Shown here: one piece after another, positions 1 to 64,000 of the stretch | How the letters are laid out: every line of letters begins with the position of its first letter | Position numbering within the stretch: the stretch's first letter is position 1 | Source of the DNA: Sphingobacteriaceae bacterium | GTDB lineage: Bacteria > Bacteroidota > Bacteroidia > UBA7662 | DNA: 64,000 nucleotides | Assembly (NCBI GenBank): GCA_030682795.1 | Contig: JAUXNJ010000010.1 | Location: 62,001 to 126,000, forward strand | Reading direction: 5' to 3' | Position numbers and translations under genes: made by a program | Notes under the pieces: generated by a model | What the model saw: the letters and a program-made list of their open reading frames with translations, nothing else | The model's database searches: none | Told to the model about the DNA's origin: nothing

Positions 1-429
1 GCCCGTTTGGCCAGAGAGATGTTGGGACACGAAGTGAGCATCAACGAGCAGCTGTTTATGGATTTTATGCGGCTCACTTTTACCGGCAAGGGTTCCGACA
101 TCCTCACTTGGATCGAAAAAACGAATGAACTAGGCCGTGAAGGGCAAAAAAACCTCCTGCAGTATGGCCTGCATATTTTGCGAGAGTGCTTCTTAATGCG
201 CTTTGGTTCAGCTAAATTGCTGCGCTTGAAGGGGGCAGAGCTCGACTTCGTCACCAAGTTTTCTCCTTTTATTACGGAGCAAAATGTGAGTGAATTCAAT
301 CGCATTTTTAACGAAGGTATTTATTACATCGAGCGCAATGCCAATGCGCGCTTGGTGTTTCACAATTTGGCCAATGAGTCGGAGCGGCTCTTAGCCAGCG
401 CAAAGAAAGTAGCAACGGCAAATGCATAA
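1..429 (+). CDS. holB: DNA polymerase III delta' subunit (HolB), C-terminal part only
   Basis: The reading frame is open from the first base of the window, so the start and the AAA ATPase part lie upstream and only about 142 C-terminal residues are visible. The helical sequence with KLGREGQK-like (here ELGREGQKN), a central RECFLMRFG and the closing YYIERNANARLVFHNL resembles the C-terminal collar region of the clamp-loader delta' subunit found in Bacteroidota. In that phylum holB commonly lies directly upstream of the PSP1/RicT gene and gldH, and the same order is seen here. The role would be loading of the sliding clamp at the replisome. No ATP-binding motif can be checked because it is outside the window. 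Confidence 0.72.
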   Translation, partial: ARLAREMLGHEVSINEQLFMDFMRLTFTGKGSDILTWIEKTNELGREGQKNLLQYGLHILRECFLMRFGSAKLLRLKGAELDFVTKFSPFITEQNVSEFNRIFNEGIYYIERNANARLVFHNLANESERLLASAKKVATANA

Positions 430-487
430 GCCAACCGTTCGCGGCTTTTTGTTCTTATATTTGAAAATTAAACGTTGATACACCATT

Positions 488-2200
488 ATGGGATGTGGAA
501 GTTGTAGTAGTGGAGGGTGTTCACCGACCGGTTGTGGTGATAAAGGCCATTGTGCCAGTGGGGGTTGTAACCGTTTGAATGTCCATGATTGGCTTTCAAA
601 TTTGGAACTTCCTTGGGCTCAAAAGGCATATGAATATGTTGAAGTGCGGTTTAAAAGTAACCGCAAAGAATTTTTTCGAAACGTCAATCAGCTCGATCTG
701 TATCAGAACGACTGGGTGGTGGTAGAAGCTCAACATGGCCACGATGTAGGTCAGGTGACCCTCAAAGGCGAATTGGTTCGCCTTCAGATGAAGCGCCGTC
801 GGGTGCAGGAGGAAGATCCTGCCATCCGCAAAATATACCGCAAGGCTACGGAGCAAGATTTGCAGAAGTTGACCGAAATGCGTGAGCAAGAGGCGGAAGT
901 TTCTTATCGCGCCCGCGAAGTCATCAAAAGCATTAAGCTCAATATGAAGCTTACGGATGTGGAATTCCAGGCGGATCGCTCTAAGATTATTTTTTATTAT
1001 ACGGCCGAGGAGCGTGTGGATTTCCGCGAGCTTATTCGCATGTTGGCCGAACAGTTTAAAACTCGGGTAGAAATGCGCCAAATTGGTGCGCGGCAGGAAG
1101 CTGCGCGCATCGGTGGTTTGGGCGTTTGTGGCCGGGAACTATGCTGCAGCACTTGGCTGACCGATTTTAAGTCGGTATCTACCTCAGCAGCCCGCTATCA
1201 AAATTTGTCGCTGAACCCGGTTAAACTAGCTGGACAATGCGGTCGTTTGAAGTGCTGCTTGAATTACGAGCTAGAGACGTATATGGACGCGCTGCAGGCC
1301 TTTCCAAAGGATGCCAAAACGCTTCAAACCGAAACGGCGACTTATGAATTGGTGAAAACCGACATCTTTAAGCGCCAAATGTGGTATCAAATTCAGGGAA
1401 AACCCGGTGAATTTGTGGATATGAATGCGGTGCCTTTGTCGATTGAGCAGGCGGTAGAAGTACGTGCCATGAACAAGGAGGGGGTGAAGCCTGCTACCTT
1501 GGAGGCTTTGGTGATTGAAAGTGAAGTGGATGCATATGTGGAGCCTGACTTTGAGGTGCACAATGAAGATAAATTAGACCGTTTTGATGCCAATCGTCGG
1601 TCGGGCAATAAAAAGAAGAAAAAGCCGCAAGGCCGTGGGGGTGATCGTAACCGCAATGATGGTCGGGGACCAGGAGCAAGTTCTGTATCCCAGGCCGAAG
1701 GTGGAGCCGAGAAGCCAGCTGCCGCGCAGCAGCCACGTGGGGAGCGCAACGACCGTAATCGGAATGATCGCAATCGTGGCCCTCGTCCAGAAGGAGAAGC
1801 CCGCACCGACCGGGGTCCCCGACCCGAGCGTGGTCCCCGTGCCGAAGGTGATACCCGTCCAGAACGTGCCGCTCGCCCGGAAGGCGAAGTTCGGCCTGAG
1901 CGTGGTCCCCGTGCCGAAGGCGAACGCCCGAACCGTGGCCCTCGTCCAGAGCGTGCCGCTCGCCCCGAAGGTGAAGTCCGCCCTGACCGTGGACCTCGTC
2001 CAGAGCGCACGCCCCGCCCTGAAGGCGAACTCCCTAACCGTGGTCCACGCCCGGCCAACGAAGCCCGCCCCGACAGTCCAGCTGGCAAGACTGAGCCGCA
2101 GGGTGAAGGAAGTGCTAACCGCAATAACAACCGTAATCGCAATCGGAGGCGACCGCCGCGCGGTCCTCGTCCCGATTCCGCTGCCCCATCTGTATCATGA
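488..2200 (+). CDS. ricT: PSP1-domain protein, RicT/YaaT-like, with Arg/Pro-rich tail
   Basis: 570 residues. The N-terminus is a short cysteine/glycine cluster (CGSCSSGGC, CGDKGHC, GGC). Residues about 50-270 are the PSP1 domain with the family hallmarks GGLGVCGRELCC and KLAGQCGRLKCCLNYE, whose cysteines are thought to help bind Fe-S in the Ric complex (established for the Bacillus proteins). From about residue 370 the protein turns into a low-complexity Arg/Pro/Glu/Gly tail made of repeats like RPERGPRAEG and RPEGEVRPDRG, after a Lys/Asn/Arg-rich stretch. The tail is unlike the compact Bacillus protein and suggests RNA or nucleic-acid contact (inference). It overlaps gldH by 4 bp (ATGA), so the two are translationally coupled. 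The long antisense frames in the repeat tail are compositional shadows. Confidence 0.9.
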   Translation: MGCGSCSSGGCSPTGCGDKGHCASGGCNRLNVHDWLSNLELPWAQKAYEYVEVRFKSNRKEFFRNVNQLDLYQNDWVVVEAQHGHDVGQVTLKGELVRLQMKRRRVQEEDPAIRKIYRKATEQDLQKLTEMREQEAEVSYRAREVIKSIKLNMKLTDVEFQADRSKIIFYYTAEERVDFRELIRMLAEQFKTRVEMRQIGARQEAARIGGLGVCGRELCCSTWLTDFKSVSTSAARYQNLSLNPVKLAGQCGRLKCCLNYELETYMDALQAFPKDAKTLQTETATYELVKTDIFKRQMWYQIQGKPGEFVDMNAVPLSIEQAVEVRAMNKEGVKPATLEALVIESEVDAYVEPDFEVHNEDKLDRFDANRRSGNKKKKKPQGRGGDRNRNDGRGPGASSVSQAEGGAEKPAAAQQPRGERNDRNRNDRNRGPRPEGEARTDRGPRPERGPRAEGDTRPERAARPEGEVRPERGPRAEGERPNRGPRPERAARPEGEVRPDRGPRPERTPRPEGELPNRGPRPANEARPDSPAGKTEPQGEGSANRNNNRNRNRRRPPRGPRPDSAAPSVS

Positions 2201-2661
2201 AAAAAAAGTACTGGTTAATCATATTCGGTGGCTTGTTGCTTACGGCTTGTGACGATAAGCGACAGATAGATGTGTTTTATCCGGTAGCTGATCAGGCCTG
2301 GTATTACAATGATGTGAAAGTTGTGGAAGTGGAGAATGTGGATACTGTGGCTTATAGCAATGTGTTCCTGAATTTGCGCCATGCTGGCAATTACGAATGG
2401 CAGAACTTGTACCTCAGGGTAAAAATTGTTAGTCCTTCGGGTGACAGCAGCGTGTCGAATGTGAGTTTTCAACTTACTGCGCCCGATGGCCGTTGGCTGG
2501 GCAATGGATTAGGTGACATACTCGAATATCAAGTACCCTTTAAACAAGGAATACAGTTCAAGGAAGTTGGTACCTACCGATTTGAGTTGGAGCAGTACAT
2601 GCGTGTTAATCCTTTATATGGCATCCACGATGTTGGTTTACGCATTGAGAAAGCCAAGTAG
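2197..2661 (+). CDS. gldH: Gliding motility lipoprotein GldH
   Basis: 154 residues with a lipoprotein signal ending in the lipobox LLTAC (Cys about residue 18), so it is expected to be anchored in the envelope. The body carries the GldH pattern FYPVADQAWYYND near the start, then NLYLRVKIVSPSG and a C-terminal GIHDVGLRIEK, all typical of the family. GldH is needed for gliding and for stability of the GldJ/GldK complex in Flavobacterium (known for the family). It starts inside the stop of ricT (ATGA) and is followed after 9 bp by a strong terminator. Presence of gldH supports a full type IX secretion/gliding apparatus in this organism, although gldKLMN are not in the window. Confidence 0.9.
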   Translation: MKKKYWLIIFGGLLLTACDDKRQIDVFYPVADQAWYYNDVKVVEVENVDTVAYSNVFLNLRHAGNYEWQNLYLRVKIVSPSGDSSVSNVSFQLTAPDGRWLGNGLGDILEYQVPFKQGIQFKEVGTYRFELEQYMRVNPLYGIHDVGLRIEKAK

Positions 2662-2670
2662 CAGTTAAAT

Positions 2671-2702
2671 AAAAAGCGCCCGTTGATCAACGGGCGCTTT
2701 TT
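2671..2702. terminator. Bidirectional Rho-independent terminator
   Basis: A perfect 32-bp palindrome: AAAAAGCGCCCGTTG followed by its mirror image, with an A-run on the left and a T-run on the right. It lies between the convergent gldH (plus) and the T9SS cargo gene (minus) and should terminate both. Confidence 0.93.
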
Positions 2703-2733
2703 GTTACGCGGGAAATTGGAATGGATACCGGCC

Positions 2734-3405
2734 TTAATTTTTTGTAAAATATTTGGTCAATACGTCCTGCCCGTTGTTCATGCGAATGATATATTGGCCT
2801 TTCGGCAAGTGCCCCACGCTGATGCGGCTTTTCATCGTGCTGTTTTTGTACTGAGCTACCTTTTTGCCAATCATATTGTAGATTTCTATCTCAGCCAATT
2901 CAAAAGCAGGGGTGGTTTCTAAATACAAATAATGATCTGTAGGCACGGGATAAACCTTCAAGCTAGGTTTACTCATGGCAGCTACAGAGGCGCCAGTAGT
3001 ACTTCCAATAAAGGTTACAACCACGTTATTGCTGGGATTGGCAATTTCGTATACCCTAACCCGCATAATGCCAGTTCCCACAATGTTGTTGGGGTAAAAG
3101 TGCCCATCAACATTGCCAATCGCATTGCCTCCTAAGGTGAAATCGGCGCTGTCTACGCCATCAGGGTAGCATAAGTTTACGTCGCAAATGGTACTTAACC
3201 AGCCTGGTGTAACTTGGTTTTGGAGTTTTACCCAGCGGAATACTTTAGGGCTTTCGTTGGTATTGCGCACATTGGCATAGGCGATTATTTCAAACTCTGT
3301 GGCGGGACCAGCGGTATACACCGTGTCGTTTGAAAGCAAAATGATTTGTGCTTGTGCCGACCAAGTTGATAATAATAAAACTGCAGCGAATAAAAGTTTC
3401 TTCAT
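2734..3405 (-). CDS. Secreted T9SS type A sorting-domain protein, unknown function
   Basis: 223 residues. A clear Sec signal peptide (MKKLLFAAVLLLSTWSAQA, cleavage before QIILL) is followed by a beta-rich domain of about 120 residues containing two cysteines in CDVNLC, and then a C-terminal Por secretion domain: LKVYPVPTDHYLYLE, IYNMIGKKVAQ and LPKGQYIIRM. The last 80 residues direct export by the type IX system and removal or anchoring at the cell surface (known for the family). The passenger part is not recognised. It has its own well-formed promoter and a shared bidirectional terminator, so it is a monocistronic surface protein gene. Confidence 0.85.
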   Translation of the reverse strand: MKKLLFAAVLLLSTWSAQAQIILLSNDTVYTAGPATEFEIIAYANVRNTNESPKVFRWVKLQNQVTPGWLSTICDVNLCYPDGVDSADFTLGGNAIGNVDGHFYPNNIVGTGIMRVRVYEIANPSNNVVVTFIGSTTGASVAAMSKPSLKVYPVPTDHYLYLETTPAFELAEIEIYNMIGKKVAQYKNSTMKSRISVGHLPKGQYIIRMNNGQDVLTKYFTKN

Positions 3406-3434
3406 CTTTTATGGATATCTCAAAAATTCTAACT

Positions 3435-3465
3435 CAAATATACTGAATTGACCTCCAAACTCAAA
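3435..3465 (-). promoter_or_regulatory. Bacteroidota-type promoter for the 2.7-kb T9SS cargo gene
   Basis: On the minus strand TATATTTG (3435-3442) matches the -7 consensus TAnnTTTG exactly, and a TTTG (3462-3465) stands 19 bp upstream, the spacing expected for the -33 element. The predicted start is about 23-25 bases before the ATG. Confidence 0.78.
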
Positions 3466-3484
3466 ATGCTTGGTATGAATTAAC

Positions 3485-4207
3485 TCAGCTTGCTTCCAAG
3501 GACCGCTCTCCTCTATCTGCAAAACTGTAAAATGACTCGTTGGTAAAAATAATGTGATCGAGTACTTCTGCACCCAAAGCTTTGGCTAAATAAGCTAATC
3601 GCCGGGTAATGGTGCGGTCGGCTTCACTGGGCTCCAAATTGCCGGATGGATGGTTGTGCATAAGCACAACGCTGCTCGCCTGGTGTAAAATCATCTCTTT
3701 TAATATTTTTTGAGGATCGGCAGTCGTATGGTTGGGACCGCCAATGCTGATGCGTTTTTCGGCAATGAGTCGGTTCGAGCGGGTAAGCAATAATATCCTA
3801 AATTCCTCATGTGGTAAATCAGCAAAGAGGTGATGATAGGCTTGAACAATGCTTTTGGCAGTTTTAAAAAAGAGTTGTTTGTGGACCATGCTGTTGCGTC
3901 TGCGTCCAATTTCCAAAGCTGCCAATATGCTTAAGGCCTTGGCGGCGCCTATGCCCTTGATTTGTTTGAGCTCTTGTAAACTGCAACTGGCTACTTTGCT
4001 GAGGTCTTGGTTGTAGCGGGCAAGAAGCTGGCGGGCAAGGTCCACGGCCGAAACCGAGCGATATCCGTGGCCTAGGAGAATGGCCAGTAGTTCGGCGTCA
4101 CTCAGGCTCTCTCTGCCGTGACTGATGAATTTTTCGCGGGGACGCTCTTCGGCGGCCCAATGTTTGATGCCGCGGGGGAGCCTGAAGTCATGTACATCCT
4201 GTTCCAT
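3485..4207 (-). CDS. radC: RadC family JAB/MPN-domain protein
   Basis: 240 residues, full family length. The N-terminal part has the helix-hairpin-helix-like stretch (LKQIKGIGAAKALSILAALEIGRR), and the C-terminal part is the JAMM/MPN metal-binding domain with HNHPSG, the downstream S and D of PSEADRTITRRL, and GAEVLDHIIF. Members are zinc metalloenzyme-like proteins of unresolved function; the old link to DNA repair is not well supported. The start codon gives a plausible protein, MEQDVHDF. It sits behind rpsT on the same strand but is separated from it by a terminator. Confidence 0.92.
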   Translation of the reverse strand: MEQDVHDFRLPRGIKHWAAEERPREKFISHGRESLSDAELLAILLGHGYRSVSAVDLARQLLARYNQDLSKVASCSLQELKQIKGIGAAKALSILAALEIGRRRNSMVHKQLFFKTAKSIVQAYHHLFADLPHEEFRILLLTRSNRLIAEKRISIGGPNHTTADPQKILKEMILHQASSVVLMHNHPSGNLEPSEADRTITRRLAYLAKALGAEVLDHIIFTNESFYSFADRGERSLEAS

Positions 4208-4215
4208 GACTTGAA

Positions 4216-4246
4216 AATAAAAAAGGTCCAGCTAATTAGCTGAACC
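4216..4246 (-). terminator. Rho-independent terminator after rpsT
   Basis: Read on the minus strand, GGTTCAGCT-AATT-AGCTGGACC forms a 9-bp stem with one wobble pair and is followed by TTTTTTATTTTC. It lies between the stop of rpsT and the start of radC. Confidence 0.82.
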
Positions 4247-4276
4247 TTCCTTGGTTTTTGAAAACTATTGCGCAAT

Positions 4277-4531
4277 TCAAGACAATGTGTTCACCATCTT
4301 AGCCAATTTTGACTTCTGGTGAGCAGCCTTGTTGCGATGAATGATATTCTTCTTCGCGAGTTTGTCGATGCGTGAAATCACATCTGGGAACATTTTTTCC
4401 GCATCCTGCTTGTTGGCAGCAGCCTTCAGACGCTTAATCATCGTCTTAGTGGTTTTTAACTGATAACGGTTGCGCAGGCGCCTCACAGCGGTCTGACGGA
4501 TTCTCTTTAGAGCTGATTTATGGTTTGCCAT
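4277..4531 (-). CDS. rpsT: 30S ribosomal protein S20
   Basis: 84 residues, the normal S20 size, starting MANHKSALKRIRQTAVRR and continuing as a basic helical protein (RNRYQLKTTKTMIKRLKAA, HRNKAAHQKSKLAKMVN). It binds 16S rRNA early in small-subunit assembly. It has its own promoter and terminator, in line with its usual monocistronic organisation. Confidence 0.97.
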   Translation of the reverse strand: MANHKSALKRIRQTAVRRLRNRYQLKTTKTMIKRLKAAANKQDAEKMFPDVISRIDKLAKKNIIHRNKAAHQKSKLAKMVNTLS

Positions 4532-4566
4532 TTTTCTATGTTTCTCTTTGCCGGAAAACGGGAGTG

Positions 4567-4596
4567 CAAATATAGATACTCTTTTCTAATTCACAA
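4567..4596 (-). promoter_or_regulatory. Promoter of rpsT
   Basis: On the minus strand TATATTTG (4567-4574) is a perfect -7 box, and TTG (4594-4596, in GTTG) lies exactly 19 bp upstream. The predicted leader is about 30 bases. This is the clearest Bacteroidota promoter in the window and a useful internal standard for the others. Confidence 0.85.
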
Positions 4597-4658
4597 CCCT
4601 ATGCTCGTGATTTTCATAAAGATTATCTGCAAATATCATGTTTTCCTCTTGAATTGTT

Positions 4659-4666
4659 TAAATTTG
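4659..4666 (+). promoter_or_regulatory. -7 promoter box for the DUF4920/heme lipoprotein pair
   Basis: TAAATTTG matches TAnnTTTG and lies 21 bp before the ATG at 4688. No convincing -33 TTG at 17-23 bp; a TTTT lies about 15 bp upstream. It diverges from the rpsT promoter. Confidence 0.55.
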
Positions 4667-4687
4667 TGCTAGTTAATCTACTTAAAA

Positions 4688-5164
4688 ATGAAGAAACTTT
4701 TCCTTTTGGCCCTCGTTTGTGGCGCCATGGCTTGCAATCAAGCACCTAAAGAGACTGTTGCAGTTGAAGAAATTGAAATCCAATATTATGGTGAAGAAAT
4801 TACAGAGGCGGATGCCATTCCTGTAAGCCAACTCATGGCTTTGATGGGCGATGCTACTGAAAAAGAAGTGAAAATTGTAGGTACGATCGAAGAAGTATGC
4901 CAAAAGAAGGGCTGCTGGATGAAGGTGGATCTCGGCAATGGCGAAACCATGCGCATTACCTTTAAGGATTATGCCTTTTTTGTGCCGAAAGATGCTTCTG
5001 GTCGCCAGGTGGTGATGGATGGCATTGCTATGGTAGAAGAAACTTCTATGGAGTCGCTGCGTCACTATGCTGAAGATGCTGGCAAATCAAAGGAAGAAAT
5101 TGAAGCCATTACCTCAGGTACCAAAGAATTGGTTTTTGAAGCACGCGGTGTGATTTTGAAATGA
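4688..5164 (+). CDS. DUF4920-type periplasmic lipoprotein
   Basis: 158 residues with a lipoprotein signal (MKKLFLLALVCGAMAC, Cys 16). The body has an OB-fold-like core with VGTIEEVCQKKGCWMKV, RITFKDYAFFVP and QVVMDGIAMVEE, the pattern of DUF4920 proteins, whose two close cysteines (CQKKGC) suggest metal or redox chemistry (inference). The function is unknown. It overlaps the next lipoprotein gene by 4 bp (ATGA), so the two products probably work together in the envelope. Confidence 0.8.
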   Translation: MKKLFLLALVCGAMACNQAPKETVAVEEIEIQYYGEEITEADAIPVSQLMALMGDATEKEVKIVGTIEEVCQKKGCWMKVDLGNGETMRITFKDYAFFVPKDASGRQVVMDGIAMVEETSMESLRHYAEDAGKSKEEIEAITSGTKELVFEARGVILK

Positions 5165-5595
5165 GGAAGTCCTTTTTAACGGTATTAACGGCAGTCTTGC
5201 TTTTGGTGGCCTGCGGTGAAACGGAACAAAAAGCCGGAGAAACAAGCAAGGCGGCAACATCCGAAGTTGCAGATGCCAAGCCTATGGCTTTAATGATGCG
5301 TGCCATTTATGAACAAAGCAACGCCATGCGTGGCAAAGTGGAGGCAGGTGAAGCGCTAGATTCGTCTTTTTACCGCTTTTTGGAGTTCCATCAGCTTGAA
5401 CCTACCGACTCAACGGTTTTGGTAGAGGTTTTTTACCAGCACAACGAAGATTTCAAAAAAGCCTTTGAAGATTTGCTGAAAGCCTCTAACAAGGAAAGCT
5501 ACAACGCCATGTTGACGCAATGCGTAAGTTGTCACGAGGATTTTTGTCCTGGTCCCATCAAGCGCATCAACAAGCTGCGTTTTCAGGAATCCTGA
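5161..5595 (+). CDS. Lipoprotein with a single c-type heme motif
   Basis: 144 residues. Lipoprotein signal VLLLVAC (Cys 18), a Ser/Ala/Thr-rich linker, a mostly helical domain, and near the C-terminus QCVSCHEDFCPGP, a CxxCH heme attachment site. The helical body with a C-terminal CxxCH looks like a cytochrome c'-type four-helix arrangement, but that is inference. It is coupled by overlap to the DUF4920 lipoprotein, whose paired cysteines could interact with heme or copper handling. A terminator follows within 20 bp. Confidence 0.75.
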   Translation: MRKSFLTVLTAVLLLVACGETEQKAGETSKAATSEVADAKPMALMMRAIYEQSNAMRGKVEAGEALDSSFYRFLEFHQLEPTDSTVLVEVFYQHNEDFKKAFEDLLKASNKESYNAMLTQCVSCHEDFCPGPIKRINKLRFQES

Positions 5596-5614
5596 AGCAT
5601 CAAGTTAAAGAAAG

Positions 5615-5640
5615 AGCCGGCCTTGTGCCGGTTTTTTCGT
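5615..5640 (+). terminator. Rho-independent terminator after the heme lipoprotein
   Basis: CCGGC-CTTGT-GCCGG stem-loop followed by TTTTTTCGTTTTT, beginning about 20 bp after the stop codon. Confidence 0.8.
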
Positions 5641-5672
5641 TTTTGGCGGTGGATAATTAGGTTGAGTTCTTC

Positions 5673-5703
5673 TTGGGTAGGGTTGAGCTGCTGTTTATTT
5701 TTG
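5673..5703 (+). promoter_or_regulatory. Promoter of the phospholipase C/S1-P1-like gene
   Basis: TATTTTTG (5696-5703) fits TAnnTTTG and a TTG (5673-5675) lies 20 bp upstream. The -7 box is only 4 bp before the ATG at 5708, so the transcript would be leaderless or nearly so. Confidence 0.6.
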
Positions 5704-5707
5704 GAAG

Positions 5708-6676
5708 ATGAAAAAGGCATGTTTGCTGTTGGTCTGTTGGTTATGTGTATTGCCAGAAGCAGGGAGTTGGGGTTTTTGGGCACACCAACAGATCAATCGG
5801 GTAGCGGTTTTTACCCTTCCAGAAGCGCTTTTCCCGTTTTTTCGCTACCACCTCGACTATCTCACCGAGCATGCGGTGGATCCCGATAAGCGCCGCACTA
5901 GCGACCCTGAAGAAGCCCCGCGGCATTACATTGATTTAGATTATTACGGCAGCCATCCCTATGATAGCTTACCGCGCAGGTGGCAGGATGCGGTGGCTAA
6001 ATATTCGGAAGACACCTTAAAAGCGTATGGTATTGTGCCTTGGCATGTACAACGTATGTATTACCGATTGGTGGAGGCATACAAGGAGCGTGACAAGCAA
6101 CGTATTCTCAAAGTAGCCGCCGATATAGGCCACTATATTGCCGATGCGCATGTTCCTTTGCATGCAACGCTTAATTATAATGGTCAGTTAACCGGCCAAC
6201 ATGGTATCCATGGTCTGCTCGAATCACGCATACCGGAGCTGTTTAATGAGCAGTATGATTACATTGTTGGTCCTGCACCGCTCATCGAAAGTCCACTTTA
6301 CCGCATCTGGGAAGTGCTGCTGCAAAGTGGGGCAGCCGTAGATACGGTGTTGCGCATGGAAATGGAAACCCGACAAACGGTGCCCGAGGCCGATTGGAAA
6401 GTGTTGGAGCCGCGTGGCAATCGGCAAGTGCAGACCTACAGCCGTACCTATGCAGAGGTGTACAACAACAAGCTGAATGGCTTGGTGGAGCGTCGTTTGC
6501 GCCAATCGATTTTAGCAGTGGGTAGTTTTTGGTACTCAGCTTGGGTTGAAGCGGGGCAGCCCGACTTAAATCCCCTGATTGATGCCCCCATGGCCCTCCT
6601 CGATAGTTTACTTCAGAATGCTGAAACCCTCAAGTACCGGCAAGGGCATTTTATAGGTCGGCCTGAGGCAGATTAA
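5708..6676 (+). CDS. Secreted zinc-dependent phospholipase C / S1-P1-type family protein
   Basis: 322 residues. Signal peptide MKKACLLLVCWLCVLPEAGS leads into WGFWAHQQINR, the N-terminal Trp/His zinc-ligand segment of this fold. Further ligands are in HYIDLDYY, DIGHYIADAHVPLHAT and GQHGIHGLLESRIPE, so the full trinuclear zinc site pattern (H, D, H-x-x-x-H, H-x-x-x-E) can be seen. Family members are secreted phosphodiesterases that act on phospholipids or single-stranded nucleic acid; substrate cannot be told here. Expected in the periplasm. It is monocistronic, with its own promoter and about 130 bp of non-coding sequence behind it. Confidence 0.85.
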   Translation: MKKACLLLVCWLCVLPEAGSWGFWAHQQINRVAVFTLPEALFPFFRYHLDYLTEHAVDPDKRRTSDPEEAPRHYIDLDYYGSHPYDSLPRRWQDAVAKYSEDTLKAYGIVPWHVQRMYYRLVEAYKERDKQRILKVAADIGHYIADAHVPLHATLNYNGQLTGQHGIHGLLESRIPELFNEQYDYIVGPAPLIESPLYRIWEVLLQSGAAVDTVLRMEMETRQTVPEADWKVLEPRGNRQVQTYSRTYAEVYNNKLNGLVERRLRQSILAVGSFWYSAWVEAGQPDLNPLIDAPMALLDSLLQNAETLKYRQGHFIGRPEAD

Positions 6677-6808
6677 AACTTAACTGCTGCTGGTATTCCT
6701 TCTTATGAAGGAGCAGTAGCGGAGCCAGGTGGCAGGTCGTTTTTCCCAAATGCATGGTGTTGGTTCATGAGCAGGCAAGATGGAGCGGCCAGTTTTCGAA
6801 GGGTGTAA

Positions 6809-7222
6809 TTAAGGTGTAGGGGCCTTGAGCAAGGGGTTGTTTGGCTGCGGTAGGGTAGGAATGACTTCAATACTTACCATGGCGAAACCTTGTCGTCCTA
6901 TTTTCAGCTGGCGGGCTGCGTTTTTACTTAAATCAATGATGTGGGGTGAGCGACTCGACATGCGGTCGTTAACGATTACCTCAACCGTGAGGGTATTTTC
7001 ACGATTGGTAACTAAAACGCGGGTGCCCAAGGGCAGGCTTTTATGAGCGGCAGTGAGGCTGTCTTGCCGAAAGACAGCACCACTGGCTGTCCTTCTGCCT
7101 TCGAACTTATCATGATAAAAGGAGGCAGTGCCGTACAATTGATCGGCTTTTTGGATGGAGAGCTGTCCATAGGCCGTGCCCCCGTAAATGGCTAATCCCA
7201 AAAGCAACAAACAAAATCGCAT
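6809..7222 (-). CDS. RlpA-like double-psi beta-barrel protein
   Basis: 137 residues with a signal peptide (MRFCLLLLGLAIYGGTAYG). The mature part is a single RlpA/DPBB domain: GTASFYHDKFEGRRTASG, TAAHKSLPLGTRVLVTN, VIVNDRM and HIIDLSKNAARQLK. The conserved Asp in VNDR and the surrounding motif are intact. RlpA proteins are septal-ring lytic transglycosylases acting on peptidoglycan denuded of stem peptides in Pseudomonas; activity is not proven for small Bacteroidota versions, and no SPOR domain is present here, so septal targeting is not implied. It is divergent from the GatB/YqeY gene. Confidence 0.88.
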   Translation of the reverse strand: MRFCLLLLGLAIYGGTAYGQLSIQKADQLYGTASFYHDKFEGRRTASGAVFRQDSLTAAHKSLPLGTRVLVTNRENTLTVEVIVNDRMSSRSPHIIDLSKNAARQLKIGRQGFAMVSIEVIPTLPQPNNPLLKAPTP

Positions 7223-7266
7223 GGTAAAATGGCTTTATTTCATGTAATTTTAGGCAAAAATCAGCA

Positions 7267-7716
7267 ATGGACCTCTCCCTTACTATCAACGACGCCATTA
7301 AAGAGGCGATGAAGCAAAAAAACCAAGCTCGTTTGCGGGGCTTAAGGGCCATCAAATCGGCGATTTTGTTGGCACAGACCGAAAAAGTGGGTGCTCTAAT
7401 TGATGAGGCCAAGAGCGTTCAAATTTTGCAGAAGCTTGTGAAGCAGCGCCGTGATAGCATGGCCATTTACCAGGAACAGGGCCGGGACGATTTATTTCAA
7501 ATCGAAAAGGAAGAGCTCGAGGTTATTGAGAGCTTTTTACCTGCCCAAATGGATGCCGATACGTTGAAAGCTGAAATTGCAGCCATCATTAAGGAGGTTG
7601 GGGCTCTGGGCATGGCCGATTTAAAAAAGGTAATGCCGGTAGCCATTCAAAAGTTGGCCGGAAAAACCGACAACAAAGCCATTGCCGACACCATCAAAAG
7701 CCTGCTGGGTGCCTAA
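7267..7716 (+). CDS. GatB/YqeY domain protein
   Basis: 149 residues, all one YqeY domain: DAIKEAMKQKNQARLRGLRAIKSAI at the start, KRRDSM-like (KQRRDSMAIYQEQGRDDL), and GMADLKKVMPVAIQKLAGKTDNKAIADTIKSLLG at the end. The domain is shared with the tail of GatB, where it contacts tRNA; free-standing members have no established function. It is the first gene of a tight group with cvpA-like, pabA/trpG-like, CBS and nadK genes; the next gene starts directly after its stop codon. Confidence 0.9.
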   Translation: MDLSLTINDAIKEAMKQKNQARLRGLRAIKSAILLAQTEKVGALIDEAKSVQILQKLVKQRRDSMAIYQEQGRDDLFQIEKEELEVIESFLPAQMDADTLKAEIAAIIKEVGALGMADLKKVMPVAIQKLAGKTDNKAIADTIKSLLGA

Positions 7717-8268
7717 GTGAATTGGCTCGATTATCTGATAGTCCTTTTTTTAATCCTAGGTGCTGTGCGCGGGGCCATGAAAGGATTTGCAGTTTCTGCA
7801 ACTTCCTTTATCGCACTCTATGTGGCCCTGTTTTTAGGATTCCGACTGATGCACCGGGCAGCCAGTTTTTGGGCCGAACAATTTGACTTGCAAACCGGCT
7901 GGCTACCATTTTTGGGTTTTTTGACTGTGTTTGTGCTGGTGTTGATTGGCATTTTATTTTTGGGTAAACTGCTCGATCGCTTCTTTAAGGTAGTGGCGCT
8001 TGGACTGCTGAACCGACTGGCTGGAGCGCTTTTTGGCATTTTGCAGTTGGGCTTTGCGGTTGGCCTCTTGCTTTGGCTGGTAGATCAGGTGCAGCTCATA
8101 GACCCTAATACCAAATACGAAAGCACGTTATATGGTCATACCACGGCCTACACCCAGCGTTTGATTGACTGGGGTGCGACGGCTTTACCAATAGCAGGGG
8201 ATGTTTTAGGGGAGATTGACGGTTTATTTGATAAGTTAATTACACCAGAAGAGCTGGAAGAGATATGA
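7717..8268 (+). CDS. CvpA family membrane protein
   Basis: 183 residues starting at a GTG that follows the previous stop with no gap. Four hydrophobic segments (about residues 5-22, 26-45, 62-85 and 100-120) match the CvpA fold: NWLDYLIVLFLILGAVRGAMKG, then FAVSATSFIALYVALFLGF and the last pair around GFLTVFVLVLIG and LNRLAGALFGILQLG. CvpA is linked to colicin V export and envelope homeostasis in enterobacteria; no mechanism is known. The stop overlaps the next ATG. Confidence 0.88.
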   Translation: MNWLDYLIVLFLILGAVRGAMKGFAVSATSFIALYVALFLGFRLMHRAASFWAEQFDLQTGWLPFLGFLTVFVLVLIGILFLGKLLDRFFKVVALGLLNRLAGALFGILQLGFAVGLLLWLVDQVQLIDPNTKYESTLYGHTTAYTQRLIDWGATALPIAGDVLGEIDGLFDKLITPEELEEI

Positions 8269-8855
8269 AGATATTATTGGTAGATAATTACGACTCTTTC
8301 ACCTTCAACCTGCTGCATCAGCTGCAATTGGCTGGTGCTGAGTGTGTGGTGGTGCGCAATGATGACCCGGATTTTGATTGGAAAGCGCCAGGGGTAGACG
8401 CCGCTGTATTATCTCCCGGACCTTGTACCCCCAAGGAAGCGGGCTGGTTGCTTGATTTTATTGCTTATCATGCCGAAAAACTACCCATGCTAGGCATTTG
8501 CCTCGGGCATCAAGCCATTGGTATGCACTTCGGAGCTAGTCTTGTAAAAGCACCCAAGCCCATGCATGGAAAGGTTTCTAAAATCACCACCAAGGCAGAT
8601 CCATGGTTTTCAAAAACAGGCCGGCATTTGGAAGTGATGCGCTACCACTCGCTTGTTTTGCAGGATTTACCAGACGAAATATTGCCTTTGGCGCAGAGTA
8701 AAGATGGCTGTTTGATGGCATTTAAGCACCAAGTGCTGCCGTTATACGGACTCCAATTTCATCCAGAATCGATATTGACCCCGGCAGGCCAACAATTGAT
8801 CGAGACATTTCTCGAGCTCAATGTGTTATCTTTGGCGGCAGGAGCTGGCCGTTGA
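8265..8855 (+). CDS. Glutamine amidotransferase of anthranilate/aminodeoxychorismate synthase (TrpG/PabA)
   Basis: 196 residues, one class I amidotransferase domain. LLVDNYDSFTFNL at the start, LSPGPCTP for the oxyanion region, GICLGHQAIG with the nucleophilic Cys, and LQFHPESILTP with the catalytic His-Glu pair are all present. It would supply ammonia from glutamine to a chorismate-using partner (TrpE or PabB). The partner is not adjacent, and Bacteroidota trpG normally sits in the trp operon, so PabA for folate is a little more likely; the sequence alone does not decide. Confidence 0.92.
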   Translation: MKILLVDNYDSFTFNLLHQLQLAGAECVVVRNDDPDFDWKAPGVDAAVLSPGPCTPKEAGWLLDFIAYHAEKLPMLGICLGHQAIGMHFGASLVKAPKPMHGKVSKITTKADPWFSKTGRHLEVMRYHSLVLQDLPDEILPLAQSKDGCLMAFKHQVLPLYGLQFHPESILTPAGQQLIETFLELNVLSLAAGAGR

Positions 8856-8886
8856 ACAATTTTTACGTGCTGGCTGTTACTGACCC

Positions 8887-9549
8887 ATGATTGTTAGCGA
8901 AATACAACTTTCACTTGTTCCTGTACTCAAGCCCAGCGATGCGGTTTCCTTTGCCATGGACCGCATGTTGGAGTCGCGCCTCTTTGATTTACCGGTGGTA
9001 GACGAGGATCAGCGCTTGCTGGGCATGCTACGCTACGAAACATTGGAGGAGCAGGACGAAGACAGCAGCTTGGAAAGCTTCAAGGCTGAATGGAAAGACT
9101 TTTCGGTACGTAGTTCAGACCCATTTGTACGTTTGTTGCATCTATTTGAGCAAGACCAAACCACTGCCGTACCCGTGGTAGATGAAGATGATTTTCATGT
9201 AGGAACCGTACAGGTACATGATTTAGCTGCCTGGTTGGCCACCCAAAGTGTGGTTGCTCAACCGGGAGGCTTATTGACGCTTAAAGTAGCGCAAAACAAT
9301 TATTCCCTCTCTGAAATTGCGCGCATTGCAGAGTCAAATAATGGCACAATTATCAATCTGAGGCTTAGTCCCGCCGACGAGCCTGAGTTCATGCTCATAC
9401 ATCTTAAGCTCAATTTGATGGACCTTACCTATGTAATGGCTACCTTTGAGCGATTTGGTTACCGTATTCAAAGCTTCAATCACCAGTCGCACCTCAGTGA
9501 TTTTTACACCGAGCGCTATGATGCTTTGATGCGCTACCTCGATATTTAG
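8887..9549 (+). CDS. CBS-domain protein
   Basis: 220 residues. Two CBS motifs (about 1-60 with FDLPVVDEDQRLLGMLRYE, and 75-135 with TTAVPVVDEDDFHVGTVQ) are followed by an ACT-like C-terminal part (ENNGTIINLRL-like, here ESNNGTIINLRLSPADEPEF, and the FERFGYRIQ region). CBS pairs bind adenosyl ligands and regulate partner proteins. In Bacteroidota this gene type stands just before nadK, as here, only 3 bp apart; a regulatory link to NAD(P) or ATP status is inference. Confidence 0.87.
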   Translation: MIVSEIQLSLVPVLKPSDAVSFAMDRMLESRLFDLPVVDEDQRLLGMLRYETLEEQDEDSSLESFKAEWKDFSVRSSDPFVRLLHLFEQDQTTAVPVVDEDDFHVGTVQVHDLAAWLATQSVVAQPGGLLTLKVAQNNYSLSEIARIAESNNGTIINLRLSPADEPEFMLIHLKLNLMDLTYVMATFERFGYRIQSFNHQSHLSDFYTERYDALMRYLDI

Positions 9550-9552
9550 AGC

Positions 9553-10428
9553 ATGCGAATAGCAATTTATGGTCGTTCGATTGTGGACGAGCAGCAGGAC
9601 CATCTGCTGAAACTTTTAGAGGCTTTTAGCAAGGCCAAGGCGGAAGTAATGATTTACGAGCCCATTGCTGCCTGCCTCAAAGCAGCTGGCCGCGAGGTGG
9701 CGTTTCCGCTTTTTAGCACCGAAAAAGAACTGGATCCAGGTTTAGATTTTTTTGTAACCATTGGGGGAGATGGCACTTTGCTGGATGCCGTTAGTTGGGT
9801 GCGCGATCGAGGCATTCCTGTATTGGGTATCAATTTTGGGCGATTGGGTTTTCTCACTTCTGTGGCGCCATCGAAAGTAAAAGAAGCAGTTGACCAGCTG
9901 TTACGCGGTAATTATACCATTGAAAAACGAAGTATGGTGCGGCTCACCACTTCACCTAAATTGTTTGATGGAGAAAATTACGCACTCAACGAATTCGCTA
10001 TCCACAAAAAAGACATTGCCTCGATGATTAAAATCAAGGCGTTTATCAATGGTGAATTGCTCAACAGCTATTATGCCGATGGCTTGGTAGTTGCCACGCC
10101 AACAGGCTCAACCGGCTATTCAATCAGTTGTGGTGGCCCTATCATTTTGCCTGAGAGTCCTGCCTTTGTCATTACCCCCGTAGCGCCTCATAACCTCAAT
10201 GTGCGGCCGGTAGTGGTGCCCGACAACAGTGTATTGAGTTTTGAGGTAGAAGGCATGGGGAATCAGTTTTTGGCATCGCTTGATTCGAGAACTGCCAATA
10301 TCGATAACCAGGTGAAAATTGAAATCAACCGCAACCCTTTCGACTTTTTATTGGTGCGTTTAAACGACAGTACACACTTACGTACCTTACGCAGTAAATT
10401 GCTTTGGGGCATCGATAAGCGCAATTAA
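9553..10428 (+). CDS. nadK: NAD kinase
   Basis: 291 residues, full-length. It has the GGDGT nucleotide-binding motif (TIGGDGTLLDAVSWV), GINFGRLGFLTS, the NE motif in YALNEFAIHK, and the DGLVVATPTGSTGYSISCGGP loop. It phosphorylates NAD to NADP in the cytosol. The start ATG follows the CBS gene stop by 3 bp. This is the last gene of the 7.3-10.4 kb group. Confidence 0.96.
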   Translation: MRIAIYGRSIVDEQQDHLLKLLEAFSKAKAEVMIYEPIAACLKAAGREVAFPLFSTEKELDPGLDFFVTIGGDGTLLDAVSWVRDRGIPVLGINFGRLGFLTSVAPSKVKEAVDQLLRGNYTIEKRSMVRLTTSPKLFDGENYALNEFAIHKKDIASMIKIKAFINGELLNSYYADGLVVATPTGSTGYSISCGGPIILPESPAFVITPVAPHNLNVRPVVVPDNSVLSFEVEGMGNQFLASLDSRTANIDNQVKIEINRNPFDFLLVRLNDSTHLRTLRSKLLWGIDKRN

Positions 10429-10562
10429 TTTCAGCTGCTTTGAAGTGCTTTTCAAAGAAAAGACAGCTATTTTGTTGCCGATTGGTCTAAAATCCAATTT
10501 GTTACTCCTATATTCGTTTTTTAAATAGCTAAAAAAAATCACTTAAGCACAAAATCTGCTTC

Positions 10563-11390
10563 ATGTCTAAATTTTTTGCAAGTCTACTCTTGCTCCTATT
10601 TTTTGCTTCTGAATCACAGGCACAACGCCTTGAGTATGGTTTTAATGGATTTGGAACGAGCTATTTTGGTGAGTTAAACAACACAACAGCCTTTCTTAAC
10701 AATGTGCGTTACGGAGGTGGTGTGCACATTCGTCGACATCTTAATCCCTGGTGGAGTGTAAGGGCCGATGTAAACTGGGCGCGCATTGCTGGGTCTGACA
10801 ACATTCCTGGTGCCGTGGTTGATTTAAGAAACCTAAGTTTCAGAAGCGATGTGGTTGAATTCACGGGCGTTTTTGAAGTGAATTTGCGGCAAATTGGTCA
10901 CCGCCGCAATGATTATAAAACCACACCTTATCTCTTTGGTGGATTAAATTTGTTCAGATTTAATCCCAAAGCCGAGTTCGGTGGTGAATGGTATGATTTA
11001 AAACCGCTAAGTACCGAAGGGCAGGGTTTATTGGAATATCCTGAGGCTGAAGTTTATTCATTGACACAAATGGGTATTCCTTTTGGGGCTGGCTTTCGTT
11101 GGGTTTTGAGTAAGTATTGGAGAATGAGCTTTGAGGTTGGCTACCGACTCACTTTCACCGATTATTTAGACGATGTGAGTGGGGTTTACGTAAACAGCAA
11201 TATTTTGGCGGCAAACCGGGGGCCATTGGCTGCGGCTTTAGCCGATCGCAGGCAAGAATTGTCAACTGGTTTGGAGCCGGCGCAACCTGGCACATTCCGT
11301 GGTTCTCCGCGCAATGATGATGCCTTTTTGTTCGTTGGTTTTTCGGTTAGCTATGTTCTATTCAAGAAAACTTGTCCCCGTTGGAAATGA
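10563..11390 (+). CDS. DUF6089-type outer-membrane-like protein, copy 1
   Basis: 275 residues. Signal peptide ending SQAQ, then a beta-barrel-like protein: YGFNGFGTSYFGELNN, RRHLNPWWSVRADVNW, TPYLFGGLNLFRFNPKAEF, LTFTDYLDDVSGVYV, and an aromatic strand close to the C-terminus. This is the DUF6089 family, which in Bacteroidota stands between nadK and uppS-bamA and is presumed to be a small outer-membrane barrel. A 134-bp gap separates it from nadK, so it probably starts a new transcript. It overlaps the second copy by 4 bp. Confidence 0.85.
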   Translation: MSKFFASLLLLLFFASESQAQRLEYGFNGFGTSYFGELNNTTAFLNNVRYGGGVHIRRHLNPWWSVRADVNWARIAGSDNIPGAVVDLRNLSFRSDVVEFTGVFEVNLRQIGHRRNDYKTTPYLFGGLNLFRFNPKAEFGGEWYDLKPLSTEGQGLLEYPEAEVYSLTQMGIPFGAGFRWVLSKYWRMSFEVGYRLTFTDYLDDVSGVYVNSNILAANRGPLAAALADRRQELSTGLEPAQPGTFRGSPRNDDAFLFVGFSVSYVLFKKTCPRWK

Positions 11391-12211
11391 AAAAACTAAT
11401 GCTCCTTTGCTTGGTGGCAGCAGCCACGGCCTTGCAAGATGTTAAGGCGCAGATATACGATTTTGGTGCCACTTTGGGTGTTGCTGGTTATATGGGCGAT
11501 CTTCAGCCGAGCATCAATCCGCTCAATATCAAGCCTGGAGGAGGCATTTGGTTTAAATACAACCTCAATCCACACTGGGGTTTCCGTGCAGGTTATCTTA
11601 CTACTTCAATCAATGCGAGTGATGCTAATGCCTCAAATCCATGGCAGCGGCAGCGCAATCTGAGTTTCGATACCTATATCTCAGAACTGGCGGTGACTGC
11701 GGAATTTAATTTTTTAAGATACATCACCGGGCATCATAAATACAACCACACACCTTTTGTATTTGCAGGTTTGGCGCGTTTTCGCTTTAATCCCACGGCT
11801 ATTATCGATGGTAACAAGGTAGAGCTTCAGCCCTTAGGAACAGAAGGCCAAGGTTTAGATGCTTTTCCGGGAAGTGCCCGCTACGATTTAATCGCCTTAA
11901 GCATTCCCTTTGGAATAGGCTACCGCTGGAATTTTTATAAGTTTCACAGTTTGACTTTTGAAATTAGTGGGCGTTATGCGCTTACCGACTATCTCGATGA
12001 TGTGAGCGGAAACTACGCTGGTTACGACTTGATGTTATCGGAGCGCGGTGAAATAGCCGCTCGTTTGTCAGACCGTTCGGGTGAATTGGGTATTCCTTTG
12101 CGCGAACCATTTAGTCAAAGAGGCATCAATACCTTTAACGATACGTACTGGTACGTAGGAATGAGTTACATTTTTACAATTAATTCGGGGAGATGTCCTC
12201 GATTTAGGTAA
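11387..12211 (+). CDS. DUF6089-type outer-membrane-like protein, copy 2
   Basis: 274 residues. I chose the ATG at 11387, which overlaps the stop of copy 1 (ATGA) and gives a normal signal peptide (MKKLMLLCLVAAATALQDVKAQ); an in-frame TTG 15 bp earlier is unlikely. It is a clear paralogue of copy 1, with the same landmarks in the same order: GVAGYMGDLQPS, HWGFRAGYLTTS, FNPTAIIDGNKVELQPLGTEGQGLDAFP, LTDYLDDVSGNYAGYD. Tandem duplication is therefore evident. The family role is unknown; the position before bamA suggests an outer-membrane function. Confidence 0.84.
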   Translation: MKKLMLLCLVAAATALQDVKAQIYDFGATLGVAGYMGDLQPSINPLNIKPGGGIWFKYNLNPHWGFRAGYLTTSINASDANASNPWQRQRNLSFDTYISELAVTAEFNFLRYITGHHKYNHTPFVFAGLARFRFNPTAIIDGNKVELQPLGTEGQGLDAFPGSARYDLIALSIPFGIGYRWNFYKFHSLTFEISGRYALTDYLDDVSGNYAGYDLMLSERGEIAARLSDRSGELGIPLREPFSQRGINTFNDTYWYVGMSYIFTINSGRCPRFR

Positions 12212-12234
12212 TTTTGCCCTTTACACTAAAGCAA

Positions 12235-12981
12235 ATGTCTTTACGGGATTTAATTGATACGGAACGGCTTCCGCAGCACATTGCTGTAATTATGGATGGC
12301 AATGGGCGCTGGGCTAATAGTCAAGGCAAGCACCGCATTTTTGGACACCAGCATGGAGTACAAGCCGTTCGCAATACTACCGAGGCTTGCGCAGAGTTGG
12401 GCATCAAGCATTTGACTTTATATACCTTCTCCACTGAAAATTGGTCGCGGCCGCAGCAAGAGGTGAATGCGCTCATGGAATTATTGGTAGCAACAATCAA
12501 GGCGGAAACAGACACCCTGATGAAGAACAAGATAAAGCTCGTGGCTTTTGGCGAGTTGAGTATGTTGCCGGCGGCCTGTAGACAGCAGTTGCAGGAAACC
12601 ATTGATACGACCAAAGACAACGATCGACTTCAGCTGAATTTGGCGCTCAGTTATTCTTCGCGTTGGGAATTGGTGAAAAGTGTACAATCCATTGCCGCAG
12701 ATGTGAAGTCTGGAGCGCTTAGCATTGAGGATATTACGGAGGCTTTAATTAGTCAGCGTTTAATTACTGCGGATATACCAGATCCAGAGCTGCTTATTCG
12801 CACAAGCGGAGAAAAGCGAATCTCCAATTTTTTACTGTGGCAGCTGGCCTACACAGAACTCTATTTTACTGAAACTTTTTGGCCTGATTTTGAGAAAGAT
12901 GATCTTTATCAGGCGATCATAGACTATCAGGGTAGAGAACGCCGTTTTGGCAAGACTAGTGACCAAATCCGAATTAGCTGA
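12235..12981 (+). CDS. uppS: Undecaprenyl diphosphate synthase
   Basis: 248 residues from the ATG at 12235; an ATT codon 21 bp earlier in frame is not needed. AVIMDGNGRWA with the catalytic Asp, GHQHGVQAVR, TLYTFSTENWSRP and the C-terminal DPELLIRTSGEKRISNFLLW are canonical for the cis-prenyltransferase. It makes the C55 lipid carrier for peptidoglycan and surface polysaccharide. Its stop overlaps the bamA start (TGATG). Confidence 0.97.
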   Translation: MSLRDLIDTERLPQHIAVIMDGNGRWANSQGKHRIFGHQHGVQAVRNTTEACAELGIKHLTLYTFSTENWSRPQQEVNALMELLVATIKAETDTLMKNKIKLVAFGELSMLPAACRQQLQETIDTTKDNDRLQLNLALSYSSRWELVKSVQSIAADVKSGALSIEDITEALISQRLITADIPDPELLIRTSGEKRISNFLLWQLAYTELYFTETFWPDFEKDDLYQAIIDYQGRERRFGKTSDQIRIS

Positions 12982-15473
12982 TGTCATTGAATCATCGAAT
13001 AGTACTTTTTTTCCTTTGTTTTTTCCCTGTTTTCGCCACTGGTCAAATACAGATGGGAAGCTTCGAGGTAGATTATAAAAACCCCAAGGAGTATACCATA
13101 GGTGGTATTCAGGTAACAGGCACACAGTTTCTAGATAAAGAGGTGCTCATTATGCTCTCGGGTTTACGTGTGGGCGAAAAGGTGACGGTACCTGGAGAGA
13201 AATTTTCGAAAGCTATTCAAAACCTGTGGAAGCAGGGACTTTTTGGCGACGTACGCATTTTGGTAGACCGGGTAGAAGGGGAAACCATGTTTTTAAAGTA
13301 TGAATTAGAAGAAAAGCCGCGTTTATCGCGTTTTACTTTTAGTCGTAATTTAAAAAAGGGCCAGGTAGACGATATCAATGAACAATTAAAGGTATACCGG
13401 GGTAAGATTGTGACCCAAAACATGAAGGTAACCACGGAAAGTATTGTGCGTAATTTTTATACTGAAAAGGGTTTTTGGGATGTAAAGGTGGAGTTAACTG
13501 AGCAGCCCGATACCAATATGCTGAATACGGTGATCATGCGTGTGACTGTAAATCCTGGTAAGAAGGTCAAAATTGGAGAAATTAACATACAAGGTAATGA
13601 GGCGTTGACCACCAAAAAGGTGAAAAAGCAATTGAAGGGCACCAAAGAATATCAGGCTTGGAACATCTTTAGAAATGCCAAATATTTAGAGGAAAAGTAC
13701 GAGGAAGATAAGCTCAAGTTGATGGCCAAGTATCAGGCCGAGGGATTCCGTGACGCCAGAATCGTGAAAGATTCGATTTACCGGAATGCTGACAATAGAA
13801 TTGCCATTGCCATTTTGATTGACGAGGGAAAGAAGTATTACTTCCGCGACATAAGGTTTGTGGGAAACACTTTGTACTCTGACTCAGTATTAACCAAGGT
13901 ATTGAGCATTGATCGTGGGGCTGTTTACAACAAAGAAGTATTAGATACGCGTTTACAAATAGATCCCAACGGACAGGATATTTCGAGTTTGTATATGGAC
14001 AATGGCTATCTGTTCTTCAACATTACGCCAGTGGAAACACGGGTAGAAGGCGATTCGATTGACTTGGAGATTCGCATTTATGAAGGCTCCCAGGCCATTA
14101 TCAATAAGATTTCGGTTTCAGGAAATGAAAAAACCAGTGACCATGTAATCATTCGAGAATTACGCACGCGGCCTGGTCAAAAATTTAGTCGCAGTGATAT
14201 TATCCGTACTACCCGTGAATTAAGTCAGTTAGGTTATTTTGACCCTGAACAAATTGGGGTGGTGCCAACGCCGAATCCAGCCGATGGAACGGTGGATATT
14301 GCTTACAGTGTGGTGGAGCGCTCGAACGACCAAGTGGAGCTTTCGGGTGGCTGGGGTGCCGGTCAAGTGGTAGGCTCCTTGGGTTTGGTATTGAACAATT
14401 TTAGCGCGCGTAAATTTTTCCAAAAAGAAGCTTGGAAGCCGGTGCCTTCGGGTGATGGGCAGCGAGCCAGTATCCGAGTGCAGTCGAACGGGCGCTTTTT
14501 TCAGTCCTACAACATCTCTTTTACGGAGCCTTGGTTAGGAGGTAAAAAGCCGAATGCCCTTACGGTAAGTGCCTATACGTCGATACAGTCGAATGGCTTG
14601 GTGAGGACCGATCTCCGTCGGGAGTCGATTACCATCAATGGTGTGAGCGTGAGCTTAGGCAAACGATTAACGGTGCCAGACGATTATTTCACCTTAATTC
14701 ACTCGGTAAACTATCAGCAGTTTGTGCTGAATAACAACCAGGCAACGGTGTTTTTGCCGAATGGCACCTCGAACAATTTCTTTTTTAAAGAGACTTTATC
14801 GCGCAACAGCATTGACCAACCCATTTATCCACGTTCAGGTTCGAGTGTGTCGTTAACCTTGCAGATTACACCACCCTACAGCTTGCTGGGACGTAAGAAT
14901 TTTACAGATTTGCCTGCAGAGGAGAAGTTCAAGTGGGTGGAATATCACAAATGGCGTTTTGATTCGCAATACTATTTGAAGCTTTTGGGCGATTTAGTGT
15001 TGATGACCCGTGTTCAGTTTGGTTTTATGGCTAATTTTGACCCAAATTATGGTAACATTCCTTTTGGACGTTATTATGTAGGTGGGGATGGTATCATGGG
15101 CTTTAACCTCGACGACCGCGAGTTGATTGGCTTACGGGGATATCAGAATAATTCCTTGACCCCACGTGCCGGTTCACAGGTGTTGGGCGCAACGGCCTTC
15201 CAGAAATATACCATGGAATTGCGTTACCCCATTACGCTGAATCCCAGTGCAACCATTTTTGTGACTAGCTTTTTGGAGGCAGGAAACAGTTTCTTAAGGG
15301 TGCGTGAATTTGAGCCCTTCAATAATTTCAGATCTGCTGGTGCGGGTGTGCGGGTGTTTTTGCCCATGTTTGGATTGCTTGGGGTAGACTGGGGTTACGG
15401 CTTCGACCGTGTGCCGGGCTTAGATAATGCGAACAAAGGCAATATCCATATTTCGATTGGACAAAACTTTTAA
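12981..15473 (+). CDS. bamA: Outer-membrane protein assembly factor BamA
   Basis: 830 residues. Signal peptide (MSLNHRIVLFFLCFFPVFATG), then repeated POTRA domains through about residue 440 (IGGIQVTGTQFLDKEVL, IGEINIQGNEALTTKKV, FRDIRFVGNTLYSDSVL, INKISVSGNEKTSDHVI), then the barrel with the gate/lid hallmark GGDGIMGF and RELIGLRGYQN region, ending in a Phe-terminated strand (IHISIGQNF). It inserts beta-barrels into the outer membrane. It is followed 2 bp later by the first of two OmpH-type chaperone genes, the usual order. Confidence 0.96.
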   Translation: MSLNHRIVLFFLCFFPVFATGQIQMGSFEVDYKNPKEYTIGGIQVTGTQFLDKEVLIMLSGLRVGEKVTVPGEKFSKAIQNLWKQGLFGDVRILVDRVEGETMFLKYELEEKPRLSRFTFSRNLKKGQVDDINEQLKVYRGKIVTQNMKVTTESIVRNFYTEKGFWDVKVELTEQPDTNMLNTVIMRVTVNPGKKVKIGEINIQGNEALTTKKVKKQLKGTKEYQAWNIFRNAKYLEEKYEEDKLKLMAKYQAEGFRDARIVKDSIYRNADNRIAIAILIDEGKKYYFRDIRFVGNTLYSDSVLTKVLSIDRGAVYNKEVLDTRLQIDPNGQDISSLYMDNGYLFFNITPVETRVEGDSIDLEIRIYEGSQAIINKISVSGNEKTSDHVIIRELRTRPGQKFSRSDIIRTTRELSQLGYFDPEQIGVVPTPNPADGTVDIAYSVVERSNDQVELSGGWGAGQVVGSLGLVLNNFSARKFFQKEAWKPVPSGDGQRASIRVQSNGRFFQSYNISFTEPWLGGKKPNALTVSAYTSIQSNGLVRTDLRRESITINGVSVSLGKRLTVPDDYFTLIHSVNYQQFVLNNNQATVFLPNGTSNNFFFKETLSRNSIDQPIYPRSGSSVSLTLQITPPYSLLGRKNFTDLPAEEKFKWVEYHKWRFDSQYYLKLLGDLVLMTRVQFGFMANFDPNYGNIPFGRYYVGGDGIMGFNLDDRELIGLRGYQNNSLTPRAGSQVLGATAFQKYTMELRYPITLNPSATIFVTSFLEAGNSFLRVREFEPFNNFRSAGAGVRVFLPMFGLLGVDWGYGFDRVPGLDNANKGNIHISIGQNF

Positions 15474-15475
15474 GG

Positions 15476-16072
15476 ATGCGGCTGGTTCAGGTTTTGATTT
15501 TTGGCACGCTTTTTAGCTTATTAGGGAGTGCGACGGCTTTGGCTCAGCGCTTTGCTTACATCGATAGTGAGTATATTTTAGGAGAAATGCCAGAATATGC
15601 TGCAGCGCAAAGCGAATTGGACGTATTAGCAGAGCGATGGTCGAAGGAATTGTCGGAAAAGCGCAAAGAAGTAGATCGTATGTATCGGGCCTACAAAGCC
15701 GAACAGGTATTGTTGACCGAGAAAATGCGTAAAGAGCGTGAGGAAGAAATTAGTAAGAAGGAAAAAGAAATAGAAGAAATGCAGCGGAAGCGTTTTGGTT
15801 TTGAAGGGGAGCTTTTTTTGAAACAAAAGGAGCTGATTAAGCCGATTCAAGACAAGATTTACGAAGCTGTTCAAAAATATGCACGAGATAAAGGATATGA
15901 CATTATTTTTGACCGTGCGGGAGAATTTACCATGCTGTATGCCAACAGTCGCTTAGACAAAAGCGACGAGGTATTGGAAGCGATGGGAGTAGCGAAAAAA
16001 ACCAATAGATCAACTGGCAATGCAGGTACGCCTTCATCGCCAACAACGAGACCAAAACCAGGAAGTAAATAA
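15476..16072 (+). CDS. OmpH/Skp-family periplasmic chaperone, copy 1
   Basis: 198 residues. Signal peptide (ends ATALAQ), then RFAYIDSEYILGEMPEYAAAQ, the family N-terminal strand, a long charged coiled coil (about 45-125, Glu/Lys-rich), and KGYDIIFDRAGEFTMLYA at the end. Skp-like chaperones form trimers that hold unfolded barrels on the way to BamA. The Pro/Thr/Gly-rich tail (about 175-198) is low complexity. Start 2 bp after the bamA stop. Confidence 0.93.
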   Translation: MRLVQVLIFGTLFSLLGSATALAQRFAYIDSEYILGEMPEYAAAQSELDVLAERWSKELSEKRKEVDRMYRAYKAEQVLLTEKMRKEREEEISKKEKEIEEMQRKRFGFEGELFLKQKELIKPIQDKIYEAVQKYARDKGYDIIFDRAGEFTMLYANSRLDKSDEVLEAMGVAKKTNRSTGNAGTPSSPTTRPKPGSK

Positions 16073-16086
16073 TAAACTTAAGTCAA

Positions 16087-16620
16087 ATGTCAATTCTAAA
16101 AAAAGTAGCACTCATTGTACTGGCGGTTATGCTGGGCAATACTGCGTTTGCACAAATTAAATTGGGTCACATCAATTCATCTGAATTGGTTGGTTTGATG
16201 CCAGAAACCAAAAAAGCCGACGATAGTCTGCGTAAATACACCGAAGAACTCAATGTGCAATTACAAGCCATGTTGGGTGAATTGCAAACCAAGTATGGTG
16301 ATTTTCAGTCGAAACAGGCGAGCTGGTCGGAGGCCATCAGAGAGTACCGTGCAAAAGAGGTACAAGATCTACAAACGAATATTGATAATTTCCAGCAACG
16401 GGCACAACAAGATATTGCCAAGCGCAAAGAGGAGTTGTATAGTCCTGTTTTTGAAAAGGCTGAAGCTGCTATCAAAGAAGTAGCTAAAGAAGGCAAATAC
16501 AGCTATATATTCGACACCAGTGCAGGCGCCTTGTTGTATCAGCAAGATTCAGACGATATCATGGAAGCTGTGAAGAAAAAAATGAATCTCACCGGAGCAA
16601 AGCCGGCTGGAAAGAATTAA
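16087..16620 (+). CDS. OmpH/Skp-family periplasmic chaperone, copy 2
   Basis: 177 residues with a signal peptide (cut after NTAFAQ). IKLGHINSSELVGLMPETKKA is the family start, followed by a helical tentacle region about 35-130 and GKYSYIFDTSAGALLYQ near the end. Paralogous to copy 1, 14 bp downstream; two tandem ompH genes after bamA are normal in Bacteroidota. A terminator follows 20 bp after the stop. Confidence 0.93.
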   Translation: MSILKKVALIVLAVMLGNTAFAQIKLGHINSSELVGLMPETKKADDSLRKYTEELNVQLQAMLGELQTKYGDFQSKQASWSEAIREYRAKEVQDLQTNIDNFQQRAQQDIAKRKEELYSPVFEKAEAAIKEVAKEGKYSYIFDTSAGALLYQQDSDDIMEAVKKKMNLTGAKPAGKN

Positions 16621-16640
16621 AACGGGATTAAAATAGCAAG

Positions 16641-16670
16641 AAAAGATGTGCCACAAGCACGTCTTTTTTT
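16641..16670 (+). terminator. Terminator of the DUF6089-uppS-bamA-ompH operon
   Basis: AAAAGATGTGC and GCACGTCTTTT form an 11-bp stem with one G-T pair around a short loop, followed by a T-run. An in-frame upstream start for the next gene would fall inside this hairpin, which argues against it. Confidence 0.85.
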
Positions 16671-16730
16671 GTTATTCAAACTTTTTGTTGGTTTATGCGC
16701 ATCTTTTGAAGGTAGAATGCCCCTGCTATC

Positions 16731-16761
16731 TTGTCAAATTGCATATAAATCGTTTACTTTG
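16731..16761 (+). promoter_or_regulatory. Likely promoter of the PorE-like gene
   Basis: TTACTTTG (16754-16761; one mismatch to TAnnTTTG) has a TTG (16731-16733) 20 bp upstream. The predicted start, near 16768, fits the ATG at 16789. Confidence 0.5.
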
Positions 16762-16788
16762 GTATGTATGAATATTAACTGCTCAAGC

Positions 16789-18762
16789 ATGCGGCTATCT
16801 TTTAAAAGCATTTCAGTTTCAATCTTGTTATTTGGCTTTTTAGCCCTTTCTCCCTTGCGTTCTTTGGCTCAAATGTCGAGTGGCGATAAAGCTTTTGCAG
16901 TTGAGAACTATTTTTTAGCCATCGACAGCTATAAAAAAGCCATCAAGAGCAAGGAAAAGAAGGCCACAGCTACATTTAAGATAGCGGAGTGCTATCGTTT
17001 GATGAACGACAATAAGTTAGCGGAGAGCTGGTATGCTCGGGCTATTAAAGCGGGCTATGAAGAGCCTGAGTTATATTTAAACTATGCGAGCGTATTGCGG
17101 GGGATGGAAAAGTATGATGATGCTATTGAGCAGTATAATGCGTATTTGGGCTTAAATCCGACCGATAGCAGGGCGAAGTGGCTGATGGAGTCGTGCAAGT
17201 TGGCAAAAACTTGGATGAATATGCCTTCACGCTATGAGGTAAACAATATGCGTGCTTTTAATTCGCGCCAATCGGACTATGCCTTGGCCTTGTATAAAAA
17301 TAACGGGGTGATTTTAAGTTCTACCCGGGAAGATGCAACGGGCAAAAAGCTTTATGGCCGTATTGGAGAAGATTTTAGTGATTTGTTTGAGAGCACGGTT
17401 GACCGCCGGGGCAAGTGGAGCAAGCTTACTGTTATTGAGGGGGGCGTGAATACGGCCTTCAATGAAGGTACTGCCACCGTTAACAAGACGGGAACCATTA
17501 TGTACTTTACGAGGTGTAGCAGCAAAACGGGAGAGTGCAAAATATTTATGGCCCGAAAGGCTGGCGCCAAATGGAGTGATGCCGAATTGATAGAGATTTT
17601 TGGTGATACCATCAATGTAGGGCAGCCGAGTCTCTCACGCGACCAAAAGAAACTCTACTTTGTTGCAGACAATGCGGAAGGTGGCTTTGGTGGGAAGGAC
17701 ATTTGGTTCATGAACAAAGGCCGTGGAAATGACTGGGAAGCTCCCATCAATTTAGGACCTGCTGTGAATACTGAATTCGACGAGATGTTCCCCTACATCC
17801 ACGAGGACGACAATACCATTTATTTTGCATCGGATGGCCATCCAGGTATGGGAGGTTTAGATATTTTTATGTCAGAAGGATCGGGTACAGAATGGGAGCA
17901 GCCTGTAAATATGAAATACCCCATCAATTCGGGTGCGGATGATTTTGCTTTTATTGCCAATGCCCGTAAAGACAAAGGCTTTTTAAGTTCAAACCGTCCT
18001 GGTGGTCGTGGGAGCGATGATATTTGGCAGTGGGTACTTACGCCTTTGCAGTTTAACCTGAGCGGTCTGGTGTATGACGATAGCACGCGTCGTCCATTGT
18101 CTGGTGCCGAAGTGAAGCTCATTATGGATGACAGCAGCTATATTGATGCCATCACCGATAATAAGGGCATGTATACGTTTCGTTTGCGGGAGGGCTTATC
18201 CTACCGCCTTGAAGTAACCCGGAAAGATTATTTTGGAGAAGATACGTCCTTAACCACCAAGGGACTGGAAGATTCAAAGGATTTTGTGATAAACATTCCC
18301 CTGAAACTGGTGCCAATTCAGGAAATTACTTTGAACGACATCTTGTATGCTTTCAATAGTGCAGACTTAACTCCTAAATCGAAAGAAAATCTGAAAGTGC
18401 TGATTGACATGATGAAGAAGTCAGAGAACTTGATTATTGCCATCAATTCGCATACCGACTCGAGAGGTTCGGATGAATACAATTTGGAGTTATCGCAGCG
18501 CAGGGCGCAATCGGTGGTGAATTATCTGATTGAAAATGGCATTGACAGTGCACGTTTGCAGGCCAAAGGCTATGGCGAGACGCAGTTGTTAAACCAGTGT
18601 GCCAATGGGGTGAAGTGTAGTGACGAGGAGCACCAGCTGAACCGGCGTACCACTTTCAAGGTGTTGTCGACCGACTTCAAGGGCATCATCAAATACCGTC
18701 GTGTAACTGGTAAGGAAGAAGAGGATACCGACCAAATCTTCACGGATCCAAGAAAAGAGTAA
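16789..18762 (+). CDS. PorE-like OmpA-family protein (TPR - beta-propeller - CRD - OmpA)
   Basis: 657 residues from the ATG at 16789, which gives a normal signal peptide (ends RSLAQ); an ATG at 16768 in frame is an alternative. In order: TPR repeats (about 35-130, with AESWYARAIKAGY and DAIEQYNAYLGLNP), a WD40/PD40-like propeller (about 150-430, with repeated FVADNAEGGFGGKDIWF and YFASDGHPGMGGLDIFMS), a carboxypeptidase-regulatory-like fold (about 435-500, SGLVYDDSTRRPLSGAEV), and a C-terminal OmpA domain (about 530-640, INSHTDSRGSDEYNLELSQRRA). This order is that of PorE, a peptidoglycan-binding component of the type IX system in Porphyromonas. Other OmpA paralogues share it, so the exact orthologue is not certain. 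Confidence 0.78.
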   Translation: MRLSFKSISVSILLFGFLALSPLRSLAQMSSGDKAFAVENYFLAIDSYKKAIKSKEKKATATFKIAECYRLMNDNKLAESWYARAIKAGYEEPELYLNYASVLRGMEKYDDAIEQYNAYLGLNPTDSRAKWLMESCKLAKTWMNMPSRYEVNNMRAFNSRQSDYALALYKNNGVILSSTREDATGKKLYGRIGEDFSDLFESTVDRRGKWSKLTVIEGGVNTAFNEGTATVNKTGTIMYFTRCSSKTGECKIFMARKAGAKWSDAELIEIFGDTINVGQPSLSRDQKKLYFVADNAEGGFGGKDIWFMNKGRGNDWEAPINLGPAVNTEFDEMFPYIHEDDNTIYFASDGHPGMGGLDIFMSEGSGTEWEQPVNMKYPINSGADDFAFIANARKDKGFLSSNRPGGRGSDDIWQWVLTPLQFNLSGLVYDDSTRRPLSGAEVKLIMDDSSYIDAITDNKGMYTFRLREGLSYRLEVTRKDYFGEDTSLTTKGLEDSKDFVINIPLKLVPIQEITLNDILYAFNSADLTPKSKENLKVLIDMMKKSENLIIAINSHTDSRGSDEYNLELSQRRAQSVVNYLIENGIDSARLQAKGYGETQLLNQCANGVKCSDEEHQLNRRTTFKVLSTDFKGIIKYRRVTGKEEEDTDQIFTDPRKE

Positions 18763-18780
18763 TCACATTCGAAAATACAG

Positions 18781-18813
18781 GAAAGGGCAAGTAACTTTGC
18801 CCTTTCTTTTTTT
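18781..18813 (+). terminator. Terminator after the PorE-like gene
   Basis: GAAAGGGCAA / TTGCCCTTTC is a 10-bp perfect stem with a 6-base loop, followed by seven T. It is 18 bp after the stop and only 7 bp before the purM ATG. Confidence 0.9.
18792..18799 (+). promoter_or_regulatory. -7 promoter box inside the terminator loop (purM)
   Basis: TAACTTTG is an exact TAnnTTTG and spans the loop and the first bases of the descending arm of the terminator. Initiation about 7 bp later would give a leader of some 15 bases before the purM ATG at 18821. No -33 TTG was found at 17-23 bp. Confidence 0.5.
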
Positions 18814-18820
18814 GCATACC

Positions 18821-19996
18821 ATGAGTCAGTCGAAATACAACGATCGGGGCGTATCTGCCGCCAAAGAGGACGTTCACAAGGCCATTGCTAAGCTCGATAA
18901 GGGGCTCTATCCGCGGGCTTTTTGTAAAATTTTGCCTGACTTCATGGGCAATGATCCTGAATGGTGCAACATCATTCATGCCGATGGGGCAGGAACCAAG
19001 TCCTCGCTTGCTTATGCCTATTGGAAAGAAACGGGTGATTTGAGTGTGTGGAAGGGCATTGCCATTGATGCGGTGGTGATGAACATTGACGATTTATTAT
19101 GTGTAGGGGCGACGAGCGGCTTTTTGCTCTCGTCAACCATTGGGCGCAACAAGCGCCTGGTGCCGGGCGAAGTAATCAGTGCTTTGATTTCGGGCACGCA
19201 GGAATTTATAGAAGAAATGGCGGCACACGGGGTGCACATTCACTTTGGAGGCGGTGAAACGGCCGATCTCGGCGATTTGGTACGCACGGTGGTGGTTGAT
19301 TCTACGGTAACGGCTCGCATGCGCCGCAAGGAGGTGGTGAGCAACGACCGCATCCAAGCAGGTGATGTGATTGTGGGCTTGGCGTCCTATGGCCAAGCTA
19401 CTTATGAGCAAAGCTATAATGGGGGCATGGGGTCGAACGGACTCACCTCGGCCCGTCACGATGTATTTAATAAACTCATAGCGCAACGCTATCCCGAAAC
19501 ATACGACCAGGGTATTGATGCGGCCTTGGTATATGCAGGAAGTAAGCTGTTGACCGATGCCGTGGCTGGAAGTCCGTTAGACGCCGGCAAATTGGTATTA
19601 TCGCCAACGCGCACCTACGCACCTGTACTGCAAAAGGTGCTGCAGCAATTGAGACCGCAGATTCATGGCTTGGTGCATTGTTCGGGCGGGGCTCAAACCA
19701 AGGTGTTACATTTTATAGAAGATGTACGTGTAATTAAGGACAATCTTTTTCCGGTGCCGCCTTTGTTTGAGATGATACGAGCGGAGTCGCAAACCGACTA
19801 CAAAGAAATGTATCAGGTATTTAACATGGGGCACCGCATGGAAGTGTATTTACCTGAGGCCCATGCCCAGGAAGTGATTGACATTTCACGCAGTTTTGGG
19901 GTAGAGGCGCAAATCGTGGGCAGGGTGGAAGCTGCTGCAACAGCCAGCGTTGAGCTGCACACCCCCTACGGTAGCTTCAGCTACGCGAAATCTTGA
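18821..19996 (+). CDS. purM: Phosphoribosylformylglycinamidine cyclo-ligase (AIR synthase)
   Basis: 391 residues from the ATG at 18821; the longer frame from an in-frame TTT/TTG would run through the terminator and is rejected. Features of PurM are YNDRGVSAAKEDVHKAI, IIHADGAGTKSSLAY, MNIDDLLCVGA, HFGGGETADLGD, GLASYGQATYEQ and GMGSNGLTSARH. It converts FGAM to AIR in purine synthesis. Length is typical for the long Bacteroidota form (about 390 versus 345 in E. coli). Confidence 0.94.
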   Translation: MSQSKYNDRGVSAAKEDVHKAIAKLDKGLYPRAFCKILPDFMGNDPEWCNIIHADGAGTKSSLAYAYWKETGDLSVWKGIAIDAVVMNIDDLLCVGATSGFLLSSTIGRNKRLVPGEVISALISGTQEFIEEMAAHGVHIHFGGGETADLGDLVRTVVVDSTVTARMRRKEVVSNDRIQAGDVIVGLASYGQATYEQSYNGGMGSNGLTSARHDVFNKLIAQRYPETYDQGIDAALVYAGSKLLTDAVAGSPLDAGKLVLSPTRTYAPVLQKVLQQLRPQIHGLVHCSGGAQTKVLHFIEDVRVIKDNLFPVPPLFEMIRAESQTDYKEMYQVFNMGHRMEVYLPEAHAQEVIDISRSFGVEAQIVGRVEAAATASVELHTPYGSFSYAKS

Positions 19997-20086
19997 TAAG
20001 CTAGCAGACTTGGCATTGCTTTGGCCAAAGTGCGTGGCGGGGCTGGATGGCGTTTTTTCAAGGAGTACATGCATGCGTAAAAATGC

Positions 20087-20110
20087 CGATGCCCTCGTAA
20101 GAGGGCATCG
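20087..20110. terminator. Terminator between convergent purM and rny
   Basis: CGATGCCCTC-GTAA-GAGGGCATCG is a perfect 10-bp stem with a tetraloop. On the minus strand it is followed by GCATTTTT, a good tail for rny; on the plus strand the tail (GGTGGTTTATTT) is weaker. Confidence 0.83.
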
Positions 20111-20116
20111 GGTGGT

Positions 20117-21673
20117 TTATTTGGCGTAAGCGATTGACCGTTTTTCTCGAATCACCGTGACTTTGATTTGTCCCGGATATTGCATCTCGTTTTGGATGCG
20201 TTGGGAGATGTCGACTGACATGAGCTCGGCGGCATCGTCGCTGATTTTTTCAGATTCTACAATCACGCGCAGTTCGCGACCTGCTTGGATGGCGAAGGCC
20301 TTTTCCACACCTTGGTAAGATACAGCGAGGTTTTCCAGGTCTTTCAAACGCTTGATGTAGCCTTCGATTACTTCGCGACGGGCACCCGGGCGGGCACCTG
20401 AAACAGCATCACAGGCTTGTACAATGGCCGAAATGGGGTCGGTCATCTCAATTTCATCGTGGTGGGCACCAATGGCGTTGCAAATCACAGGATGTTCTTT
20501 ACAGCGCTCTGCTATCTGCATGCCGAGGATGGCGTGTGGGATTTCTGGGTTGTCGTCTGGCACCTTGCCAATGTCGTGCAGCAAGCCAGCCCGTTTGGCC
20601 AATTTGGCATTGAGACCCAACTCTGCGGCCATGGTGGCGCAAAGATTGGCCACTTCGCGGCTGTGCTGGAGGAGGTTTTGTCCGTAAGACGAGCGGTAGC
20701 GCATCTTACCTACCAAACGCACCAGTTCTGGGTGCAAGCCGTGTATGCCGAGGTCGATACAAGTACGTTCGCCAATCTCCACAATTTCTTCTTCGATTTG
20801 CTTTTTGGTTTTGGCTACCACTTCTTCGATACGCGCTGGGTGTATGCGGCCGTCGGTAACCAAACGGTGCAAGGCCACGCGGGCAATTTCACGACGCAGT
20901 GGGTCGAAGCACGACAGGATGATGGCTTCCGGGGTATCGTCAACAATGAGTTCAACACCGGTGGCAGCTTCAAAAGCACGGATGTTACGGCCTTCGCGAC
21001 CGATGATTTGGCCTTTTACATCGTCGTTTTTGATTGGGAATACCGAAATGGCGTTTTCAATGGCATGTTCGGTGGCCGTGCGCTGGATGCTTTCGATCAC
21101 CACTTTTTTAGCCTCTTTGTTGGCCTGCATTTTAGCTTCGTCAACAATCTCTTTGATTTGGGCCATGGCCTGACTCTTGGCCTCGCCTTTGAGCTGTTCG
21201 ATGAGCTGTTGCTTGGCTTCGTCGGCGGTAAGGTTGGCGATTTTTTCGAGGGCTTTAACGGTGCTTTGGTGGGCTTTGGCCATCTCTTCCTTGCGTTGCT
21301 CCAAAATTTCGAGCTGGCGATTGAGGTTTTCTTTGGCCGAATCGAGCTCTGCCTCTTTGCGCGAGGTTTGTTCGATTTTTTGGTTCAGGCTCTGCTCTTT
21401 CTGCTTCAGGCTGTTTTCCTTTTGGATCACGCCCTGGTTGCGCTTATTGGTTTCTTCATCGTGCTGGGCACGCAATTGCAAGAAACGCTCTTTGGCTTGC
21501 AGTTCTTTTTCTTTGCGGATGCCTTCAGCACGCAATTCTGCTTCTTTGAGGATGCGGCCAGCTTCTTTTTCGGCCTCCTCTTTTTGTTTGTTGGCGGCAG
21601 GCATCAGGAGTACTTTTCCTAGTCCTGCACCTGCCACAAGCGCTGCTACGCCTATGATGATGGTTGTTAGCAT
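20117..21673 (-). CDS. rny: Ribonuclease Y
   Basis: 518 residues. N-terminal membrane segment ([21 protein letters not shown]), a long Glu/Lys/Gln-rich coiled coil (about 30-200), a KH domain ([19 protein letters not shown]), and an HD phosphohydrolase domain with GLLHDIGK and AIGAHHDE. It is the membrane-bound endonuclease that starts mRNA decay. The plus-strand frames opposite are shadows. It is 60 bp downstream of zapA and probably part of the pheT-zapA group. Confidence 0.96.
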
Positions 21674-21733
21674 TACGGGTTGTTTTTAGGCCCGGTTGCA
21701 GCTATCGCTAAACAGAAAGGTTGTGAATCATGG

Positions 21734-22021
21734 TTAAACGTTGAGGCCATCGAGGAGCGTATTGAGCTCTTGGATGGCAACCTGCACTTCGAGCTGATTG
21801 CTTTGGGTGCTGGTGTCAACAGACAATAATGCGTTGGCTAGAAAAAAAGCGGTCATCGCTGCATGATCGGTTTTATCAGCTCCTGGGTACAAGGTTTTGA
21901 ACTCCTTGAGCTTTGTATTGATCAATTGCTCGGCCTCCCGAACGCGTGGTTCGTCGGATGCCGGTACTACCACCGGGTATTCTCTGTCGCCTATCTTGAT
22001 ATTAAGATGCTTATTTTCCAT
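21734..22021 (-). CDS. zapA: Cell division protein ZapA-like
   Basis: 95 residues from the ATG at 22021 (MENKHLNIKIGDREYPV). The strand-rich first 40 residues (IGDREYPVVVPASDEPRVREAE) and the C-terminal helix (QVAIQELNTLLDGLN) are the ZapA pattern. ZapA binds FtsZ and crosslinks filaments. The gene lies between a coiled-coil partner and rny, a common Bacteroidota order. Confidence 0.88.
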   Translation of the reverse strand: MENKHLNIKIGDREYPVVVPASDEPRVREAEQLINTKLKEFKTLYPGADKTDHAAMTAFFLANALLSVDTSTQSNQLEVQVAIQELNTLLDGLNV

Positions 22022-22048
22022 GGTTCTCAACCGATTTCCTGTTTTTAC

Positions 22049-22342
22049 TTAGTCTTGCAACAGAGCAATACACTTATCGATTTCTTTAATGAACTCATTC
22101 ACCTTTAGCTTGGCCTCCTGCTTTGCTTTGGGATCATGTTCGAGTCCTTTCGCAATTTTCAGGATTTTTTTCTGTGATTCCAATACTTCGAGTTGTTGCT
22201 GTAGCTCGGCTTTTTGTTGCAAGACTACGGCCAATCGCTCTTTCAACTGCTGATTTTCGCCAGTGAGCTGTTGCATTTTCTTAGAAAAGCGCTCCAGCTT
22301 CTGTTTAATCGCGTTTAGTTGTTGAACAATCGTTTTTTCCAT
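22049..22342 (-). CDS. Small coiled-coil protein between pheT and zapA
   Basis: 97 residues, nearly all coiled coil (IKQKLERFSKKMQQLTGENQ, LQQKAELQQQLEVLESQKK). No signal peptide. The place in front of zapA and the coiled coil suggest a ZapB-like division partner, but there is no sequence proof. It begins 6 bp after the pheT stop. Confidence 0.75.
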   Translation of the reverse strand: MEKTIVQQLNAIKQKLERFSKKMQQLTGENQQLKERLAVVLQQKAELQQQLEVLESQKKILKIAKGLEHDPKAKQEAKLKVNEFIKEIDKCIALLQD

Positions 22343-22348
22343 CTCTGA

Positions 22349-24760
22349 TTATTGGCGCACAGTGGCTCCTAAAGATTTTTCAAAGTTAACGATTAATTTC
22401 TGCATCACGACGTCTACTTCTTGGTCGGTGAGTGTCTTTTCTTCGTCGTTAAAAACAAAGCTCAGGGCGTAAGAGCGTTTGCCTGCACCCAGCTTGTCGC
22501 CTTCGTACACATCAAACAAGTTCACCTCCTTGAGCAATTTGCCTGCTGTGCTGCGGGCCGCTTGTTCCAGGGCCTGGTATTTAACGTCGGTGGCAATCAC
22601 CAAGGCGAGGTCGCGGCGCATCGAAGGATATTTGGGGAGTTCCTGGAAACGTAATTTGGCACTTCTGGCGCGTAAAATCTTGTCCCAGTCGATGGTAGCA
22701 AACCACACTTCTTGCTTGATGTCGTAATGCTTGCAGATGGCTGGCGCTACTTGTCCGAGATACACCACCGGCTTGCCTTCAAAATTATATTGAAGCTGGT
22801 TGATCAAGCAAGGGTGACTGCCTTCGCGCAGTTCCAGGGCTGCCATGCTGCCCATCCGGCGGAGCATATTGCGCACATGGGCATGCAGTTGTGGCAAATC
22901 GGCTTTGGTTGCCTTGCCATACCAACTTTCAGCCTGCTGGTTGCCGGTGATGAACAAGCCGAGCTGGTCTTGCTCCTTGCGGCTTTTTTGATGTTTGAAG
23001 TAAATCTTCCCAAACTCAAAAAACTGCAAGTCGAGCTGCCGGCGGTTGATGTTGTGGGCGATATTTTGCAAGCCGCTGAAAAGCAAGCTTGGCCGCAATA
23101 CAGGCACTTGTTCGTTTACGGGATTGAGTACCCGCACCTCTCTGCCTTCAAAACCAGGGATGAGGGCGAGTTCTTCGTTGCTGATGAACGACAAACTCAT
23201 GGTTTCGGAAAAGCCGCTGCCTACCAACTGGGTGCTGATGGTTTGTTGCCAGTCGTTTTTATCGCCGCGCTGCGGATAGCCCACTTCGTAGTGAATCGGG
23301 GCACCTAGCGGGATGTTGTTGAGTCCATGGATGCGCAATACCTCCTCGATTACGTCGATTTCGCGGGTTACATCAACGCGGTAGTTGGGGGCAACCACTT
23401 GCAAGCCTTCGGAATAGTCGTATTCGATGCGGAAGTCGAGGCGCTGCAAAATGTCGCGGATTTCTTCGCGTTTGATTTTTTTGCCAATGATGCGGTCGAA
23501 GTTACTGAAGAGCAAATGCATGCGCTTGGGCACAGGCACGGTGGAGGCCACATCTACCAAACTGCTGCTCACGGTTCCGCCGGCTACTTCAATGATGAGG
23601 TTCACGGCCCTTTGCAAGGCTGGAAGCACCATTTCGGGATCGGTGCCGCGCTCAAAACGGTAGCTGGCGTCGCTTTTGATGCCAAGCAGGCGTGAGGATT
23701 TGCGGATGGTGGAGGCGTCAAAATGGGCGCTTTCGATGAAAATATCGGTGGTATCGCTGGCAATAGAGTCGTTTAAGCCACCCATTACCCCGGCCACACC
23801 CATGGCTTCCTCGGCATTGCAGATGAGGAGGTTGGCAGGACTCAGCTGATAGACTTTTTTGTCGAGCAAGGTGATTTTTTCATTCGGCTCTGCACTGCGC
23901 ACGATGATGGTGTTGCCTTTTACCTTGCGTAAATCGTAGGCATGCAAAGGTTGGCCGAGCTCAAACATTACAAAATTGGTCACGTCTACCACATTGTTGA
24001 TGGGCTTGCTGCCAATGCTTTGCAAACGCTGCTGCAGCCATTCGGGCGAGGGGCCCAGCTTTACTCCGCTGATGCAAATGCCGGCGAGGCGACTACAGGC
24101 CGCAGGATTGTTGATTTGAATGGCTACCTCCTGCGTTTGTTGCACCTCGGTTGGCTCGGTAAGCTCCGGGAATTTGCGGCCAATGCGCAGGTAAGCGGCT
24201 ATGTCGCGCGCCACACCGTAATGGGAGATGGCGTCGGTGCGGTTGGGGGTGAGGCCGATTTCGATTTGGTAGTCTTGCTGCCCTCCGTAAATATCGGCTA
24301 CTGCCGTGCCTATCGCGGTTTCGGCGGGCAATACGATGATGCCGTCGTGACTTTCACCTATGCCTATTTCATCTTCGGCGCAAAGCATGCCTTCGCTTAC
24401 TTCGCCCCGGATTTTGGCCTTTTTGATGGTAAAGCCCTCCCCGCCCAGGGGCTGGAGCGTAGTGCCAACGGTAGCCACCACTACTTTTTGTCCTGCCGCC
24501 ACATTCGGCGCCCCACAAACGATGGGTAAGCGGTTGCTGCCATCGGTGGTTACCACGGTGCACTTGAGCTTATCGGCATTGGGGTGTTGCTCACAGCTCA
24601 GCACTTCGCCCACTACGAGTCCCGCCAAAGCCTGCGCATCCTGCCCGATTTTTTCGATGCCATCTACTTCAAGCCCAATTTCGGTGAGACCGGCGCTGAG
24701 CGTATCAAGATCTACTGGCTTTTCTAAATACTGGAGCAGCCAATTGTAGGATATTTTCAT
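22349..24760 (-). CDS. pheT: Phenylalanyl-tRNA synthetase beta subunit
   Basis: 803 residues, full-length. Order of domains: N-terminal EMAP/tRNA-binding fold (KCTVVTTDG, VAAGQKVVVATVGTTL, GMLCAEDEIGI), B3/4 editing domain (IEIGLTPNRTDAISHYGVARD), B5 (RREEIRDIL-like), the catalytic-like core (RDDLRIHGLNNIP-type, EIDVIEEVLRIHGLNNIP), and the C-terminal ferredoxin-like anticodon domain (PKYPSMRRDLALV). It works with PheS, which is not in the window. Its -7 box follows the terminator of the M36 gene directly. Confidence 0.96.
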   Translation of the reverse strand: MKISYNWLLQYLEKPVDLDTLSAGLTEIGLEVDGIEKIGQDAQALAGLVVGEVLSCEQHPNADKLKCTVVTTDGSNRLPIVCGAPNVAAGQKVVVATVGTTLQPLGGEGFTIKKAKIRGEVSEGMLCAEDEIGIGESHDGIIVLPAETAIGTAVADIYGGQQDYQIEIGLTPNRTDAISHYGVARDIAAYLRIGRKFPELTEPTEVQQTQEVAIQINNPAACSRLAGICISGVKLGPSPEWLQQRLQSIGSKPINNVVDVTNFVMFELGQPLHAYDLRKVKGNTIIVRSAEPNEKITLLDKKVYQLSPANLLICNAEEAMGVAGVMGGLNDSIASDTTDIFIESAHFDASTIRKSSRLLGIKSDASYRFERGTDPEMVLPALQRAVNLIIEVAGGTVSSSLVDVASTVPVPKRMHLLFSNFDRIIGKKIKREEIRDILQRLDFRIEYDYSEGLQVVAPNYRVDVTREIDVIEEVLRIHGLNNIPLGAPIHYEVGYPQRGDKNDWQQTISTQLVGSGFSETMSLSFISNEELALIPGFEGREVRVLNPVNEQVPVLRPSLLFSGLQNIAHNINRRQLDLQFFEFGKIYFKHQKSRKEQDQLGLFITGNQQAESWYGKATKADLPQLHAHVRNMLRRMGSMAALELREGSHPCLINQLQYNFEGKPVVYLGQVAPAICKHYDIKQEVWFATIDWDKILRARSAKLRFQELPKYPSMRRDLALVIATDVKYQALEQAARSTAGKLLKEVNLFDVYEGDKLGAGKRSYALSFVFNDEEKTLTDQEVDVVMQKLIVNFEKSLGATVRQ

Positions 24761-24780
24761 AATTCAGGGTATTCAAGCCG

Positions 24781-24788
24781 CAAAGTTA
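24781..24788 (-). promoter_or_regulatory. -7 promoter box of pheT
   Basis: On the minus strand TAACTTTG, an exact TAnnTTTG, 20 bp before the pheT ATG and 7 bp after the terminator stem of the M36 gene. No -33 TTG was found. Confidence 0.5.
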
Positions 24789-24795
24789 AAAGCAA

Positions 24796-24835
24796 AAGCG
24801 CTTGCCACAGGCTTTTTTTCCTTTGGCAAGCGCTT
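24796..24835 (-). terminator. Terminator of the M36 peptidase gene
   Basis: AAGCGCTTGCCA and its complement TGGCAAGCGCTT form a perfect 12-bp stem around a 16-base loop; on the minus strand it is followed by TTGCTTTT. It lies 21 bp after the stop of the peptidase. Confidence 0.85.
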
Positions 24836-24856
24836 AAGTGCTCAACTTAGGCGATT

Positions 24857-27844
24857 TTATTTCAAGATGATGTTTTCGTGGGCGCTGTGTTGACTGCCAC
24901 GCACTTCTAAAATGTACATGCCACGCGCCAAATTGGCTACAGGCAATTGTAATTGCTGCAGGCCAGCGTCGAGACGTTGGTTTTGCTGATATACTATTTG
25001 ACCAAGGGTATTGCGCAGCGTAATAAACATTTGATCGTCGTTCGTTAATTCAAACCGTAAGTTCAAATCTTGTGAAGCCGGGTTCGGATAAGCCAGAACT
25101 TTCATCTGACTGGTGAGTGAGCGGGTGCTGGTAGCTGGTGCCAGATCATAGATGCGGATATCGTCAATGGCGGCTTCTACAATGGCGCCAGGATTAGGGT
25201 CTTGGGCCACAAAACGGAACTGCACGGTGCTGGTAGGCGGTACAATGTCGGCCACCCGTACTACATTGCGGCGCCAGCTGCGGTCGCTGCGGCGCGTACG
25301 TTCAACCAACAGCCAAGTGGCACCACCGTTGTTGGTTACAAATACATCCCAGTTTTTGGTATTGGGATTGGCCCCCATATCGTTGGTATACCAGCGCATA
25401 TAGCTGAATACTGGGTCTACATACATACTCATGTCGTAAACCGGGGTGAAGAGGGTAGTGCGACCGCCGTCTACATCTGCGGTTCCAATGGGGTCGTTGG
25501 GTGAATTGGCGTTTTGAGTAAAGGCCGCGCGACTACCACCTGGTGTGGCGTTGCTGCCGGGTTGTACAATGCTGGCGGGATTGCCAATTTGGGCGAAAGA
25601 AGGCACGGGCACCCCAAACTCCCAGATGCCAGCGGTCGCATTATCGGCGCCCCAGCCTACCGTAAACAAGTTATCATCGGTAGCTACTTCAAACGTATTG
25701 CTGAGGTATTCGGTAAAGCCAACCAGGATGTTGAAGTGTAGGTTTGGACTTACGGCATCGTTGGCATTGGCAGGTTGCGCTGAACCTAAATTACCACTGT
25801 GATCGGTTACCGCGGCAAAATAGCGGATGATGGTGCCTTTAGGTTGTGCTGGAATGCTGCCAGTGTAGTTGTTACCACCGGCTGATGTGAGTGTGATGGT
25901 GTCGCTGCTCGAAATTGGCGCATTGTTGAGGCGGTAAACGACTTTAGCCCCACTTACAAACACATCAAAAGGCGGAGCAACTACAATGTTGGTAGAGATA
26001 TTGATGGGCTGATTTTCATTCGCATCTGCTACAGGGCTGAAGGTAAAATTGACATTCGATAATAAGCTAATGCCATGGAAGGCAAAGGCATTTACCAGCT
26101 GTGCAAAATGCGGCGTGCCATTGCTTAGGTTGTTGTCGTTGTCATCTGCCTGGATGGCATCAATCAAAATATCGGTGTAAAGCAAACCTTCCTGACCATT
26201 GGGTGCGTTGGCCAAACCATACATCGATTCGCCTAAAATGCGCATCATGGTGTCTTCGTTGCCAATGTTTTGTGCGGCACGGTACCAGGCACCACAGATA
26301 ATTTCTCCGTCGGCATGTACTTGTCCTACTAAATTCTGCGGGAAAATTTTCGGATTGATGTCGTAACGGCGGATAGATGTATTGGGATTGGTAGCGCTGA
26401 AGCCAATGCCTAATACAGGACTGTTGTTTAAGGTGATGGCGAAAATGTCGCTATAGCCTTCTCCCATGGCGCCATTTTGGAAGTTTTGTCCCAATGAGTT
26501 GTAGAAATAATTGGTGATGGCGTGACCATATTCGTGGTATACCACGTCGGCTACCATGGAGAGTGCATGGCACCCGCCGGCTGTTGTATAAAAATTGATG
26601 GAGTTGCCATTGAAGAAGGCGTTGCAGGTGCCATCGGTGCGGTCTACCCGCGTGGTGAGTGGAATATCGAGCGCTGTAAAGCGTGGCAACACTGTTTTCA
26701 TATAATCGTGCACCAGGCTGGTGTGGTAATAAGCACTCAGGTGGCGAATGGTGTTGGTGGCGGGGGCTGTACCGCGGCCATTAAAGTGGATGGTATCGCG
26801 TAGGGAGTCTATCTGCAGCGTAAAGGTGGGGATGTTGGAGCCGGTATTGCCATGCACCACGCGTGACCAGCGGCCGAGTAGTGGAAAAGTGCCTGTTTGC
26901 GGTAAATTATTGATGCCAAAATCATACACGCCATTGGCATCGGTAAAATAGGTGGTGCCGTTTACTGTAAACTGTAAATGAGGGAGGTTGACCAATGAAT
27001 CTGGTAAAAAGGGATGCACTGGAAAAATGGTGCCTTTGAGGGTAAGGTTGCCGTTGGCTTCAGGCCCATTGCCGCCGTTCCGGGCTTGTTCTGGACCGCT
27101 GATGTTGACCACTAAATTGCGGCGCGACAATAGTTCGCCTGTTTGGGCATCAACCAAAACTTCCCAACGCTCGGGTACTTGTTCATGGTCGATGCCATCG
27201 ATAAATACTTCGCGAACGAGTTTGAAGCTGTAGCTGCGATTACCAGGAATGGCGAGCACCTTGAGCTGTGGTGTGGCACTGCTGCCGGTGATGTGGTGTA
27301 AGCCAGCCTTGGCCAATAAAATGGCTTGGGCTTCGCTCACTGTAGGGGTGGTGCTGAGGTTGATATCGTTAAACACATCCAATCCAAACAAAACCACTTC
27401 CCCATTTTTGGTGAATTTGAGGGTGAGGCGACTGTTGATGATTTCGAGGCCTTGATACAACTGTCTGAAATTCACAAAATCGAATTTGGCGGAGCTGTGT
27501 GTATTTACGAGTTCGAGTTGTCCGGCCGGAATGTTAAAGCCTTCGAGTTCCTGGGCCATAAATTGCCAGCTGCGGGCCATCAAGTCGGCCCCTGTTACGC
27601 GGATGGCATCGCCGTAGGCGCGGTGAGGTTTGTTGTTGCCCTCGTTAAAAATCACATGCCACGAGGGGTGGCGTTTACTGAAGTGCCGCCAGTTGGTGAG
27701 CACTTTGAGTTCTTGCTGCCAAGGGGCGTCATATGCCTGATTTTGTTGTACATAGCGGATTTCGGCGGCTTCGTTGTGGGCGATGGCGTTTGGACCAAAA
27801 ACCAGGAGGATGGCACTGAAAAAGATGGTATTAGCTAATTTCAT
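24857..27844 (-). CDS. Secreted M36-family (fungalysin-type) metallopeptidase with T9SS sorting domain
   Basis: 995 residues from the ATG at 27844, which gives a signal peptide (ends PNAIAH). Order: FTP/PepSY-like propeptide (residues about 50-250, FRQLYQGLEIINSRL and RWEVLVDAQTGELLSRR), peptidase M36 with the zinc motif HEYGH near residue 435 and the downstream GEGYSDIFA supplying the third ligand, a fibronectin-like/MAM-like beta region (about 620-900; DDIRIYDLAPATS), and a C-terminal Por sorting domain (VLAYPNPASQDLNLRFEL, NLARGMYILEVRG). It should be secreted through T9SS and degrade extracellular protein. Monocistronic. Confidence 0.9.
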   Translation of the reverse strand: MKLANTIFFSAILLVFGPNAIAHNEAAEIRYVQQNQAYDAPWQQELKVLTNWRHFSKRHPSWHVIFNEGNNKPHRAYGDAIRVTGADLMARSWQFMAQELEGFNIPAGQLELVNTHSSAKFDFVNFRQLYQGLEIINSRLTLKFTKNGEVVLFGLDVFNDINLSTTPTVSEAQAILLAKAGLHHITGSSATPQLKVLAIPGNRSYSFKLVREVFIDGIDHEQVPERWEVLVDAQTGELLSRRNLVVNISGPEQARNGGNGPEANGNLTLKGTIFPVHPFLPDSLVNLPHLQFTVNGTTYFTDANGVYDFGINNLPQTGTFPLLGRWSRVVHGNTGSNIPTFTLQIDSLRDTIHFNGRGTAPATNTIRHLSAYYHTSLVHDYMKTVLPRFTALDIPLTTRVDRTDGTCNAFFNGNSINFYTTAGGCHALSMVADVVYHEYGHAITNYFYNSLGQNFQNGAMGEGYSDIFAITLNNSPVLGIGFSATNPNTSIRRYDINPKIFPQNLVGQVHADGEIICGAWYRAAQNIGNEDTMMRILGESMYGLANAPNGQEGLLYTDILIDAIQADDNDNNLSNGTPHFAQLVNAFAFHGISLLSNVNFTFSPVADANENQPINISTNIVVAPPFDVFVSGAKVVYRLNNAPISSSDTITLTSAGGNNYTGSIPAQPKGTIIRYFAAVTDHSGNLGSAQPANANDAVSPNLHFNILVGFTEYLSNTFEVATDDNLFTVGWGADNATAGIWEFGVPVPSFAQIGNPASIVQPGSNATPGGSRAAFTQNANSPNDPIGTADVDGGRTTLFTPVYDMSMYVDPVFSYMRWYTNDMGANPNTKNWDVFVTNNGGATWLLVERTRRSDRSWRRNVVRVADIVPPTSTVQFRFVAQDPNPGAIVEAAIDDIRIYDLAPATSTRSLTSQMKVLAYPNPASQDLNLRFELTNDDQMFITLRNTLGQIVYQQNQRLDAGLQQLQLPVANLARGMYILEVRGSQHSAHENIILK

Positions 27845-28018
27845 CTTTGGATTGGTTGAAATGTAACTCCAATAATAGTAAAATTTCACTAAATCTGATG
27901 TTGCACCATTGAAAAATTGCGGCTAAAATGGGTTGCCGGGTAGATTTTTCGAAAAGCAACCCGCATGGCGTTGATATTGTTTAGCTTTGTAGAAAGCCCT
28001 TCAGCGGCACCCCGCATC

Positions 28019-28537
28019 ATGAAAAATCAGTCATTCAGCATTTTAGGCATTTTGTTTTTCATCATACAAGGCTGCAGCAGCCACCCGCCTTTGCCGGTGG
28101 TAGACTTTGTAGATTTAGAGCGCTACCAGGGGCGGTGGTACGAAATTGCCTCTTTTCCCTTGCGCCCGCAGAAAAATTGCACCAATACCTATGCGCAGTA
28201 TACCTTAAAGGAGGGTGAAATTGAGGTGTACAACCATTGTATCGACAGTACCAATGGCAAAGTAAAGGACATTACAGGTAAGGCCTATCCCGAGTCGAAA
28301 GGCAGTACAAGTCGCTTGCGGGTAAAATTCTTCAAGCTTTTTAGTGCGCCTTATCACATTTTGGCGCTTGATACGCTTGCGTACCAGTATGCCTTGGTGG
28401 GCACGCCCAATCGCAAATACCTGTGGATTTTATGTCGCCAGCAACAAATGGAGCCGGCCTTGTACGACAGTCTCTTAAGCCGAGCTACCGATTTGGGCTT
28501 CGACGTTAGTAGAATGAACCGTACGGTACACCGCTAA
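28019..28537 (+). CDS. Blc-type lipocalin lipoprotein
   Basis: 172 residues from the ATG at 28019. Lipobox IQGC (Cys 17), then the lipocalin motif ERYQGRWYEIASFPLRPQKNC with the signature GxW, then GKAYPESKGSTSRLRVKFF and YQYALVGTPNRKYLWILCR. Bacterial Blc proteins are outer-membrane lipoproteins that bind lysophospholipids in E. coli. A -7-like TAGCTTTG (27982-27989) lies 30 bp upstream. The stop touches the convergent ABC-F gene with no gap. Confidence 0.9.
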   Translation: MKNQSFSILGILFFIIQGCSSHPPLPVVDFVDLERYQGRWYEIASFPLRPQKNCTNTYAQYTLKEGEIEVYNHCIDSTNGKVKDITGKAYPESKGSTSRLRVKFFKLFSAPYHILALDTLAYQYALVGTPNRKYLWILCRQQQMEPALYDSLLSRATDLGFDVSRMNRTVHR

Positions 28538-30448
28538 TCACATCAAATCAGACAAATCTAACCAACGCAATTCGGCAGCGTCGAGCTGTTCTTTGCTGTT
28601 GGTGAGCTCACGACCCCAGCGTGCATAATCTTCGGCACTGCCTTGGCCGCCACTGAGCTGGGTTTCGAGCTCTTCTATTTTTTGTTGGAGCTCTGCAATG
28701 CGGGCTTCGAGCTGTTCGAATTCCTTTTTTTCTTGAAAACTGGGCTTGCGTTTGGCTGTAGGCTCCACTTTAGGGGCTACAGGTGCTTCTACCTTGGCCT
28801 TTTGCACGGGCGCAGCGAGGGTTTGTTCAGCTGCAGCTTGTTTTTGGGCGCTTTTGGCAAGTTTCAGTGACTCACGGTAGTCGGTATAATTGCCCGGGAA
28901 ATCACGGATTTGTCCGTCTCCTTCAAACACAAACAGGTGGTCTACAAGGCGGTCCATGAAGTAACGGTCGTGCGACACCAGCACCAAGCAGCCTTGAAAT
29001 TCATCTAAAAACTCCTCAATCACATTTAAGGTTTCGAGGTCGAGGTCGTTGGTAGGCTCGTCGAGGATGAGGAAGTTGGGGCCTTGCATCAACACCAGTA
29101 GCAGTTGTAAACGGCGTTTTTCGCCCCCGCTGAGCTTGCTGATGTGGTCGTGTTGCTGCTTGGGCGGGAACAAAAAGCGGTTCAAGAAGTTGGAGGCGCT
29201 GAGCTCCCGGCCGTCCGACAGCTTGATGAACTCGGCGCGGGCCTTCACCAGGTCGATGACCGTTTGGCCAGGTACATATTGCAGCTCCTGCTGGGTGTAG
29301 TAGCCAATGGTGGTGTTGTCGCCTTTGTCGATTTTGCCACCGTCGGGCCGTTGGAGGCCTGCGATGAGGTTGAGGAAGGTGCTTTTGCCTACGCCATTTT
29401 TGCCCACCACCCCAATGCGGTCGGTGCGGGTAAAAATGTAGCTGAAATCATCCAGAATGGTGTGTTCCCCAAATTTCTTTTGGAGGTAGGAGAGTTCGAG
29501 CACCTTGCCGCCAAGGCGTTTGCCGCTCACATCGAGCTCTATTTGGCCTTGCACCGAAGGGCCTTTGGCCTTTTCTTCGAGCTTGTAGAAGTTTTCGACC
29601 CGTGCTTTCGACTTGGTGCCCCGTGCTTTGGGCTGCCGGCGCATCCATTCGAGCTCTTTGCGCATGAGGTTACGCGCTTTGTCGGCATCTACCGCTGCAA
29701 TTTCTTCGCGTATGGTTTTGTTCTCCACAAAATCGGCGTAGCTGCCGGCATGGCGGTACATTTTACCGCGGTTGAGCTCAAATATTTCATTACAAACGCT
29801 CTCGAGGAAGTAGCGGTCGTGGGTAATCATTAATACCGTAATGCGCTGGGTGCTGAGGTAGTGCTCCAGCCATTCGATCAGTTCAAGGTCGAGGTGGTTG
29901 GTGGGTTCGTCCATGAGAATGAACTCGGGCCGGCTTACCAAAGCCTGGGCAATGGCCACCCGCTTGCGCTGTCCGCCCGAAAGCTTGTGCACGGGTTGGT
30001 CGAATTGGGTGATGCCTAATTCGCTGAGGATTTGTTTTACCTGCTGCTCGTAGTCCCAAAGCTGCCGACCATCGATTTCCATGATGAGCTCGTGCATGCT
30101 TTCCTGCTCGGCTTCGCTCAAATCGTCTTTGCTGATGAGCTGGTAGTAGCGGCGCAACAGCTGCACATCGGCATGTTCGCTGGCAAAAATGGCGTCGTTT
30201 ACGCTGGCGGTTTCGCCCATCAACGGCTCTTGCTCGAGGTAGGCCGTGCGCACATCGCTGCGGATGCTAAAATTGCCGCTGTCGGGGGTTTCTTTGCCCG
30301 CAATGATGCGCATGAGGGTGCTTTTGCCAGTGCCGTTTAAGCCCACCAGCGCCACTTTTTGCCCTTGGTTTAAGCCGAATGACAGGTCTTTGAATAAAAA
30401 CCTATCGCCAAAACTCTTGGCCAGCTTTTCTACCGATAAAATATTCAT
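28538..30448 (-). CDS. ABC-F family ATPase (Uup-like)
   Basis: 636 residues. Two ABC cassettes: Walker A GLNGTGKST and GKNGVGKST, signatures LSGGQRKRVAIAQ and LSGGEKRRLQLL, Walker B ILMDEPTNHLDL and LILDEPTNDLDL. Between them is the linker (EEIAAVDADKARNLMRKE), and the C-terminal 90 residues are a charged coiled coil (KPSFQEKKEFEQLEARIAEL), as in Uup. No membrane segments. ABC-F proteins act on the ribosome or, in Uup, on replication intermediates; I cannot tell which subgroup. The gene is convergent with the lipocalin. Confidence 0.93.
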   Translation of the reverse strand: MNILSVEKLAKSFGDRFLFKDLSFGLNQGQKVALVGLNGTGKSTLMRIIAGKETPDSGNFSIRSDVRTAYLEQEPLMGETASVNDAIFASEHADVQLLRRYYQLISKDDLSEAEQESMHELIMEIDGRQLWDYEQQVKQILSELGITQFDQPVHKLSGGQRKRVAIAQALVSRPEFILMDEPTNHLDLELIEWLEHYLSTQRITVLMITHDRYFLESVCNEIFELNRGKMYRHAGSYADFVENKTIREEIAAVDADKARNLMRKELEWMRRQPKARGTKSKARVENFYKLEEKAKGPSVQGQIELDVSGKRLGGKVLELSYLQKKFGEHTILDDFSYIFTRTDRIGVVGKNGVGKSTFLNLIAGLQRPDGGKIDKGDNTTIGYYTQQELQYVPGQTVIDLVKARAEFIKLSDGRELSASNFLNRFLFPPKQQHDHISKLSGGEKRRLQLLLVLMQGPNFLILDEPTNDLDLETLNVIEEFLDEFQGCLVLVSHDRYFMDRLVDHLFVFEGDGQIRDFPGNYTDYRESLKLAKSAQKQAAAEQTLAAPVQKAKVEAPVAPKVEPTAKRKPSFQEKKEFEQLEARIAELQQKIEELETQLSGGQGSAEDYARWGRELTNSKEQLDAAELRWLDLSDLM

Positions 30449-30512
30449 GGCGCAAAAATCCGAATAAATCGGGAGAAAAGAGGCTGCCTTTTAAAGAAAG
30501 GCAACAATTGAT

Positions 30513-31604
30513 TTAAGGGGCCAGCAATTCGATGGGATGCAGGCTTTGCAGTTGGCCGTTTAGCTGCAATTGCCATTGGTGAATACCGGGCTGGTGCTTG
30601 CGGGTGGTGCGTTCTTCGAAGCTGTGCTGCCGCTGAATCAACCATTTTTCGTTGGGCTGGAGGGTTTTTTCGGCGATTTGGAAGACTTTGGGGCTCAGAC
30701 TGCCATTCATTTTAACGTAATGCAGCAGGTATTCGAGGCGGTATTTGGCAGGTTGGGTACCGAGGTGCTGCAGTTCGAAGGCGAAGCTGAGTTTTTGTCC
30801 GATGGCCAGGGTGCTCGGACTGATCTGCACATTACTTAAAGCAAATGCCACTTCTCCCCCAAAGCCAAACAGCTGCAATGCTTGGGGATGGCCATTTTTG
30901 AGCAGACCGCGCAGGGCATGTTTGAGCAGGGCATCGGTGGTAGCAGCTTGGCCTATCCAGCGCTGGGCAAGGCTCAATACCAGCTCTGGATGCGATTTAC
31001 TGATGTCGTTGAGGTTGTTGGCCACCGAGCGCCGAACGTATTCGGAAGGATCGTTGCGGAGTTTTTCGAGGATGGGCAGCACTTTGGCGGGATCTTTTTT
31101 AACCCAGGCCACATCTTGTCCCCAAGGCAGTCGCGGCCGGATGCCCTCGCTGGCCAAGCGCCGTACATGCTCATTTGGGTGCTCGGCCCAAGCGTGATGC
31201 TGCAGCAGCATGCGCTCGGGATGCTGCTGTAAGAAGGGCCGCACGGCAAATTCGGCGCTGAAGTGCTGGGTGAGCTGGGCGAGGGCGGGAATGGAGCGAT
31301 CGGGGTCGGCCTGACCGTGTACTTCCACAAAATCGGGAAAAAGCATGCCGGCCAAACCGTTGAATTGTGGTGCCAGCAGCAATACCACCTCTAATTGTTT
31401 GGCATAGCTGCCGTTGAGGTGCTTGCCGAGAGCTAGGCTCAAGTGCCGCATGCGTGCTTTGAGGGAGAAGTCAGTCCAGTTTTCGGGCAATGCCTCGGCT
31501 AAAAACGCTGCTTTGTTAAAGCCACTTTGCAGCTTTTCACAGGCTTGTGCAAGCCTGTGGATGAAGGCAGGATCGAAAGCATCCTTGAGTACAAAGTCGG
31601 CCAT
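30513..31604 (-). CDS. DNA alkylation repair protein, AlkC/AlkD superfamily
   Basis: 363 residues from the ATG at 31604 (MADFVLKDAFDPAF); the longer start would sit in the hairpin behind the neighbouring gene. The first 240 residues are HEAT-like repeats (EHPNEHVRRLASEGIRPRL, NDPSEYVRRSVANNLNDIS), as in AlkC/AlkD glycosylases that remove alkylated bases. The last 110 residues are a beta-rich Ig-like domain (ISPSTLAIGQKLSFAFELQ), which also occurs in AlkC. The exact subfamily is uncertain. Confidence 0.8.
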   Translation of the reverse strand: MADFVLKDAFDPAFIHRLAQACEKLQSGFNKAAFLAEALPENWTDFSLKARMRHLSLALGKHLNGSYAKQLEVVLLLAPQFNGLAGMLFPDFVEVHGQADPDRSIPALAQLTQHFSAEFAVRPFLQQHPERMLLQHHAWAEHPNEHVRRLASEGIRPRLPWGQDVAWVKKDPAKVLPILEKLRNDPSEYVRRSVANNLNDISKSHPELVLSLAQRWIGQAATTDALLKHALRGLLKNGHPQALQLFGFGGEVAFALSNVQISPSTLAIGQKLSFAFELQHLGTQPAKYRLEYLLHYVKMNGSLSPKVFQIAEKTLQPNEKWLIQRQHSFEERTTRKHQPGIHQWQLQLNGQLQSLHPIELLAP

Positions 31605-31614
31605 GATAGGTGTT

Positions 31615-31648
31615 TTAACGCAAACAGCCACCCCGCAGGATGGCTGTT
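31615..31648 (-). terminator. Weak terminator after the 31.7-kb T9SS cargo gene
   Basis: AACAGCCA and TGGCTGTT pair around a GC-rich loop. On the minus strand the tail TTTGCGTTAAAA is poor, so efficiency is uncertain. Confidence 0.45.
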
Positions 31649-31664
31649 ATAAAGGTAGGGAATT

Positions 31665-32690
31665 TTATTTTTTAATCACTTTCAAACTGCCCGCTGCACC
31701 CTGCATGCGTAGGGTGTACATGCCAGCTGCCAAATCGCTGATGTCAACAGTTTGCTGCATTTCGTTCATGGTCACACGCTTTACTTCGCGGCCGCTGAGG
31801 TCATACAGCTGCACCAAAGCCGATGTTTGGTTGTCTTGCAGTTGCAGATTCAATAGGTCGGTGGCAGGATTAGGATAGGCTTTGAGCAGGCTGCTCAGCT
31901 GCTGCTCTGCCACGGAAGTGCCGGTGCCTCCCACTGGGGTAAAGCGATATACCGTACCGTTGGTAGGTGTGCCAATTACTGCTTGGAGGGTGGTCATGAG
32001 GGTAGGACTAGCTACCGGACCGCTGAGTAAATTGGTAGAGATACCAGTTGCCGATTCAATGGCGAAGCCAACGAGTGGCCCGGTTTCACCTTCGTAAAAC
32101 ATTGGGAGGTTGGTGATGGTGTTTGCACCATATCGGTATTCAATCACATGGGTGCCTTCATAGATCCAAGCCTGAAAACTGATGTAGTTGGTGAGGATTC
32201 CCCCGAGCATATCATACTCTCCGTAAGAACCTACTTCTTTCCATTCGATTTTTAAAATTCTGCTGCCTACTGCGCCTTCTACTTTGTAGTTTATGGACGA
32301 AAGGTTGATAGAACTATCATAACCCCGGTCGATGATGTCGGTTTCAAATGGCAATGCTACATGCAAAACGTTAGGATTGGCGTTATTCGCACCTACCACC
32401 ATGGCGCCCAATCCATCAATGCCAATCACATCTACCGCAACGCTGTTGAGACTGATGGGGAACGGTGTTGGAATCAGCAAGGAAGGGTCGTCCCAGGTGA
32501 TACCGGCTGTTAGTGATATTGGGTTATCTAGCGGGGCGTAGGCAGCAGTCAGCTGCGCAAATGTGTAATTCAGCTGGCTCACTTGCTCGATGGTTGCACC
32601 TGCTTTAAGTTTAGCGGGAGCTTTTTGGGCCAAAACGGGCGTGCCAAAAGCCATGGCAGAAATAAACAGGAAGGTGGAGATTCTGGTCAT
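31665..32690 (-). CDS. Secreted T9SS type A sorting-domain protein, unknown passenger
   Basis: 341 residues from the ATG at 32690; an upstream TTG is in the frame but the ATG has an A/G-rich stretch before it. Signal peptide (FISAMAFGTPVLA), a beta-rich passenger with the motifs LTAGITWDDPSLLIPTPFP and GSYGEYDMLGGILTNYISF, and a C-terminal sorting domain (LLKAYPNPATDLLNLQLQ, LYDLSGREVKRV, LAAGMYTLRMQG). I do not recognise the passenger. A near-perfect -7 box lies just upstream. Confidence 0.86.
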   Translation of the reverse strand: MTRISTFLFISAMAFGTPVLAQKAPAKLKAGATIEQVSQLNYTFAQLTAAYAPLDNPISLTAGITWDDPSLLIPTPFPISLNSVAVDVIGIDGLGAMVVGANNANPNVLHVALPFETDIIDRGYDSSINLSSINYKVEGAVGSRILKIEWKEVGSYGEYDMLGGILTNYISFQAWIYEGTHVIEYRYGANTITNLPMFYEGETGPLVGFAIESATGISTNLLSGPVASPTLMTTLQAVIGTPTNGTVYRFTPVGGTGTSVAEQQLSSLLKAYPNPATDLLNLQLQDNQTSALVQLYDLSGREVKRVTMNEMQQTVDISDLAAGMYTLRMQGAAGSLKVIKK

Positions 32691-32702
32691 TCTTTTTTTC
32701 CT

Positions 32703-32710
32703 CAAATATA
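32703..32710 (-). promoter_or_regulatory. -7 promoter box of the 31.7-kb T9SS cargo gene
   Basis: TATATTTG on the minus strand, an exact TAnnTTTG, 12 bp before the chosen ATG. It is the same box seen at the 2.7-kb cargo gene and at rpsT. Confidence 0.6.
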
Positions 32711-32834
32711 ACCAAGCATTTTAGAGTTGCGACTGCATCTAAATAATTGCATGGGTTGCGTCATTGGTTTGATTGAAAGCAAATGACCGCGTTTTCCTAC
32801 ATTTTCCCGAAATTCGCCCCAACAACCTTTTTCC

Positions 32835-33728
32835 ATGATAAAACCTTGGCTCATTGCCTTCCGCTTGCGCACCCTGCCACTGGCTACAGCTTCGATTTTG
32901 TTGGGTTGCGGTTTGGCGGCCTTGCACGGACTGCACCACTGGCCTATTAGCATTTTGGCGGTGTTAACAGCTGTTTTTCTGCAGATTTTGAGCAATTTGG
33001 CCAATGATTATGGCGATTTTGAGAATGGGGCCGATTTGTCGGGCCGGGTGGGGCCCGACCGCATGGTAGCCTCCGGTACCATAAGTGCTTTGGCCATGAA
33101 AAAGGCCATGGTGGTTTTCGGTGCACTTTCTTTTTTCACAGGTGTGGCACTGCTTTGGCTGGCGTTTGGGGGATTTAGTCTTGGCTTTTTTACACTTTTA
33201 CTCCTTGGAATGGCAGCCATCGCCGCGGCTGTTAAATATACGGCAGGGCGCAATCCGTATGGTTATGCCGGTCTTGGTGATATCTCGGTCCTTTTGTTTT
33301 TTGGCCTCATTGCTGTTTTAGGTACCTATTACTTGCATACCCAGCGACTGCAAGTCGATTTGCTGCTGCCGGCCTTGGGCATGGGTCTTTTGTCGGTAGC
33401 CGTGCTCAATCTCAACAATATGCGCGACCGTGAAAGTGATGCCCGTGCCGGAAAGCGCACCATTCCCGTGCGTTTTGGAGCCCAGGCGGCAGTGCGTTAC
33501 CATACTTTATTAGTGCTGTCGGCCTTGTTGGCCTTGCTGTACTACGCCCGTGGGCAATCGTTACAGTTGCACCTTGGCTGGGTAGTAGCTGGCATTTGGC
33601 TGCTGCTCAACCTCTATAAAATACGCAAGGTGAAAGTGCCGGTGGATTACGATCCTTTTTTAAAGCGCACTGCCCTCAATGCCCTGCTTTTTGCGCTTTT
33701 GTTACTACTTGTAAATGTGATGTCGTGA
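32835..33728 (+). CDS. menA: 1,4-dihydroxy-2-naphthoate polyprenyltransferase
   Basis: 297 residues, UbiA superfamily with about eight hydrophobic segments. The two Asp-rich prenyl-PP/Mg motifs are present: NLANDYGDFENGAD (about 55-68) and NMRDRESDARAGKRTIP (about 195-211). It attaches the polyprenyl tail to DHNA in menaquinone synthesis at the inner membrane. The stop overlaps the menC start (TGATG), and menE follows further on, so a men gene group is clear. Confidence 0.93.
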   Translation: MIKPWLIAFRLRTLPLATASILLGCGLAALHGLHHWPISILAVLTAVFLQILSNLANDYGDFENGADLSGRVGPDRMVASGTISALAMKKAMVVFGALSFFTGVALLWLAFGGFSLGFFTLLLLGMAAIAAAVKYTAGRNPYGYAGLGDISVLLFFGLIAVLGTYYLHTQRLQVDLLLPALGMGLLSVAVLNLNNMRDRESDARAGKRTIPVRFGAQAAVRYHTLLVLSALLALLYYARGQSLQLHLGWVVAGIWLLLNLYKIRKVKVPVDYDPFLKRTALNALLFALLLLLVNVMS

Positions 33729-34804
33729 TGCGAATCCCCGAAAAACTAACTGCCCGCTGTTTCCCTTACCGCCTTGATTTTAAACAGCCGGCTGGGACAT
33801 CTCGTGGGGTGCTTACCAGCAAAATAAGCTGGATGTTGGTGTTGGAAGATGAAAATGGGGTGCAAGGGTTGGGTGAATGTGGACCGCTTGCAGGCTTGAG
33901 TTTCGACGACCGACCCGATTTTGGAACCCGTTTGCAGCGCCTTTGCGAGCAGTTTAACCAGGCGGAGTGGGCCACTTTTGAAGAGACCTTGCTTTTTTAT
34001 CCGGCCATGCGTTTTGGTTTTGAGATGGCCTTACAGGATTATGTGCAAGGTGGAAAGCGGCTGCTGTTCGAAAGTGATTTTAGCTTGCAGGGGGCTCCTC
34101 AGGCCATTAACGGACTCATTTGGATGGGTTCGGCCGATTTTATGAAAGAACAAATTGCAGAGAAGCTCGAGCGAGGTTTCCGCTGTTTGAAGCTGAAGGT
34201 AGGCGCCATTGATTTTGATGCTGAATTGGCCATTTTAAAGGCGTTGCGCAGCGAGTTTAGTGCGCAAGATTTGGAGTTACGCGTAGATGCCAATGGTGCA
34301 TTTTCTCCAACCGATGCCTTGCGTAAGCTCCAGCAGCTGGCCAGTTTTGATTTACACAGCATAGAACAGCCCATCAAAGCGGGTCAAGTTGCGGCCATGG
34401 CCCAATTGTGTGCCGAGAGTCCTTTGCCCATTGCCCTCGACGAAGAGCTTATTGGCTTGACTATGGCAGAAGAGCTAGAGGACTTGCTCGACCAGGTGCG
34501 GCCGCCTTACATCATCCTCAAGCCCACGCTGCTGGGCGGTTTTGAAGCTTCGGAGCAATGGATTGCTGCAGCTGAGGTGCAGGGCATTCACTGGTGGGTT
34601 ACCTCGGCATTGGAGTCGAACGTTGGCTTAAACGCCATCGCGCAATGGACCGCGACTTTAGGCAATGATTTGCCCCAAGGGCTAGGAACTGGCCAGCTTT
34701 ATACCAATAATTTCCCCTCCCCCTTGCACATTCAGGGTGGCAGTTTGCAGTATCTCCCTGAGGAGCATGCTTGGAATTTGACTGGATTTAAGGATAATCT
34801 TTAG
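33728..34804 (+). CDS. menC: o-Succinylbenzoate synthase-like enolase-superfamily protein
   Basis: 358 residues. Enolase fold with the N-terminal capping domain and a barrel holding the catalytic residues: LKLKVGAIDFD (Lys pair), RVDANGAF (Asp), SIEQPI (Glu), ALDEELIG (third metal ligand), and ILKPTLLGGF (second Lys). It is placed directly after menA, so OSB synthase is much more likely than dipeptide epimerase, which has the same residues. The start overlaps the menA stop. Confidence 0.88.
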   Translation: MRIPEKLTARCFPYRLDFKQPAGTSRGVLTSKISWMLVLEDENGVQGLGECGPLAGLSFDDRPDFGTRLQRLCEQFNQAEWATFEETLLFYPAMRFGFEMALQDYVQGGKRLLFESDFSLQGAPQAINGLIWMGSADFMKEQIAEKLERGFRCLKLKVGAIDFDAELAILKALRSEFSAQDLELRVDANGAFSPTDALRKLQQLASFDLHSIEQPIKAGQVAAMAQLCAESPLPIALDEELIGLTMAEELEDLLDQVRPPYIILKPTLLGGFEASEQWIAAAEVQGIHWWVTSALESNVGLNAIAQWTATLGNDLPQGLGTGQLYTNNFPSPLHIQGGSLQYLPEEHAWNLTGFKDNL

Positions 34805-34846
34805 ATTATTTTGAATTAAGCATCTGTAAAACAGTAAATTGTAAAA

Positions 34847-34939
34847 TTACTCAGTGTATTGAGTAAAATTTACTCAATAAGGTGAGTAAAAAATACTTGG
34901 GACATTGAGTAAAAATTACTCAGTTAATTGAGTAAATTT
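34847..34939. repeat. Alternating inverted-repeat array of an ATTGAGTAAA half-site
   Basis: Eight half-sites (one weak) alternate in orientation in 93 bp: TTACTCAG at 34847, TTGAGTAAA at 34859, TTTACTCAA at 34869, GTGAGTAAA at 34882, a weak ATACTTGG near 34893, TTGAGTAAA at 34905, TTACTCAG at 34916, and TTGAGTAAA at 34928, which runs into the -7 box. The first full pair is a near-perfect 21-bp palindrome (34858-34878). It is AT-rich and lies between menC and the AAA ATPase gene. It could be a multimeric operator or an integration remnant. Confidence 0.85.
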
Positions 34940-34940
34940 G
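34933..34940 (+). promoter_or_regulatory. -7 promoter box of the AAA ATPase gene, within the palindrome array
   Basis: TAAATTTG fits TAnnTTTG and is 5 bp before the ATG at 34946, so the transcript would be leaderless. The box overlaps the last half-site of the array, so a protein bound there would block it. Confidence 0.5.
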
Positions 34941-34945
34941 TAATT

Positions 34946-36115
34946 ATGATCAAACGACCACATTTAGAGCTACTTACAAGGCGATTAAGTTTGCCACGGA
35001 AGTTCATTCAAGTCGTTTTTGGGCCCAGGCAAGTAGGTAAAACCACCACCATTCGTCAAGTTTTGGCGGCATGGGAGGGACCGAAGCATTTTGCAGCAGC
35101 CGATGGCGAAGCGGCTTCCGATGCCAACTGGCTCAAAACCCAATGGGAAATTATGCGGGCGCATGGCGAAGGCCTGCTGGTAATCGACGAAATCCAGAAA
35201 ATCGAAAACTGGAGCGAAATTGTGAAGCAGCTCTGGGATGAAGATACCTTTGCCAACCGTCCCATCAAGGTGGTAGTGCTGGGCTCTTCGCGCATGCTGC
35301 TGCAATATGGGCTCACCGAATCGCTCGCCGGTAGGTTTGAAACCACGTATATGGGCCACTGGACCCTTGCCGAAATGGAGGAAGCCTTTGGCTGGGATGC
35401 CGATACCTATGTGTGGTTTGGCGGCTACCCCGGCGCTGCCGATTTGATAGCCGATGAGGTGCGCTGGCAAACCTACCTCATGAATGCCTTGGTTGAAACC
35501 AGCGTTTCGCGCGATATTTTGATGCTTACCCGCATCGACAAACCGAGTTTGATGAAACGGCTGTTCGAAATTGGTTGTGTGTACTCGGCCCGCGAAATTT
35601 CCTTCACCAAAATTATGGGTCAGTTGCAGGACGCAGGCAATACCGTAACCTTGGCGCATTACCTGGAGTTGCTCGACAAAGCCGGTTTATTGGCGGGATT
35701 GCAAAAATATGCCGGTAATATGCCCCGCAAACGCGCCTCCAGTCCTAAATTCCAAGTGCACAACACCGCCTTGCACAGCGCTTTGTTCGGAGGTTATTTC
35801 AAAGACACCCGGCACCAACCCGCCCTTTGGGGACGCTGGGTGGTGTCGGCCGTGGGTGCTTACTTGCTCAACCAATCCTTCCTCCACAATTACCAGGTGT
35901 ATTATTGGCGGGATGGACAGGCGGAGGTGGATTTTGTGATTGAAAAAGGGCAAAAGCTCGTGAGCATTGAGGTAAAATCGAATACCGACCGCAACCAAAA
36001 GGGCATGGAGTTGTTTGCAAAGCAGTTCAAGCCGCACCGCCAGCTGCTGGTGGGCGATGGTGGCATGCGCTGGCAAGATTTTTTGAAGATGGACATCAGT
36101 AAGTTATTCGCATGA
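34946..36115 (+). CDS. AAA ATPase with DUF4143 C-terminal domain
   Basis: 389 residues from the ATG at 34946. N-terminal AAA domain with Walker A FGPRQVGKTTT and Walker B LLVIDEIQKIENW, sensor GSSRMLL, and the family segment ESLAGRFETTYMGHW. The C-terminal part is DUF4143, ending in a restriction-endonuclease-like core: VYYWRDGQAEVDFVIEKG and LVSIEVKSN. These proteins are common in accessory regions of many bacteria and their role is unclear (orphan ATPases; some are close to toxin-antitoxin loci). The stop overlaps the menE start by 4 bp, so it is an insertion between menC and menE that now drives or is co-transcribed with menE. Confidence 0.88.
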   Translation: MIKRPHLELLTRRLSLPRKFIQVVFGPRQVGKTTTIRQVLAAWEGPKHFAAADGEAASDANWLKTQWEIMRAHGEGLLVIDEIQKIENWSEIVKQLWDEDTFANRPIKVVVLGSSRMLLQYGLTESLAGRFETTYMGHWTLAEMEEAFGWDADTYVWFGGYPGAADLIADEVRWQTYLMNALVETSVSRDILMLTRIDKPSLMKRLFEIGCVYSAREISFTKIMGQLQDAGNTVTLAHYLELLDKAGLLAGLQKYAGNMPRKRASSPKFQVHNTALHSALFGGYFKDTRHQPALWGRWVVSAVGAYLLNQSFLHNYQVYYWRDGQAEVDFVIEKGQKLVSIEVKSNTDRNQKGMELFAKQFKPHRQLLVGDGGMRWQDFLKMDISKLFA

Positions 36116-37203
36116 GTGCCGGCCCAATCAAAGGCATTTGGCTGCACAGCCACTGGTTCGAGGCCGAGTTGATTGCCTCTGGCCAGGCTGCAGCGGCCTG
36201 GCAAGCGCTGGGAGTACCAGCTGCGGTACAGTCTTTTTTAAAGACTTGGTTCAGCTCGGCCGAAGCCATCGTAGCGCATACTTCTGGCTCCACAGGTCCG
36301 CCTAAAGCCATTGCCCTGCATCGCGATCAAATGATTGCCAGCGCGCAGCTCACCGCCCTGCACTTTGGCTTTCGAGCGGGGCAAAAGGCTTTGCTGCCGC
36401 TGAGTGCCGACTTCATTGCTGGCAAAATGATGCTTGTGAGGGCCATCGTAAGCGGCTTGGACTTGTACACCGCTCAACCTACACAGCGGCCCGACCTGCT
36501 TTTTCCAGAACAGCAGTTTGCGTTTACGCCTTTGGTCCCGGCCCAGCTTTTTGCCATGCTCGAAGCTAGGGCCAGCACGGCTGATTTAGGTACGATATTG
36601 TTAGGCGGGAGTGAGCTAAGCAGCGATTTACAAGCACTTTTGCCCCAATTAGGCACCCAAGAGCTCTGGCAGGGCTTTGGCATGACCGAAACCGTGAGTC
36701 ACCTTGCCTTGCGCCAGCTGCATCCCGTTTTACAAACCACTTACACCCCTTTGCCTGGTTTGCTGGTGCAAAGCGATGCCGCGGGCTGTTTACAGGTGTG
36801 GGGCGCTACCACCCAATACCGTTGGTTACAAAGCAACGATGTAATTGCTTTGGAGCCAGATGGGAGCTTCAGCTGGCTGGGGAGGGCCGACCATGTGATC
36901 AACAGCGGCGGCCACAAAATCCATCCCGAGCAACTCGAAGCCAAGCTCCGGGTTTTGGCGGCAGAACTTCCCGAACTGGCCGTTTTGCGCCAGCAAGACT
37001 TTTACATCTCCCAGCAAAGTCACCCCCAGTTTGGCGCCGTGCCCGTGTTGGTGCTAGCAGGAGAAGCCGGTCCCGAGGCCGCCCTGCTCAATCAGCTACA
37101 GCAGCAGTTGCAGCCGCATTTGGCCGCTTTCGAAATGATCCGCGCCCTGCGTTTTGAACCACAATTCGCCCGTACTACCAATGGCAAACTCCTGAGGCAC
37201 TGA
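36112..37203 (+). CDS. menE: o-Succinylbenzoate-CoA ligase-like AMP-binding protein
   Basis: 363 residues, short for the ANL superfamily, as is usual for Bacteroidota MenE. AMP-binding motif HTSGSTGPPKAI, then PLSADFIAGKMM, WQGFGMTETVSHLALRQ and the hinge GRADHVINSGGHKIHPE are clear. It activates OSB to OSB-CoA in menaquinone synthesis. ATG overlaps the AAA ATPase stop by 4 bp. The N-terminus (KGIWLHSHWFEAELIASGQ) is not typical for larger ANL enzymes. Confidence 0.87.
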   Translation: MSAGPIKGIWLHSHWFEAELIASGQAAAAWQALGVPAAVQSFLKTWFSSAEAIVAHTSGSTGPPKAIALHRDQMIASAQLTALHFGFRAGQKALLPLSADFIAGKMMLVRAIVSGLDLYTAQPTQRPDLLFPEQQFAFTPLVPAQLFAMLEARASTADLGTILLGGSELSSDLQALLPQLGTQELWQGFGMTETVSHLALRQLHPVLQTTYTPLPGLLVQSDAAGCLQVWGATTQYRWLQSNDVIALEPDGSFSWLGRADHVINSGGHKIHPEQLEAKLRVLAAELPELAVLRQQDFYISQQSHPQFGAVPVLVLAGEAGPEAALLNQLQQQLQPHLAAFEMIRALRFEPQFARTTNGKLLRH

Positions 37204-37242
37204 AACAAAGGTAAAAGCAAGCGGTAATTGGCCAAATTGCCG

Positions 37243-37250
37243 TAACTTTG
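37243..37250 (+). promoter_or_regulatory. -7 promoter box of the THUMP methyltransferase gene
   Basis: TAACTTTG, an exact TAnnTTTG, 4 bp before the GTG start at 37255. It would give a leaderless transcript. No -33 TTG at the proper distance was seen. Confidence 0.45.
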
Positions 37251-37254
37251 CGCC

Positions 37255-38493
37255 GTGTCAATTTTCGAACAATCCTCCGAGCTGGTCATAAGCTGTTACA
37301 AGCGACTCGGCATTTTCCTTGAGCAGGAGCTCAAAACCCTTGGTTTCACCCCAGAACGCGTAGCCGAAAGCTTCGTTACTTTACAAGGCACTGTTACCGA
37401 TGCCATGCACCTCAATATGAAGTTGCGCACGGCCAGCCAAATTTTGTATAAACTCCACAGTTTTCCTGCCGAGCATCCCGATCATGTGTACGAGGCTTTG
37501 GTGAAATACCCTTTTGAAGAGCTTTTGCCAGCCGATTGTTACTTTTCGGTGACCTCCATCGTCAAGCACGAAAGCGTAAACAACCCCATGTTCCTCAATT
37601 TGCGGGTGAAAGATGCGATTGTAGACCGCATGCGTGCCAAAAACGGCAAACGTCCCGATACCGGACCCGACCACAACAAAGCCGTTATCCACCTCTATTG
37701 GGTGGGTGAAGAGGCCATTTTATACGCCGATACTTCTGGCGAAACCCTTGCGAGGCACGGCTACCGCCTGCATCCTGGCAAAGCGCCATTGCTCGAGTCT
37801 TTGGCCGCCTCTATGGTGATGGCCAGCGGTTGGACGCCTGATATGCCCCTGCTCAACCCCATGGGCGGCACCGGCACCCTCGCCATTGAAGCGGCCTGCA
37901 TCGCCACCAACCGCTACCCCGGTTTGTACCGCCGCCGCTATGGCTTTATGTACCTCAAGGGCTTCGACCAGCGCAGCTATTTAGAGGCGGTGTTGGATTT
38001 GGAAGATGCCATTCAGGAAGTAGAAATGGAGCCGATTATTATCAACGACCGCGACAAGCGCATGCTCAGCTTTGCCCTTCAAAATGCTGAAAAGGCAGGC
38101 GTGGCGCATATGGTAGAAACCATTTCGGGCGATTACAGCGAATTGGCCATCCCTGAAACACCGGGCTGGGTGCTGCTCAATCCCGAATATGGTGAGCGCC
38201 TTGGCGAAGTGGAGGCTTTGTCGATTACCTATGCCGAAATTGGCACCTGGATGAAAAAATCGCTCCCCGGCTGGAAAGTCGGCATCATCTCTGGCAACCA
38301 GGAGCTGCTGAGCAAGGTGGGGCTCAAGCCCGATCGCCGCATTCCGTTGTACAACGGCCGCATCGACAGTCGCCTGTGCCTCTACAGCATGTACGCAGGC
38401 ACCAAGCGGGTATTCGGCGAGCAATCCGACGCCACCGCCTTAACTGATTCGAAGCCAGCGGCCGATGCCGAGGCTCCCGAGGCAGACGTATAG
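37255..38493 (+). CDS. THUMP-domain class I SAM-dependent RNA methyltransferase, unusual NPEY motif
   Basis: 412 residues starting at GTG. A THUMP-like region (about 40-165, ILYKLHSFPAEHPDHVYEAL), then a Rossmann methyltransferase with LNPMGGTGTLAIEAACIA as SAM loop (usual family form DPMCGSGT) and LLNPEYGERLGE in place of the usual NPPYGER. The third position of the catalytic (D/N)PPY tetrad is thus Glu, not Pro. The family (RlmK/L, YpsC-like) methylates guanine or adenine in rRNA. The substituted motif makes the activity uncertain. The C-terminus carries a low-complexity Asp/Ala tail. Confidence 0.83.
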   Translation: MSIFEQSSELVISCYKRLGIFLEQELKTLGFTPERVAESFVTLQGTVTDAMHLNMKLRTASQILYKLHSFPAEHPDHVYEALVKYPFEELLPADCYFSVTSIVKHESVNNPMFLNLRVKDAIVDRMRAKNGKRPDTGPDHNKAVIHLYWVGEEAILYADTSGETLARHGYRLHPGKAPLLESLAASMVMASGWTPDMPLLNPMGGTGTLAIEAACIATNRYPGLYRRRYGFMYLKGFDQRSYLEAVLDLEDAIQEVEMEPIIINDRDKRMLSFALQNAEKAGVAHMVETISGDYSELAIPETPGWVLLNPEYGERLGEVEALSITYAEIGTWMKKSLPGWKVGIISGNQELLSKVGLKPDRRIPLYNGRIDSRLCLYSMYAGTKRVFGEQSDATALTDSKPAADAEAPEADV

Positions 38494-38532
38494 CATAGCT
38501 CGAGCAGATTTTGTATCTTGCGAACATTACGC

Positions 38533-39834
38533 ATGAATACAACACCCACACCTTCCAGCCCAGCGGCTGATGAACCAGTAAGAATTACTTTTGACGACCT
38601 TGAACTCGATTACGACCTGCTCGATGGGCTCGACGTAATGGGCTTCAAACACCCAACACCGATTCAAGAAAAAGCCATCCCCATGATTTTGGATGGCAAG
38701 GACCTCATTGCCTGTGCCCAAACCGGTACTGGCAAAACGGCGGCCTTTGTACTGCCCATCATTCACCGCATTTTAAACGCCGATCACCGGCATTTGAATA
38801 CCCTTATTTTAACCCCTACGCGCGAATTGGCGCAACAAATCGACCAGCAGGTGGAGGGTTTGAGCTATTATACCTCGGTAAACTCCATTGCCATTTATGG
38901 CGGAGGCGATGGCGCCCTGTGGGAGCAGCAGCAGAAAGCGCTTAAAACCGGGGCCGACATCATCATTGCCACCCCGGGCCGACTGATTTCCTTTTTGAGT
39001 TCCGGCAATTTTAAGCTCGATAACTTGCAGCACCTGGTGCTCGACGAAGCCGACCGCATGCTCGACATGGGTTTTTTCGACGACATCATGCGCATTGTGG
39101 CCATGTTGCCCAAGCAGCGCCAAACCTTGATGTTTTCGGCTACCATGCCGTCCAAAATCAGGCAGTTGGCTGCTACCATCTTAAACGAACCCGAGCAAAT
39201 TACACTCTCGATCAGCAAGCCGGCTGAAAAAATTAACCAGCAGGTATATTTGGTATACGATCAGCAAAAAGAGCCTCTTTTGAAGGAAATTTTGGCCGAT
39301 CAGCAGTACAAAGCCATTTTGGTTTTTTGTTCTACCAAAGACAAGGTGAAGGAGCTCAACCATACCCTCCGCAAAATGCATATCCCTGCCAAGGCGTTTC
39401 ACTCCGATTTGGAGCAGGCCGAGCGCGAGGAGATCATGCGCGATTTTAAAGCCAGCAAGCTGCGCATTTTGGTGGGTACCGACGTGCTTTCGCGCGGTAT
39501 CGACGTGGACGGTATTGACTTGGTAATTAATTACGATGCGCCGCCAGATGCCGAGGACTATGTACACCGCATTGGTCGCACGGCCCGTGCCGAGCGCACT
39601 GGCACAGCCATCACCTTTGTGAATGAAAAAGACCAGCGACGTTTGGCTGCCATTGAGCAGCTCATCGAAAAGGAAGTGCCGCGGGTGGAGTTGCCAGAGA
39701 AATTTGGTCCTGCCCCAGCCTACAATCCCCGTGCAGGCGGTGGAGGGGGTGGCGGCAAGCGTCGTCCGTTCCGCAAAGGTGGCAAAAGTCCTGGCGGCCA
39801 CAACCGTCCCCGGCAACAAGGCCCCAGGAGCTAG
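38533..39834 (+). CDS. DEAD-box RNA helicase
   Basis: 433 residues from the ATG at 38533. All core motifs are visible: Q-motif region FKHPTPIQEKAIP, AQTGTGKTAAF, TPTRELAQQ, TPGRL, VLDEADRMLDMGF, SATMPS, VLSRGIDVDGIDLV and HRIGRTARAERTG. The C-terminal tail is Gly/Arg/Pro-rich (GGGGGGGKRRP-like), as in RhlE-type helicases, for RNA contact. Likely function in ribosome assembly or RNA decay at low temperature. Confidence 0.94.
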   Translation: MNTTPTPSSPAADEPVRITFDDLELDYDLLDGLDVMGFKHPTPIQEKAIPMILDGKDLIACAQTGTGKTAAFVLPIIHRILNADHRHLNTLILTPTRELAQQIDQQVEGLSYYTSVNSIAIYGGGDGALWEQQQKALKTGADIIIATPGRLISFLSSGNFKLDNLQHLVLDEADRMLDMGFFDDIMRIVAMLPKQRQTLMFSATMPSKIRQLAATILNEPEQITLSISKPAEKINQQVYLVYDQQKEPLLKEILADQQYKAILVFCSTKDKVKELNHTLRKMHIPAKAFHSDLEQAEREEIMRDFKASKLRILVGTDVLSRGIDVDGIDLVINYDAPPDAEDYVHRIGRTARAERTGTAITFVNEKDQRRLAAIEQLIEKEVPRVELPEKFGPAPAYNPRAGGGGGGGKRRPFRKGGKSPGGHNRPRQQGPRS

Positions 39835-39946
39835 CCGAGTGCTGCTGCTCGCTTCGCATAAGGGGGCAGCGCTTTAGGTTTTTAGGTGGTTTTGAAGAAG
39901 GCCAGCGCTCGTATTTACATCCACAAACTAGCCTTATCTTTACCAG

Positions 39947-40933
39947 ATGCAAGCCTCTCATTCCCACGAAATACGTTTTCAACGCTGGTTGGTAGTGATT
40001 GGAGCCCTGCTTTTGGTGCTCAAATTGGTGGCATGGCGACTCACAGGCTCCAATACCATTTTTAGCGATGCAGGTGAAAGTGTGGTGAATGTACTCGCCG
40101 GGGCATTTACCTGGTACAGTTTGGTGCTCAGTCGGCGCCCGCGCGACCTGAACCATCCTTATGGGCACGGCAAGATTGAGTTTTTAGCCGCCGGTGTGGA
40201 GGGTGCGCTGCTCGGCTTGGCGGGTTTTTTGATTGTGGGCAAGTCGCTTTACAACCTCTGGTTTCCGCAGCCTTTACAGTCGCTTGACCTGGGTTTGGCT
40301 TTGACGGCGGTAGCAGGTCTGGTAAATTACATTTTAGGCAGCATGGCGCTACAACGCGGCAGGACCAGTAATTCTCTGCCACTATTGGCTGGAGGGAAGC
40401 ATTTGCAGGCGGATGCTTGGAGTACTTTGGCGATGGTGTTGGGACTTGGCTTGGTGCTCTTTACAGGCTGGTGGTGGCTCGACAGTGTGGTGGCCACTTT
40501 GTTCGGGTGTTTTTTGTTGTATACAAGCTATCGCATTTTGCAGCCCAGCGTGGCGGGCATTATGGATGAGGCAGATGAGGTGCTCATAGAGCGTTTTGCC
40601 GCGGTTTTACAACAGAAGCGCCAGGCCGATTGGGTAGATTTTCATAACCTTCGTTTGATAAAATACGGCAGGATGCTGCATGTAGACGGCCACATGACCT
40701 TGCCGCGCTATTACGATGTAGAGCGGGCACATGAAGAAATAGAGCGGGTAGATGCCTTGATTGCCGCGGAATTTGGGCAGCGGGTGGAGTTTTTTATCCA
40801 TGTAGACCCCTGTTTGCCGAGCAGTTGCAGTTTATGCGCCCAAGCCGATTGTCCGGTGCGCGCCCAAGTTTTTGAGCGGCAGTTAGACTGGACTTTGCCC
40901 TTGTTGATGGAGAATCGGAAGCATCGGTTGTAG
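39947..40933 (+). CDS. Cation diffusion facilitator (CDF) family metal transporter
   Basis: 328 residues, with about six TM helices in the first 200 residues. The metal-site features are in TM2 (DAGESVVNV) and TM5 (HLQADAWST, HxxxD). HPYGHGKIEFLAAGVEG is the family loop. The C-terminal cytoplasmic domain ends in a cysteine cluster (DPCLPSSCSLCAQADCPVR). Such proteins export zinc or iron/cobalt from the cytosol in exchange for protons. A -7-like TATCTTTA sits just upstream of the ATG. Confidence 0.9.
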   Translation: MQASHSHEIRFQRWLVVIGALLLVLKLVAWRLTGSNTIFSDAGESVVNVLAGAFTWYSLVLSRRPRDLNHPYGHGKIEFLAAGVEGALLGLAGFLIVGKSLYNLWFPQPLQSLDLGLALTAVAGLVNYILGSMALQRGRTSNSLPLLAGGKHLQADAWSTLAMVLGLGLVLFTGWWWLDSVVATLFGCFLLYTSYRILQPSVAGIMDEADEVLIERFAAVLQQKRQADWVDFHNLRLIKYGRMLHVDGHMTLPRYYDVERAHEEIERVDALIAAEFGQRVEFFIHVDPCLPSSCSLCAQADCPVRAQVFERQLDWTLPLLMENRKHRL

Positions 40934-41106
40934 GGGGCAGAGGAGGTGAACAAGCCAGAGGATTCGCTTTTTGCCTTGTACAGGAGCGGTTTTGTACGCC
41001 GATTTTTTAAGATTGCGCGATTTTGACAAGTATCAAACCAGTGCCCAATTCCCCATTGTTTTGAACTTCATTTCAAATAAATAGGAGCTTGTCAATGCAA
41101 ACAGCG

Positions 41107-41370
41107 CTATTGCTTGCGGGCTGCGGCGCGTTTTTGCATGCTTTTGGTGAGACCAGAGCGCAGGAGCACGTAGAGCAGCACGCCCCCAAGGCAAAGCAGT
41201 TCGAGCCACCAAAGGCGGGCTTGCATGCCAGCTACCAGGCCGCCACCGAGGGCCAGGCCGAGCACAAAATGCATGAGGGTATTGGATGCAGCATCTGCGG
41301 CAGGCTGCTGAGCTACTTCGCCAGCGGCTTTTTTGCTCACTTTACCGGCTTGTTCTGAAGCGTTGCTCAT
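41107..41370 (-). CDS. Small two-helix membrane protein after ridA
   Basis: 87 residues from the ATG at 41370. Polar N-terminus (residues 1-30), then two hydrophobic helices (LMHFVLGLALGGGLVAGM and LWWLELLCLGGVLLYVLLRS) and a short basic tail. It overlaps the ridA stop by 4 bp (ATGA) and probably shares its transcript. No family was recognised. A plus-strand frame covers the same bases but has no neighbours that support it. Confidence 0.68.
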   Translation of the reverse strand: MSNASEQAGKVSKKAAGEVAQQPAADAASNTLMHFVLGLALGGGLVAGMQARLWWLELLCLGGVLLYVLLRSGLTKSMQKRAAARKQ

Positions 41371-41807
41371 AGGATTTCGGGGATTACGGCCATGCACTTC
41401 AATTCAATGGCAATGGCAGTAGGTAAGGCGCCAACTTCTACCGTAGTACGACAAGGCTTGGGATCCATTTCCTTAAAATACTCAGCATACACCCGGTTGA
41501 AGGTTTTAAAGTCACGCTTCATATCGGTGAGGTACACGGTAATGTCTACCAGGTCTTCCATGCGGGCGCCGCTGGCTTCCAATACAGCTTTTACGTTGGC
41601 GAGCACCTGGTGCACCTGGGCTTCGAAATCGAAAGCCTCGAAGTTTCCGTTTTTGTCGAGTTGCAAACCCGGCACCTGCGGATCGTTGGCATCGGTGCCG
41701 GCGGCGCGGGGACCAATGCCTGAGAGGAACAACAAATTGCCAACGCGACGCGCGTGGGGGTACAGTCCTACCGGATTGGGAGCACTGCTGGTTGAAATGG
41801 TAGCCAT
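41367..41807 (-). CDS. RidA-family protein (reactive imine deaminase-like)
   Basis: 146 residues from the ATG at 41807; the longer start would add an unrelated 32-residue segment. Features are FLSGIGPRAAGT, VHQVLANVKAVLEASGARMEDLV and the C-terminal RTTVEVGALPTAIAIELKCMAVI. The RTTVEVGALP stretch carries the conserved Arg and the following Gly-Ala-Leu-Pro that line the active site. RidA removes enamine/imine by-products; versions with this PNPVGLYPHARRV start look like 2-aminomuconate deaminase (kynurenine route), which is a possible alternative. Confidence 0.86.
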   Translation of the reverse strand: MATISTSSAPNPVGLYPHARRVGNLLFLSGIGPRAAGTDANDPQVPGLQLDKNGNFEAFDFEAQVHQVLANVKAVLEASGARMEDLVDITVYLTDMKRDFKTFNRVYAEYFKEMDPKPCRTTVEVGALPTAIAIELKCMAVIPEIL

Positions 41808-41909
41808 GTTACAAAGTACGCTTGCAGCCGCGAACTTCGCAAGTTTTGGTTGTTTTATTGGTATTCCTGATCTGAATAGATGATCACCTGGGGAATTAAG
41901 CAACCATAA

Positions 41910-42237
41910 TCATCCTCTATTGATTTGAAATAAATTTACCAGACCCTCATCAACCAGTAGCAATTCGGAAGGCGACAACGAGCCTAATTTGCCAATCACG
42001 ATTGACCGATCAATGGTTGCTATTTTGCTCAATCTAATGATTGATGGCCGTTTTAATCCATTTCGAACAGCAGGTACAAGCATTACATCGTGTAACTCTT
42101 GCCATTTCAGTTGGCTAGTGATAAAAGAAACCGTAACATCCGTATCACCCGCAAATAAAATAACAGCAGGCCTATTTTTACTTCCTGTAAGGTCTGTAAA
42201 AGGAAAAGGGATTTAAAACGAGGTCACCTTTGGTCAC
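41910..42237 (-). pseudogene. MazF/PemK-type toxin gene broken by a one-base frameshift
   Basis: A GTG at 42237 opens MTKGDLVL, then a stop follows after PFSFYRPYRK. In the next frame, starting at the same place, the protein continues as PFPFTDLTGSKNRPAVI and runs on to LVNLFQINRG at a stop at 41910-41912. The two parts together make a complete PemK/MazF mRNA-interferase of about 108 residues, with PFTDLTGSKNRPAV as the family hallmark. The cause is one extra A in the run AAA in TTTTAAATCCC (about 42211-42213); TTTTAATCCC would restore the frame. The total length (328 bp = 109 x 3 + 1) agrees. A stop codon closes the second frame directly upstream. The intact antitoxin partner overlaps it. 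Confidence 0.8.
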
Positions 42238-42460
42238 CGTATTTTTCGATTACATCAGCAGCTGAATACAAATCATCATCTTCCGCCAGAAAATCAAAGG
42301 CTTTTGCCTCCGAAACTAATTGCTGCATGCCTTCAGCAAGTATTTTCTGGTCAATCCCCCGCAAAAGCGTCTCTGCATAATCCGAAACTTCTTGTATCTT
42401 TTGATTGGGAAGTTTGGAAAGGTGCTGAATGGTTTTTTGTACGAGCTTGTCTCGCGTCAT
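42224..42460 (-). CDS. Antitoxin-like small protein (partner of the broken MazF toxin)
   Basis: 78 residues: MTRDKLVQKTIQHLSKLPNQ and an acidic tail with FLAEDDDLYSAADVIEKYGD. A helical N-terminus with an acidic C-terminus upstream of and overlapping (by 14 bp) a MazF/PemK frame is the normal antitoxin layout. The family was not named. The -7 box lies 4 bp before the ATG. Confidence 0.75.
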   Translation of the reverse strand: MTRDKLVQKTIQHLSKLPNQKIQEVSDYAETLLRGIDQKILAEGMQQLVSEAKAFDFLAEDDDLYSAADVIEKYGDQR

Positions 42461-42464
42461 AATT

Positions 42465-42472
42465 CAAATTTA
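42465..42472 (-). promoter_or_regulatory. -7 promoter box of the antitoxin gene
   Basis: TAAATTTG on the minus strand, 4 bp before the ATG at 42460. The sequence from the box to the ATG is closely like that before the AAA ATPase at 34946 and also implies a leaderless mRNA. Confidence 0.5.
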
Positions 42473-42551
42473 CGGAAATGTATGCACTCATCCAATGGCA
42501 TTATAGAGGGTTTGGCGGGGAAGTTTACAGTATCAATGTATCAATATTTGC

Positions 42552-42905
42552 TCAAGGCATGGTTACCCGCAGTCTCAACAACTCGCTGCCCTGCTCATTG
42601 CAACCAACCTGAAGCAGGCGGAAGCTGAAGTTCAGGCGCGCTTCTTTCCAGCTATATACCAGCTGGGCGTCAGGCAGAGGTAGGTAGCCGATGGTTTGGT
42701 AGCCTTGCACCACGGCCACTTGGGCGAGCTCGAGTTGGCGGTCGTAGTGGTAGCGCAGCCGTACTTTTTTGTGCGGCTGGTAGCGGCCTTGCAGGCGTGC
42801 CGGCACCAGCAGCTGGGTGTCGAGCAGCAGTTGCAGGTTGCGGGCAACAGGGCGCTGGTGGTAGCTGAACCAGCGCCCGAGCGTAGGGAGTAGTACCGCT
42901 TGCAT
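42552..42905 (-). CDS. Small protein of unknown function, weakly HIRAN-like
   Basis: 117 residues from the ATG at 42905. No signal peptide or membrane segment. It is beta-rich with QPHKKVRLRYHYDRQLELAQ and YQTIGYLPLPDAQLV; the IGYLP and the preceding acidic/basic pattern faintly resemble a HIRAN domain, but I would not rely on this. It follows the 45-codon gene by one base (TGATATG), so the two are coupled. Confidence 0.55.
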   Translation of the reverse strand: MQAVLLPTLGRWFSYHQRPVARNLQLLLDTQLLVPARLQGRYQPHKKVRLRYHYDRQLELAQVAVVQGYQTIGYLPLPDAQLVYSWKEARLNFSFRLLQVGCNEQGSELLRLRVTMP

Positions 42906-42906
42906 A

Positions 42907-43044
42907 TCAAGCGGCCTGGGTGATGGTTTCCTCGGTGTCGCCGTTGAAATAGGCTTCAAGATCGGTGATGTCGGCGGGTACGCAGTCGAGCACTTCGTCG
43001 ATGATGAGGATGGGCAGGGACTTCTTTTGGATGCGCTTTTTCAT
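42907..43044 (-). CDS. 45-residue unknown protein, coupled to the downstream gene
   Basis: A 138-bp frame from ATG at 43044 to TGA at 42907-42909, below the size used for most ORF lists. It reads MKKRIQKKSLPILIIDEVLD, then CVPADITDLEAYFNGDTEET and ITQAA: a basic, hydrophobic first half and an acidic second half. The stop is followed by one base and then the next ATG. The T-rich region upstream (TTAAAACAAGAATG) is consistent with initiation. Function unknown. Confidence 0.6.
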   Translation of the reverse strand: MKKRIQKKSLPILIIDEVLDCVPADITDLEAYFNGDTEETITQAA

Positions 43045-43103
43045 ATCATTCTTGTTTTAATGATACTAAGGTAGCGGGGTGTTTTGACATCTTACGTCAA
43101 TTA

Positions 43104-43465
43104 AAGACCGCTCGCCTTCGGCTCGCTTTACAGAACGCTCGCCTTCGGCTCGCTTTACAGACCGCTCACCTTTGGTTCGCTGACAGACCGCTCGCCGGTG
43201 GGCTCGCTGACAGACCACTCGCTTCGCTCGTTCAGAGACAGAGCAGGCCCTGGCGTTGGTGTATGGAATCAGAACTTGATTTTTTGGAGAACGCGAGCCT
43301 TCGGCTCGCTGTACAGACCGCCCTTCGACAGGCTCAGGGACTGCCTTTGACAGGCTCAGGGACCACTCTTCGACAAGCTCAGGGACCCCCTTCGACTTGG
43401 CTCAGGGACCACTCTTCGACTGGGCTCAGGGACCGCTCGCTTCGCGGGTTCAGAGATAGAGCGGA
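43104..43465. repeat. Degenerate short tandem-repeat cluster
   Basis: About five copies of a 27-bp unit like AGACCGCTCGCCTTCGGCTC (43104-43235), a single diverged copy near 43290, then about six copies of a 22-27 bp unit that all contain GACAGGCTCAGGGA or a variant (43315-43465). The two unit types share the start ACCGC/ACCAC. Each holds a small palindrome (GCCTTCGGC or CTTCGAC). The copies differ in single bases, so they are old or spreading. It fills most of the 505-bp gap between the 45-codon gene and the motor cluster; no promoter can be picked out. Confidence 0.8.
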
Positions 43466-43523
43466 CGCTGGCAGCAGGAGAGCGAGGGATTTTCGATTTC
43501 TGATTTAATTATCCAGTGCCCCG

Positions 43524-43553
43524 GCCCTTCAGCCCAGTCGAAGGGCGGTCTAC
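43524..43553 (-). repeat. Inverted copy of the repeat unit at the end of the motor cluster
   Basis: The reverse complement reads AGACCGCCCTTCGACTGGGC, the same sequence as the forward unit at about 43314-43337. With the forward copies it would form an inverted pair 200 bp apart. It reaches the stop codon of the 262-residue gene. Confidence 0.7.
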
Positions 43554-44338
43554 ACCGCCGCCGTAAGGCGGATTTTTTGCTCAGTAAAGAACCAATGAAA
43601 GGCCAAACCTTCGTTGTAGCGAAACAAAGCCGCGCTGAGCTGCTCAGCAAATTTGGTCATGGTTTGTAGCACCAATTGTCCATATTCCTGCTGTTCGGCG
43701 CCCTGCATGCTGAATTGTTGCAGCGCAGTTAAACTCTGTACCATGAGCAACGCATTGGCACTGTCGAGCAGCTGCCGGGCTTCCCAGCTTACTACTTTGT
43801 GCCGACTGAACTGCTGCAGCAGGTTTTTGAGATGTTCTTGTGTTTCTTGGATGAGATGCAAATTGACTTTCAAAGTCTTAAACAAATGTTCAAAGCCTTC
43901 CCTCTTGGTTTCGGCGGGTAAACGTTTGCATAAGCGCTGACAGGCCAGAATTACCGGCTCAGACATCAATTGCTGCCACAATTCAGGAATCAAAGGATTG
44001 CGAATCTGAGGCAATTTGGGCTTGAAAATGGCCTGTAATAGACCATTCATAGCTACCGCTGGGGCCGCATTCGGTGCATATAACAGGCGGTCTTCTTCCA
44101 GGATTACCAAATTACTGGCATTCAAAACCCCCGTGCTCACCAATTGCAGTTTACGCTCACTGCCCAGTCCTACTAAATCGGCAATATCGATGAGGTACAG
44201 GGCATGGCCACTCACCATCACATCGCCTGGCTCATAGGCTATCAACTGCAACTGCTCGCCGAAAACCGACTGTAGTTCGGTTGCCCAGCGCTTGCTGTTG
44301 CCAATCAAGGCGATGCTATGTGTCAGAACGGCTTCCAT
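43550..44338 (-). CDS. Unknown protein, last gene of the motor/pilus operon
   Basis: 262 residues from the ATG at 44338, one base after the motB stop codon. No signal peptide or TM. The N-terminal 100 residues look like an alpha/beta fold (THSIALIGNSKRWATELQSV, LYLIDIADLVGLGS, LVILEEDRLLY), somewhat like a receiver domain but without the acidic pocket; residues 110-260 are helical (HLIQETQEHLKNLLQQFSRH, LVLQTMTKFAEQLSAALFRY). It was not recognised. Being cytosolic and next to the stator genes, a regulator or rotor-interacting protein is a guess only. Confidence 0.75.
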   Translation of the reverse strand: MEAVLTHSIALIGNSKRWATELQSVFGEQLQLIAYEPGDVMVSGHALYLIDIADLVGLGSERKLQLVSTGVLNASNLVILEEDRLLYAPNAAPAVAMNGLLQAIFKPKLPQIRNPLIPELWQQLMSEPVILACQRLCKRLPAETKREGFEHLFKTLKVNLHLIQETQEHLKNLLQQFSRHKVVSWEARQLLDSANALLMVQSLTALQQFSMQGAEQQEYGQLVLQTMTKFAEQLSAALFRYNEGLAFHWFFTEQKIRLTAAV

Positions 44339-44339
44339 C

Positions 44340-45044
44340 TCAGTTGTAATACAGGCGGATGACAATGCGTCGGTTTAAATTTTGGTTCTCAGGTATGTAA
44401 TTGCCCGCGGCGTCCTTCTCTTCCACATCGGGAAAAGTATCGGCATAGCCCGAGGCTTTGAGCTTGGTAGCAGGCACCCCGGCCTCTAAAAACGAACGCA
44501 CAATGCCAGCGGCACGGGCGGCCGAAAGTTGCCAGTTATCGGTAAATTTGACGGTACGGATGGGCGCGCTGTCGGTATGCCCCTCCACATCGAGCTGAAA
44601 ATCCTGGCGCTCCAAAGTTGCCAGTCGCGCCACTACCCGCTCAATGATGGCCCGCCCTTCGGGCAAAAGCTCGGCGCTTCCGCTGGCGTACAGACTGCTG
44701 CCACTGAATTTCATGCGGATTTCGTAGGCTCCGCGATCGAGTCGCATTACCCCAGAGGCCAACTCTTCGGCCATGCTCACTTTCAGGTCTTCTTCGAGGT
44801 ATTCAATTGGGAAAAAGACAGGCTGGGCAGGATTGTCAAATTTTTCCTCCGTATCCACCGCATCGGGCGGCAAAGACCCCATCATGATGGCAATGTCCTG
44901 ATCGGCCATACTCGCCAAAATGATAAAAAAGGCCAGCAGGATCGTCATGGTATCCATAAAAGTGGTTTGCCACTCCGAACCCTCTGAAGAATTTTCCTCA
45001 GAATCGTCGCTGCTCGCTTTTTTCGGTAGTCTTAGTGTGCTCAT
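44340..45044 (-). CDS. motB: MotB-type stator protein with OmpA peptidoglycan-binding domain
   Basis: 234 residues. Cytoplasmic N-terminus, one TM helix (residues about 29-46) that has the proton-channel Asp at position 31 (TFMDTMTILLAFF), then a periplasmic linker and a C-terminal OmpA/MotB domain with LDVEGHTDSAPI and NWQLSAARAAGIV, the peptidoglycan-binding helix pattern NxxLSxxRAxxV. All features needed for a proton-driven stator are present. It overlaps motA by one base. TolR/ExbD lack the OmpA domain, so the MotB label is preferred. Zorya's ZorB is an alternative relative but has no flagellar rotor partner. Confidence 0.87.
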   Translation of the reverse strand: MSTLRLPKKASSDDSEENSSEGSEWQTTFMDTMTILLAFFIILASMADQDIAIMMGSLPPDAVDTEEKFDNPAQPVFFPIEYLEEDLKVSMAEELASGVMRLDRGAYEIRMKFSGSSLYASGSAELLPEGRAIIERVVARLATLERQDFQLDVEGHTDSAPIRTVKFTDNWQLSAARAAGIVRSFLEAGVPATKLKASGYADTFPDVEEKDAAGNYIPENQNLNRRIVIRLYYN

Positions 45045-45841
45045 TAATTCGACATGCTTGAAACGCCTTCGCGGGCTTGCAACATCGACGACAATTGGTC
45101 GATGATGTAAAGCTCAGGACGGCCTTCCATGGTGAGTAATACAGCTTCTAGTTCTATTTCGCGCTTCACTTCATCGTGTTGCACGGTTAGGGTGAGTTTT
45201 TTGCCAATCGGCTGCCACAAAAACTGGGTAAAGAGCAAACCGTAAAAGGTAGTCATGAGGGCCAAAGCCAATCCGTTGGCCAAGCCACTTGCATTTTCAA
45301 AATTGCTAAGCATCACAATTAACCCCATCAGGGTACCTAACATGCCGTAGGCGGGAGAGGCAGTTGCCAATACGCCAAACACCTTTACCGGAGTCATTTC
45401 GGCTTGTTTCATGGTGTGTATTTTGTGGGTGCCCAGCACTCGAATTTCATCGATGCCGTAATTGGTCGACAATAAATCGGCGATGTACAAACGAAAGCCC
45501 TTGGAGCCGCCCTCCATCATTTTGGCGATGGTGGCCTGCTTGTTAATGCGCAGCTCACGCACCATGGCCATCACATTTTCAATGAGCTCTTCTTCTTCCG
45601 CCAATTTGCTTTTGAGCGAAAGGGTAGGCTTAAATTCCAACATGGCCTTGTTTACCGCTGTAGCGGGAAAGGAAGAGTAGGCCTGAAAAAAGCTACCTCC
45701 TAAAATCACCATCATGCTGGGAATGTTAAGTAAGCCTTGGATGAATTCGATGCGATAATACCCAAAAGAATCTAGTGCCCCAATCATGAAAAATATCATG
45801 GTGAGGGTCATGCCTATATAACTCGATAAACTTCTTTTCAT
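45044..45841 (-). CDS. motA: MotA-type stator protein
   Basis: 265 residues with four TM helices: about 8-25 (MTLTMIFFMIGAL), 40-57, 155-180 (TASPAYGMLGTLMGLIVML) and 190-212. Pro163 and Pro211 stand at the places of the two conserved prolines of E. coli MotA. The cytoplasmic loop between TM2 and TM3 is large and charged (residues 60-150), as needed for contact with FliG. ASPAYGMLGTLMG is a MotA signature, while TolQ/ExbB have a different pattern. It overlaps motB by 1 base and starts 15 bp after the TPR lipoprotein. Confidence 0.9.
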   Translation of the reverse strand: MKRSLSSYIGMTLTMIFFMIGALDSFGYYRIEFIQGLLNIPSMMVILGGSFFQAYSSFPATAVNKAMLEFKPTLSLKSKLAEEEELIENVMAMVRELRINKQATIAKMMEGGSKGFRLYIADLLSTNYGIDEIRVLGTHKIHTMKQAEMTPVKVFGVLATASPAYGMLGTLMGLIVMLSNFENASGLANGLALALMTTFYGLLFTQFLWQPIGKKLTLTVQHDEVKREIELEAVLLTMEGRPELYIIDQLSSMLQAREGVSSMSN

Positions 45842-45856
45842 TTGTTGCGCTTGTCT

Positions 45857-46357
45857 TTATTTGCTTTTGGGTGCTTTTGGTTTTGGCGTAGGAGTGGTGC
45901 CGCCCCGCTGCGGTAGTTCGATGGCCCGTTCATCAAAGCGGGGGTCTAACCGCCGGGCCTCGAGCCAACAGCTGTCGGCCGAGGCCGAGCGCCCCTGTAC
46001 CTCGTAAACGCTGCCGAGCAACATGAGGGCATCGGCGGTAGGGTACCATTTGAGCGTTTGCTGGAGCAGCTTTTCGGCTTCGGTGTAGCGACCGTCGTAG
46101 GCGGCTTGCTGTGCCCTTACCATGTTGTTGATGATGAGGTTGGTTAAAAACATATACTGCTCGGCTTTCAACTTCTTGACATCTTCGGTCAAGGAATCGG
46201 GCTTGGCCTGTTGTGGAATCGAATCCTTCTTGGCCTCCTCTTTCAAGTTTTCCTTTCGGTCTTTGCCCGCCGTGCGAATGCGCATGCCTTTGCGGTTGCA
46301 GCTCTCGAAGATGCCCGCCAAAACGGCCAAAATCAATATCAATTTGAGATAGCGCAT
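45857..46357 (-). CDS. TPR lipoprotein of the motor cluster
   Basis: 166 residues. Lipoprotein-like signal with Cys 20 in IFESC, a charged linker (residues 25-65), then a TPR-like module (AAYDGRYTEAEKLLQQTL, YEVQGRSASADSCWLEARRL) and a Pro/Lys-rich tail. The module is visibly related to two repeats in the C-terminus of the usher, so it probably contacts the same partner. Located in the periplasm, perhaps bridging stator/ring and outer membrane. 8 bp downstream of the FliF-FliG fusion. Confidence 0.78.
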   Translation of the reverse strand: MRYLKLILILAVLAGIFESCNRKGMRIRTAGKDRKENLKEEAKKDSIPQQAKPDSLTEDVKKLKAEQYMFLTNLIINNMVRAQQAAYDGRYTEAEKLLQQTLKWYPTADALMLLGSVYEVQGRSASADSCWLEARRLDPRFDERAIELPQRGGTTPTPKPKAPKSK

Positions 46358-46365
46358 GCGATATA

Positions 46366-48399
46366 TTAACTGGCCACTTCAAGGGCTGGGGTGTTTTGTT
46401 TGCGTTGACGCACACGGGACAAAAATTCACGCCGCTCTTTTTCGGTTTTGCTGGGGTTGATGTTGCCCTGTCCCAACAAATCTTTGATAAGCAATTGCTC
46501 CCTGGCAGCCCGGAAGGGCAATAAGCGTTCTTGCAAGGCTGTATCGCCAACGATGAGCGCCGCCACACTGTCGCTGTCGAGCCCACCCATGGCTTGCTGC
46601 AACACTTCGTCGGCAATTTCGGGGATGTCGCTCCACAGGGTGATGTGCTCGCGCACATAGGCGAACAACTCGCGGTTGCTATCACGCAGCTTGTCGAGCA
46701 TCTCCTCTTGCTGACTGATGCTTTGTTGCTCGATGGTGGCCAGCACCTGCTTGAAGGCTTCCACGTTTTTGCCCTTGCTCTCGCGAATTTCTTTGAGTTT
46801 TTTGAAGAGGTTGGTGCTCAGCTCGGCATATTCGTCGAAACGAATGGCGGCCAAAGAGGGGTAAGACGACAGGATGTCGGAGGCTTTTTCTACCCCAAAC
46901 ATATTCATGAGCACACTCTTGCGGGCGGCCGATAAACCTTCTAACACCATCAAGCAGTTGATGGCTGGCTCCTCTTCCAACAAGGTTACAATTTCGTCGT
47001 CTTTGAGGTAGATCACGAATGGGAAATTACCAAACTGCCGCTGGTTGCGCATGGCCAATACCAATTCGTCGAGGGCACGCTTTTGGGCGGCACTGTCGAG
47101 GTGCTCAGGACTCCACCTGCGCCAGGCCATGTCGACCGCATGTGCGGTTTTGGGCTCCAGCAACTCGGTAAGCATATCGAGGAAGTGGTTGCCGTAAGGG
47201 TACAGCAACATCACCATTTTTTGGATGCCGTTGGCGCCCTGCTCGCGCGACCAACGCTCAAAGGTAAAGGCCAAATTGGTACGGTCGTTAATCAACCAGT
47301 CCATCAACGGATCACTCGCCCGCAAATCGGCCTGCTGCTGGTCCTGATGCATCACCATTTCGGTTTGCATTTGGATAGGCGCCATGCCTTGCATCATCTG
47401 TCCGTTCATTTGCCCGTTGTAGCCCGCGCCTTCGCCCATGCCTGAACCCATACTTTCGCTGCTTTTGTTGCCAGCAACTGCTGCTGCCAAGGCTTCAGCT
47501 CCTTTTTTCTGCCGCCATACCAAGCCAATGAAGATGAGCAAACCTACTAAGCCTAAGCCAATGCCGAGGATCATGCTCAGGTTGTTGCCTAAATCGTTGA
47601 TCATGCTCATCATGGCACCCTGACTCTCGGGGTTCTGTTCTAAGCGTGCGTTCACGGTAACGGAGTTGGTACCAGGCGTTTTATCTTCCTTGGGGAAGTT
47701 GGTAGTGGTAAGCACAATGTTGTCGCCCCTGCGTGCATCTAAACGCAGCGTATTGCTGATGAGGTTGCGGTAAAATTCGGCATTGCTCGGACTAACAGAG
47801 GAATCTACTGCCAAAAACACCCGGATGCGATCGATGCTCGGACCGTTGTTTACATTGCCTCCCATGGCACCCATGCCACCACCTCCACCCGCAGATGGAT
47901 TGTTGGAAGGCGCCACATCGGCTTCTTGGTCGTTGGCATCAACCGTTACTGGGGCCCTTAAACGTGAGCTGAAGAAGGGTAAGGCAGGTAGCATCTCAAG
48001 GGTTTTGTCTTCCTCGGTAAAGTCGTTGTTTGATGGGGTGCCTTTTACAGTGGCATCGATGTTGGCTTTGCCGCGACCGCTGCCGCCAGTACTCCCAACT
48101 GGCTGTGCATTGGTAACTCTGCCGGTAACTTCTACGCTCAGGTGAAAGAGGGTAGGACTCAGGTAACGACCCAACAAGCCCTGGAGCTGGTTGGAGATTA
48201 CAGACTCGTAGCTGAACCGCTCGTAGGCGCTCAGGGGCCGGGAACTGGCGGTGGCTACCGCGGCCGATTCGTCGGCGGAGCTGGTATTCGGAGCTCCATC
48301 CTGAGCCGCCACCGTGGGAATCCACAATGCGCCCAGCAGGAGCGAGCTCAATACGAGCCGCCGCCAGCTTTTAGTTAAGGGAGTATTTCTTTTGTCCAT
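46366..48399 (-). CDS. FliF-like/FliG-like fusion protein (membrane ring plus rotor)
   Basis: 677 residues. After a signal or anchor helix (about 15-32), residues 57-95 and 188-236 resemble the third ring-building motif and collar of FliF: FSYESVISNQLQGLLG, and IRVFLAVDSS with DARRGDNIVL (the RGD-V step of the family), separated by a Gly-rich insertion (96-187). A TM helix follows (273-295), then a Gly/Met-rich linker (300-360), and from about 460 to 665 the FliG middle and C-terminal domains: LKDDEIVTLLEEEP, YVREHITLWSDIPEIADEVL, and GGLDSDSVAALIVGDTALQE; the charged residues R583, D591, D597 and E598 lie on the torque-helix equivalent. FliF's first two ring motifs are absent. FliF and FliG are normally separate proteins; here they are one. 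Overlaps the usher stop by 29 bp. Confidence 0.82.
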   Translation of the reverse strand: MDKRNTPLTKSWRRLVLSSLLLGALWIPTVAAQDGAPNTSSADESAAVATASSRPLSAYERFSYESVISNQLQGLLGRYLSPTLFHLSVEVTGRVTNAQPVGSTGGSGRGKANIDATVKGTPSNNDFTEEDKTLEMLPALPFFSSRLRAPVTVDANDQEADVAPSNNPSAGGGGGMGAMGGNVNNGPSIDRIRVFLAVDSSVSPSNAEFYRNLISNTLRLDARRGDNIVLTTTNFPKEDKTPGTNSVTVNARLEQNPESQGAMMSMINDLGNNLSMILGIGLGLVGLLIFIGLVWRQKKGAEALAAAVAGNKSSESMGSGMGEGAGYNGQMNGQMMQGMAPIQMQTEMVMHQDQQQADLRASDPLMDWLINDRTNLAFTFERWSREQGANGIQKMVMLLYPYGNHFLDMLTELLEPKTAHAVDMAWRRWSPEHLDSAAQKRALDELVLAMRNQRQFGNFPFVIYLKDDEIVTLLEEEPAINCLMVLEGLSAARKSVLMNMFGVEKASDILSSYPSLAAIRFDEYAELSTNLFKKLKEIRESKGKNVEAFKQVLATIEQQSISQQEEMLDKLRDSNRELFAYVREHITLWSDIPEIADEVLQQAMGGLDSDSVAALIVGDTALQERLLPFRAAREQLLIKDLLGQGNINPSKTEKERREFLSRVRQRKQNTPALEVAS

Positions 48400-51300
48400 T
48401 CGTTGAGGTCCTAGCTACAGGTTTGATGAGTCTATCGAGTATTTGTGTTTCTGGTAGGGCAATGAGTGGATTGCGCTCCCGGGCTTCTGCCCAAATGCGC
48501 CAGGCCTCTTCTTGCCTACCGGTGATGTATAAAATCGAACCTTTCAGCGCCAGGGCATGATCGGTTACAAAAATGCTGAGGGAGGTGTCGATCATGGCGT
48601 CGGCTTCTACATAGCGCCGGCGGTAGAACAACTCTTGGGCCTGAACAAAGGCCGAAACTGCGGCATTGAGCGCGCCACCCAGCTCTGCTTCAAAGTTTTC
48701 CATGAGTTCGAGCGAGAAGCTGTACTCAATGGTGTCGAAGGCTGGTGGTGGAATTACCGGTACATTGCGGTTGGCCAACAAATCGCTGTTTTGAAGCGGC
48801 TTGAAGCCTACCTGGTTGGTATCGGGTACTTCTATAAAGGGATTGCGGTAGCGGGCTTCGCTCCACAAATCACGGGCGGTTTTTTTGTCGCCGAGCAAAT
48901 AGGTAATCGAGCCTTTGAGCGCCAAGCCAAAATCGGTAGGGAAGCCCGTGAGTGAGCTATCTACCATGGCCAGGGCATTGCTGTAGTTGGCGCGGTAAAA
49001 GTGCTCCTGTGCTTCGGTGAAGCTGGTAACGGTTTGTTTAAGGCGCTCACCGAGGAGGTATTCGAGTTGGGCGAGGGTCAATGGCTCGTCCTCTTTTGGC
49101 TTGGTGGTATCGGCTGGTGTAGGTATCAAGCGAATTTCCAAGGTATCAATCCAGTGTCCATCTGGTAAAGGCAAGATGGTGAATTTGAGGGTATCAGGGC
49201 GCTGCACCACATTCATGAATTTGAGCTGCATGGAGTCAACCAATAGGGTATAATTGCCAGGGATAAGACCGTGCGCGTAAAAACTGCCATCAGCATAGGT
49301 CCGAATGGTGGTTGCTCCTTCATGATCACCATTGCGAGCTAACTTTAAGCGTAAACCAGGCTGTGGGTCTAACATACCTGCTCCCCGATCGCGATACACC
49401 ATGCCTTCAATGGTTCCGGTACGATACAAAGGAATATCAATTAGTTTGAATCGGTTTGGGTCGGCCACGAAGGAGAATTTTTCAACCAGTGGAGCAAGTG
49501 TTGCATCTGGGAGTGCACTTTGGTCAACGGTTAATCGGTAGGTCCAGTAGCTTTGTAGTTGGGTGATGCGCAGGAGGCCGTCTTTGCCTTGCAACATGGT
49601 GGCTGATTGGTCTAGACGAACAGCTCGGGCAGGTACAATTTCCTCGCCTTTATCGAACTTACCATTGGCGTTGTCATCTATAAACATTCGGACAGTTACA
49701 CCTGCACGACCTACTTGATCTCGATTGGTGGCGAGGATCATACCATTCCGCAAGTCTGCCCCAAAAGAGCCGCTGAAGTTTTGTGTAAAATTAGGTTCGG
49801 CATAGGGGCCCTTTTGGCGAACGGATGTCTGTGTGCTGCTTCTGAACGCATTAAAGTCATAAAGAAGTGCAACTTGGATTAGATTGGCCTTGTTTGCAAA
49901 ATCACGATCAAAACCAAGTGTCAAGCGGCCTTTTTTAAATACGGTTTGTGAAAATTGAAAACTACCAAGGGCTGTTGCGTCTAGTTGTTTCATGTCGTGA
50001 CGTAATTGTACCCTAAAGAACATACCACGGACGAAAACCGGAACACCTGGTGTCCTTGGAATCGTGTAGGTGAATGCGCCTGTAATCAGCCTTTGTGGAT
50101 TGATTACGCGGTTTGGCCTAATCAATAACTCCTCTCTGTAGTTTAGTCGAGTAACTATTGGTCCAAAGCGCGTGTTAAGGTCAAAATTCATTCTTCTATC
50201 CTCACCTGTATTGTACCAAAGTTGTTCAATCCCTGCCCTAAAGCCAGAAACGCGTCCAAATATGTTGAACGGTACATAATAATTTGCTGATGCTTCTCTT
50301 GAAGCTCTATTAGTTGTGAACTCAGGGTTGAATGAAACGTTCTGAAAGTCTGAAAACTGAACATTTAGTGATGTGTTGTTAGCGTAAAACACACTAGCTG
50401 TAGCTCGAACAAAAGTATTTGGTAACAAATCGATGTTAAATAAATATTGGTCAAATAAACGTATAGAGGCACTTCCATACGGGGTATATTGCACCCCTAG
50501 GCTATCAAACCGCCTATCGATTCCGGCCCTTAAGGTTATGTTGTTAGTTAATCCGTATGAGAAGCTGCCATGTCCTATAATATCGGAGCTAACGGTGTCT
50601 CTGAATATATCTTCTTGGTAACCAGCTTGTAAGGAGTAATTAAACATGCCTCTTGGCACAAAAGTAAATGGTATTTGCAATTGGCGGTCTTCCATTATTA
50701 CTTCGCCTTGAGGGGTATAAATCCTTATCCCAATACGAATTGTTCCATAGGTTAGCGGAGTTGTAAATCGGTAATAACCGAGTTCATCGGCACGAGTAAA
50801 ATCTACCAGTTGATTGCCTATGAGAAGTTCCACTTCAGAGTCAGGAACCGTAAAGCCTTCAACTGCAAATACATCAAGTACCCTTCTAGGAACGATTGGG
50901 GTGTTAGAAATTGACAACCCACGAACGCTGCCACCGTAGGGGCCTAAAACGCCAATTTGCCCTGCTGTGATATCACTGATAATGGGATTTCGTAAAGCAT
51001 CTAAACCGCCTTTGAAAACATATCTCCAACGCAATCCGTTAAACGAAAAATCACTAAAATCCTTGTTTTGGTAGCCGCTCAAATTTCCTTGAATATCCCC
51101 TCCTAAAAGTTCCATTCCGCCAATTAGGTTATAATTGAGTTGAGAATATCCTGGGGAGCTATTTATTCCAACGTTATAATCGAGCATACCCGGTGCAAAC
51201 AAGGCTCTACGTCGAGGGTGCGACATTGGAAATTCTTTTAATATGTTTTCAGGAGCTTCATTTTTTATTCGTTGGCGCACGCTTTGTCTTTTGAGTTTTT

Positions 51301-51763
51301 CTTCAACTGGTGTGAGCCGTTCTGACTTTAAACTCAACATAAGGGCATAGGCATTTACTGTGAAATCAAGTCCAAAAATATCTTTGAAAAGATCGGGCGA
51401 TAAGTATAAATCTGTTTCTCCAAGAAAAAACTGATCTGCCTTTAAAGTCAGCTTTTCTCCTTTTCGAATAAATACAAATTTGACAGGATCAATTTCCCAG
51501 CGATCAGCCTGGCTAGGATAGGTGCCTTTTAGTCCGAAGCGACTCTCGTTTCTTTCAAAAGGTATCATAAGTAAATTCAAGATTTCTCCTGCTGCAATTA
51601 AAGGCTGTTCGCCTCTAAAAGCACATGTCACGTATACTTGCCCAATTGCAGGGTAGCCAAATGTTAAAGTAACCTCATCCACCTCCTGTGCCCGCACCAC
51701 GGACAGGCCCAGCAATAACTGCAGGAATACAGAGAGGGTTATCAGGTTAACACGTGGTGTCAT
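48371..51763 (-). CDS. Outer-membrane usher-like protein with C-terminal TPR-like modules
   Basis: 1130 residues. Signal peptide (ends VVRA), a periplasmic N-domain of about 150 residues (TFGYPAIGQVYVTCAFR), the barrel start (LDYNVGINSSPGYSQLNYNL), a plug-like Ig insertion near 293-365 (EGFTVPDSEVELLIGNQLV, GIRIYTPQGEVI), then many barrel strands (FSYGLTNNITLRAGIDRRF) to about 690, and a region with FIDDNANGKFDKGEE and TIEGMVYRDRGAGML, as in alternative ushers. From about 915 two related TPR-like modules follow (FYRANYSNALAMVDSSL, and FYRRRYVEADAMIDTSL). In a classical usher the C-terminus is in the periplasm. Paired with a PapD-like chaperone next door. It would secrete and assemble the surface fibre. 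Confidence 0.78.
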   Translation of the reverse strand: MTPRVNLITLSVFLQLLLGLSVVRAQEVDEVTLTFGYPAIGQVYVTCAFRGEQPLIAAGEILNLLMIPFERNESRFGLKGTYPSQADRWEIDPVKFVFIRKGEKLTLKADQFFLGETDLYLSPDLFKDIFGLDFTVNAYALMLSLKSERLTPVEEKLKRQSVRQRIKNEAPENILKEFPMSHPRRRALFAPGMLDYNVGINSSPGYSQLNYNLIGGMELLGGDIQGNLSGYQNKDFSDFSFNGLRWRYVFKGGLDALRNPIISDITAGQIGVLGPYGGSVRGLSISNTPIVPRRVLDVFAVEGFTVPDSEVELLIGNQLVDFTRADELGYYRFTTPLTYGTIRIGIRIYTPQGEVIMEDRQLQIPFTFVPRGMFNYSLQAGYQEDIFRDTVSSDIIGHGSFSYGLTNNITLRAGIDRRFDSLGVQYTPYGSASIRLFDQYLFNIDLLPNTFVRATASVFYANNTSLNVQFSDFQNVSFNPEFTTNRASREASANYYVPFNIFGRVSGFRAGIEQLWYNTGEDRRMNFDLNTRFGPIVTRLNYREELLIRPNRVINPQRLITGAFTYTIPRTPGVPVFVRGMFFRVQLRHDMKQLDATALGSFQFSQTVFKKGRLTLGFDRDFANKANLIQVALLYDFNAFRSSTQTSVRQKGPYAEPNFTQNFSGSFGADLRNGMILATNRDQVGRAGVTVRMFIDDNANGKFDKGEEIVPARAVRLDQSATMLQGKDGLLRITQLQSYWTYRLTVDQSALPDATLAPLVEKFSFVADPNRFKLIDIPLYRTGTIEGMVYRDRGAGMLDPQPGLRLKLARNGDHEGATTIRTYADGSFYAHGLIPGNYTLLVDSMQLKFMNVVQRPDTLKFTILPLPDGHWIDTLEIRLIPTPADTTKPKEDEPLTLAQLEYLLGERLKQTVTSFTEAQEHFYRANYSNALAMVDSSLTGFPTDFGLALKGSITYLLGDKKTARDLWSEARYRNPFIEVPDTNQVGFKPLQNSDLLANRNVPVIPPPAFDTIEYSFSLELMENFEAELGGALNAAVSAFVQAQELFYRRRYVEADAMIDTSLSIFVTDHALALKGSILYITGRQEEAWRIWAEARERNPLIALPETQILDRLIKPVARTSTNGQKKYSLN

Positions 51764-51791
51764 TGTGGTAAGAGGTCTTTTTGATTATTTT

Positions 51792-52616
51792 TTAATCAAT
51801 GATTAGTGTTGTTTTATAATTATAGGGTTTAGCTTGTACTAGGTCGTCTGATGGAATATCACTTCTGTTTGTCTCGAATTCATATTCTAAAGCATATCTG
51901 CCAGGCTTGAGTGATTCTTTCGAGAAAAAACTAAATCTTCGTTTTCCACTAAAATAAAGGGCAGCAGGTTGGGTTGCCTCACCGATAACGATACCAGATG
52001 GATTTTTTAAGGTAATTTTTACTTTCCCTAGATAAGGGGAGTTTCCTGTTGTTTTATAATGGGTATCAAGCACGATTAGGTTACTATCCACTTTGTGGGT
52101 GACTTTTTCAATGCTTACACCTGTTGTTACTTCTCCATTCTTGAAAAATGCAACAATAACTTGTTCAAAGCGCAGATTAATCCGGGTCGAAATAGCACCT
52201 TCTGACGCCGTTTCACCTATATCAGCTACTTGGCCAGAACTACCAACTTTAATTCTTGTAAAGTAGGTTCCTGGATTTGTATTTTTAGGTATGCGGGCTT
52301 GCAATCTTACAATCTGTTGTTGGTTAGGTGGTAAAATGAATGAGCGCGGAAACGCTTTCATCATATTATTTAATCCCCAAATCTTGGCATTTACACTATC
52401 ATCATAAATCATGACCAATACACCGTTGTCATCTTGAGCAGAATAACCAAACTGAAAGTTTATAGTTATTTCTTGGGGAACAGCTGAGTTATTGGTTACG
52501 TACAAATTCCCAATTCCATTTTTATCTAAATAAACGGCTGTGGGAGCAAGCGAAAGTTGTGCTTTCACTCCATAAAATGGAAGCGTGAATAGCATCAACA
52601 ATAGTAACTTTTTCAT
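51792..52616 (-). CDS. Pilus-type periplasmic chaperone (PapD-like)
   Basis: 274 residues. Signal peptide (ends GVKAQ). Two Ig-like parts: the first has LSLAPTAVYLDKNGIGNLYV, FPRSFILPPNQQQIVRL and PGTYFTRIKVGSS, the pattern of a chaperone G1 and F1 edge strand; the second begins near LIVLDTHYKTTGNSPYLGKV and ends with a Gly/Tyr-rich strand (PGRYALEYEF). Periplasmic chaperones cap pilin subunits by donor-strand complementation. It is 28 bp ahead of the usher and 65 bp after the pilin gene. Subclass (archaic/alternative) not assigned. Confidence 0.75.
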   Translation of the reverse strand: MKKLLLLMLFTLPFYGVKAQLSLAPTAVYLDKNGIGNLYVTNNSAVPQEITINFQFGYSAQDDNGVLVMIYDDSVNAKIWGLNNMMKAFPRSFILPPNQQQIVRLQARIPKNTNPGTYFTRIKVGSSGQVADIGETASEGAISTRINLRFEQVIVAFFKNGEVTTGVSIEKVTHKVDSNLIVLDTHYKTTGNSPYLGKVKITLKNPSGIVIGEATQPAALYFSGKRRFSFFSKESLKPGRYALEYEFETNRSDIPSDDLVQAKPYNYKTTLIID

Positions 52617-52681
52617 GTGCAGAGAGGTTTAAGTTAAGCTCGGGGAATATTCCCCGAGCTTTCATGTTGAAATAAATTGGC

Positions 52682-53314
52682 TTAGATACCGTAGATGATG
52701 TTAAAAGCCATGCCTCCAATAAAGGTTCCTTGGGGGCCGTTTGATGGTATAACTGATCGAGTCCCTCTAAGGTATAAGTAGCCTCCAATGAACAATGTTG
52801 TTCTTTGATCTACACCAGAGGTTGTAATTAATCCTACTGGGCCTTCACCATTTCCAGATGGTCCTGTGACATCTGTAATTGGATTAGCAATTGCTTGTGC
52901 AGAAAGTAGAACTGAGTTAGTTCTATTCGCAGTATTTGCTTCTTGCTCACCATGGATAACTGAGATCACCGGTACAAATGAAATTGATGTGTCGTTTGTT
53001 GTTCTAGTTAAAACAACTGTAGAGTCAAACGTGATACGGATAGGCTCTTCTTGTGAAGCGTCAACAACCAGCCTGCCCACGGCGGCACTAAAACCAATAT
53101 TAGTTGAAGATGCCTGTGACTGTGGATTCAAAAAGGTTTGAGTTCCCGCAGCGACAGTTCCAAACCGGATGGAGTCATTCTGAGTTATTGTAATTTGCTT
53201 TAAAATTCTGGCATTAGCACCAACAGAACCTTGCGTACCTAATTGTGCCTTTGCTGTTGTGCCTACACCTACAAATAGGGCGGCAACGAGCAGTGATTTG
53301 AAAATTGTTTTCAT
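52682..53314 (-). CDS. DUF4402-type secreted pilin-like protein (likely major subunit)
   Basis: 210 residues. Signal peptide (ends TTAKAQ), then ARILKQITITQNDSIRFGTV, the DUF4402 hallmark, and a C-terminal LFIGGYLYLRGTRS and GTFIGGMAFNIIY, the closing strand pattern. Pilin-like proteins of this family complete their Ig fold by donor strand exchange in other chaperone-usher loci (family knowledge). It is next to the chaperone. The long A-rich leader suggests strong expression and hence the main subunit. Confidence 0.72.
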   Translation of the reverse strand: MKTIFKSLLVAALFVGVGTTAKAQLGTQGSVGANARILKQITITQNDSIRFGTVAAGTQTFLNPQSQASSTNIGFSAAVGRLVVDASQEEPIRITFDSTVVLTRTTNDTSISFVPVISVIHGEQEANTANRTNSVLLSAQAIANPITDVTGPSGNGEGPVGLITTSGVDQRTTLFIGGYLYLRGTRSVIPSNGPQGTFIGGMAFNIIYGI

Positions 53315-53533
53315 CTTTTTTTTGTTAAATGGTTAAATTATTTTGAAACTTATTGGCTTTGCTACATTTCCTAGGTTTGGTAGCGCTGCCAGGTTTCGGG
53401 CAATGGCTTCTGTTGAGTGGGGTTTATTGTAGCGAACCGGGGCGCTGCTGTTTGAGGGCGGAAGGTCTTACCTTCCGGAACCTGCTTACGAGCTAGTGAC
53501 TTTCTGCATGGAGGTTTTAGGTCGTTTTGTTGT
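53315..53533 (-). promoter_or_regulatory. 219-bp non-coding region with probable start site of the pilin gene
   Basis: The region has no ORF. Near the pilin gene on the minus strand TAAGTTTC is one base off the TAnnTTTG consensus, followed by an A-rich leader (AACCATTTAACAAAAAAAAG) before ATG. Farther upstream a CGGAAGGT-CTT-ACCTTCCG hairpin (53459-53479) without a T-run may attenuate or stabilise transcripts from the upstream genes. Confidence 0.5.
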
Positions 53534-54025
53534 TTATAAATATATTATCGTTAAAGTACCACTGGCGTTCGCAGGCATGCCCAGCCAAGAGCTGAGGGTA
53601 GTAAGATCGCCAGGTATGTTTTTAATCATGATTGGTTCATTATACATTCGTAATTCGTTCATTCCAGAATTAAGCTGCATAGCTGCCGCAAAATTAGTAG
53701 TACCATCGTTGAGGTAAAGCATAGGTTTAAAACCACCTGGTCTGCGCACATTAGGTGTAAATTGAACGGCGAAGTTGATGTTTTCTTTGGCCCGTAGTTC
53801 TATCCAACGCGTTCCTGGGTTTAGGCTACTGCGGTACCCAAAGCCCCCCTTTTCTTTAACAGGTGGTTCTAAAATTTGCGGCGGTACAGGGTTAGGATTT
53901 AATTCTACTCCTGCAGGGATATTCAATGTAAGGCGAATAAATTGGGCTTGCCCAACAAAGCAGCAAAGCATAAGGACTACAAAGAAAGTCCCAGAAAGCA
54001 ATATGGCTTTAAAAGTTGTTTTCAT
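53534..54025 (-). CDS. Small secreted pilin-like protein of the cluster
   Basis: 163 residues. Signal peptide (ends CCFVGQAQ) and a beta-rich body (RLTLNIPAGVELNPNPVPPQ, RWIELRAKENINFAVQFTP) ending SGTLTIIYL, the C-terminal strand style of pilin-like subunits. It overlaps the preceding gene by 17 bp. No family was recognised; a minor or tip subunit is inferred from the place. Confidence 0.65.
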   Translation of the reverse strand: MKTTFKAILLSGTFFVVLMLCCFVGQAQFIRLTLNIPAGVELNPNPVPPQILEPPVKEKGGFGYRSSLNPGTRWIELRAKENINFAVQFTPNVRRPGGFKPMLYLNDGTTNFAAAMQLNSGMNELRMYNEPIMIKNIPGDLTTLSSWLGMPANASGTLTIIYL

Positions 54026-54620
54026 TGTAGTTTATAAATAAATTGATTTCACCAGTGTAATTGCCTGATCGGATGTTGTTTGGAATTGGCCCTAAGGAGC
54101 CGTAGATATAAAAGTATGCCTTTCCACGTTGACGTATAAATCCTTGGTGATCGGGCGTAGGCGGAGGTAAGGGGGGGCCTCCGGCGGTCCTTCTGCGTAC
54201 TGGTAAGGTTACGGTTCGGAAGGCAGATGGAACTTGGACTGCAGCTAAACGTCGATCTATATCGCTTAATTCGCCAGTATTGTTATAAGCGAAATTAAGG
54301 TTGAAAGGCACTGTGATACCTGTATCAATCCCCAAATATAAGCCAGGTGTCCAGCTGAACTCTGCTGTTAAATCATACTCAATCGGGGCATCAATTTCAA
54401 TCACGATGGTTGGATTATCATTGATGCCTATGACTACAGGCGTTGGGTCTCCGACCACGATCACACGCTGCTGATCATTAAAGTTGAGCCCTAAAGGATT
54501 ATTGACGATGGTAAGCGTTATGGCCTCATCTTTTACATGCGCGCCAAAATTAATACGCTGCCCCAGAACTGATGCATTCAGGGAAAGAGAGAGGAGAGCT
54601 ATGGCAGTAAGTTTTTTCAT
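54009..54620 (-). CDS. Small secreted pilin-like protein of the cluster (2)
   Basis: 203 residues. Signal peptide (ends NASVLGQ), then INFGAHVKDEAITLTIV and a C-terminal strand pattern IRSGNYTGEINLFINYN, like DUF4402 and other pilin subunits (GxYxGxxxxxVxY). There is a Pro-rich loop near residue 150. Starts at the stop codon of the upstream gene with one base shared. Confidence 0.65.
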   Translation of the reverse strand: MKKLTAIALLSLSLNASVLGQRINFGAHVKDEAITLTIVNNPLGLNFNDQQRVIVVGDPTPVVIGINDNPTIVIEIDAPIEYDLTAEFSWTPGLYLGIDTGITVPFNLNFAYNNTGELSDIDRRLAAVQVPSAFRTVTLPVRRRTAGGPPLPPPTPDHQGFIRQRGKAYFYIYGSLGPIPNNIRSGNYTGEINLFINYNENNF

Positions 54621-55138
54621 CAGTTCGCCTCCATTTCAATGATGAATTCTGAAATGTACCCACCTGGAGTAGCACGAGCTACATCTATCACTGCTCCTAA
54701 CCAAATGTAGTAATAGCCTTCCTTGCTTAAACGCACATTGGCTTCGCCAATATCAAGTAGCACACTGGCTGCTTGATTGTCGCTTTCAAAGCCGCTTATA
54801 CGATAATTGGCTCTTACAATACCTCCACTCCCTCCTGTTTCTACCAATGTTTCTTGGGATAGATAAGTGATTCGTACCATGGCACCTGCTCTCCCTGCAA
54901 TGCGCATTAAACCCGCATATGGACTACTAATTGGCGATACTGTTATGGTTCCATCTATGATAGCAGGTGCATTTAAATCTACATCTCTCATAGTTGAGAG
55001 CCCAAGGTTATCAATAATGGTAGCTGTTGCTGAGACACGGACAGATCTCGTATGTACGACCTGCGACTGCTCTTGTGCATTACTGTACCTAGCTTCCCCA
55101 AGCACCAACAAAATCAATATGGCCAACCACTTCCTCAT
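54620..55138 (-). CDS. Small secreted DUF4402-like pilin protein of the cluster (3)
   Basis: 172 residues from the ATG at 55138, which overlaps the giant gene stop (ATGA). A longer start would read through the giant gene's C-terminus. Signal peptide (MRKWLAILILLVLGEARYSNA), then VRVSATATIIDNLGL, APAIIDGTITVSP and a C-terminal TPGGYISEFIIEMEAN: the DUF4402-like pattern. Its fusion to the adhesin gene by overlap indicates coordinated production of fibre and adhesin. Confidence 0.68.
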   Translation of the reverse strand: MRKWLAILILLVLGEARYSNAQEQSQVVHTRSVRVSATATIIDNLGLSTMRDVDLNAPAIIDGTITVSPISSPYAGLMRIAGRAGAMVRITYLSQETLVETGGSGGIVRANYRISGFESDNQAASVLLDIGEANVRLSKEGYYYIWLGAVIDVARATPGGYISEFIIEMEAN

Positions 55139-58100
55139 TTGATTTTCACAGCTTTTTGGGTAGACACAAAATCGGCAGTTACCAAACGAATAACATAGGT
55201 GCCCGGCGTGGCTTGGGGGGCGTTCCAAACCAGCTCGTGGGTGCCGGCCGTATACAGCTGTTGGGGCTGCCGACTCACTACACGTCCGTACATATCGCTT
55301 ACTTCTAACATGGCCATCGTTTGTTCTGGCAAATAAAAGGCCAAAGTAGTTTCTTGTTCAAAAGGATTGGGCATGGGCGGATACAGATAAGGGTGATCGG
55401 GTCTATATACGAGCTCACTTCCGTCGTGGTTTGGTATGATTACAATGGTAAAGGGCCGCTGCGGTTCGCGCTGTTGGCGGAATACGGGATTTTCGGCAAT
55501 ATCGGGCTTTGCACCATGTAAAACGGCCTTTGGAGAACGAAAATCACCGTCTTCTTGACTGGTTCTAAAGGCTGGATTGGCCGGTGCCTGGTAGTTGAAT
55601 TGGTAGCTGCTGCGCTCCAACATGGGCACCACTTTTTGATTGTGGTGGTCCATAAGCGCAATGGTCCAATTGGCTGGCCAATTCTGAGCAAGATTCCAAA
55701 AAAGAGCATAATTTCCCGAAATGGGTTGTCGGTCTTTGGCAGCGGCCAGGTGCAATGGGATGGCTAATTCGTTGCTGAAGTTGTCGGGCAGGTGGTTAAT
55801 CACCAACGGTTTTTTGTGGCGGGTAGAGCTTTGGGTGTACAGCATCAACCAGCTGTCGTTGTACGATTCGAGCTGGTAGGCGTCGTACACATCGGGGCCT
55901 GTGATGCCTTGTTGGGTAAAGCTCACGTAGCTGTTGGCCTCCATGCCGGCGCCTTGTAGACTGAGGCTGATGCTGGGCGGCGCCTGTCGGCGGCTGTAAT
56001 ATCGGGCAGCGTCATCACTCTTGGCATTGTTGTTAAAAGCCAGCGAAGGATTAGCAGCATTGGCATGTACCCAAAAGGCTTGGTAAGGGGCTATGTTGCC
56101 GTCGCTCAACGAGGTGTCGATATTACCCACCGTTCCGTTCCAATAGCGATAGCCGCCTACACCGCCAAAGCTAGGATCCCATATATAAAAGGTGTTGTCG
56201 AGGTTGTTGGCGGTCCAGGCCCCCGAGCTGGCATCCCAATTTAAGGTAGATGGGGTGGGGTTGGCCAATAAATTCCAGCCAGCATCGGCCACATTTTCGT
56301 CTAAGAAGAAGGTGTTGCCCCCGGCGGTATCGGCTTGGGTGCTGAGCGCCCGTGGGGTAAAGGTGAGTTCGGGGAATACAAAGTCGCCTGTCGTAAGATT
56401 TGGTTCAAATCCGTTTGAAGTAAGCACCACTGGCAAAGTATCAGCATAATTGCCGCCACCTGTTACGCGAGCTGGGTAGCCGGCCCCATCAAATACGTAT
56501 ACAAAATGACCGCGACCTTGTACGGTACTATCGCTGGCATTGGCAGGTTTTCGCCAGCTTTGCAGGGTGGTGCCGGTATCGGTTTCGGCAAACCACAGCA
56601 CATTGGGCTGCAGCGAGTCGAACTTGGCACCGGGGTAGCCTTGGGTTTCGAGACTGTCGAGGAAGTCGGCGTAGGTGGTTTTTACCGGACTGCCCAGCTG
56701 GCGCCAGCCTTTCACGCCACTGAGGCGCTGTCGCGACTCGAGTCGTGGCAGGCTGCTGCTCAAATTTACATAACGGGCGTAAGGCTCCACCACAATTTTG
56801 CTGTTGGTGCCGCGCGTTTCGGTTTCGCTGCCGTTGTTGAGTTTGAAAAGTGGTCCTGGCGCCCCCGCTGTACTGCTGTCGATGGTTAACACACTACCAT
56901 TGGTGAGTATGAGTTTACCACCGTTGGCCAGTACAAAGCTGTTTTCGGCCGGCGTAACCGAGCGGTTGAGGCTAGGCTGATTCGGCCGCAGGGGGATGAG
57001 GATGCGGGAGGTGTCGCGGGGGGTGAGGCCGGTGTTCCAGTTGGCAGCGGTGTACCAATTGCGGGGGTTGCCGCTGGCGCCGCCAATCCACACATCATAC
57101 AAAAAGCCATCGAGGCCCCTGCTGATGAGTCCAATGCTGCTATCGCCTCGGCCCTGGCCGCCATCGTACACCACATACACATCAAAAGGCGCGCTTACGG
57201 CCGTGTCGAGGGTGTGGGTGATGCTGCCGCCGGGTTCCAGGCTGAGTTCATAGCCTGTGCCTTCGCGGTTAATGCTGAGGTTGTTAAATACGGCTACGCC
57301 GCCGGTGAAAGGCTGGTTGCCTCCGTTCAAACTAGCACCAGAGGGATTGGTGTAAAAGTCGAGGATGGCTTGCTCGGCCCCGAAAGGCACCAGGCGGTTG
57401 TCGGTTGAGAGGATGCGGGCGCTCAAACTGAAAGGCTCGTTGGCAATTTGGTCGCCGGGTTGGGTGTCGAACACCAATTTGCTCGGCACGGCTTTCGCCC
57501 CATCGAGGAATACTGTATCGCTCGAAGCGCGCACATCGCCCCGACCAGCTCCCCCAAAATAACTTTGACCTAAAATTTTGGCAGTGCCAAAGGGGGCGCC
57601 AAACAAACTGAAGATGTATTCGGCGGTATCTGTGCCGCTAAGTTCTGCTTCGCTGATCACTACGCGCTTGTTTTCACCCACGCTCGGCGAAAGGAAGCCA
57701 TAAAATACGGTGTCGAGCACCACATTGGGGAAGCTGGTATCGAGTCCCACCAAGGTAATGTTGTTGGCGCTTACCCCGCTGGCGGTGATGTTGGTGGTGC
57801 CGTCGTACAGCTTGTCGAAGGCCACAAAGCTGCCATCGAGTTGCAGTACAAATTTGCCATCGAGGTTGGTTACGCGGGGGTTATTGGCGTCAAATCCGTC
57901 GCCCTTACCGCCGTTGTAGTAGTTTTCGATGATGTCGAAGGCCAAAGAGGTGTCGGCAATGCTGCCTACAGCTGCACGCATAAAATAGGTGCCGCCATTG
58001 GGGATGGAGACGATGGGGAAGATGGCCACGCCACTTGTTTCGGTTACCTGGAAAGTGCCATTGATCACGCCAAACGGCAGCAAACTCAGGGTAACGGTAT

Positions 58101-61100
58101 TGGTGTCGGTCCACATCCGGTTGTCGTTGGAGTCGAATATGCTCACCTCAATGGGCGGAAAAAAGATGGTGTTTACCGCGGTACTGTAGGGCGGGTTGTT
58201 TACCAGGATGCGGAAGGGAGGGCCTGGGATGAAGTACACCCGGGCGGTGCCCTGGAAAGGGTCGTCGGCGCCAAGTTGGGTAACGGCGAAGTAGTTGATG
58301 GAGTCGGCCACGGTGGAGCTCACCGCAAATTGGGCTACCCCAAAGGAGTTGGAGAAGCCGAAGTTTTGCGCAACGATGGTGGAGACTTTGCCGGAGTCTT
58401 GGGTGAGACTTACCAATTGGTTGGTGATGAAGTTGGTGTCGATGTCGCTCAGCACCACCGTTACGAATACCGAGTCTACCCCATTGGCGATGGCGGTATC
58501 CACGCTAAATACCACACTAGAGAGGCTGGGTTCGATGGGGCCTGGTGTCACGCTGATGTTGTCGGATTCAAGCGCCGGTGTTACCAGCGAGTCTACAATA
58601 AAGGCGATGCGGTACACACTGTCGGCCCTGCCGCCGATGCGCAGACTGTCGAAGGTGGCACGGTCGTTTACCATCAATTCAACCGAGTCGCCTCTTAAAC
58701 GACCGCGATTGGTGGCGTCGGTTAAGCTGAGGAAGGCCCGCACTGGTGAGGTGTTTTGGGCGTTATTAATGAGGATACCTGTGGAGTCGCGCAGCTGTAC
58801 TACGGGTGGCGAAGCAAATAGCAAGCTTGAACGCCCACCAATGGGCTGGGTAAGGAATTCGAGATAGCCTTTGAGACCGAGGCGACCGGTGCTACCAGCG
58901 GTAAAGCGGTTATTGTCTTGGAATTGGGCGGTGGTGGAACTGGTGCTGCCGTAAATGCGGGGCGACTGCCGAACGCCGTCGAAAAACAGACTTAAAGCAA
59001 AGGCGGTTTGGGTGCCGGGATTAAACCTGCCCAGGTTGTTGATGTTGAGAACCCTAAATGTTTGTGGGTTGGTGGCTACGCGCACCTCACCGCTATCAAT
59101 GTTTACAGGGCCCACCAGGGTATTGGTGCCACTAAATTCGATGCTGCCGCTGCCCAATTGGTTGAGGGTAGTGGAGGCAATGGTCACGAGGGAACTGCCA
59201 GCGGCTTGTCCGAGTTGGCCCGGTCCGCGGTGGTTGATGGTAATGTTTGCCCCGGTAGGACTGTAGTTAGGCCATTCTACCCGAGCATTTAAGCTGGTAT
59301 TGTAATTGTAGGTGCGGTTGGCGCTATTTTGTAAGAGCGAAGCAATGCCCAAACTACCAATGGCAGCTCCGGTAATGTTGGCACCTCGGCTTACATTGAG
59401 CACATAGGTATTGTCGACAATCGGCCAGTTTAAAATGTTAATGCTATGGGTTTGGCTGGTGGCGGCAGCATTGGCACGGTCTACCACAATCTCTAAATTA
59501 GGAGCCCGTAAAAAAACATCGGTATTGTTAAAGGTGGTATTGGCATCAGCCGCTAAAATGAGTTGCCCCCCATAGAAGTTAAAATCGGCAGTGGCACTGG
59601 TGCCCATAGAGTTGGCATTGCCCAAGCGGATGCTGCCGGCGTACATATCGGTAACAGAGGTACGCGTGCTGTTACCGGTGATGCTGAATTCACCACCGCC
59701 ATATTTGCGGATAGCGCGACTTGTGCCCGCAAAGCCGGTGGTTTGCAACAAAGCCAGGGTATCTACATTGATGTTGGTGGTGGTTGGATGCGTAAGTGTT
59801 CCAAAAGCCACGCCGGCAATGCCAGAGGTCACATTGCTGCCCACCAATACCCGCATGCTGTCAACTGGCGAAAGGGCGCTGTAATTACCCAAGGTATGGG
59901 TAACTCCTGCACCAGCAGCAGTACGATCGCTGATAAAGCTTGGATTCACAGTGGCAATCACTGCGTTGTTAAAAGCAATAGGCGTATTGTTGCTCAAATT
60001 CAAAACGCCACCGCTCATATAAACCGTGGTACCGCTACCAAGTGCATTGCCGTTGGCCGTAGCCACCACCAAGCCGCTACTCAGGGTAAGCCGCTGGGTC
60101 ATGGTATTGTTCTGGCTCAAGGTAAGCGTGCCCGTGCCGCTGTAGGTAATGGCGCTTTGGGTAGCCAAAGTGGGTTGAATGTTGAAGGCCCCCGTTTGTA
60201 CAATGGTGCCATTGCCATTCATTACCACAGGCAAGGTGCCTCCTGTTAAGGCGCCTAAACTGAGCTGGGTAAGTCCACCGCCGCTAGGATTATTCACTGT
60301 ATAGGTAGGCGATACGCTATGTGTAACCGCTCCAAAGGTTACGCCCGCTGTGCCGCTGTTTACATTGGCACCACCGCTGATGGTCAATGTGGTGGCATTC
60401 AGGGTTAGGGCGCCCAAAGTGTGTGTTGCGCCAGCGCCCGTGGTATTGTTATCGCTGATGATTTCGGCATTGGCATTCACCGTAACCGCTTGTGCAAAAT
60501 TGAGACCTACTCCCGCCGTATTACTCAAGCGCAGTACAGGTGTTGTACCTGCCAAGGTTACACTGCCATTGCCCATAGCGGTGGTGCTGTTGCGCGCATG
60601 CAAGGTACCGCCGTTTACCGTAATGCCGCCTGTAAAGGTGTTGTTGCCCTCCAGCACCTGGGTCATGCTGCCCGTTTTGGTAAGGCCCACCGTGCCTGAA
60701 CCGTTTTGGATAATGCCCGAAAAAGCACGGTCGGTGGTGCCATTGATGGCAATGATAACATCAAATGGTTGAGAGTTTGTAAGCAAGCCTGGACCGCCCA
60801 AGCCAGCACAAATCAATCCTTTACCGTTTAAGTCGATGGTATTGCCCGTATTGGTGAGCAAAGCACCCGTCATTTCAAACGGCCGTGGCTCGTTCGATGA
60901 CAAGCGCAGGGTGCCCGTGCCAAAATATTGGAGGTTGGCAAAAGGCCCCACACTTGGGCGGGTAATCACCTGCGCCACACCACTCGCTTTGCGGAAGTTG
61001 ACCGTAGAAGTGGCGGGTACAAAACTGCCATAGTTGAGCCAGTCACCGTGTACATCAATCACGCTGCTACCACTCATGGTTACGGTGGCCGCTGGGAAAA

Positions 61101-64000
61101 TTTCCAGGTCTTTACAAACAGCGGTAGCATTAATGGTAGGGTAGTGCGGACCTGCATATTCAATGACAGCGCGCGTAGTATCGCGAGGAATGTGGCCGTT
61201 GTGCCAGTTAGAGGCCGTAAACCAGTCGGTACTTGTGCCTCCCAACCAATAGCCATTGGTAATGCCATCGATGGCTACCAAGCGACCCGTATTATTGGTG
61301 AAGAAAGTAGTATTGATGTTGGTGGCTCCTGAACCGGTATAACCCCACGAGCCAGATACCTGCCGTAAACTGTTAAAAGAAAGGTAAAAACAGCCCGAAA
61401 TAAAGCCGTTACAGTTGAAAGTACCACCTGTATTGATCGATACCACACCCGGAAAATCGAGTATAGCCCCCGCACGCAGCGTGCCACCACTGATGATGGT
61501 CAAGCCCGAATAATCGATGGTGCCTGCTAAAGTTAAAACACCCGTACCAACTTTTTGAATACCACCCGTTCCTACACCTGTAATGGTGCCTGAATAGGAG
61601 GTGTTCGTATTGTCGCTGCCAATTACCAGGGTGGCAGTTCCCAACAATACATTACCGCCTGCTCCGCCGCCACCTGCCAAACTACCAATGCTGTTGCTAA
61701 AGCCCTGAATGTCGAGCGTGGCCCCAGCCGTATTGCCAATGGTAAAGGCCGAGGAGGCACTGATGGCGGTAGGACTTACAGCTTTGAGCACTCCCGCATT
61801 GATGTTGGTGCTGCCAGTATAGGTGTTGTTGCCGCCTAATCGCTGGGTATAGGCACCGGCTTTAACTACCGATAATACGCCCGTGCCATTAATGATGCGT
61901 CCGTCGTAGGTAATGTCGCCACTTCCACGGCTAAAGGTAATGCTTGCAGGACTTGCGCTGTTGTTGCGCACAAAGGCGTTGGTGTCGGTACCAATGATGC
62001 CAGCAGTGGTAATGTTAAAGCCGTTTAAATTGAGGGTAGAAGTGTTGTTAACCAAACTTCCACTTGGAATGGCGCCTGCATTGCCAATGGTGAGGGTGCC
62101 CTGGTTGATGATGGTATTGCCGGTATAGCTGTTCGCGGCGTTGAGGGTGGTGGTGCCAGCTCCTGTTTGGGTAAGTGTGCCGGTTCCTAAGCTAATAACG
62201 CTATTGACCACTATTACGCGGTTGGTACCGCCCGTTGGCTCCAAAGTTAAGTCTGCATTGGTTCCAGTAATGGCGCCATTTAATGTGAATGCATTGGTGG
62301 AGTTCGCGTTTCGCCGAATGCTACCGCTACCAATGATTTGAAAAGGACGGTTGGTGGCGCGAGCAGTTGTACTGCTGTAATTTAATATACCACCGTTTTC
62401 TAGGGTAATGGTAGCCGTAGTGCTGCCTGTACCAATGCTACTGTTGGTGCCACTGTTGGCAATTACGTTCGATACCGTTAAAATACCTCCACCTATGTAA
62501 ACTTGTCCGCTGAAAGTACTCGCTGCGTTTGAAAGTACAAATTCAGCACTTCCTAATTTGCGTAAATGTACCGTGCCACTTCCATTTGATATAACGGCAG
62601 CCAAAGTGCGGTTGGTGGTATGGTCTACAGTTAAGGTGCAGCTGCCGGCTTGACTGCTGGTAATGGTACTGCCTGTGTTCGAGCCTGCAATGCCATTGAA
62701 GGTTTGATTTTGTCCGTATAAATCCAGCACAATGCCAGCGAAGTTGCCAAAATTCATGACCGTAGCTGGGTCTAAGGTATTTTCAACACCAAGGATAACG
62801 GTGCCTAAGTTGAAGTTAAATTGTCCGTTAGTAGGTCTGTTGCCCTGCATGAACAAGGTGCCACTGCCCTCTTTTGCAAAAGTAGCTGAAGGGCCGTGTT
62901 CGCAGTCGCCTGCAAAACGAAAATGTCCGCTTCCCCTAAGCGTAATGCTTCGGTTGGTGCCGTTGTTACTGATGATAGAAGATGGCAAGGCGGTAAAAAG
63001 CAAACTATCAGCGGTGGCGTTAAATTCTACGTTTCCAGAAAGTGAAACAACTCCTGCTAAAACATTATTTCCATTGATGTTGGCTATGGCTCCGCTAGTC
63101 GCAGGAACTCCCGTGCCCGTAGCGGTAATGTCTTGTACAATGGTAAGGTTACCTGAACTTGGTGCCAATTGTAAACTGGCATTGCTAATGGTAATGGCAT
63201 TGTTGCTGCCCAAAGCACCATTGGCCGTTACCCGCAAATTTCCACCATTAACTAGTACGTTACCGGTAAAAGAATTGGCTCGTGGTAAAATCCAAGTACC
63301 CGCATCCGATTTGGTAAGGGTGGTGATGCCGTTTCCAGTAAAATCCACAATTTCACCCGAAAAAATATTGTTTCCGGTATTGGTGCCTCGTAAAAACAGG
63401 GTGCTGGTACCTGTATTGGTGGAGAGGAGGTCGCTGGTAAACTCTAATGGCCCTGTACCATTGGAGGTAATATTGGTATTTCCACTGGTACCTGCCAATT
63501 CAATGGCCCGGTCGGTGGTTTGTCCGGTACCCGTATAGGTGAGGTTACCCGTATTGCCGCCAAAGCCAATGCGAATGACGCCATTGGCCGCACTCGAAGG
63601 GGCACCTAGGTTACTGCTGGCAGCAGGGGCGGGACTGCTCACCGAATTGAGTGTGGCAACGCTGAGAACACCATTCTGAATCCATACCTGTCCGGTGAAG
63701 GTGTTATTGCCAGTTAGTGTGAGGGTTCCTGTGCCCGACTTGATCAAGCCTACATCACCGCCTAAATTGGCGCTAACAGTGCCGCCTTGCAAAGCAAAAT
63801 CAACCGTGGAAGACAGAAGCCCTGTACCGATGATGCTACCACTGGTAATGGTTATGAGGCCAACCTCATCGGTAAAGGTGCCTACATTGAGAATGCCGCC
63901 ATTTACGGTAACCGCACCGGTGGCTAAAATGTCGTTGGCACCATACAACAAAGTGCCACCTGTAACCGTGGTGGTACCAGTGAAGGTACAAGGCACATTG
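55135..64000 (-). CDS. Giant repeat-rich T9SS adhesin, 5' end outside the window
   Basis: At least 2955 residues; the frame stays open to the window's right edge. From about 59 kb to the edge it is composed of dozens of autotransporter-associated beta-strand repeats (GTLTLTGNNTFTGQVWIQNG, TGNTIINQGTLTIGNAG). Then follow a Big_1-like Ig domain (about 58.3-58.6 kb, SSVVFSVDTAIANGVDSVF), a YDG/MBG-type module (57.7-57.9 kb, FDKLYDGTTNITASGV), two W-x-x-x-x-NW-P modules near 57 and 61.2 kb, and a C-terminal Por sorting domain (PYLYPPMPNPFEQ, MYGRVVSRQPQQL). It should be exported by T9SS and act as an adhesin, perhaps a filament. It overlaps the next gene by 4 bp. Confidence 0.88.
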   Translation of the reverse strand, partial: NVPCTFTGTTTVTGGTLLYGANDILATGAVTVNGGILNVGTFTDEVGLITITSGSIIGTGLLSSTVDFALQGGTVSANLGGDVGLIKSGTGTLTLTGNNTFTGQVWIQNGVLSVATLNSVSSPAPAASSNLGAPSSAANGVIRIGFGGNTGNLTYTGTGQTTDRAIELAGTSGNTNITSNGTGPLEFTSDLLSTNTGTSTLFLRGTNTGNNIFSGEIVDFTGNGITTLTKSDAGTWILPRANSFTGNVLVNGGNLRVTANGALGSNNAITISNASLQLAPSSGNLTIVQDITATGTGVPATSGAIANINGNNVLAGVVSLSGNVEFNATADSLLFTALPSSIISNNGTNRSITLRGSGHFRFAGDCEHGPSATFAKEGSGTLFMQGNRPTNGQFNFNLGTVILGVENTLDPATVMNFGNFAGIVLDLYGQNQTFNGIAGSNTGSTITSSQAGSCTLTVDHTTNRTLAAVISNGSGTVHLRKLGSAEFVLSNAASTFSGQVYIGGGILTVSNVIANSGTNSSIGTGSTTATITLENGGILNYSSTTARATNRPFQIIGSGSIRRNANSTNAFTLNGAITGTNADLTLEPTGGTNRVIVVNSVISLGTGTLTQTGAGTTTLNAANSYTGNTIINQGTLTIGNAGAIPSGSLVNNTSTLNLNGFNITTAGIIGTDTNAFVRNNSASPASITFSRGSGDITYDGRIINGTGVLSVVKAGAYTQRLGGNNTYTGSTNINAGVLKAVSPTAISASSAFTIGNTAGATLDIQGFSNSIGSLAGGGGAGGNVLLGTATLVIGSDNTNTSYSGTITGVGTGGIQKVGTGVLTLAGTIDYSGLTIISGGTLRAGAILDFPGVVSINTGGTFNCNGFISGCFYLSFNSLRQVSGSWGYTGSGATNINTTFFTNNTGRLVAIDGITNGYWLGGTSTDWFTASNWHNGHIPRDTTRAVIEYAGPHYPTINATAVCKDLEIFPAATVTMSGSSVIDVHGDWLNYGSFVPATSTVNFRKASGVAQVITRPSVGPFANLQYFGTGTLRLSSNEPRPFEMTGALLTNTGNTIDLNGKGLICAGLGGPGLLTNSQPFDVIIAINGTTDRAFSGIIQNGSGTVGLTKTGSMTQVLEGNNTFTGGITVNGGTLHARNSTTAMGNGSVTLAGTTPVLRLSNTAGVGLNFAQAVTVNANAEIISDNNTTGAGATHTLGALTLNATTLTISGGANVNSGTAGVTFGAVTHSVSPTYTVNNPSGGGLTQLSLGALTGGTLPVVMNGNGTIVQTGAFNIQPTLATQSAITYSGTGTLTLSQNNTMTQRLTLSSGLVVATANGNALGSGTTVYMSGGVLNLSNNTPIAFNNAVIATVNPSFISDRTAAGAGVTHTLGNYSALSPVDSMRVLVGSNVTSGIAGVAFGTLTHPTTTNINVDTLALLQTTGFAGTSRAIRKYGGGEFSITGNSTRTSVTDMYAGSIRLGNANSMGTSATADFNFYGGQLILAADANTTFNNTDVFLRAPNLEIVVDRANAAATSQTHSINILNWPIVDNTYVLNVSRGANITGAAIGSLGIASLLQNSANRTYNYNTSLNARVEWPNYSPTGANITINHRGPGQLGQAAGSSLVTIASTTLNQLGSGSIEFSGTNTLVGPVNIDSGEVRVATNPQTFRVLNINNLGRFNPGTQTAFALSLFFDGVRQSPRIYGSTSSTTAQFQDNNRFTAGSTGRLGLKGYLEFLTQPIGGRSSLLFASPPVVQLRDSTGILINNAQNTSPVRAFLSLTDATNRGRLRGDSVELMVNDRATFDSLRIGGRADSVYRIAFIVDSLVTPALESDNISVTPGPIEPSLSSVVFSVDTAIANGVDSVFVTVVLSDIDTNFITNQLVSLTQDSGKVSTIVAQNFGFSNSFGVAQFAVSSTVADSINYFAVTQLGADDPFQGTARVYFIPGPPFRILVNNPPYSTAVNTIFFPPIEVSIFDSNDNRMWTDTNTVTLSLLPFGVINGTFQVTETSGVAIFPIVSIPNGGTYFMRAAVGSIADTSLAFDIIENYYNGGKGDGFDANNPRVTNLDGKFVLQLDGSFVAFDKLYDGTTNITASGVSANNITLVGLDTSFPNVVLDTVFYGFLSPSVGENKRVVISEAELSGTDTAEYIFSLFGAPFGTAKILGQSYFGGAGRGDVRASSDTVFLDGAKAVPSKLVFDTQPGDQIANEPFSLSARILSTDNRLVPFGAEQAILDFYTNPSGASLNGGNQPFTGGVAVFNNLSINREGTGYELSLEPGGSITHTLDTAVSAPFDVYVVYDGGQGRGDSSIGLISRGLDGFLYDVWIGGASGNPRNWYTAANWNTGLTPRDTSRILIPLRPNQPSLNRSVTPAENSFVLANGGKLILTNGSVLTIDSSTAGAPGPLFKLNNGSETETRGTNSKIVVEPYARYVNLSSSLPRLESRQRLSGVKGWRQLGSPVKTTYADFLDSLETQGYPGAKFDSLQPNVLWFAETDTGTTLQSWRKPANASDSTVQGRGHFVYVFDGAGYPARVTGGGNYADTLPVVLTSNGFEPNLTTGDFVFPELTFTPRALSTQADTAGGNTFFLDENVADAGWNLLANPTPSTLNWDASSGAWTANNLDNTFYIWDPSFGGVGGYRYWNGTVGNIDTSLSDGNIAPYQAFWVHANAANPSLAFNNNAKSDDAARYYSRRQAPPSISLSLQGAGMEANSYVSFTQQGITGPDVYDAYQLESYNDSWLMLYTQSSTRHKKPLVINHLPDNFSNELAIPLHLAAAKDRQPISGNYALFWNLAQNWPANWTIALMDHHNQKVVPMLERSSYQFNYQAPANPAFRTSQEDGDFRSPKAVLHGAKPDIAENPVFRQQREPQRPFTIVIIPNHDGSELVYRPDHPYLYPPMPNPFEQETTLAFYLPEQTMAMLEVSDMYGRVVSRQPQQLYTAGTHELVWNAPQATPGTYVIRLVTADFVSTQKAVKIK

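Follow-up and report, generated by a model that had tools for sequence, protein, structure and literature searches.

The DNA analysed here, referred to as the window, is a stretch of 64,000 nt (positions 62001–126000 of host contig 41) from a genome of 3.14 Mb with a completeness score of 100%. Between 43550 and 64000, the minus strand of the window carries an operon of twelve genes, encoding in order a T9SS adhesin, three secreted proteins, a DUF4402-like pilin, a putative chaperone, an usher, a FliF-FliG fusion (FliFG), a TPR lipoprotein, MotA, MotB and the protein P0001 (Table 1). Spacing between the genes ranges from overlaps of 29 bp to gaps of 65 bp (−29 to +65 bp), the sole wide gap being one of 219 bp between Sec163 and the pilin gene. 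All twelve genes are thus present in the order described by an initial annotation made from the sequence alone, which had also pointed out that no flagellar rod, hook or filament gene lies in the cluster. Our searches found none there, and found no FliM/FliN (FliMN_C), FliP or second FliG in the whole host genome.

Table 1. Features of the minus-strand operon, in window coordinates
Feature	Position	Strand	Evidence
Giant T9SS-sorted surface protein, C-terminal 2954 residues	55135..64000	-	PATR 1.4e-28; TIGR04183 3.7e-6
Sec172, secreted pilin-like protein	54620..55138	-	Homologues adjoin usher in both classes
Sec203, secreted pilin-like protein	54009..54620	-	Position kept in most usher loci
Sec163, secreted protein, conserved less	53534..54025	-	phmmer to relatives
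DUF4402-like pilin (P0008)	52682..53314	-	f90 positional homologue DUF4402 5.8e-7
PapD-like periplasmic chaperone, weakly supported	51792..52616	-	PapD_N in family members; position directly upstream of usher
Outer-membrane usher, 1130 aa, TPR C-terminal extension	48371..51763	-	AF2 + Foldseek FimD 3rfz; TPR_2
FliF(RBM3)-FliG fusion rotor, 677 aa	46366..48399	-	Pfam, profile, hhalign, AF2, Foldseek
TPR lipoprotein	45857..46357	-	Lipobox Cys20; phmmer to usher TPR
MotA/PomA-type stator subunit	45044..45841	-	PomA structure E 2e-18
MotB/PomB-type stator subunit, plug + OmpA-like domain	44340..45044	-	MotB_plug, OmpA; ion-binding Asp
P0001, 262 aa	43550..44338	-	No family above cut-off

The better start of P0001 is the ATG at 44338, and the gene is translationally adjacent to MotB; the protein had no homologue in related loci, and probably lies outside the core of the system. 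In the remainder of the window (1–43550), the large ORFs that were sampled encode mostly ordinary proteins (a BamA-like Omp85 protein, PheT, RNase Y, an ABC-F protein and a DEAD helicase); a T9SS-sorted M4/M36-like peptidase lies at 24860–27889, and an OmpA/PD40 protein at 16648–18762.

The rotor protein

The 677 aa protein is a minimal rotor, consisting of the RBM3/collar part of FliF, a transmembrane (TM) helix and a complete FliG. A signal/TM segment (residues 15–33) is followed by a periplasmic part (approximately 34–256) holding RBM3 (58–233) with a disordered collar loop inside it (100–184), then by a TM helix (approximately 276–294) and the cytoplasmic FliG (346–669). FliG_C was matched at 6.4e-7, above the curated Pfam cut-off, and among 32 FliFG homologues Pfam recognized FliG_C in 30, and FliG_M and FliG_N in 26 each. 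A profile of the family matched solved FliG structures (E 4e-41), and hhalign aligned FliFG with E. coli FliG (98.8%, 287 columns).

The FliF part of the protein alone fell under the Pfam threshold (E 0.09). Its identity follows from YscJ_FliF_C matches in the family (7/32 homologues, best 1e-5), from the RGD motif of FliF RBM3, which is invariant in the family and aligns with the RGD of E. coli FliF, and from the fold. In the AlphaFold2 model (mean pLDDT 71), the signal/TM helix is followed by an RBM3 fold of the alpha-beta-beta-alpha-beta kind, a TM helix and the FliG helices, and a disordered insertion of 85 residues occupies the site of the FliF beta-collar; Foldseek matched the model to full-length FliG (E 7e-9), to FliF S-ring/RBM3 structures (probability 1.0) and to MotAB-bound FliG. 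On the FliF side, both the model and Foldseek gave matches to RBM3/S-ring only, RBM1 and RBM2 being absent; in flagella, the RBM2 ring touches the FliP/FliQ export gate (PMC11481574). The proposed FliF/FliG fusion therefore holds, and HMM and fold assignments did not place this protein or the MotA/B pair in an unrelated family, a placement that the initial annotation had named as refuting its proposal.

At the level of single motifs, the FliM-binding EHPQR motif is degraded in FliFG. The equivalent of FliG R281 is basic in 43/44 sequences, and that of D289 is acidic in approximately two-thirds and aligned as Leu in the 677 aa protein.

The stator

MotA and MotB constitute a genuine PomAB-type stator, with an ion-binding Asp, a plug and a peptidoglycan-binding domain. 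MotA matched MotA_ExbB (1.6e-15) and NCBIfam PomA (1.9e-24), and PomA is also its closest structure; MotB matched MotB_plug (1e-8) and OmpA (3e-12). The equivalents of MotA P173, P222 and T209 are kept in all 36 MotA proteins of these systems, and all 39 MotB homologues, a set that includes flagellar-type MotB of the same genomes, have the ion-binding Asp that corresponds to D32. The MotA charge positions, as aligned, fall in a poorly aligning region.

Three threonines occur in all Na+-driven stators, and two of them are alanine in H+-driven ones (PMC10374538). Because all three Na+-selectivity threonines are present in 36/36 MotA sequences, the stator is probably Na+-driven, and the proton drive assumed at the outset is probably wrong. 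Two other identities for the stator were rejected: no Gld model matched, the proteins matching the MotA/PomA and MotB families, and MotA had no ZorA match, the match of MotB to ZorB being best via the shared OmpA-like domain. Zorya models had no match among the other operon proteins tested.

The usher, the TPR domains and the chaperone

On the outer-membrane side, the partner of the motor is a true usher, extended by a periplasmic TPR tail. The window usher had no Pfam Usher match of its own, only 1/19 usher family members had one, and hhalign of the usher against FimD was uninformative; its identity, correctly called from the start, was settled by fold. Foldseek matched the AlphaFold2 model (pLDDT 79) to FimD bound to FimC:FimH (3rfz; E 1.2e-27) and also to PapC, and the match extends over full FimD/PapC, consistent with an N-domain, a plugged barrel of the 24-strand type and C-domains. 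The C-terminal extension comprises two TPR blocks (residues 897–973 and 1018–1113), and TPR_2 was found in 15/19 family members. The TPR lipoprotein is homologous to this extension (phmmer 1e-7 to 1e-13; 24/67 residues identical to usher TPR-B), and the Cys20 of its lipobox is nearly invariant.

The chaperone gene is always directly upstream of the usher gene. PapD_N was detected in 3/20 family members (best 6.7e-4, a weak match), and hhalign against FimC gave no significant match; position and PapD_N matches together tentatively suggest a PapD-like protein.

The adhesin and the pilin-like proteins

The adhesin ORF extends past the window, to 3677 aa in full (contig 41, 117135–128168), and begins with a signal peptide, making the giant T9SS adhesin first proposed larger still. 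It contains PATR beta-helix repeats and a C-terminal T9SS sorting domain (TIGR04183) over the cut-off, and SprA of the T9SS is encoded in the host genome, as expected for a T9SS cargo protein. In related loci, the place upstream of Sec172 is taken by another protein with a T9SS tail, which contains Invasin_D3. In two genera, the adhesin gene is preceded by genes for three secreted proteins of 620–730 aa (L010:10604–16539; L012:13835–19751), with FGE-sulfatase/SUMF1-like domains in 3/3 of those in G000 and in the one tested (1/1) in G005, and PKD-like domains in some.

The assignment of the pilin to DUF4402 applies to its relatives, with P0008 itself under the threshold: the f90 positional homologue is over the cut-off, and an f90 homologue of Sec172 also matched DUF4402 (2e-6).

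Conservation and phylogeny

Scans of 84,980 genomes returned no relatives with P0005 alone and seven with a P0005 alignment, all of them MAGs of the window's family. Distant relatives were recovered only by whole-genome profile search, which found the family also in another class of the phylum and in family f97; we take f97 as a third class because it was not among the listed matches of the search of the second class (245 genomes). Among 17 genomes of the window's family, eight genomes of four genera encode FliFG, and its co-occurrence with MotA is complete (both in eight, neither in nine).

The genes for usher, FliFG, TPR lipoprotein, MotA and MotB are contiguous and on one strand in 20/21 related usher loci with enough flanking DNA, and in the window (21/22 with it). 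The contiguous block spans two Bacteroidota classes and several families, and gene order is kept down to approximately 20% rotor protein identity; in the one exception (L013), the MotA-MotB pair is intact on another contig (L123). The neighbourhood whose conservation in other Bacteroidota the initial annotation had put forward as a test is thus shared by relatives. Values of dN/dS in one close pair were 0.02–0.14, indicating purifying selection.

We distinguished three types of locus. Type I has the order (T9SS protein)-pilins-chaperone-usher-FliFG-TPR-MotA-MotB. Type II consists of FliFG, a barrel-like protein of 357–397 aa, TPR, MotA and MotB, in 10/10 loci with enough DNA (L064, L066, L068, L071, L074, L075, L080, L086, L113 and L121), and type III has the order barrel-like protein, TPR, MotA, MotB, FliFG (L081, L083 and L085). 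The 357–397 aa protein of types II and III is secreted, mostly Phe-terminated (hence barrel-like) and without a Pfam family. Relatives without an usher extend to a further class, and to genomes with flagella of their own. Because types II and III contain the same module without an usher, the usher fibre is not the only partner of the motor module.

In the FliG tree, flagellar FliG of the same phylum is separate from the fused FliFG (support 100/99), and type I is one clade holding both classes (99/97). Several f90 genomes contain both type I and type II loci, and some, G495 and G467 among them, have flagellar fliF/fliG loci apart from these; with ordinary flagellar loci alongside, the fused system in f90 is not a flagellar remnant. 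One f90 type I stator was tested and has an extra SPOR peptidoglycan-binding domain, and other f90 stators are equally extended in length. Variants were also seen among the ushers: the type I locus L077 (G484, f88) has two chaperone genes and an usher of 1533 aa, and a related 1391 aa usher without FliF neighbours (L141:7500–11675, G117) has a different C-terminal extension, SPOR-like by eye.

Covariation of the parts

At four usher loci (L090, L114, L116 and L118), the rotor protein is without FliG_C and no MotA/MotB lies alongside, while chaperone, usher and the FliF part are retained. MotAB therefore accompanies 0/4 usher loci without FliG_C versus 20/21 (Fisher 4e-4, not phylogeny-corrected). 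These motor-less loci have either lost the motor or preserve an ancestral state that never had one. Three genomes of the window's class (G117, G235 and G043, the last with a locus pieced together from two contigs) encode related ushers with no FliF or MotAB nearby and no TPR tail; ushers adjoining FliF carry the tail.

Because FliF-less ushers are without the tail and loci without FliG_C are without MotAB, the simplest reading of these patterns would be that the usher TPR tail is tied to the presence of the FliF ring, as FliG_C is to that of the stator. On phylogenetic grounds, the usher TPR tail and FliF may be in contact. Conserved gene order and the joint gain or loss of FliG_C with MotAB, and of the usher TPR tail with FliF, argue against grouping by chance; as a comparative proposal, it is well supported that the operon encodes one machine uniting a flagellar-type motor with a chaperone-usher system.

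Discussion

The product of the operon is probably an ion-driven rotary machine that spans the envelope, is built on a chaperone-usher fibre and moves that fibre once it is assembled. From the parts present, we infer that approximately 30 copies of FliFG would assemble into an inner-membrane ring, and that peptidoglycan-anchored stators would push the FliG edge of this RBM3-only ring, probably on Na+ influx. RBM3/collar and the outer-membrane TPR lipoprotein may engage the usher TPR tail, so that torque would pass to the usher and fibre; the T9SS adhesin may be carried by the fibre or act together with it. Driven in this way, the finished fibre would be rotated or stroked, in surface motility or mechanical adhesion. 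Against this reading, the operon encodes no bearing (a P/L-ring-like part) for an usher-linked rotor, the charges of the FliG torque helix are only partly kept, and in types II and III the motor module has a partner other than the fibre.

A broader proposal, to which we give an even chance, is that this is a new organelle, in which an RBM3-only FliF-FliG ring and PomAB-type stators, probably Na+-driven, spin or stroke an usher fibre through the outer membrane. It would be one branch of a group of non-flagellar Bacteroidota FliFG machines, with the type II and type III branches driving a different outer-membrane protein.

The strongest alternative, which we regard as unlikely, is that the motor energises the usher, acting as an ExbBD/GldLM-like ion-motive-force transducer by which subunits or adhesin would be secreted, assembled, disassembled or released across the outer membrane. 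Such a transducer would have identical parts and envelope topology, GldLM powers the T9SS in Bacteroidota (PMC9389320), and the type II and III clusters, which have no usher, likewise place a protein resembling an outer-membrane barrel beside the motor. However, the four loci that keep chaperone, usher and FliF without FliG_C and MotAB suggest that assembly is presumably motor-independent, and no ExbBD/GldLM transducer includes a full FliG with a conserved stator contact. Ushers are not known to require energy from outside, which also speaks against this alternative. Of the two roles offered in the initial annotation, energising or rotating the fibre, the motor-less loci thus disfavour the first where it means powering assembly, and in our own judgement movement of a finished fibre is clearly the likelier role.

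It is improbable that the FliF/FliG ring is a static scaffold that positions or clusters ushers at the inner membrane, with MotAB, instead of generating torque, acting as a clamp or sensor that is gated by ions and regulated. The motor-less loci keep an RBM3 protein with the usher, which implies a structural role for the ring by itself, and the incomplete conservation of torque-helix charges also fits a scaffold, but FliG_C and MotAB are kept or lost jointly and the channel residues are invariant. Least credible by far are vestigial flagellar genes left by chance beside a fimbrial operon: FliF, FliG, MotA and MotB descend from flagellar proteins, and FliM/FliN, FliP and a second FliG are missing from the host, but conservation of the block across several families and two classes and strong purifying selection with an invariant ion-binding Asp contradict this, as do the clade of FliFG apart from same-phylum flagellar FliG (100/99) and the separate flagellar FliF/FliG loci beside FliFG in f90 genomes.

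If the machine with a moving fibre is real, a conserved combination of MotAB-FliG and usher would be a rotary organelle based on fimbriae instead of flagella. As far as we know, the action of MotAB on FliG has been described only in flagella. Such a machine would show that part of the MS-ring, RBM1/RBM2 with its housing for the export gate, is dispensable once no filament is built. Structural studies would gain from it a minimal FliF-FliG/stator system, and flagella-less Bacteroidota would have in it a candidate mechanism for moving or for adhering mechanically. Rotor proteins are found in 11% of non-motile species, unexplained (PMC12199754), and our results bear on the question raised there of their role in filament-less genomes.

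Comparison with known systems

No prior description of such a system was found in the open-access PMC literature; within that literature, the remark in the initial annotation that no chaperone-usher system with this type of motor had been described stands. The parts of the system are known, and their combination seems to be new.

With the flagellar motor it shares a homologous FliF RBM3, a full FliG and a PomAB-type stator with the same key residues, FliFG forming a separate sister clade of FliG. In contrast to flagella, FliF and FliG are fused, RBM1/RBM2 are missing, FliM/FliN and the export gate are absent from the genome, and the motor is operon-linked to an usher in a cluster without rod, hook or filament genes. 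Chaperone-usher pili (FimCD/PapCD) have the same usher fold and pilin-like subunits, and probably also a counterpart of the adjacent, weakly supported PapD-like chaperone; those classical systems have no ion-driven motor, whereas here the usher has a TPR tail and a rotary motor is co-encoded.

The nearest published precedent is the natural FliF-FliG fusion of Chlamydia, a non-flagellated bacterium for which only FliF, FliL and FlhA are listed (PMC4768692). The chlamydial protein of approximately 330 aa is without an RBM3/SpoIIIAG-like domain and has only a FliG-M-like part (PMC4768692, Bergeron 2016), whereas the fusion described here keeps RBM3 and all of FliG and has lost RBM1/2, the opposite domain loss. 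GldLM (gliding/T9SS) and ExbBD/TolQR are likewise 5:2 motors of the inner membrane that are driven by ions and act on machinery in the outer membrane (PMC9389320), but they are without a FliF/FliG rotor, and the stator here is MotAB/PomAB by sequence. Lastly, the likeness to the ZorAB proteins of Zorya is confined to MotB, which matches ZorB models best through its OmpA-like domain, and does not extend to MotA or the other proteins tested.

Follow-up and report, generated by a model that had tools for sequence, protein, structure and literature searches.

Organisation of the operon

The window, a stretch of 64,000 nucleotides from the genome of a Sphingobacteriaceae bacterium, contains a run of genes on the minus strand in which stator and rotor genes lie next to a gene with an usher fold and to genes for secreted proteins. 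The features are listed below.

43550-44338, minus strand: gene after motB, 262 aa, probably not part of the core
44340-45044, minus strand: motB, 234 aa; one transmembrane (TM) helix with the channel residue Asp31, OmpA-type wall-binding domain
45044-45841, minus strand: motA, 265 aa; both channel prolines present
45857-46357, minus strand: TPR lipoprotein of motor loci (Pfam TPR_2; lipobox read by eye)
46366-48399, minus strand: putative FliF/FliG-type rotor, 677 aa (Pfam FliG_C, profile against PDB, model fold, hydropathy)
48371-51763, minus strand: usher with FimD/PapC fold and C-terminal TPR tail, residues ~886-1130 (predicted model compared with FimD)
51792-52616, minus strand: probable periplasmic pilus chaperone (supported by its location and by a single weak match to PapD_N in a relative)
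52682-53314, minus strand: pilin-like secreted protein, distant DUF4402 relative
53534-54025, minus strand: small secreted protein, conserved in the cluster of the family
54009-54620, minus strand: pilin-like secreted protein; invariant PPPTP motif, kept with usher clusters across the phylum
54620-55228, minus strand: pilin-like secreted protein (open reading frame; true start probably inside), kept with usher clusters
55135-63996, running beyond the window, minus strand: giant secreted protein, candidate adhesin; PATR repeats, YDG domain, T9SS-like tail

The giant protein, the four small secreted proteins and the chaperone-like gene precede the usher, and all genes lie on one strand with gaps of -94 to 219 bases. 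The usher gene overlaps the downstream rotor gene by 29 bases, and motB and motA have one base in common. We term three of the four small secreted proteins pilin-like; they and the chaperone are weakly recognised by sequence. A single one of 12 members of the chaperone family matches PapD_N, and weakly (E 7e-4), while the chaperone profile returned nothing useful from the PDB sequences (best E 0.72). DUF4402 matches, likewise weak, were obtained for 2 of 5 members of the pilin-like family (best E 0.002), and the T9SS sorting tail of the giant protein scores below the cut-off (E 0.004).

The 262-aa gene that follows motB was considered as a core part and rejected, since the related operon of genome G399 contains no match to it. 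Its first 100 residues resemble, by eye, a degenerate response-regulator receiver, and we did not find it in the loci searched. Downstream of the operon there is also a short repeat stretch (43263-43508), which reads as LRQAQG-type in translation.

The stator pair

The preliminary description had placed a MotA/MotB pair at 44340-45841 and regarded it as a flagellar-type stator rather than TolQR/ExbBD; both genes are found exactly there. MotB matches Pfam MotB_plug (E 1e-8) and OmpA (E 3e-12) and, in the PDB, MotB/PomB (E 2e-18). MotA matches Pfam MotA_ExbB (E 1.6e-15) and PDB PomA (E 2e-18), and it scores 76-86 bits with the PomA/MotA/MotP models of NCBIfam, compared to 11-14 bits with TolQ and ExbB2. 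In a MotA tree of 69 rows (62 of them different), 48 MotA-type rows, comprising those of the window and its relatives, flagellar MotA from this phylum and E. coli, are split from 21 ExbB/TolQ-type rows with a support of 100/100. In this tree the usher-linked motors group with the type-B motors (100/100); the E. coli rows sit on long branches, and their exact placement is unsure. Membership of MotA in TolQ/ExbB is thus ruled out by the tree and the NCBIfam scores, which bears out the earlier assignment, and judged by sequence the pair is a stator of the flagellar branch.

The residues named in the preliminary description are in place. Asp31 of MotB corresponds to the channel Asp32 of E. coli, and all 35 rows of the alignment, E. 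coli included, have Asp at this position; the same holds for D158, which aligns with E. coli D197 of the OmpA domain. Pro163 and Pro211 of MotA (P173 and P222 of E. coli) are invariant across the aligned rows. The statement that all residues for torque are present holds for the channel Asp, the prolines and R90 (R98 in the window) and fails at E98, which is replaced by A106; in E. coli MotA, R90 and E98 are the two charged residues that face the rotor.

A Zorya identity was rejected as well: the ZorA2 match amounts to 13 bits over positions 54-137 of 590, and MotA, with 265 aa, has no long cytoplasmic tail. The ZorB model gives 76 bits with MotB of the window, on the OmpA part.

A putative rotor in one polypeptide

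The pair is not a lone stator, as had been thought: a rotor gene shares its operon, and the other half of the operon is the chaperone-usher pilus cluster, with which the motor is linked through the domains they have in common. This gene, which the preliminary description had missed, is by sequence and predicted fold a flagellar-type rotor in one polypeptide. Its product begins with an N-terminal signal or hydrophobic stretch, followed by an RBM3-like part (57-236), a TM segment (~270-298) and FliG N, M and C domains (~387-671). Pfam FliG_C is matched above the cut-off (E 6.4e-7) and YscJ_FliF_C weakly (E 0.09, residues 185-235), and a profile built from 18 rotor rows finds FliG in the PDB with E 5.5e-27. 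Hydropathy shows the N-terminal stretch and the single TM segment, from which the RBM3 part is expected to be periplasmic and the FliG part cytoplasmic. The protein does not comprise a full FliF with RBM1, RBM2 and RBM3; the RBM3-like part alone follows the N-terminal hydrophobic stretch.

The AlphaFold model of the rotor is of modest confidence (pLDDT 67.5, pTM 0.31), which does not extend to the arrangement of the domains. Residues 57-236 superimpose on the FliF RBM3 domain (8z5v) with Z 11.8 and an rmsd of 1.7 over 94 residues, and residues 458-671 on the M and C domains of FliG (3usw) with Z 12.8 and an rmsd of 8.2. The comparison with the FliG of 8wiw gives Z 13.5 and an rmsd of 14.5, which is high because the domains are arranged differently, and that with FliG_C bound to MotAB (8ucs_H) gives Z 10.1 and an rmsd of 2.4 over 85 residues. 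The FliG N domain is matched weakly (5tdy, E 0.003; 5wuj, Z 6.9).

Two FliG positions, R281 (the stator-facing arginine) and D288, are kept as R633 and D640, while Ile, Leu and Asn take the places of K264, D289 and R297. The position of EHPQ, the FliM-binding motif, reads EEPA. The classical torque charges of MotA and FliG are therefore only partly kept, and the torque interface has diverged. An LPxLPF-type motif at residues ~136-141 is nearly invariant; it lies inside an insertion of the RBM3-like part, at the position of the FliF beta-collar, and is a candidate contact site.

The usher and its TPR tail

The predicted model of the usher (pLDDT 76.6) matches FimD with a Foldseek E of 5.9e-28, a Z of 21.8 and an rmsd of 6.3 over 502 residues, the usher fold spanning residues ~182 to 880. 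The Pfam usher models do not match the gene at 48371-51763, and a profile of 16 usher rows found no ushers among the PDB sequences, so that the usher is recognised by fold only. At the C-terminus the model shows two TPR-like helical blocks (897-973 and 1014-1119). The lipoprotein of the window is 36% identical to this tail over 67 residues (E 1e-10). Moreover, outside ushers a hidden Markov model (HMM) of the tail matched 45 open reading frames of the loci collected, every one of them a motor lipoprotein; three are copies of the one in the window, and several of the loci are duplicates.

Scanning genome contigs with the usher alignment yielded 80 loci with 81 usher rows, 66 of which were testable, meaning a complete usher and at least 800 bases downstream. 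Both the tail and an adjoining rotor are present in 20 of these rows and neither in 46; there was no row with a tail and no rotor, and none with a rotor and no tail. The other 15 rows were set aside as the usher was cut, its core incomplete or the downstream sequence shorter than 800 bases. They include L063, which has the TPR tail and whose contig stops at the usher, and L095 and L126, with weak tail scores and contigs that also stop there. The tail HMM had been trained on 13 motor-linked ushers, excluding the copies of the window (L001, L034 and L037); judged by identical MotA rows, 7 of the 20 positive loci are identical in sequence to training genomes and 13 are not. Taken together, the matches of the tail HMM and the strict pairing indicate that the usher bears a paralogue of one of the motor's components, and does so only alongside the motor.

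Among the 20 motor loci, two offer enough space for motAB but show no adjoining pair, namely L064, where motAB is located elsewhere, and L100. The latter, in which a TPR-tailed usher precedes a rotor shortened to 224 aa and motAB is missing, gives the impression of a copy in decay.

In Balneolaceae, many ushers that have no motor carry SPOR domains at their end, which Pfam detects in both of those tested (L101 and L123). In the motor loci of Balneolaceae the SPOR tail instead sits on MotB; MotB of the window has none. Of 55 usher tails, 27 are recognised by an HMM of these MotB tails (L090-L122; best E 1.9e-48), and not one of the 27 is motor-linked. The anchor to the wall may have moved from a static usher to the stator once the usher became driven. 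The motor-less ushers with SPOR tails (L101, L108, L123 and others) appear to be anchored to peptidoglycan.

Distribution and arrangement of the motor loci

FliG_C was found in 104 of 395 genomes of the phylum. By frame length (585-704 aa), 32 rows in 23 genomes are fused rotors, and 15 of these genomes show no stand-alone FliG. A search of 395 genomes of the class with the rotor protein of the window itself found six, all in its own family.

Twenty of the 32 fused-rotor rows were taken for locus analysis, and all 20 have MotA and MotB as neighbours. The window and nine of the 20, all from other families (L054-L062), show the order usher, FliFG, TPR lipoprotein, MotA, MotB, an order also found in Balneolota, Ignavibacteriota and other Bacteroidota. 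A second motor type, seen at eight loci (L043-L048, L051 and L053), consists of the rotor, an extra protein, a TPR lipoprotein, MotA and MotB, with no usher nearby. The extra protein has 357-392 aa and, by eye, a secreted N-terminal and a barrel-like C-terminal part; that of L043 has no match in Pfam. At the remaining three loci (L049, L050 and L052) MotA and MotB precede the rotor, and these loci stand apart in the MotA and FliG trees. The FliG tree splits the fusions from flagellar FliG at just 95/74, which does not establish a single origin of the fusion. Two of its rows, L015 and L027, have absurd branch lengths, probably from a wrong reading frame; they were retained and no conclusion is built on them.

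Within the family of the window the full usher is patchy, being found in 8 of 17 genomes. All eight usher-bearing genomes have the rotor, including G396 (L064/L189/L190) and G408 (L106/L191), where G396 and L064, and G408 and L106, are treated as the same records. Motor-type MotA is likewise present in all eight, in G403 as a partial gene at a contig end. This check of MotA covered the eight usher-bearing genomes and G395, a genome of the same genus as the window that is devoid of usher, rotor and MotA alike. In G396, also of that genus, motA and motB are found on another contig, 60% and 57% identical to those of the window, and the rotor and lipoprotein genes remain beside the usher. Tandem-repeat-like stretches occur in G396 after the lipoprotein gene (L190:983-2826) and around the moved motAB (L198:2923-4281), and may be tied to the rearrangement. 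Finally, MotB of G406 (L182:3538-4098) has 186 aa and lacks the beginning of the wall-binding domain, which its close relative L106 retains, reflecting either a real deletion or an assembly fault.

Flagellar genes and GldLM in the source genome

The source genome, which is 100% complete by estimate, was searched for a flagellum encoded elsewhere, and this possibility was rejected: it contains no match to FlhA (PF00771), which was present in 1 of 40 genomes searched, to the FliM/FliN C-terminal domain (PF01052) or to flagellin (PF00669). GldL and GldM adjoin each other on contig 15. The preliminary description of an operon without a flagellum is therefore correct as far as export apparatus and filament are concerned, which were not found, but it overlooked the FliF/FliG-type rotor within the operon. 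Its suggestion of a second rotary system beside GldLM holds at the gene level.

A possible motor-driven pilus

The presence of rotor and stator in one operon with a pilus-building outer-membrane machine suggests a mechanically driven pilus. We consider it fairly probable that the operon encodes a non-flagellar, ion-driven motor that is mechanically coupled to a chaperone-usher pilus. MotA and MotB, in a ratio of about 5:2 by homology, would form a stator held in the wall by the OmpA domain of MotB, and ion flow through it would push on a FliF-FliG ring assembled in the inner membrane. As the FliF-type RBM3 ring turned, its periplasmic face, made up of RBM3 and the conserved insertion, might engage the TPR modules of the lipoprotein and of the homologous usher tail. 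Force from the inner membrane would pass via the TPRs to the outer-membrane usher and its fibre, and the predicted pilus would be moved by rotation, swivelling or tension. In favour of this proposal are the protein families, the predicted folds of rotor and usher, the channel residues retained in the stator, the recurring gene order, the strict pairing of tail and motor, the SPOR tails of Balneolaceae, the joint retention within the family and the lack of any flagellar trace in the genome; ring assembly, ion flow, contact through the TPRs, rotation and the pilus itself are inferred. Against a driven pilus speak the weak recognition of chaperone and pilins, the missing torque charges, the modest confidence of the rotor model, the training of the tail HMM on motor-linked ushers, the two motor loci that have no adjoining motAB and the patchy presence in the family; no usher is known to rotate.

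The same data, up to the usher, would fit a coupled motor that powers translocation, assembly or pulling-in of a fibre or surface adhesin and does not move a completed pilus, or that drags usher complexes along for gliding. AglRQS and GldLM are thought to drag complexes along the envelope in gliding, and the giant surface protein with its T9SS-like tail, as well as GldLM in the genome, fit a gliding lifestyle. Yet the rotor is a ring protein of the flagellar kind and 46 of the 66 testable ushers have no adjoining motor, so that assembly alone seems not to need one, and we regard this explanation as rather unlikely, if worth keeping in mind. It is improbable, in our view, that the complex is a wall-anchored, ion-coupled load sensor on the pilus, acting through stator remodelling or an ion leak. 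Such a role would agree with the load response that is a property of flagellar stators and with the absence of FliM/FliN, the flagellar switching route, but there is little reason why a sensor should possess a complete FliG C-terminal domain with the stator-facing arginine retained.

We give almost no credence to the view that MotA/MotB and the FliG-like gene are what is left of a decayed flagellum or stand beside a pilus operon by chance. The patchy presence in the family fits it, and one article mentions rotor proteins in some non-motile species and offers remnants as one reason (PMC12199754). The frames, however, are intact and the gene order is kept across separate phyla, the channel residues are invariant, the motor co-occurs strictly with the usher tail, and motAB is retained even when it has moved away, as in G396. 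The driven pilus may be one case of something broader. We hold it to be almost as likely as not that a portable, non-flagellar rotor-stator module, made up of the fused RBM3/FliG protein, the TPR lipoprotein, MotA and MotB, has been recruited by several outer-membrane machines across Bacteroidota and allied phyla, among them a driven, possibly rotating chaperone-usher pilus with a TPR-tailed usher, and unnamed machines with other proteins.

Relation to known systems

Every part belongs to a known family, and the machine is not a flagellum, as four of its defining features, namely a full FliF, FliM/FliN, FlhA and flagellin, were looked for and not found. It has in common with the flagellar motor the stator branch, the sequence and fold of FliG, the RBM3 fold of FliF and the stator-facing arginine of FliG. 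It differs in that FliF is reduced to RBM3 and fused with FliG, EHPQ is lost and the motor is linked to an usher, with FliM/FliN, export gate and flagellin not found in the genome. The usher fold is that of chaperone-usher pili, and the weakly recognised chaperone-like and pilin-like genes upstream would be in keeping with them, whereas the TPR tail followed by rotor and stator sets the locus apart; no chaperone-usher system is known to draw its energy from a motor in the inner membrane. GldLM, from the same phylum, is also an ion-driven rotary unit of the inner membrane that acts on outer-membrane machinery, but it forms a separate locus in the source genome, and one article says that it resembles MotAB without being homologous (PMC13104615). 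TolQR/ExbBD belong to the same MotA_ExbB superfamily and are separated in the tree (100/100). Zorya ZorAB is likewise a MotAB-type pair, whereas MotA of the window reaches only 13 bits with ZorA and its operon holds a rotor and an usher. A search of open-access PubMed Central, with preprints and most subscription journals outside its scope, did not retrieve a description of the system.

One carrier, Balneola sp. EhC07 (L097), is not labelled as a metagenome assembly, and bench tests therefore look possible. If the proposed coupling is true, a flagellar-type rotor and stator would be at work outside the flagellum, and a chaperone-usher pilus would be driven from the inner membrane. Finally, a rotor of RBM3 and FliG that has neither switch ring nor export gate bears on the origin or the re-use of the flagellar motor.
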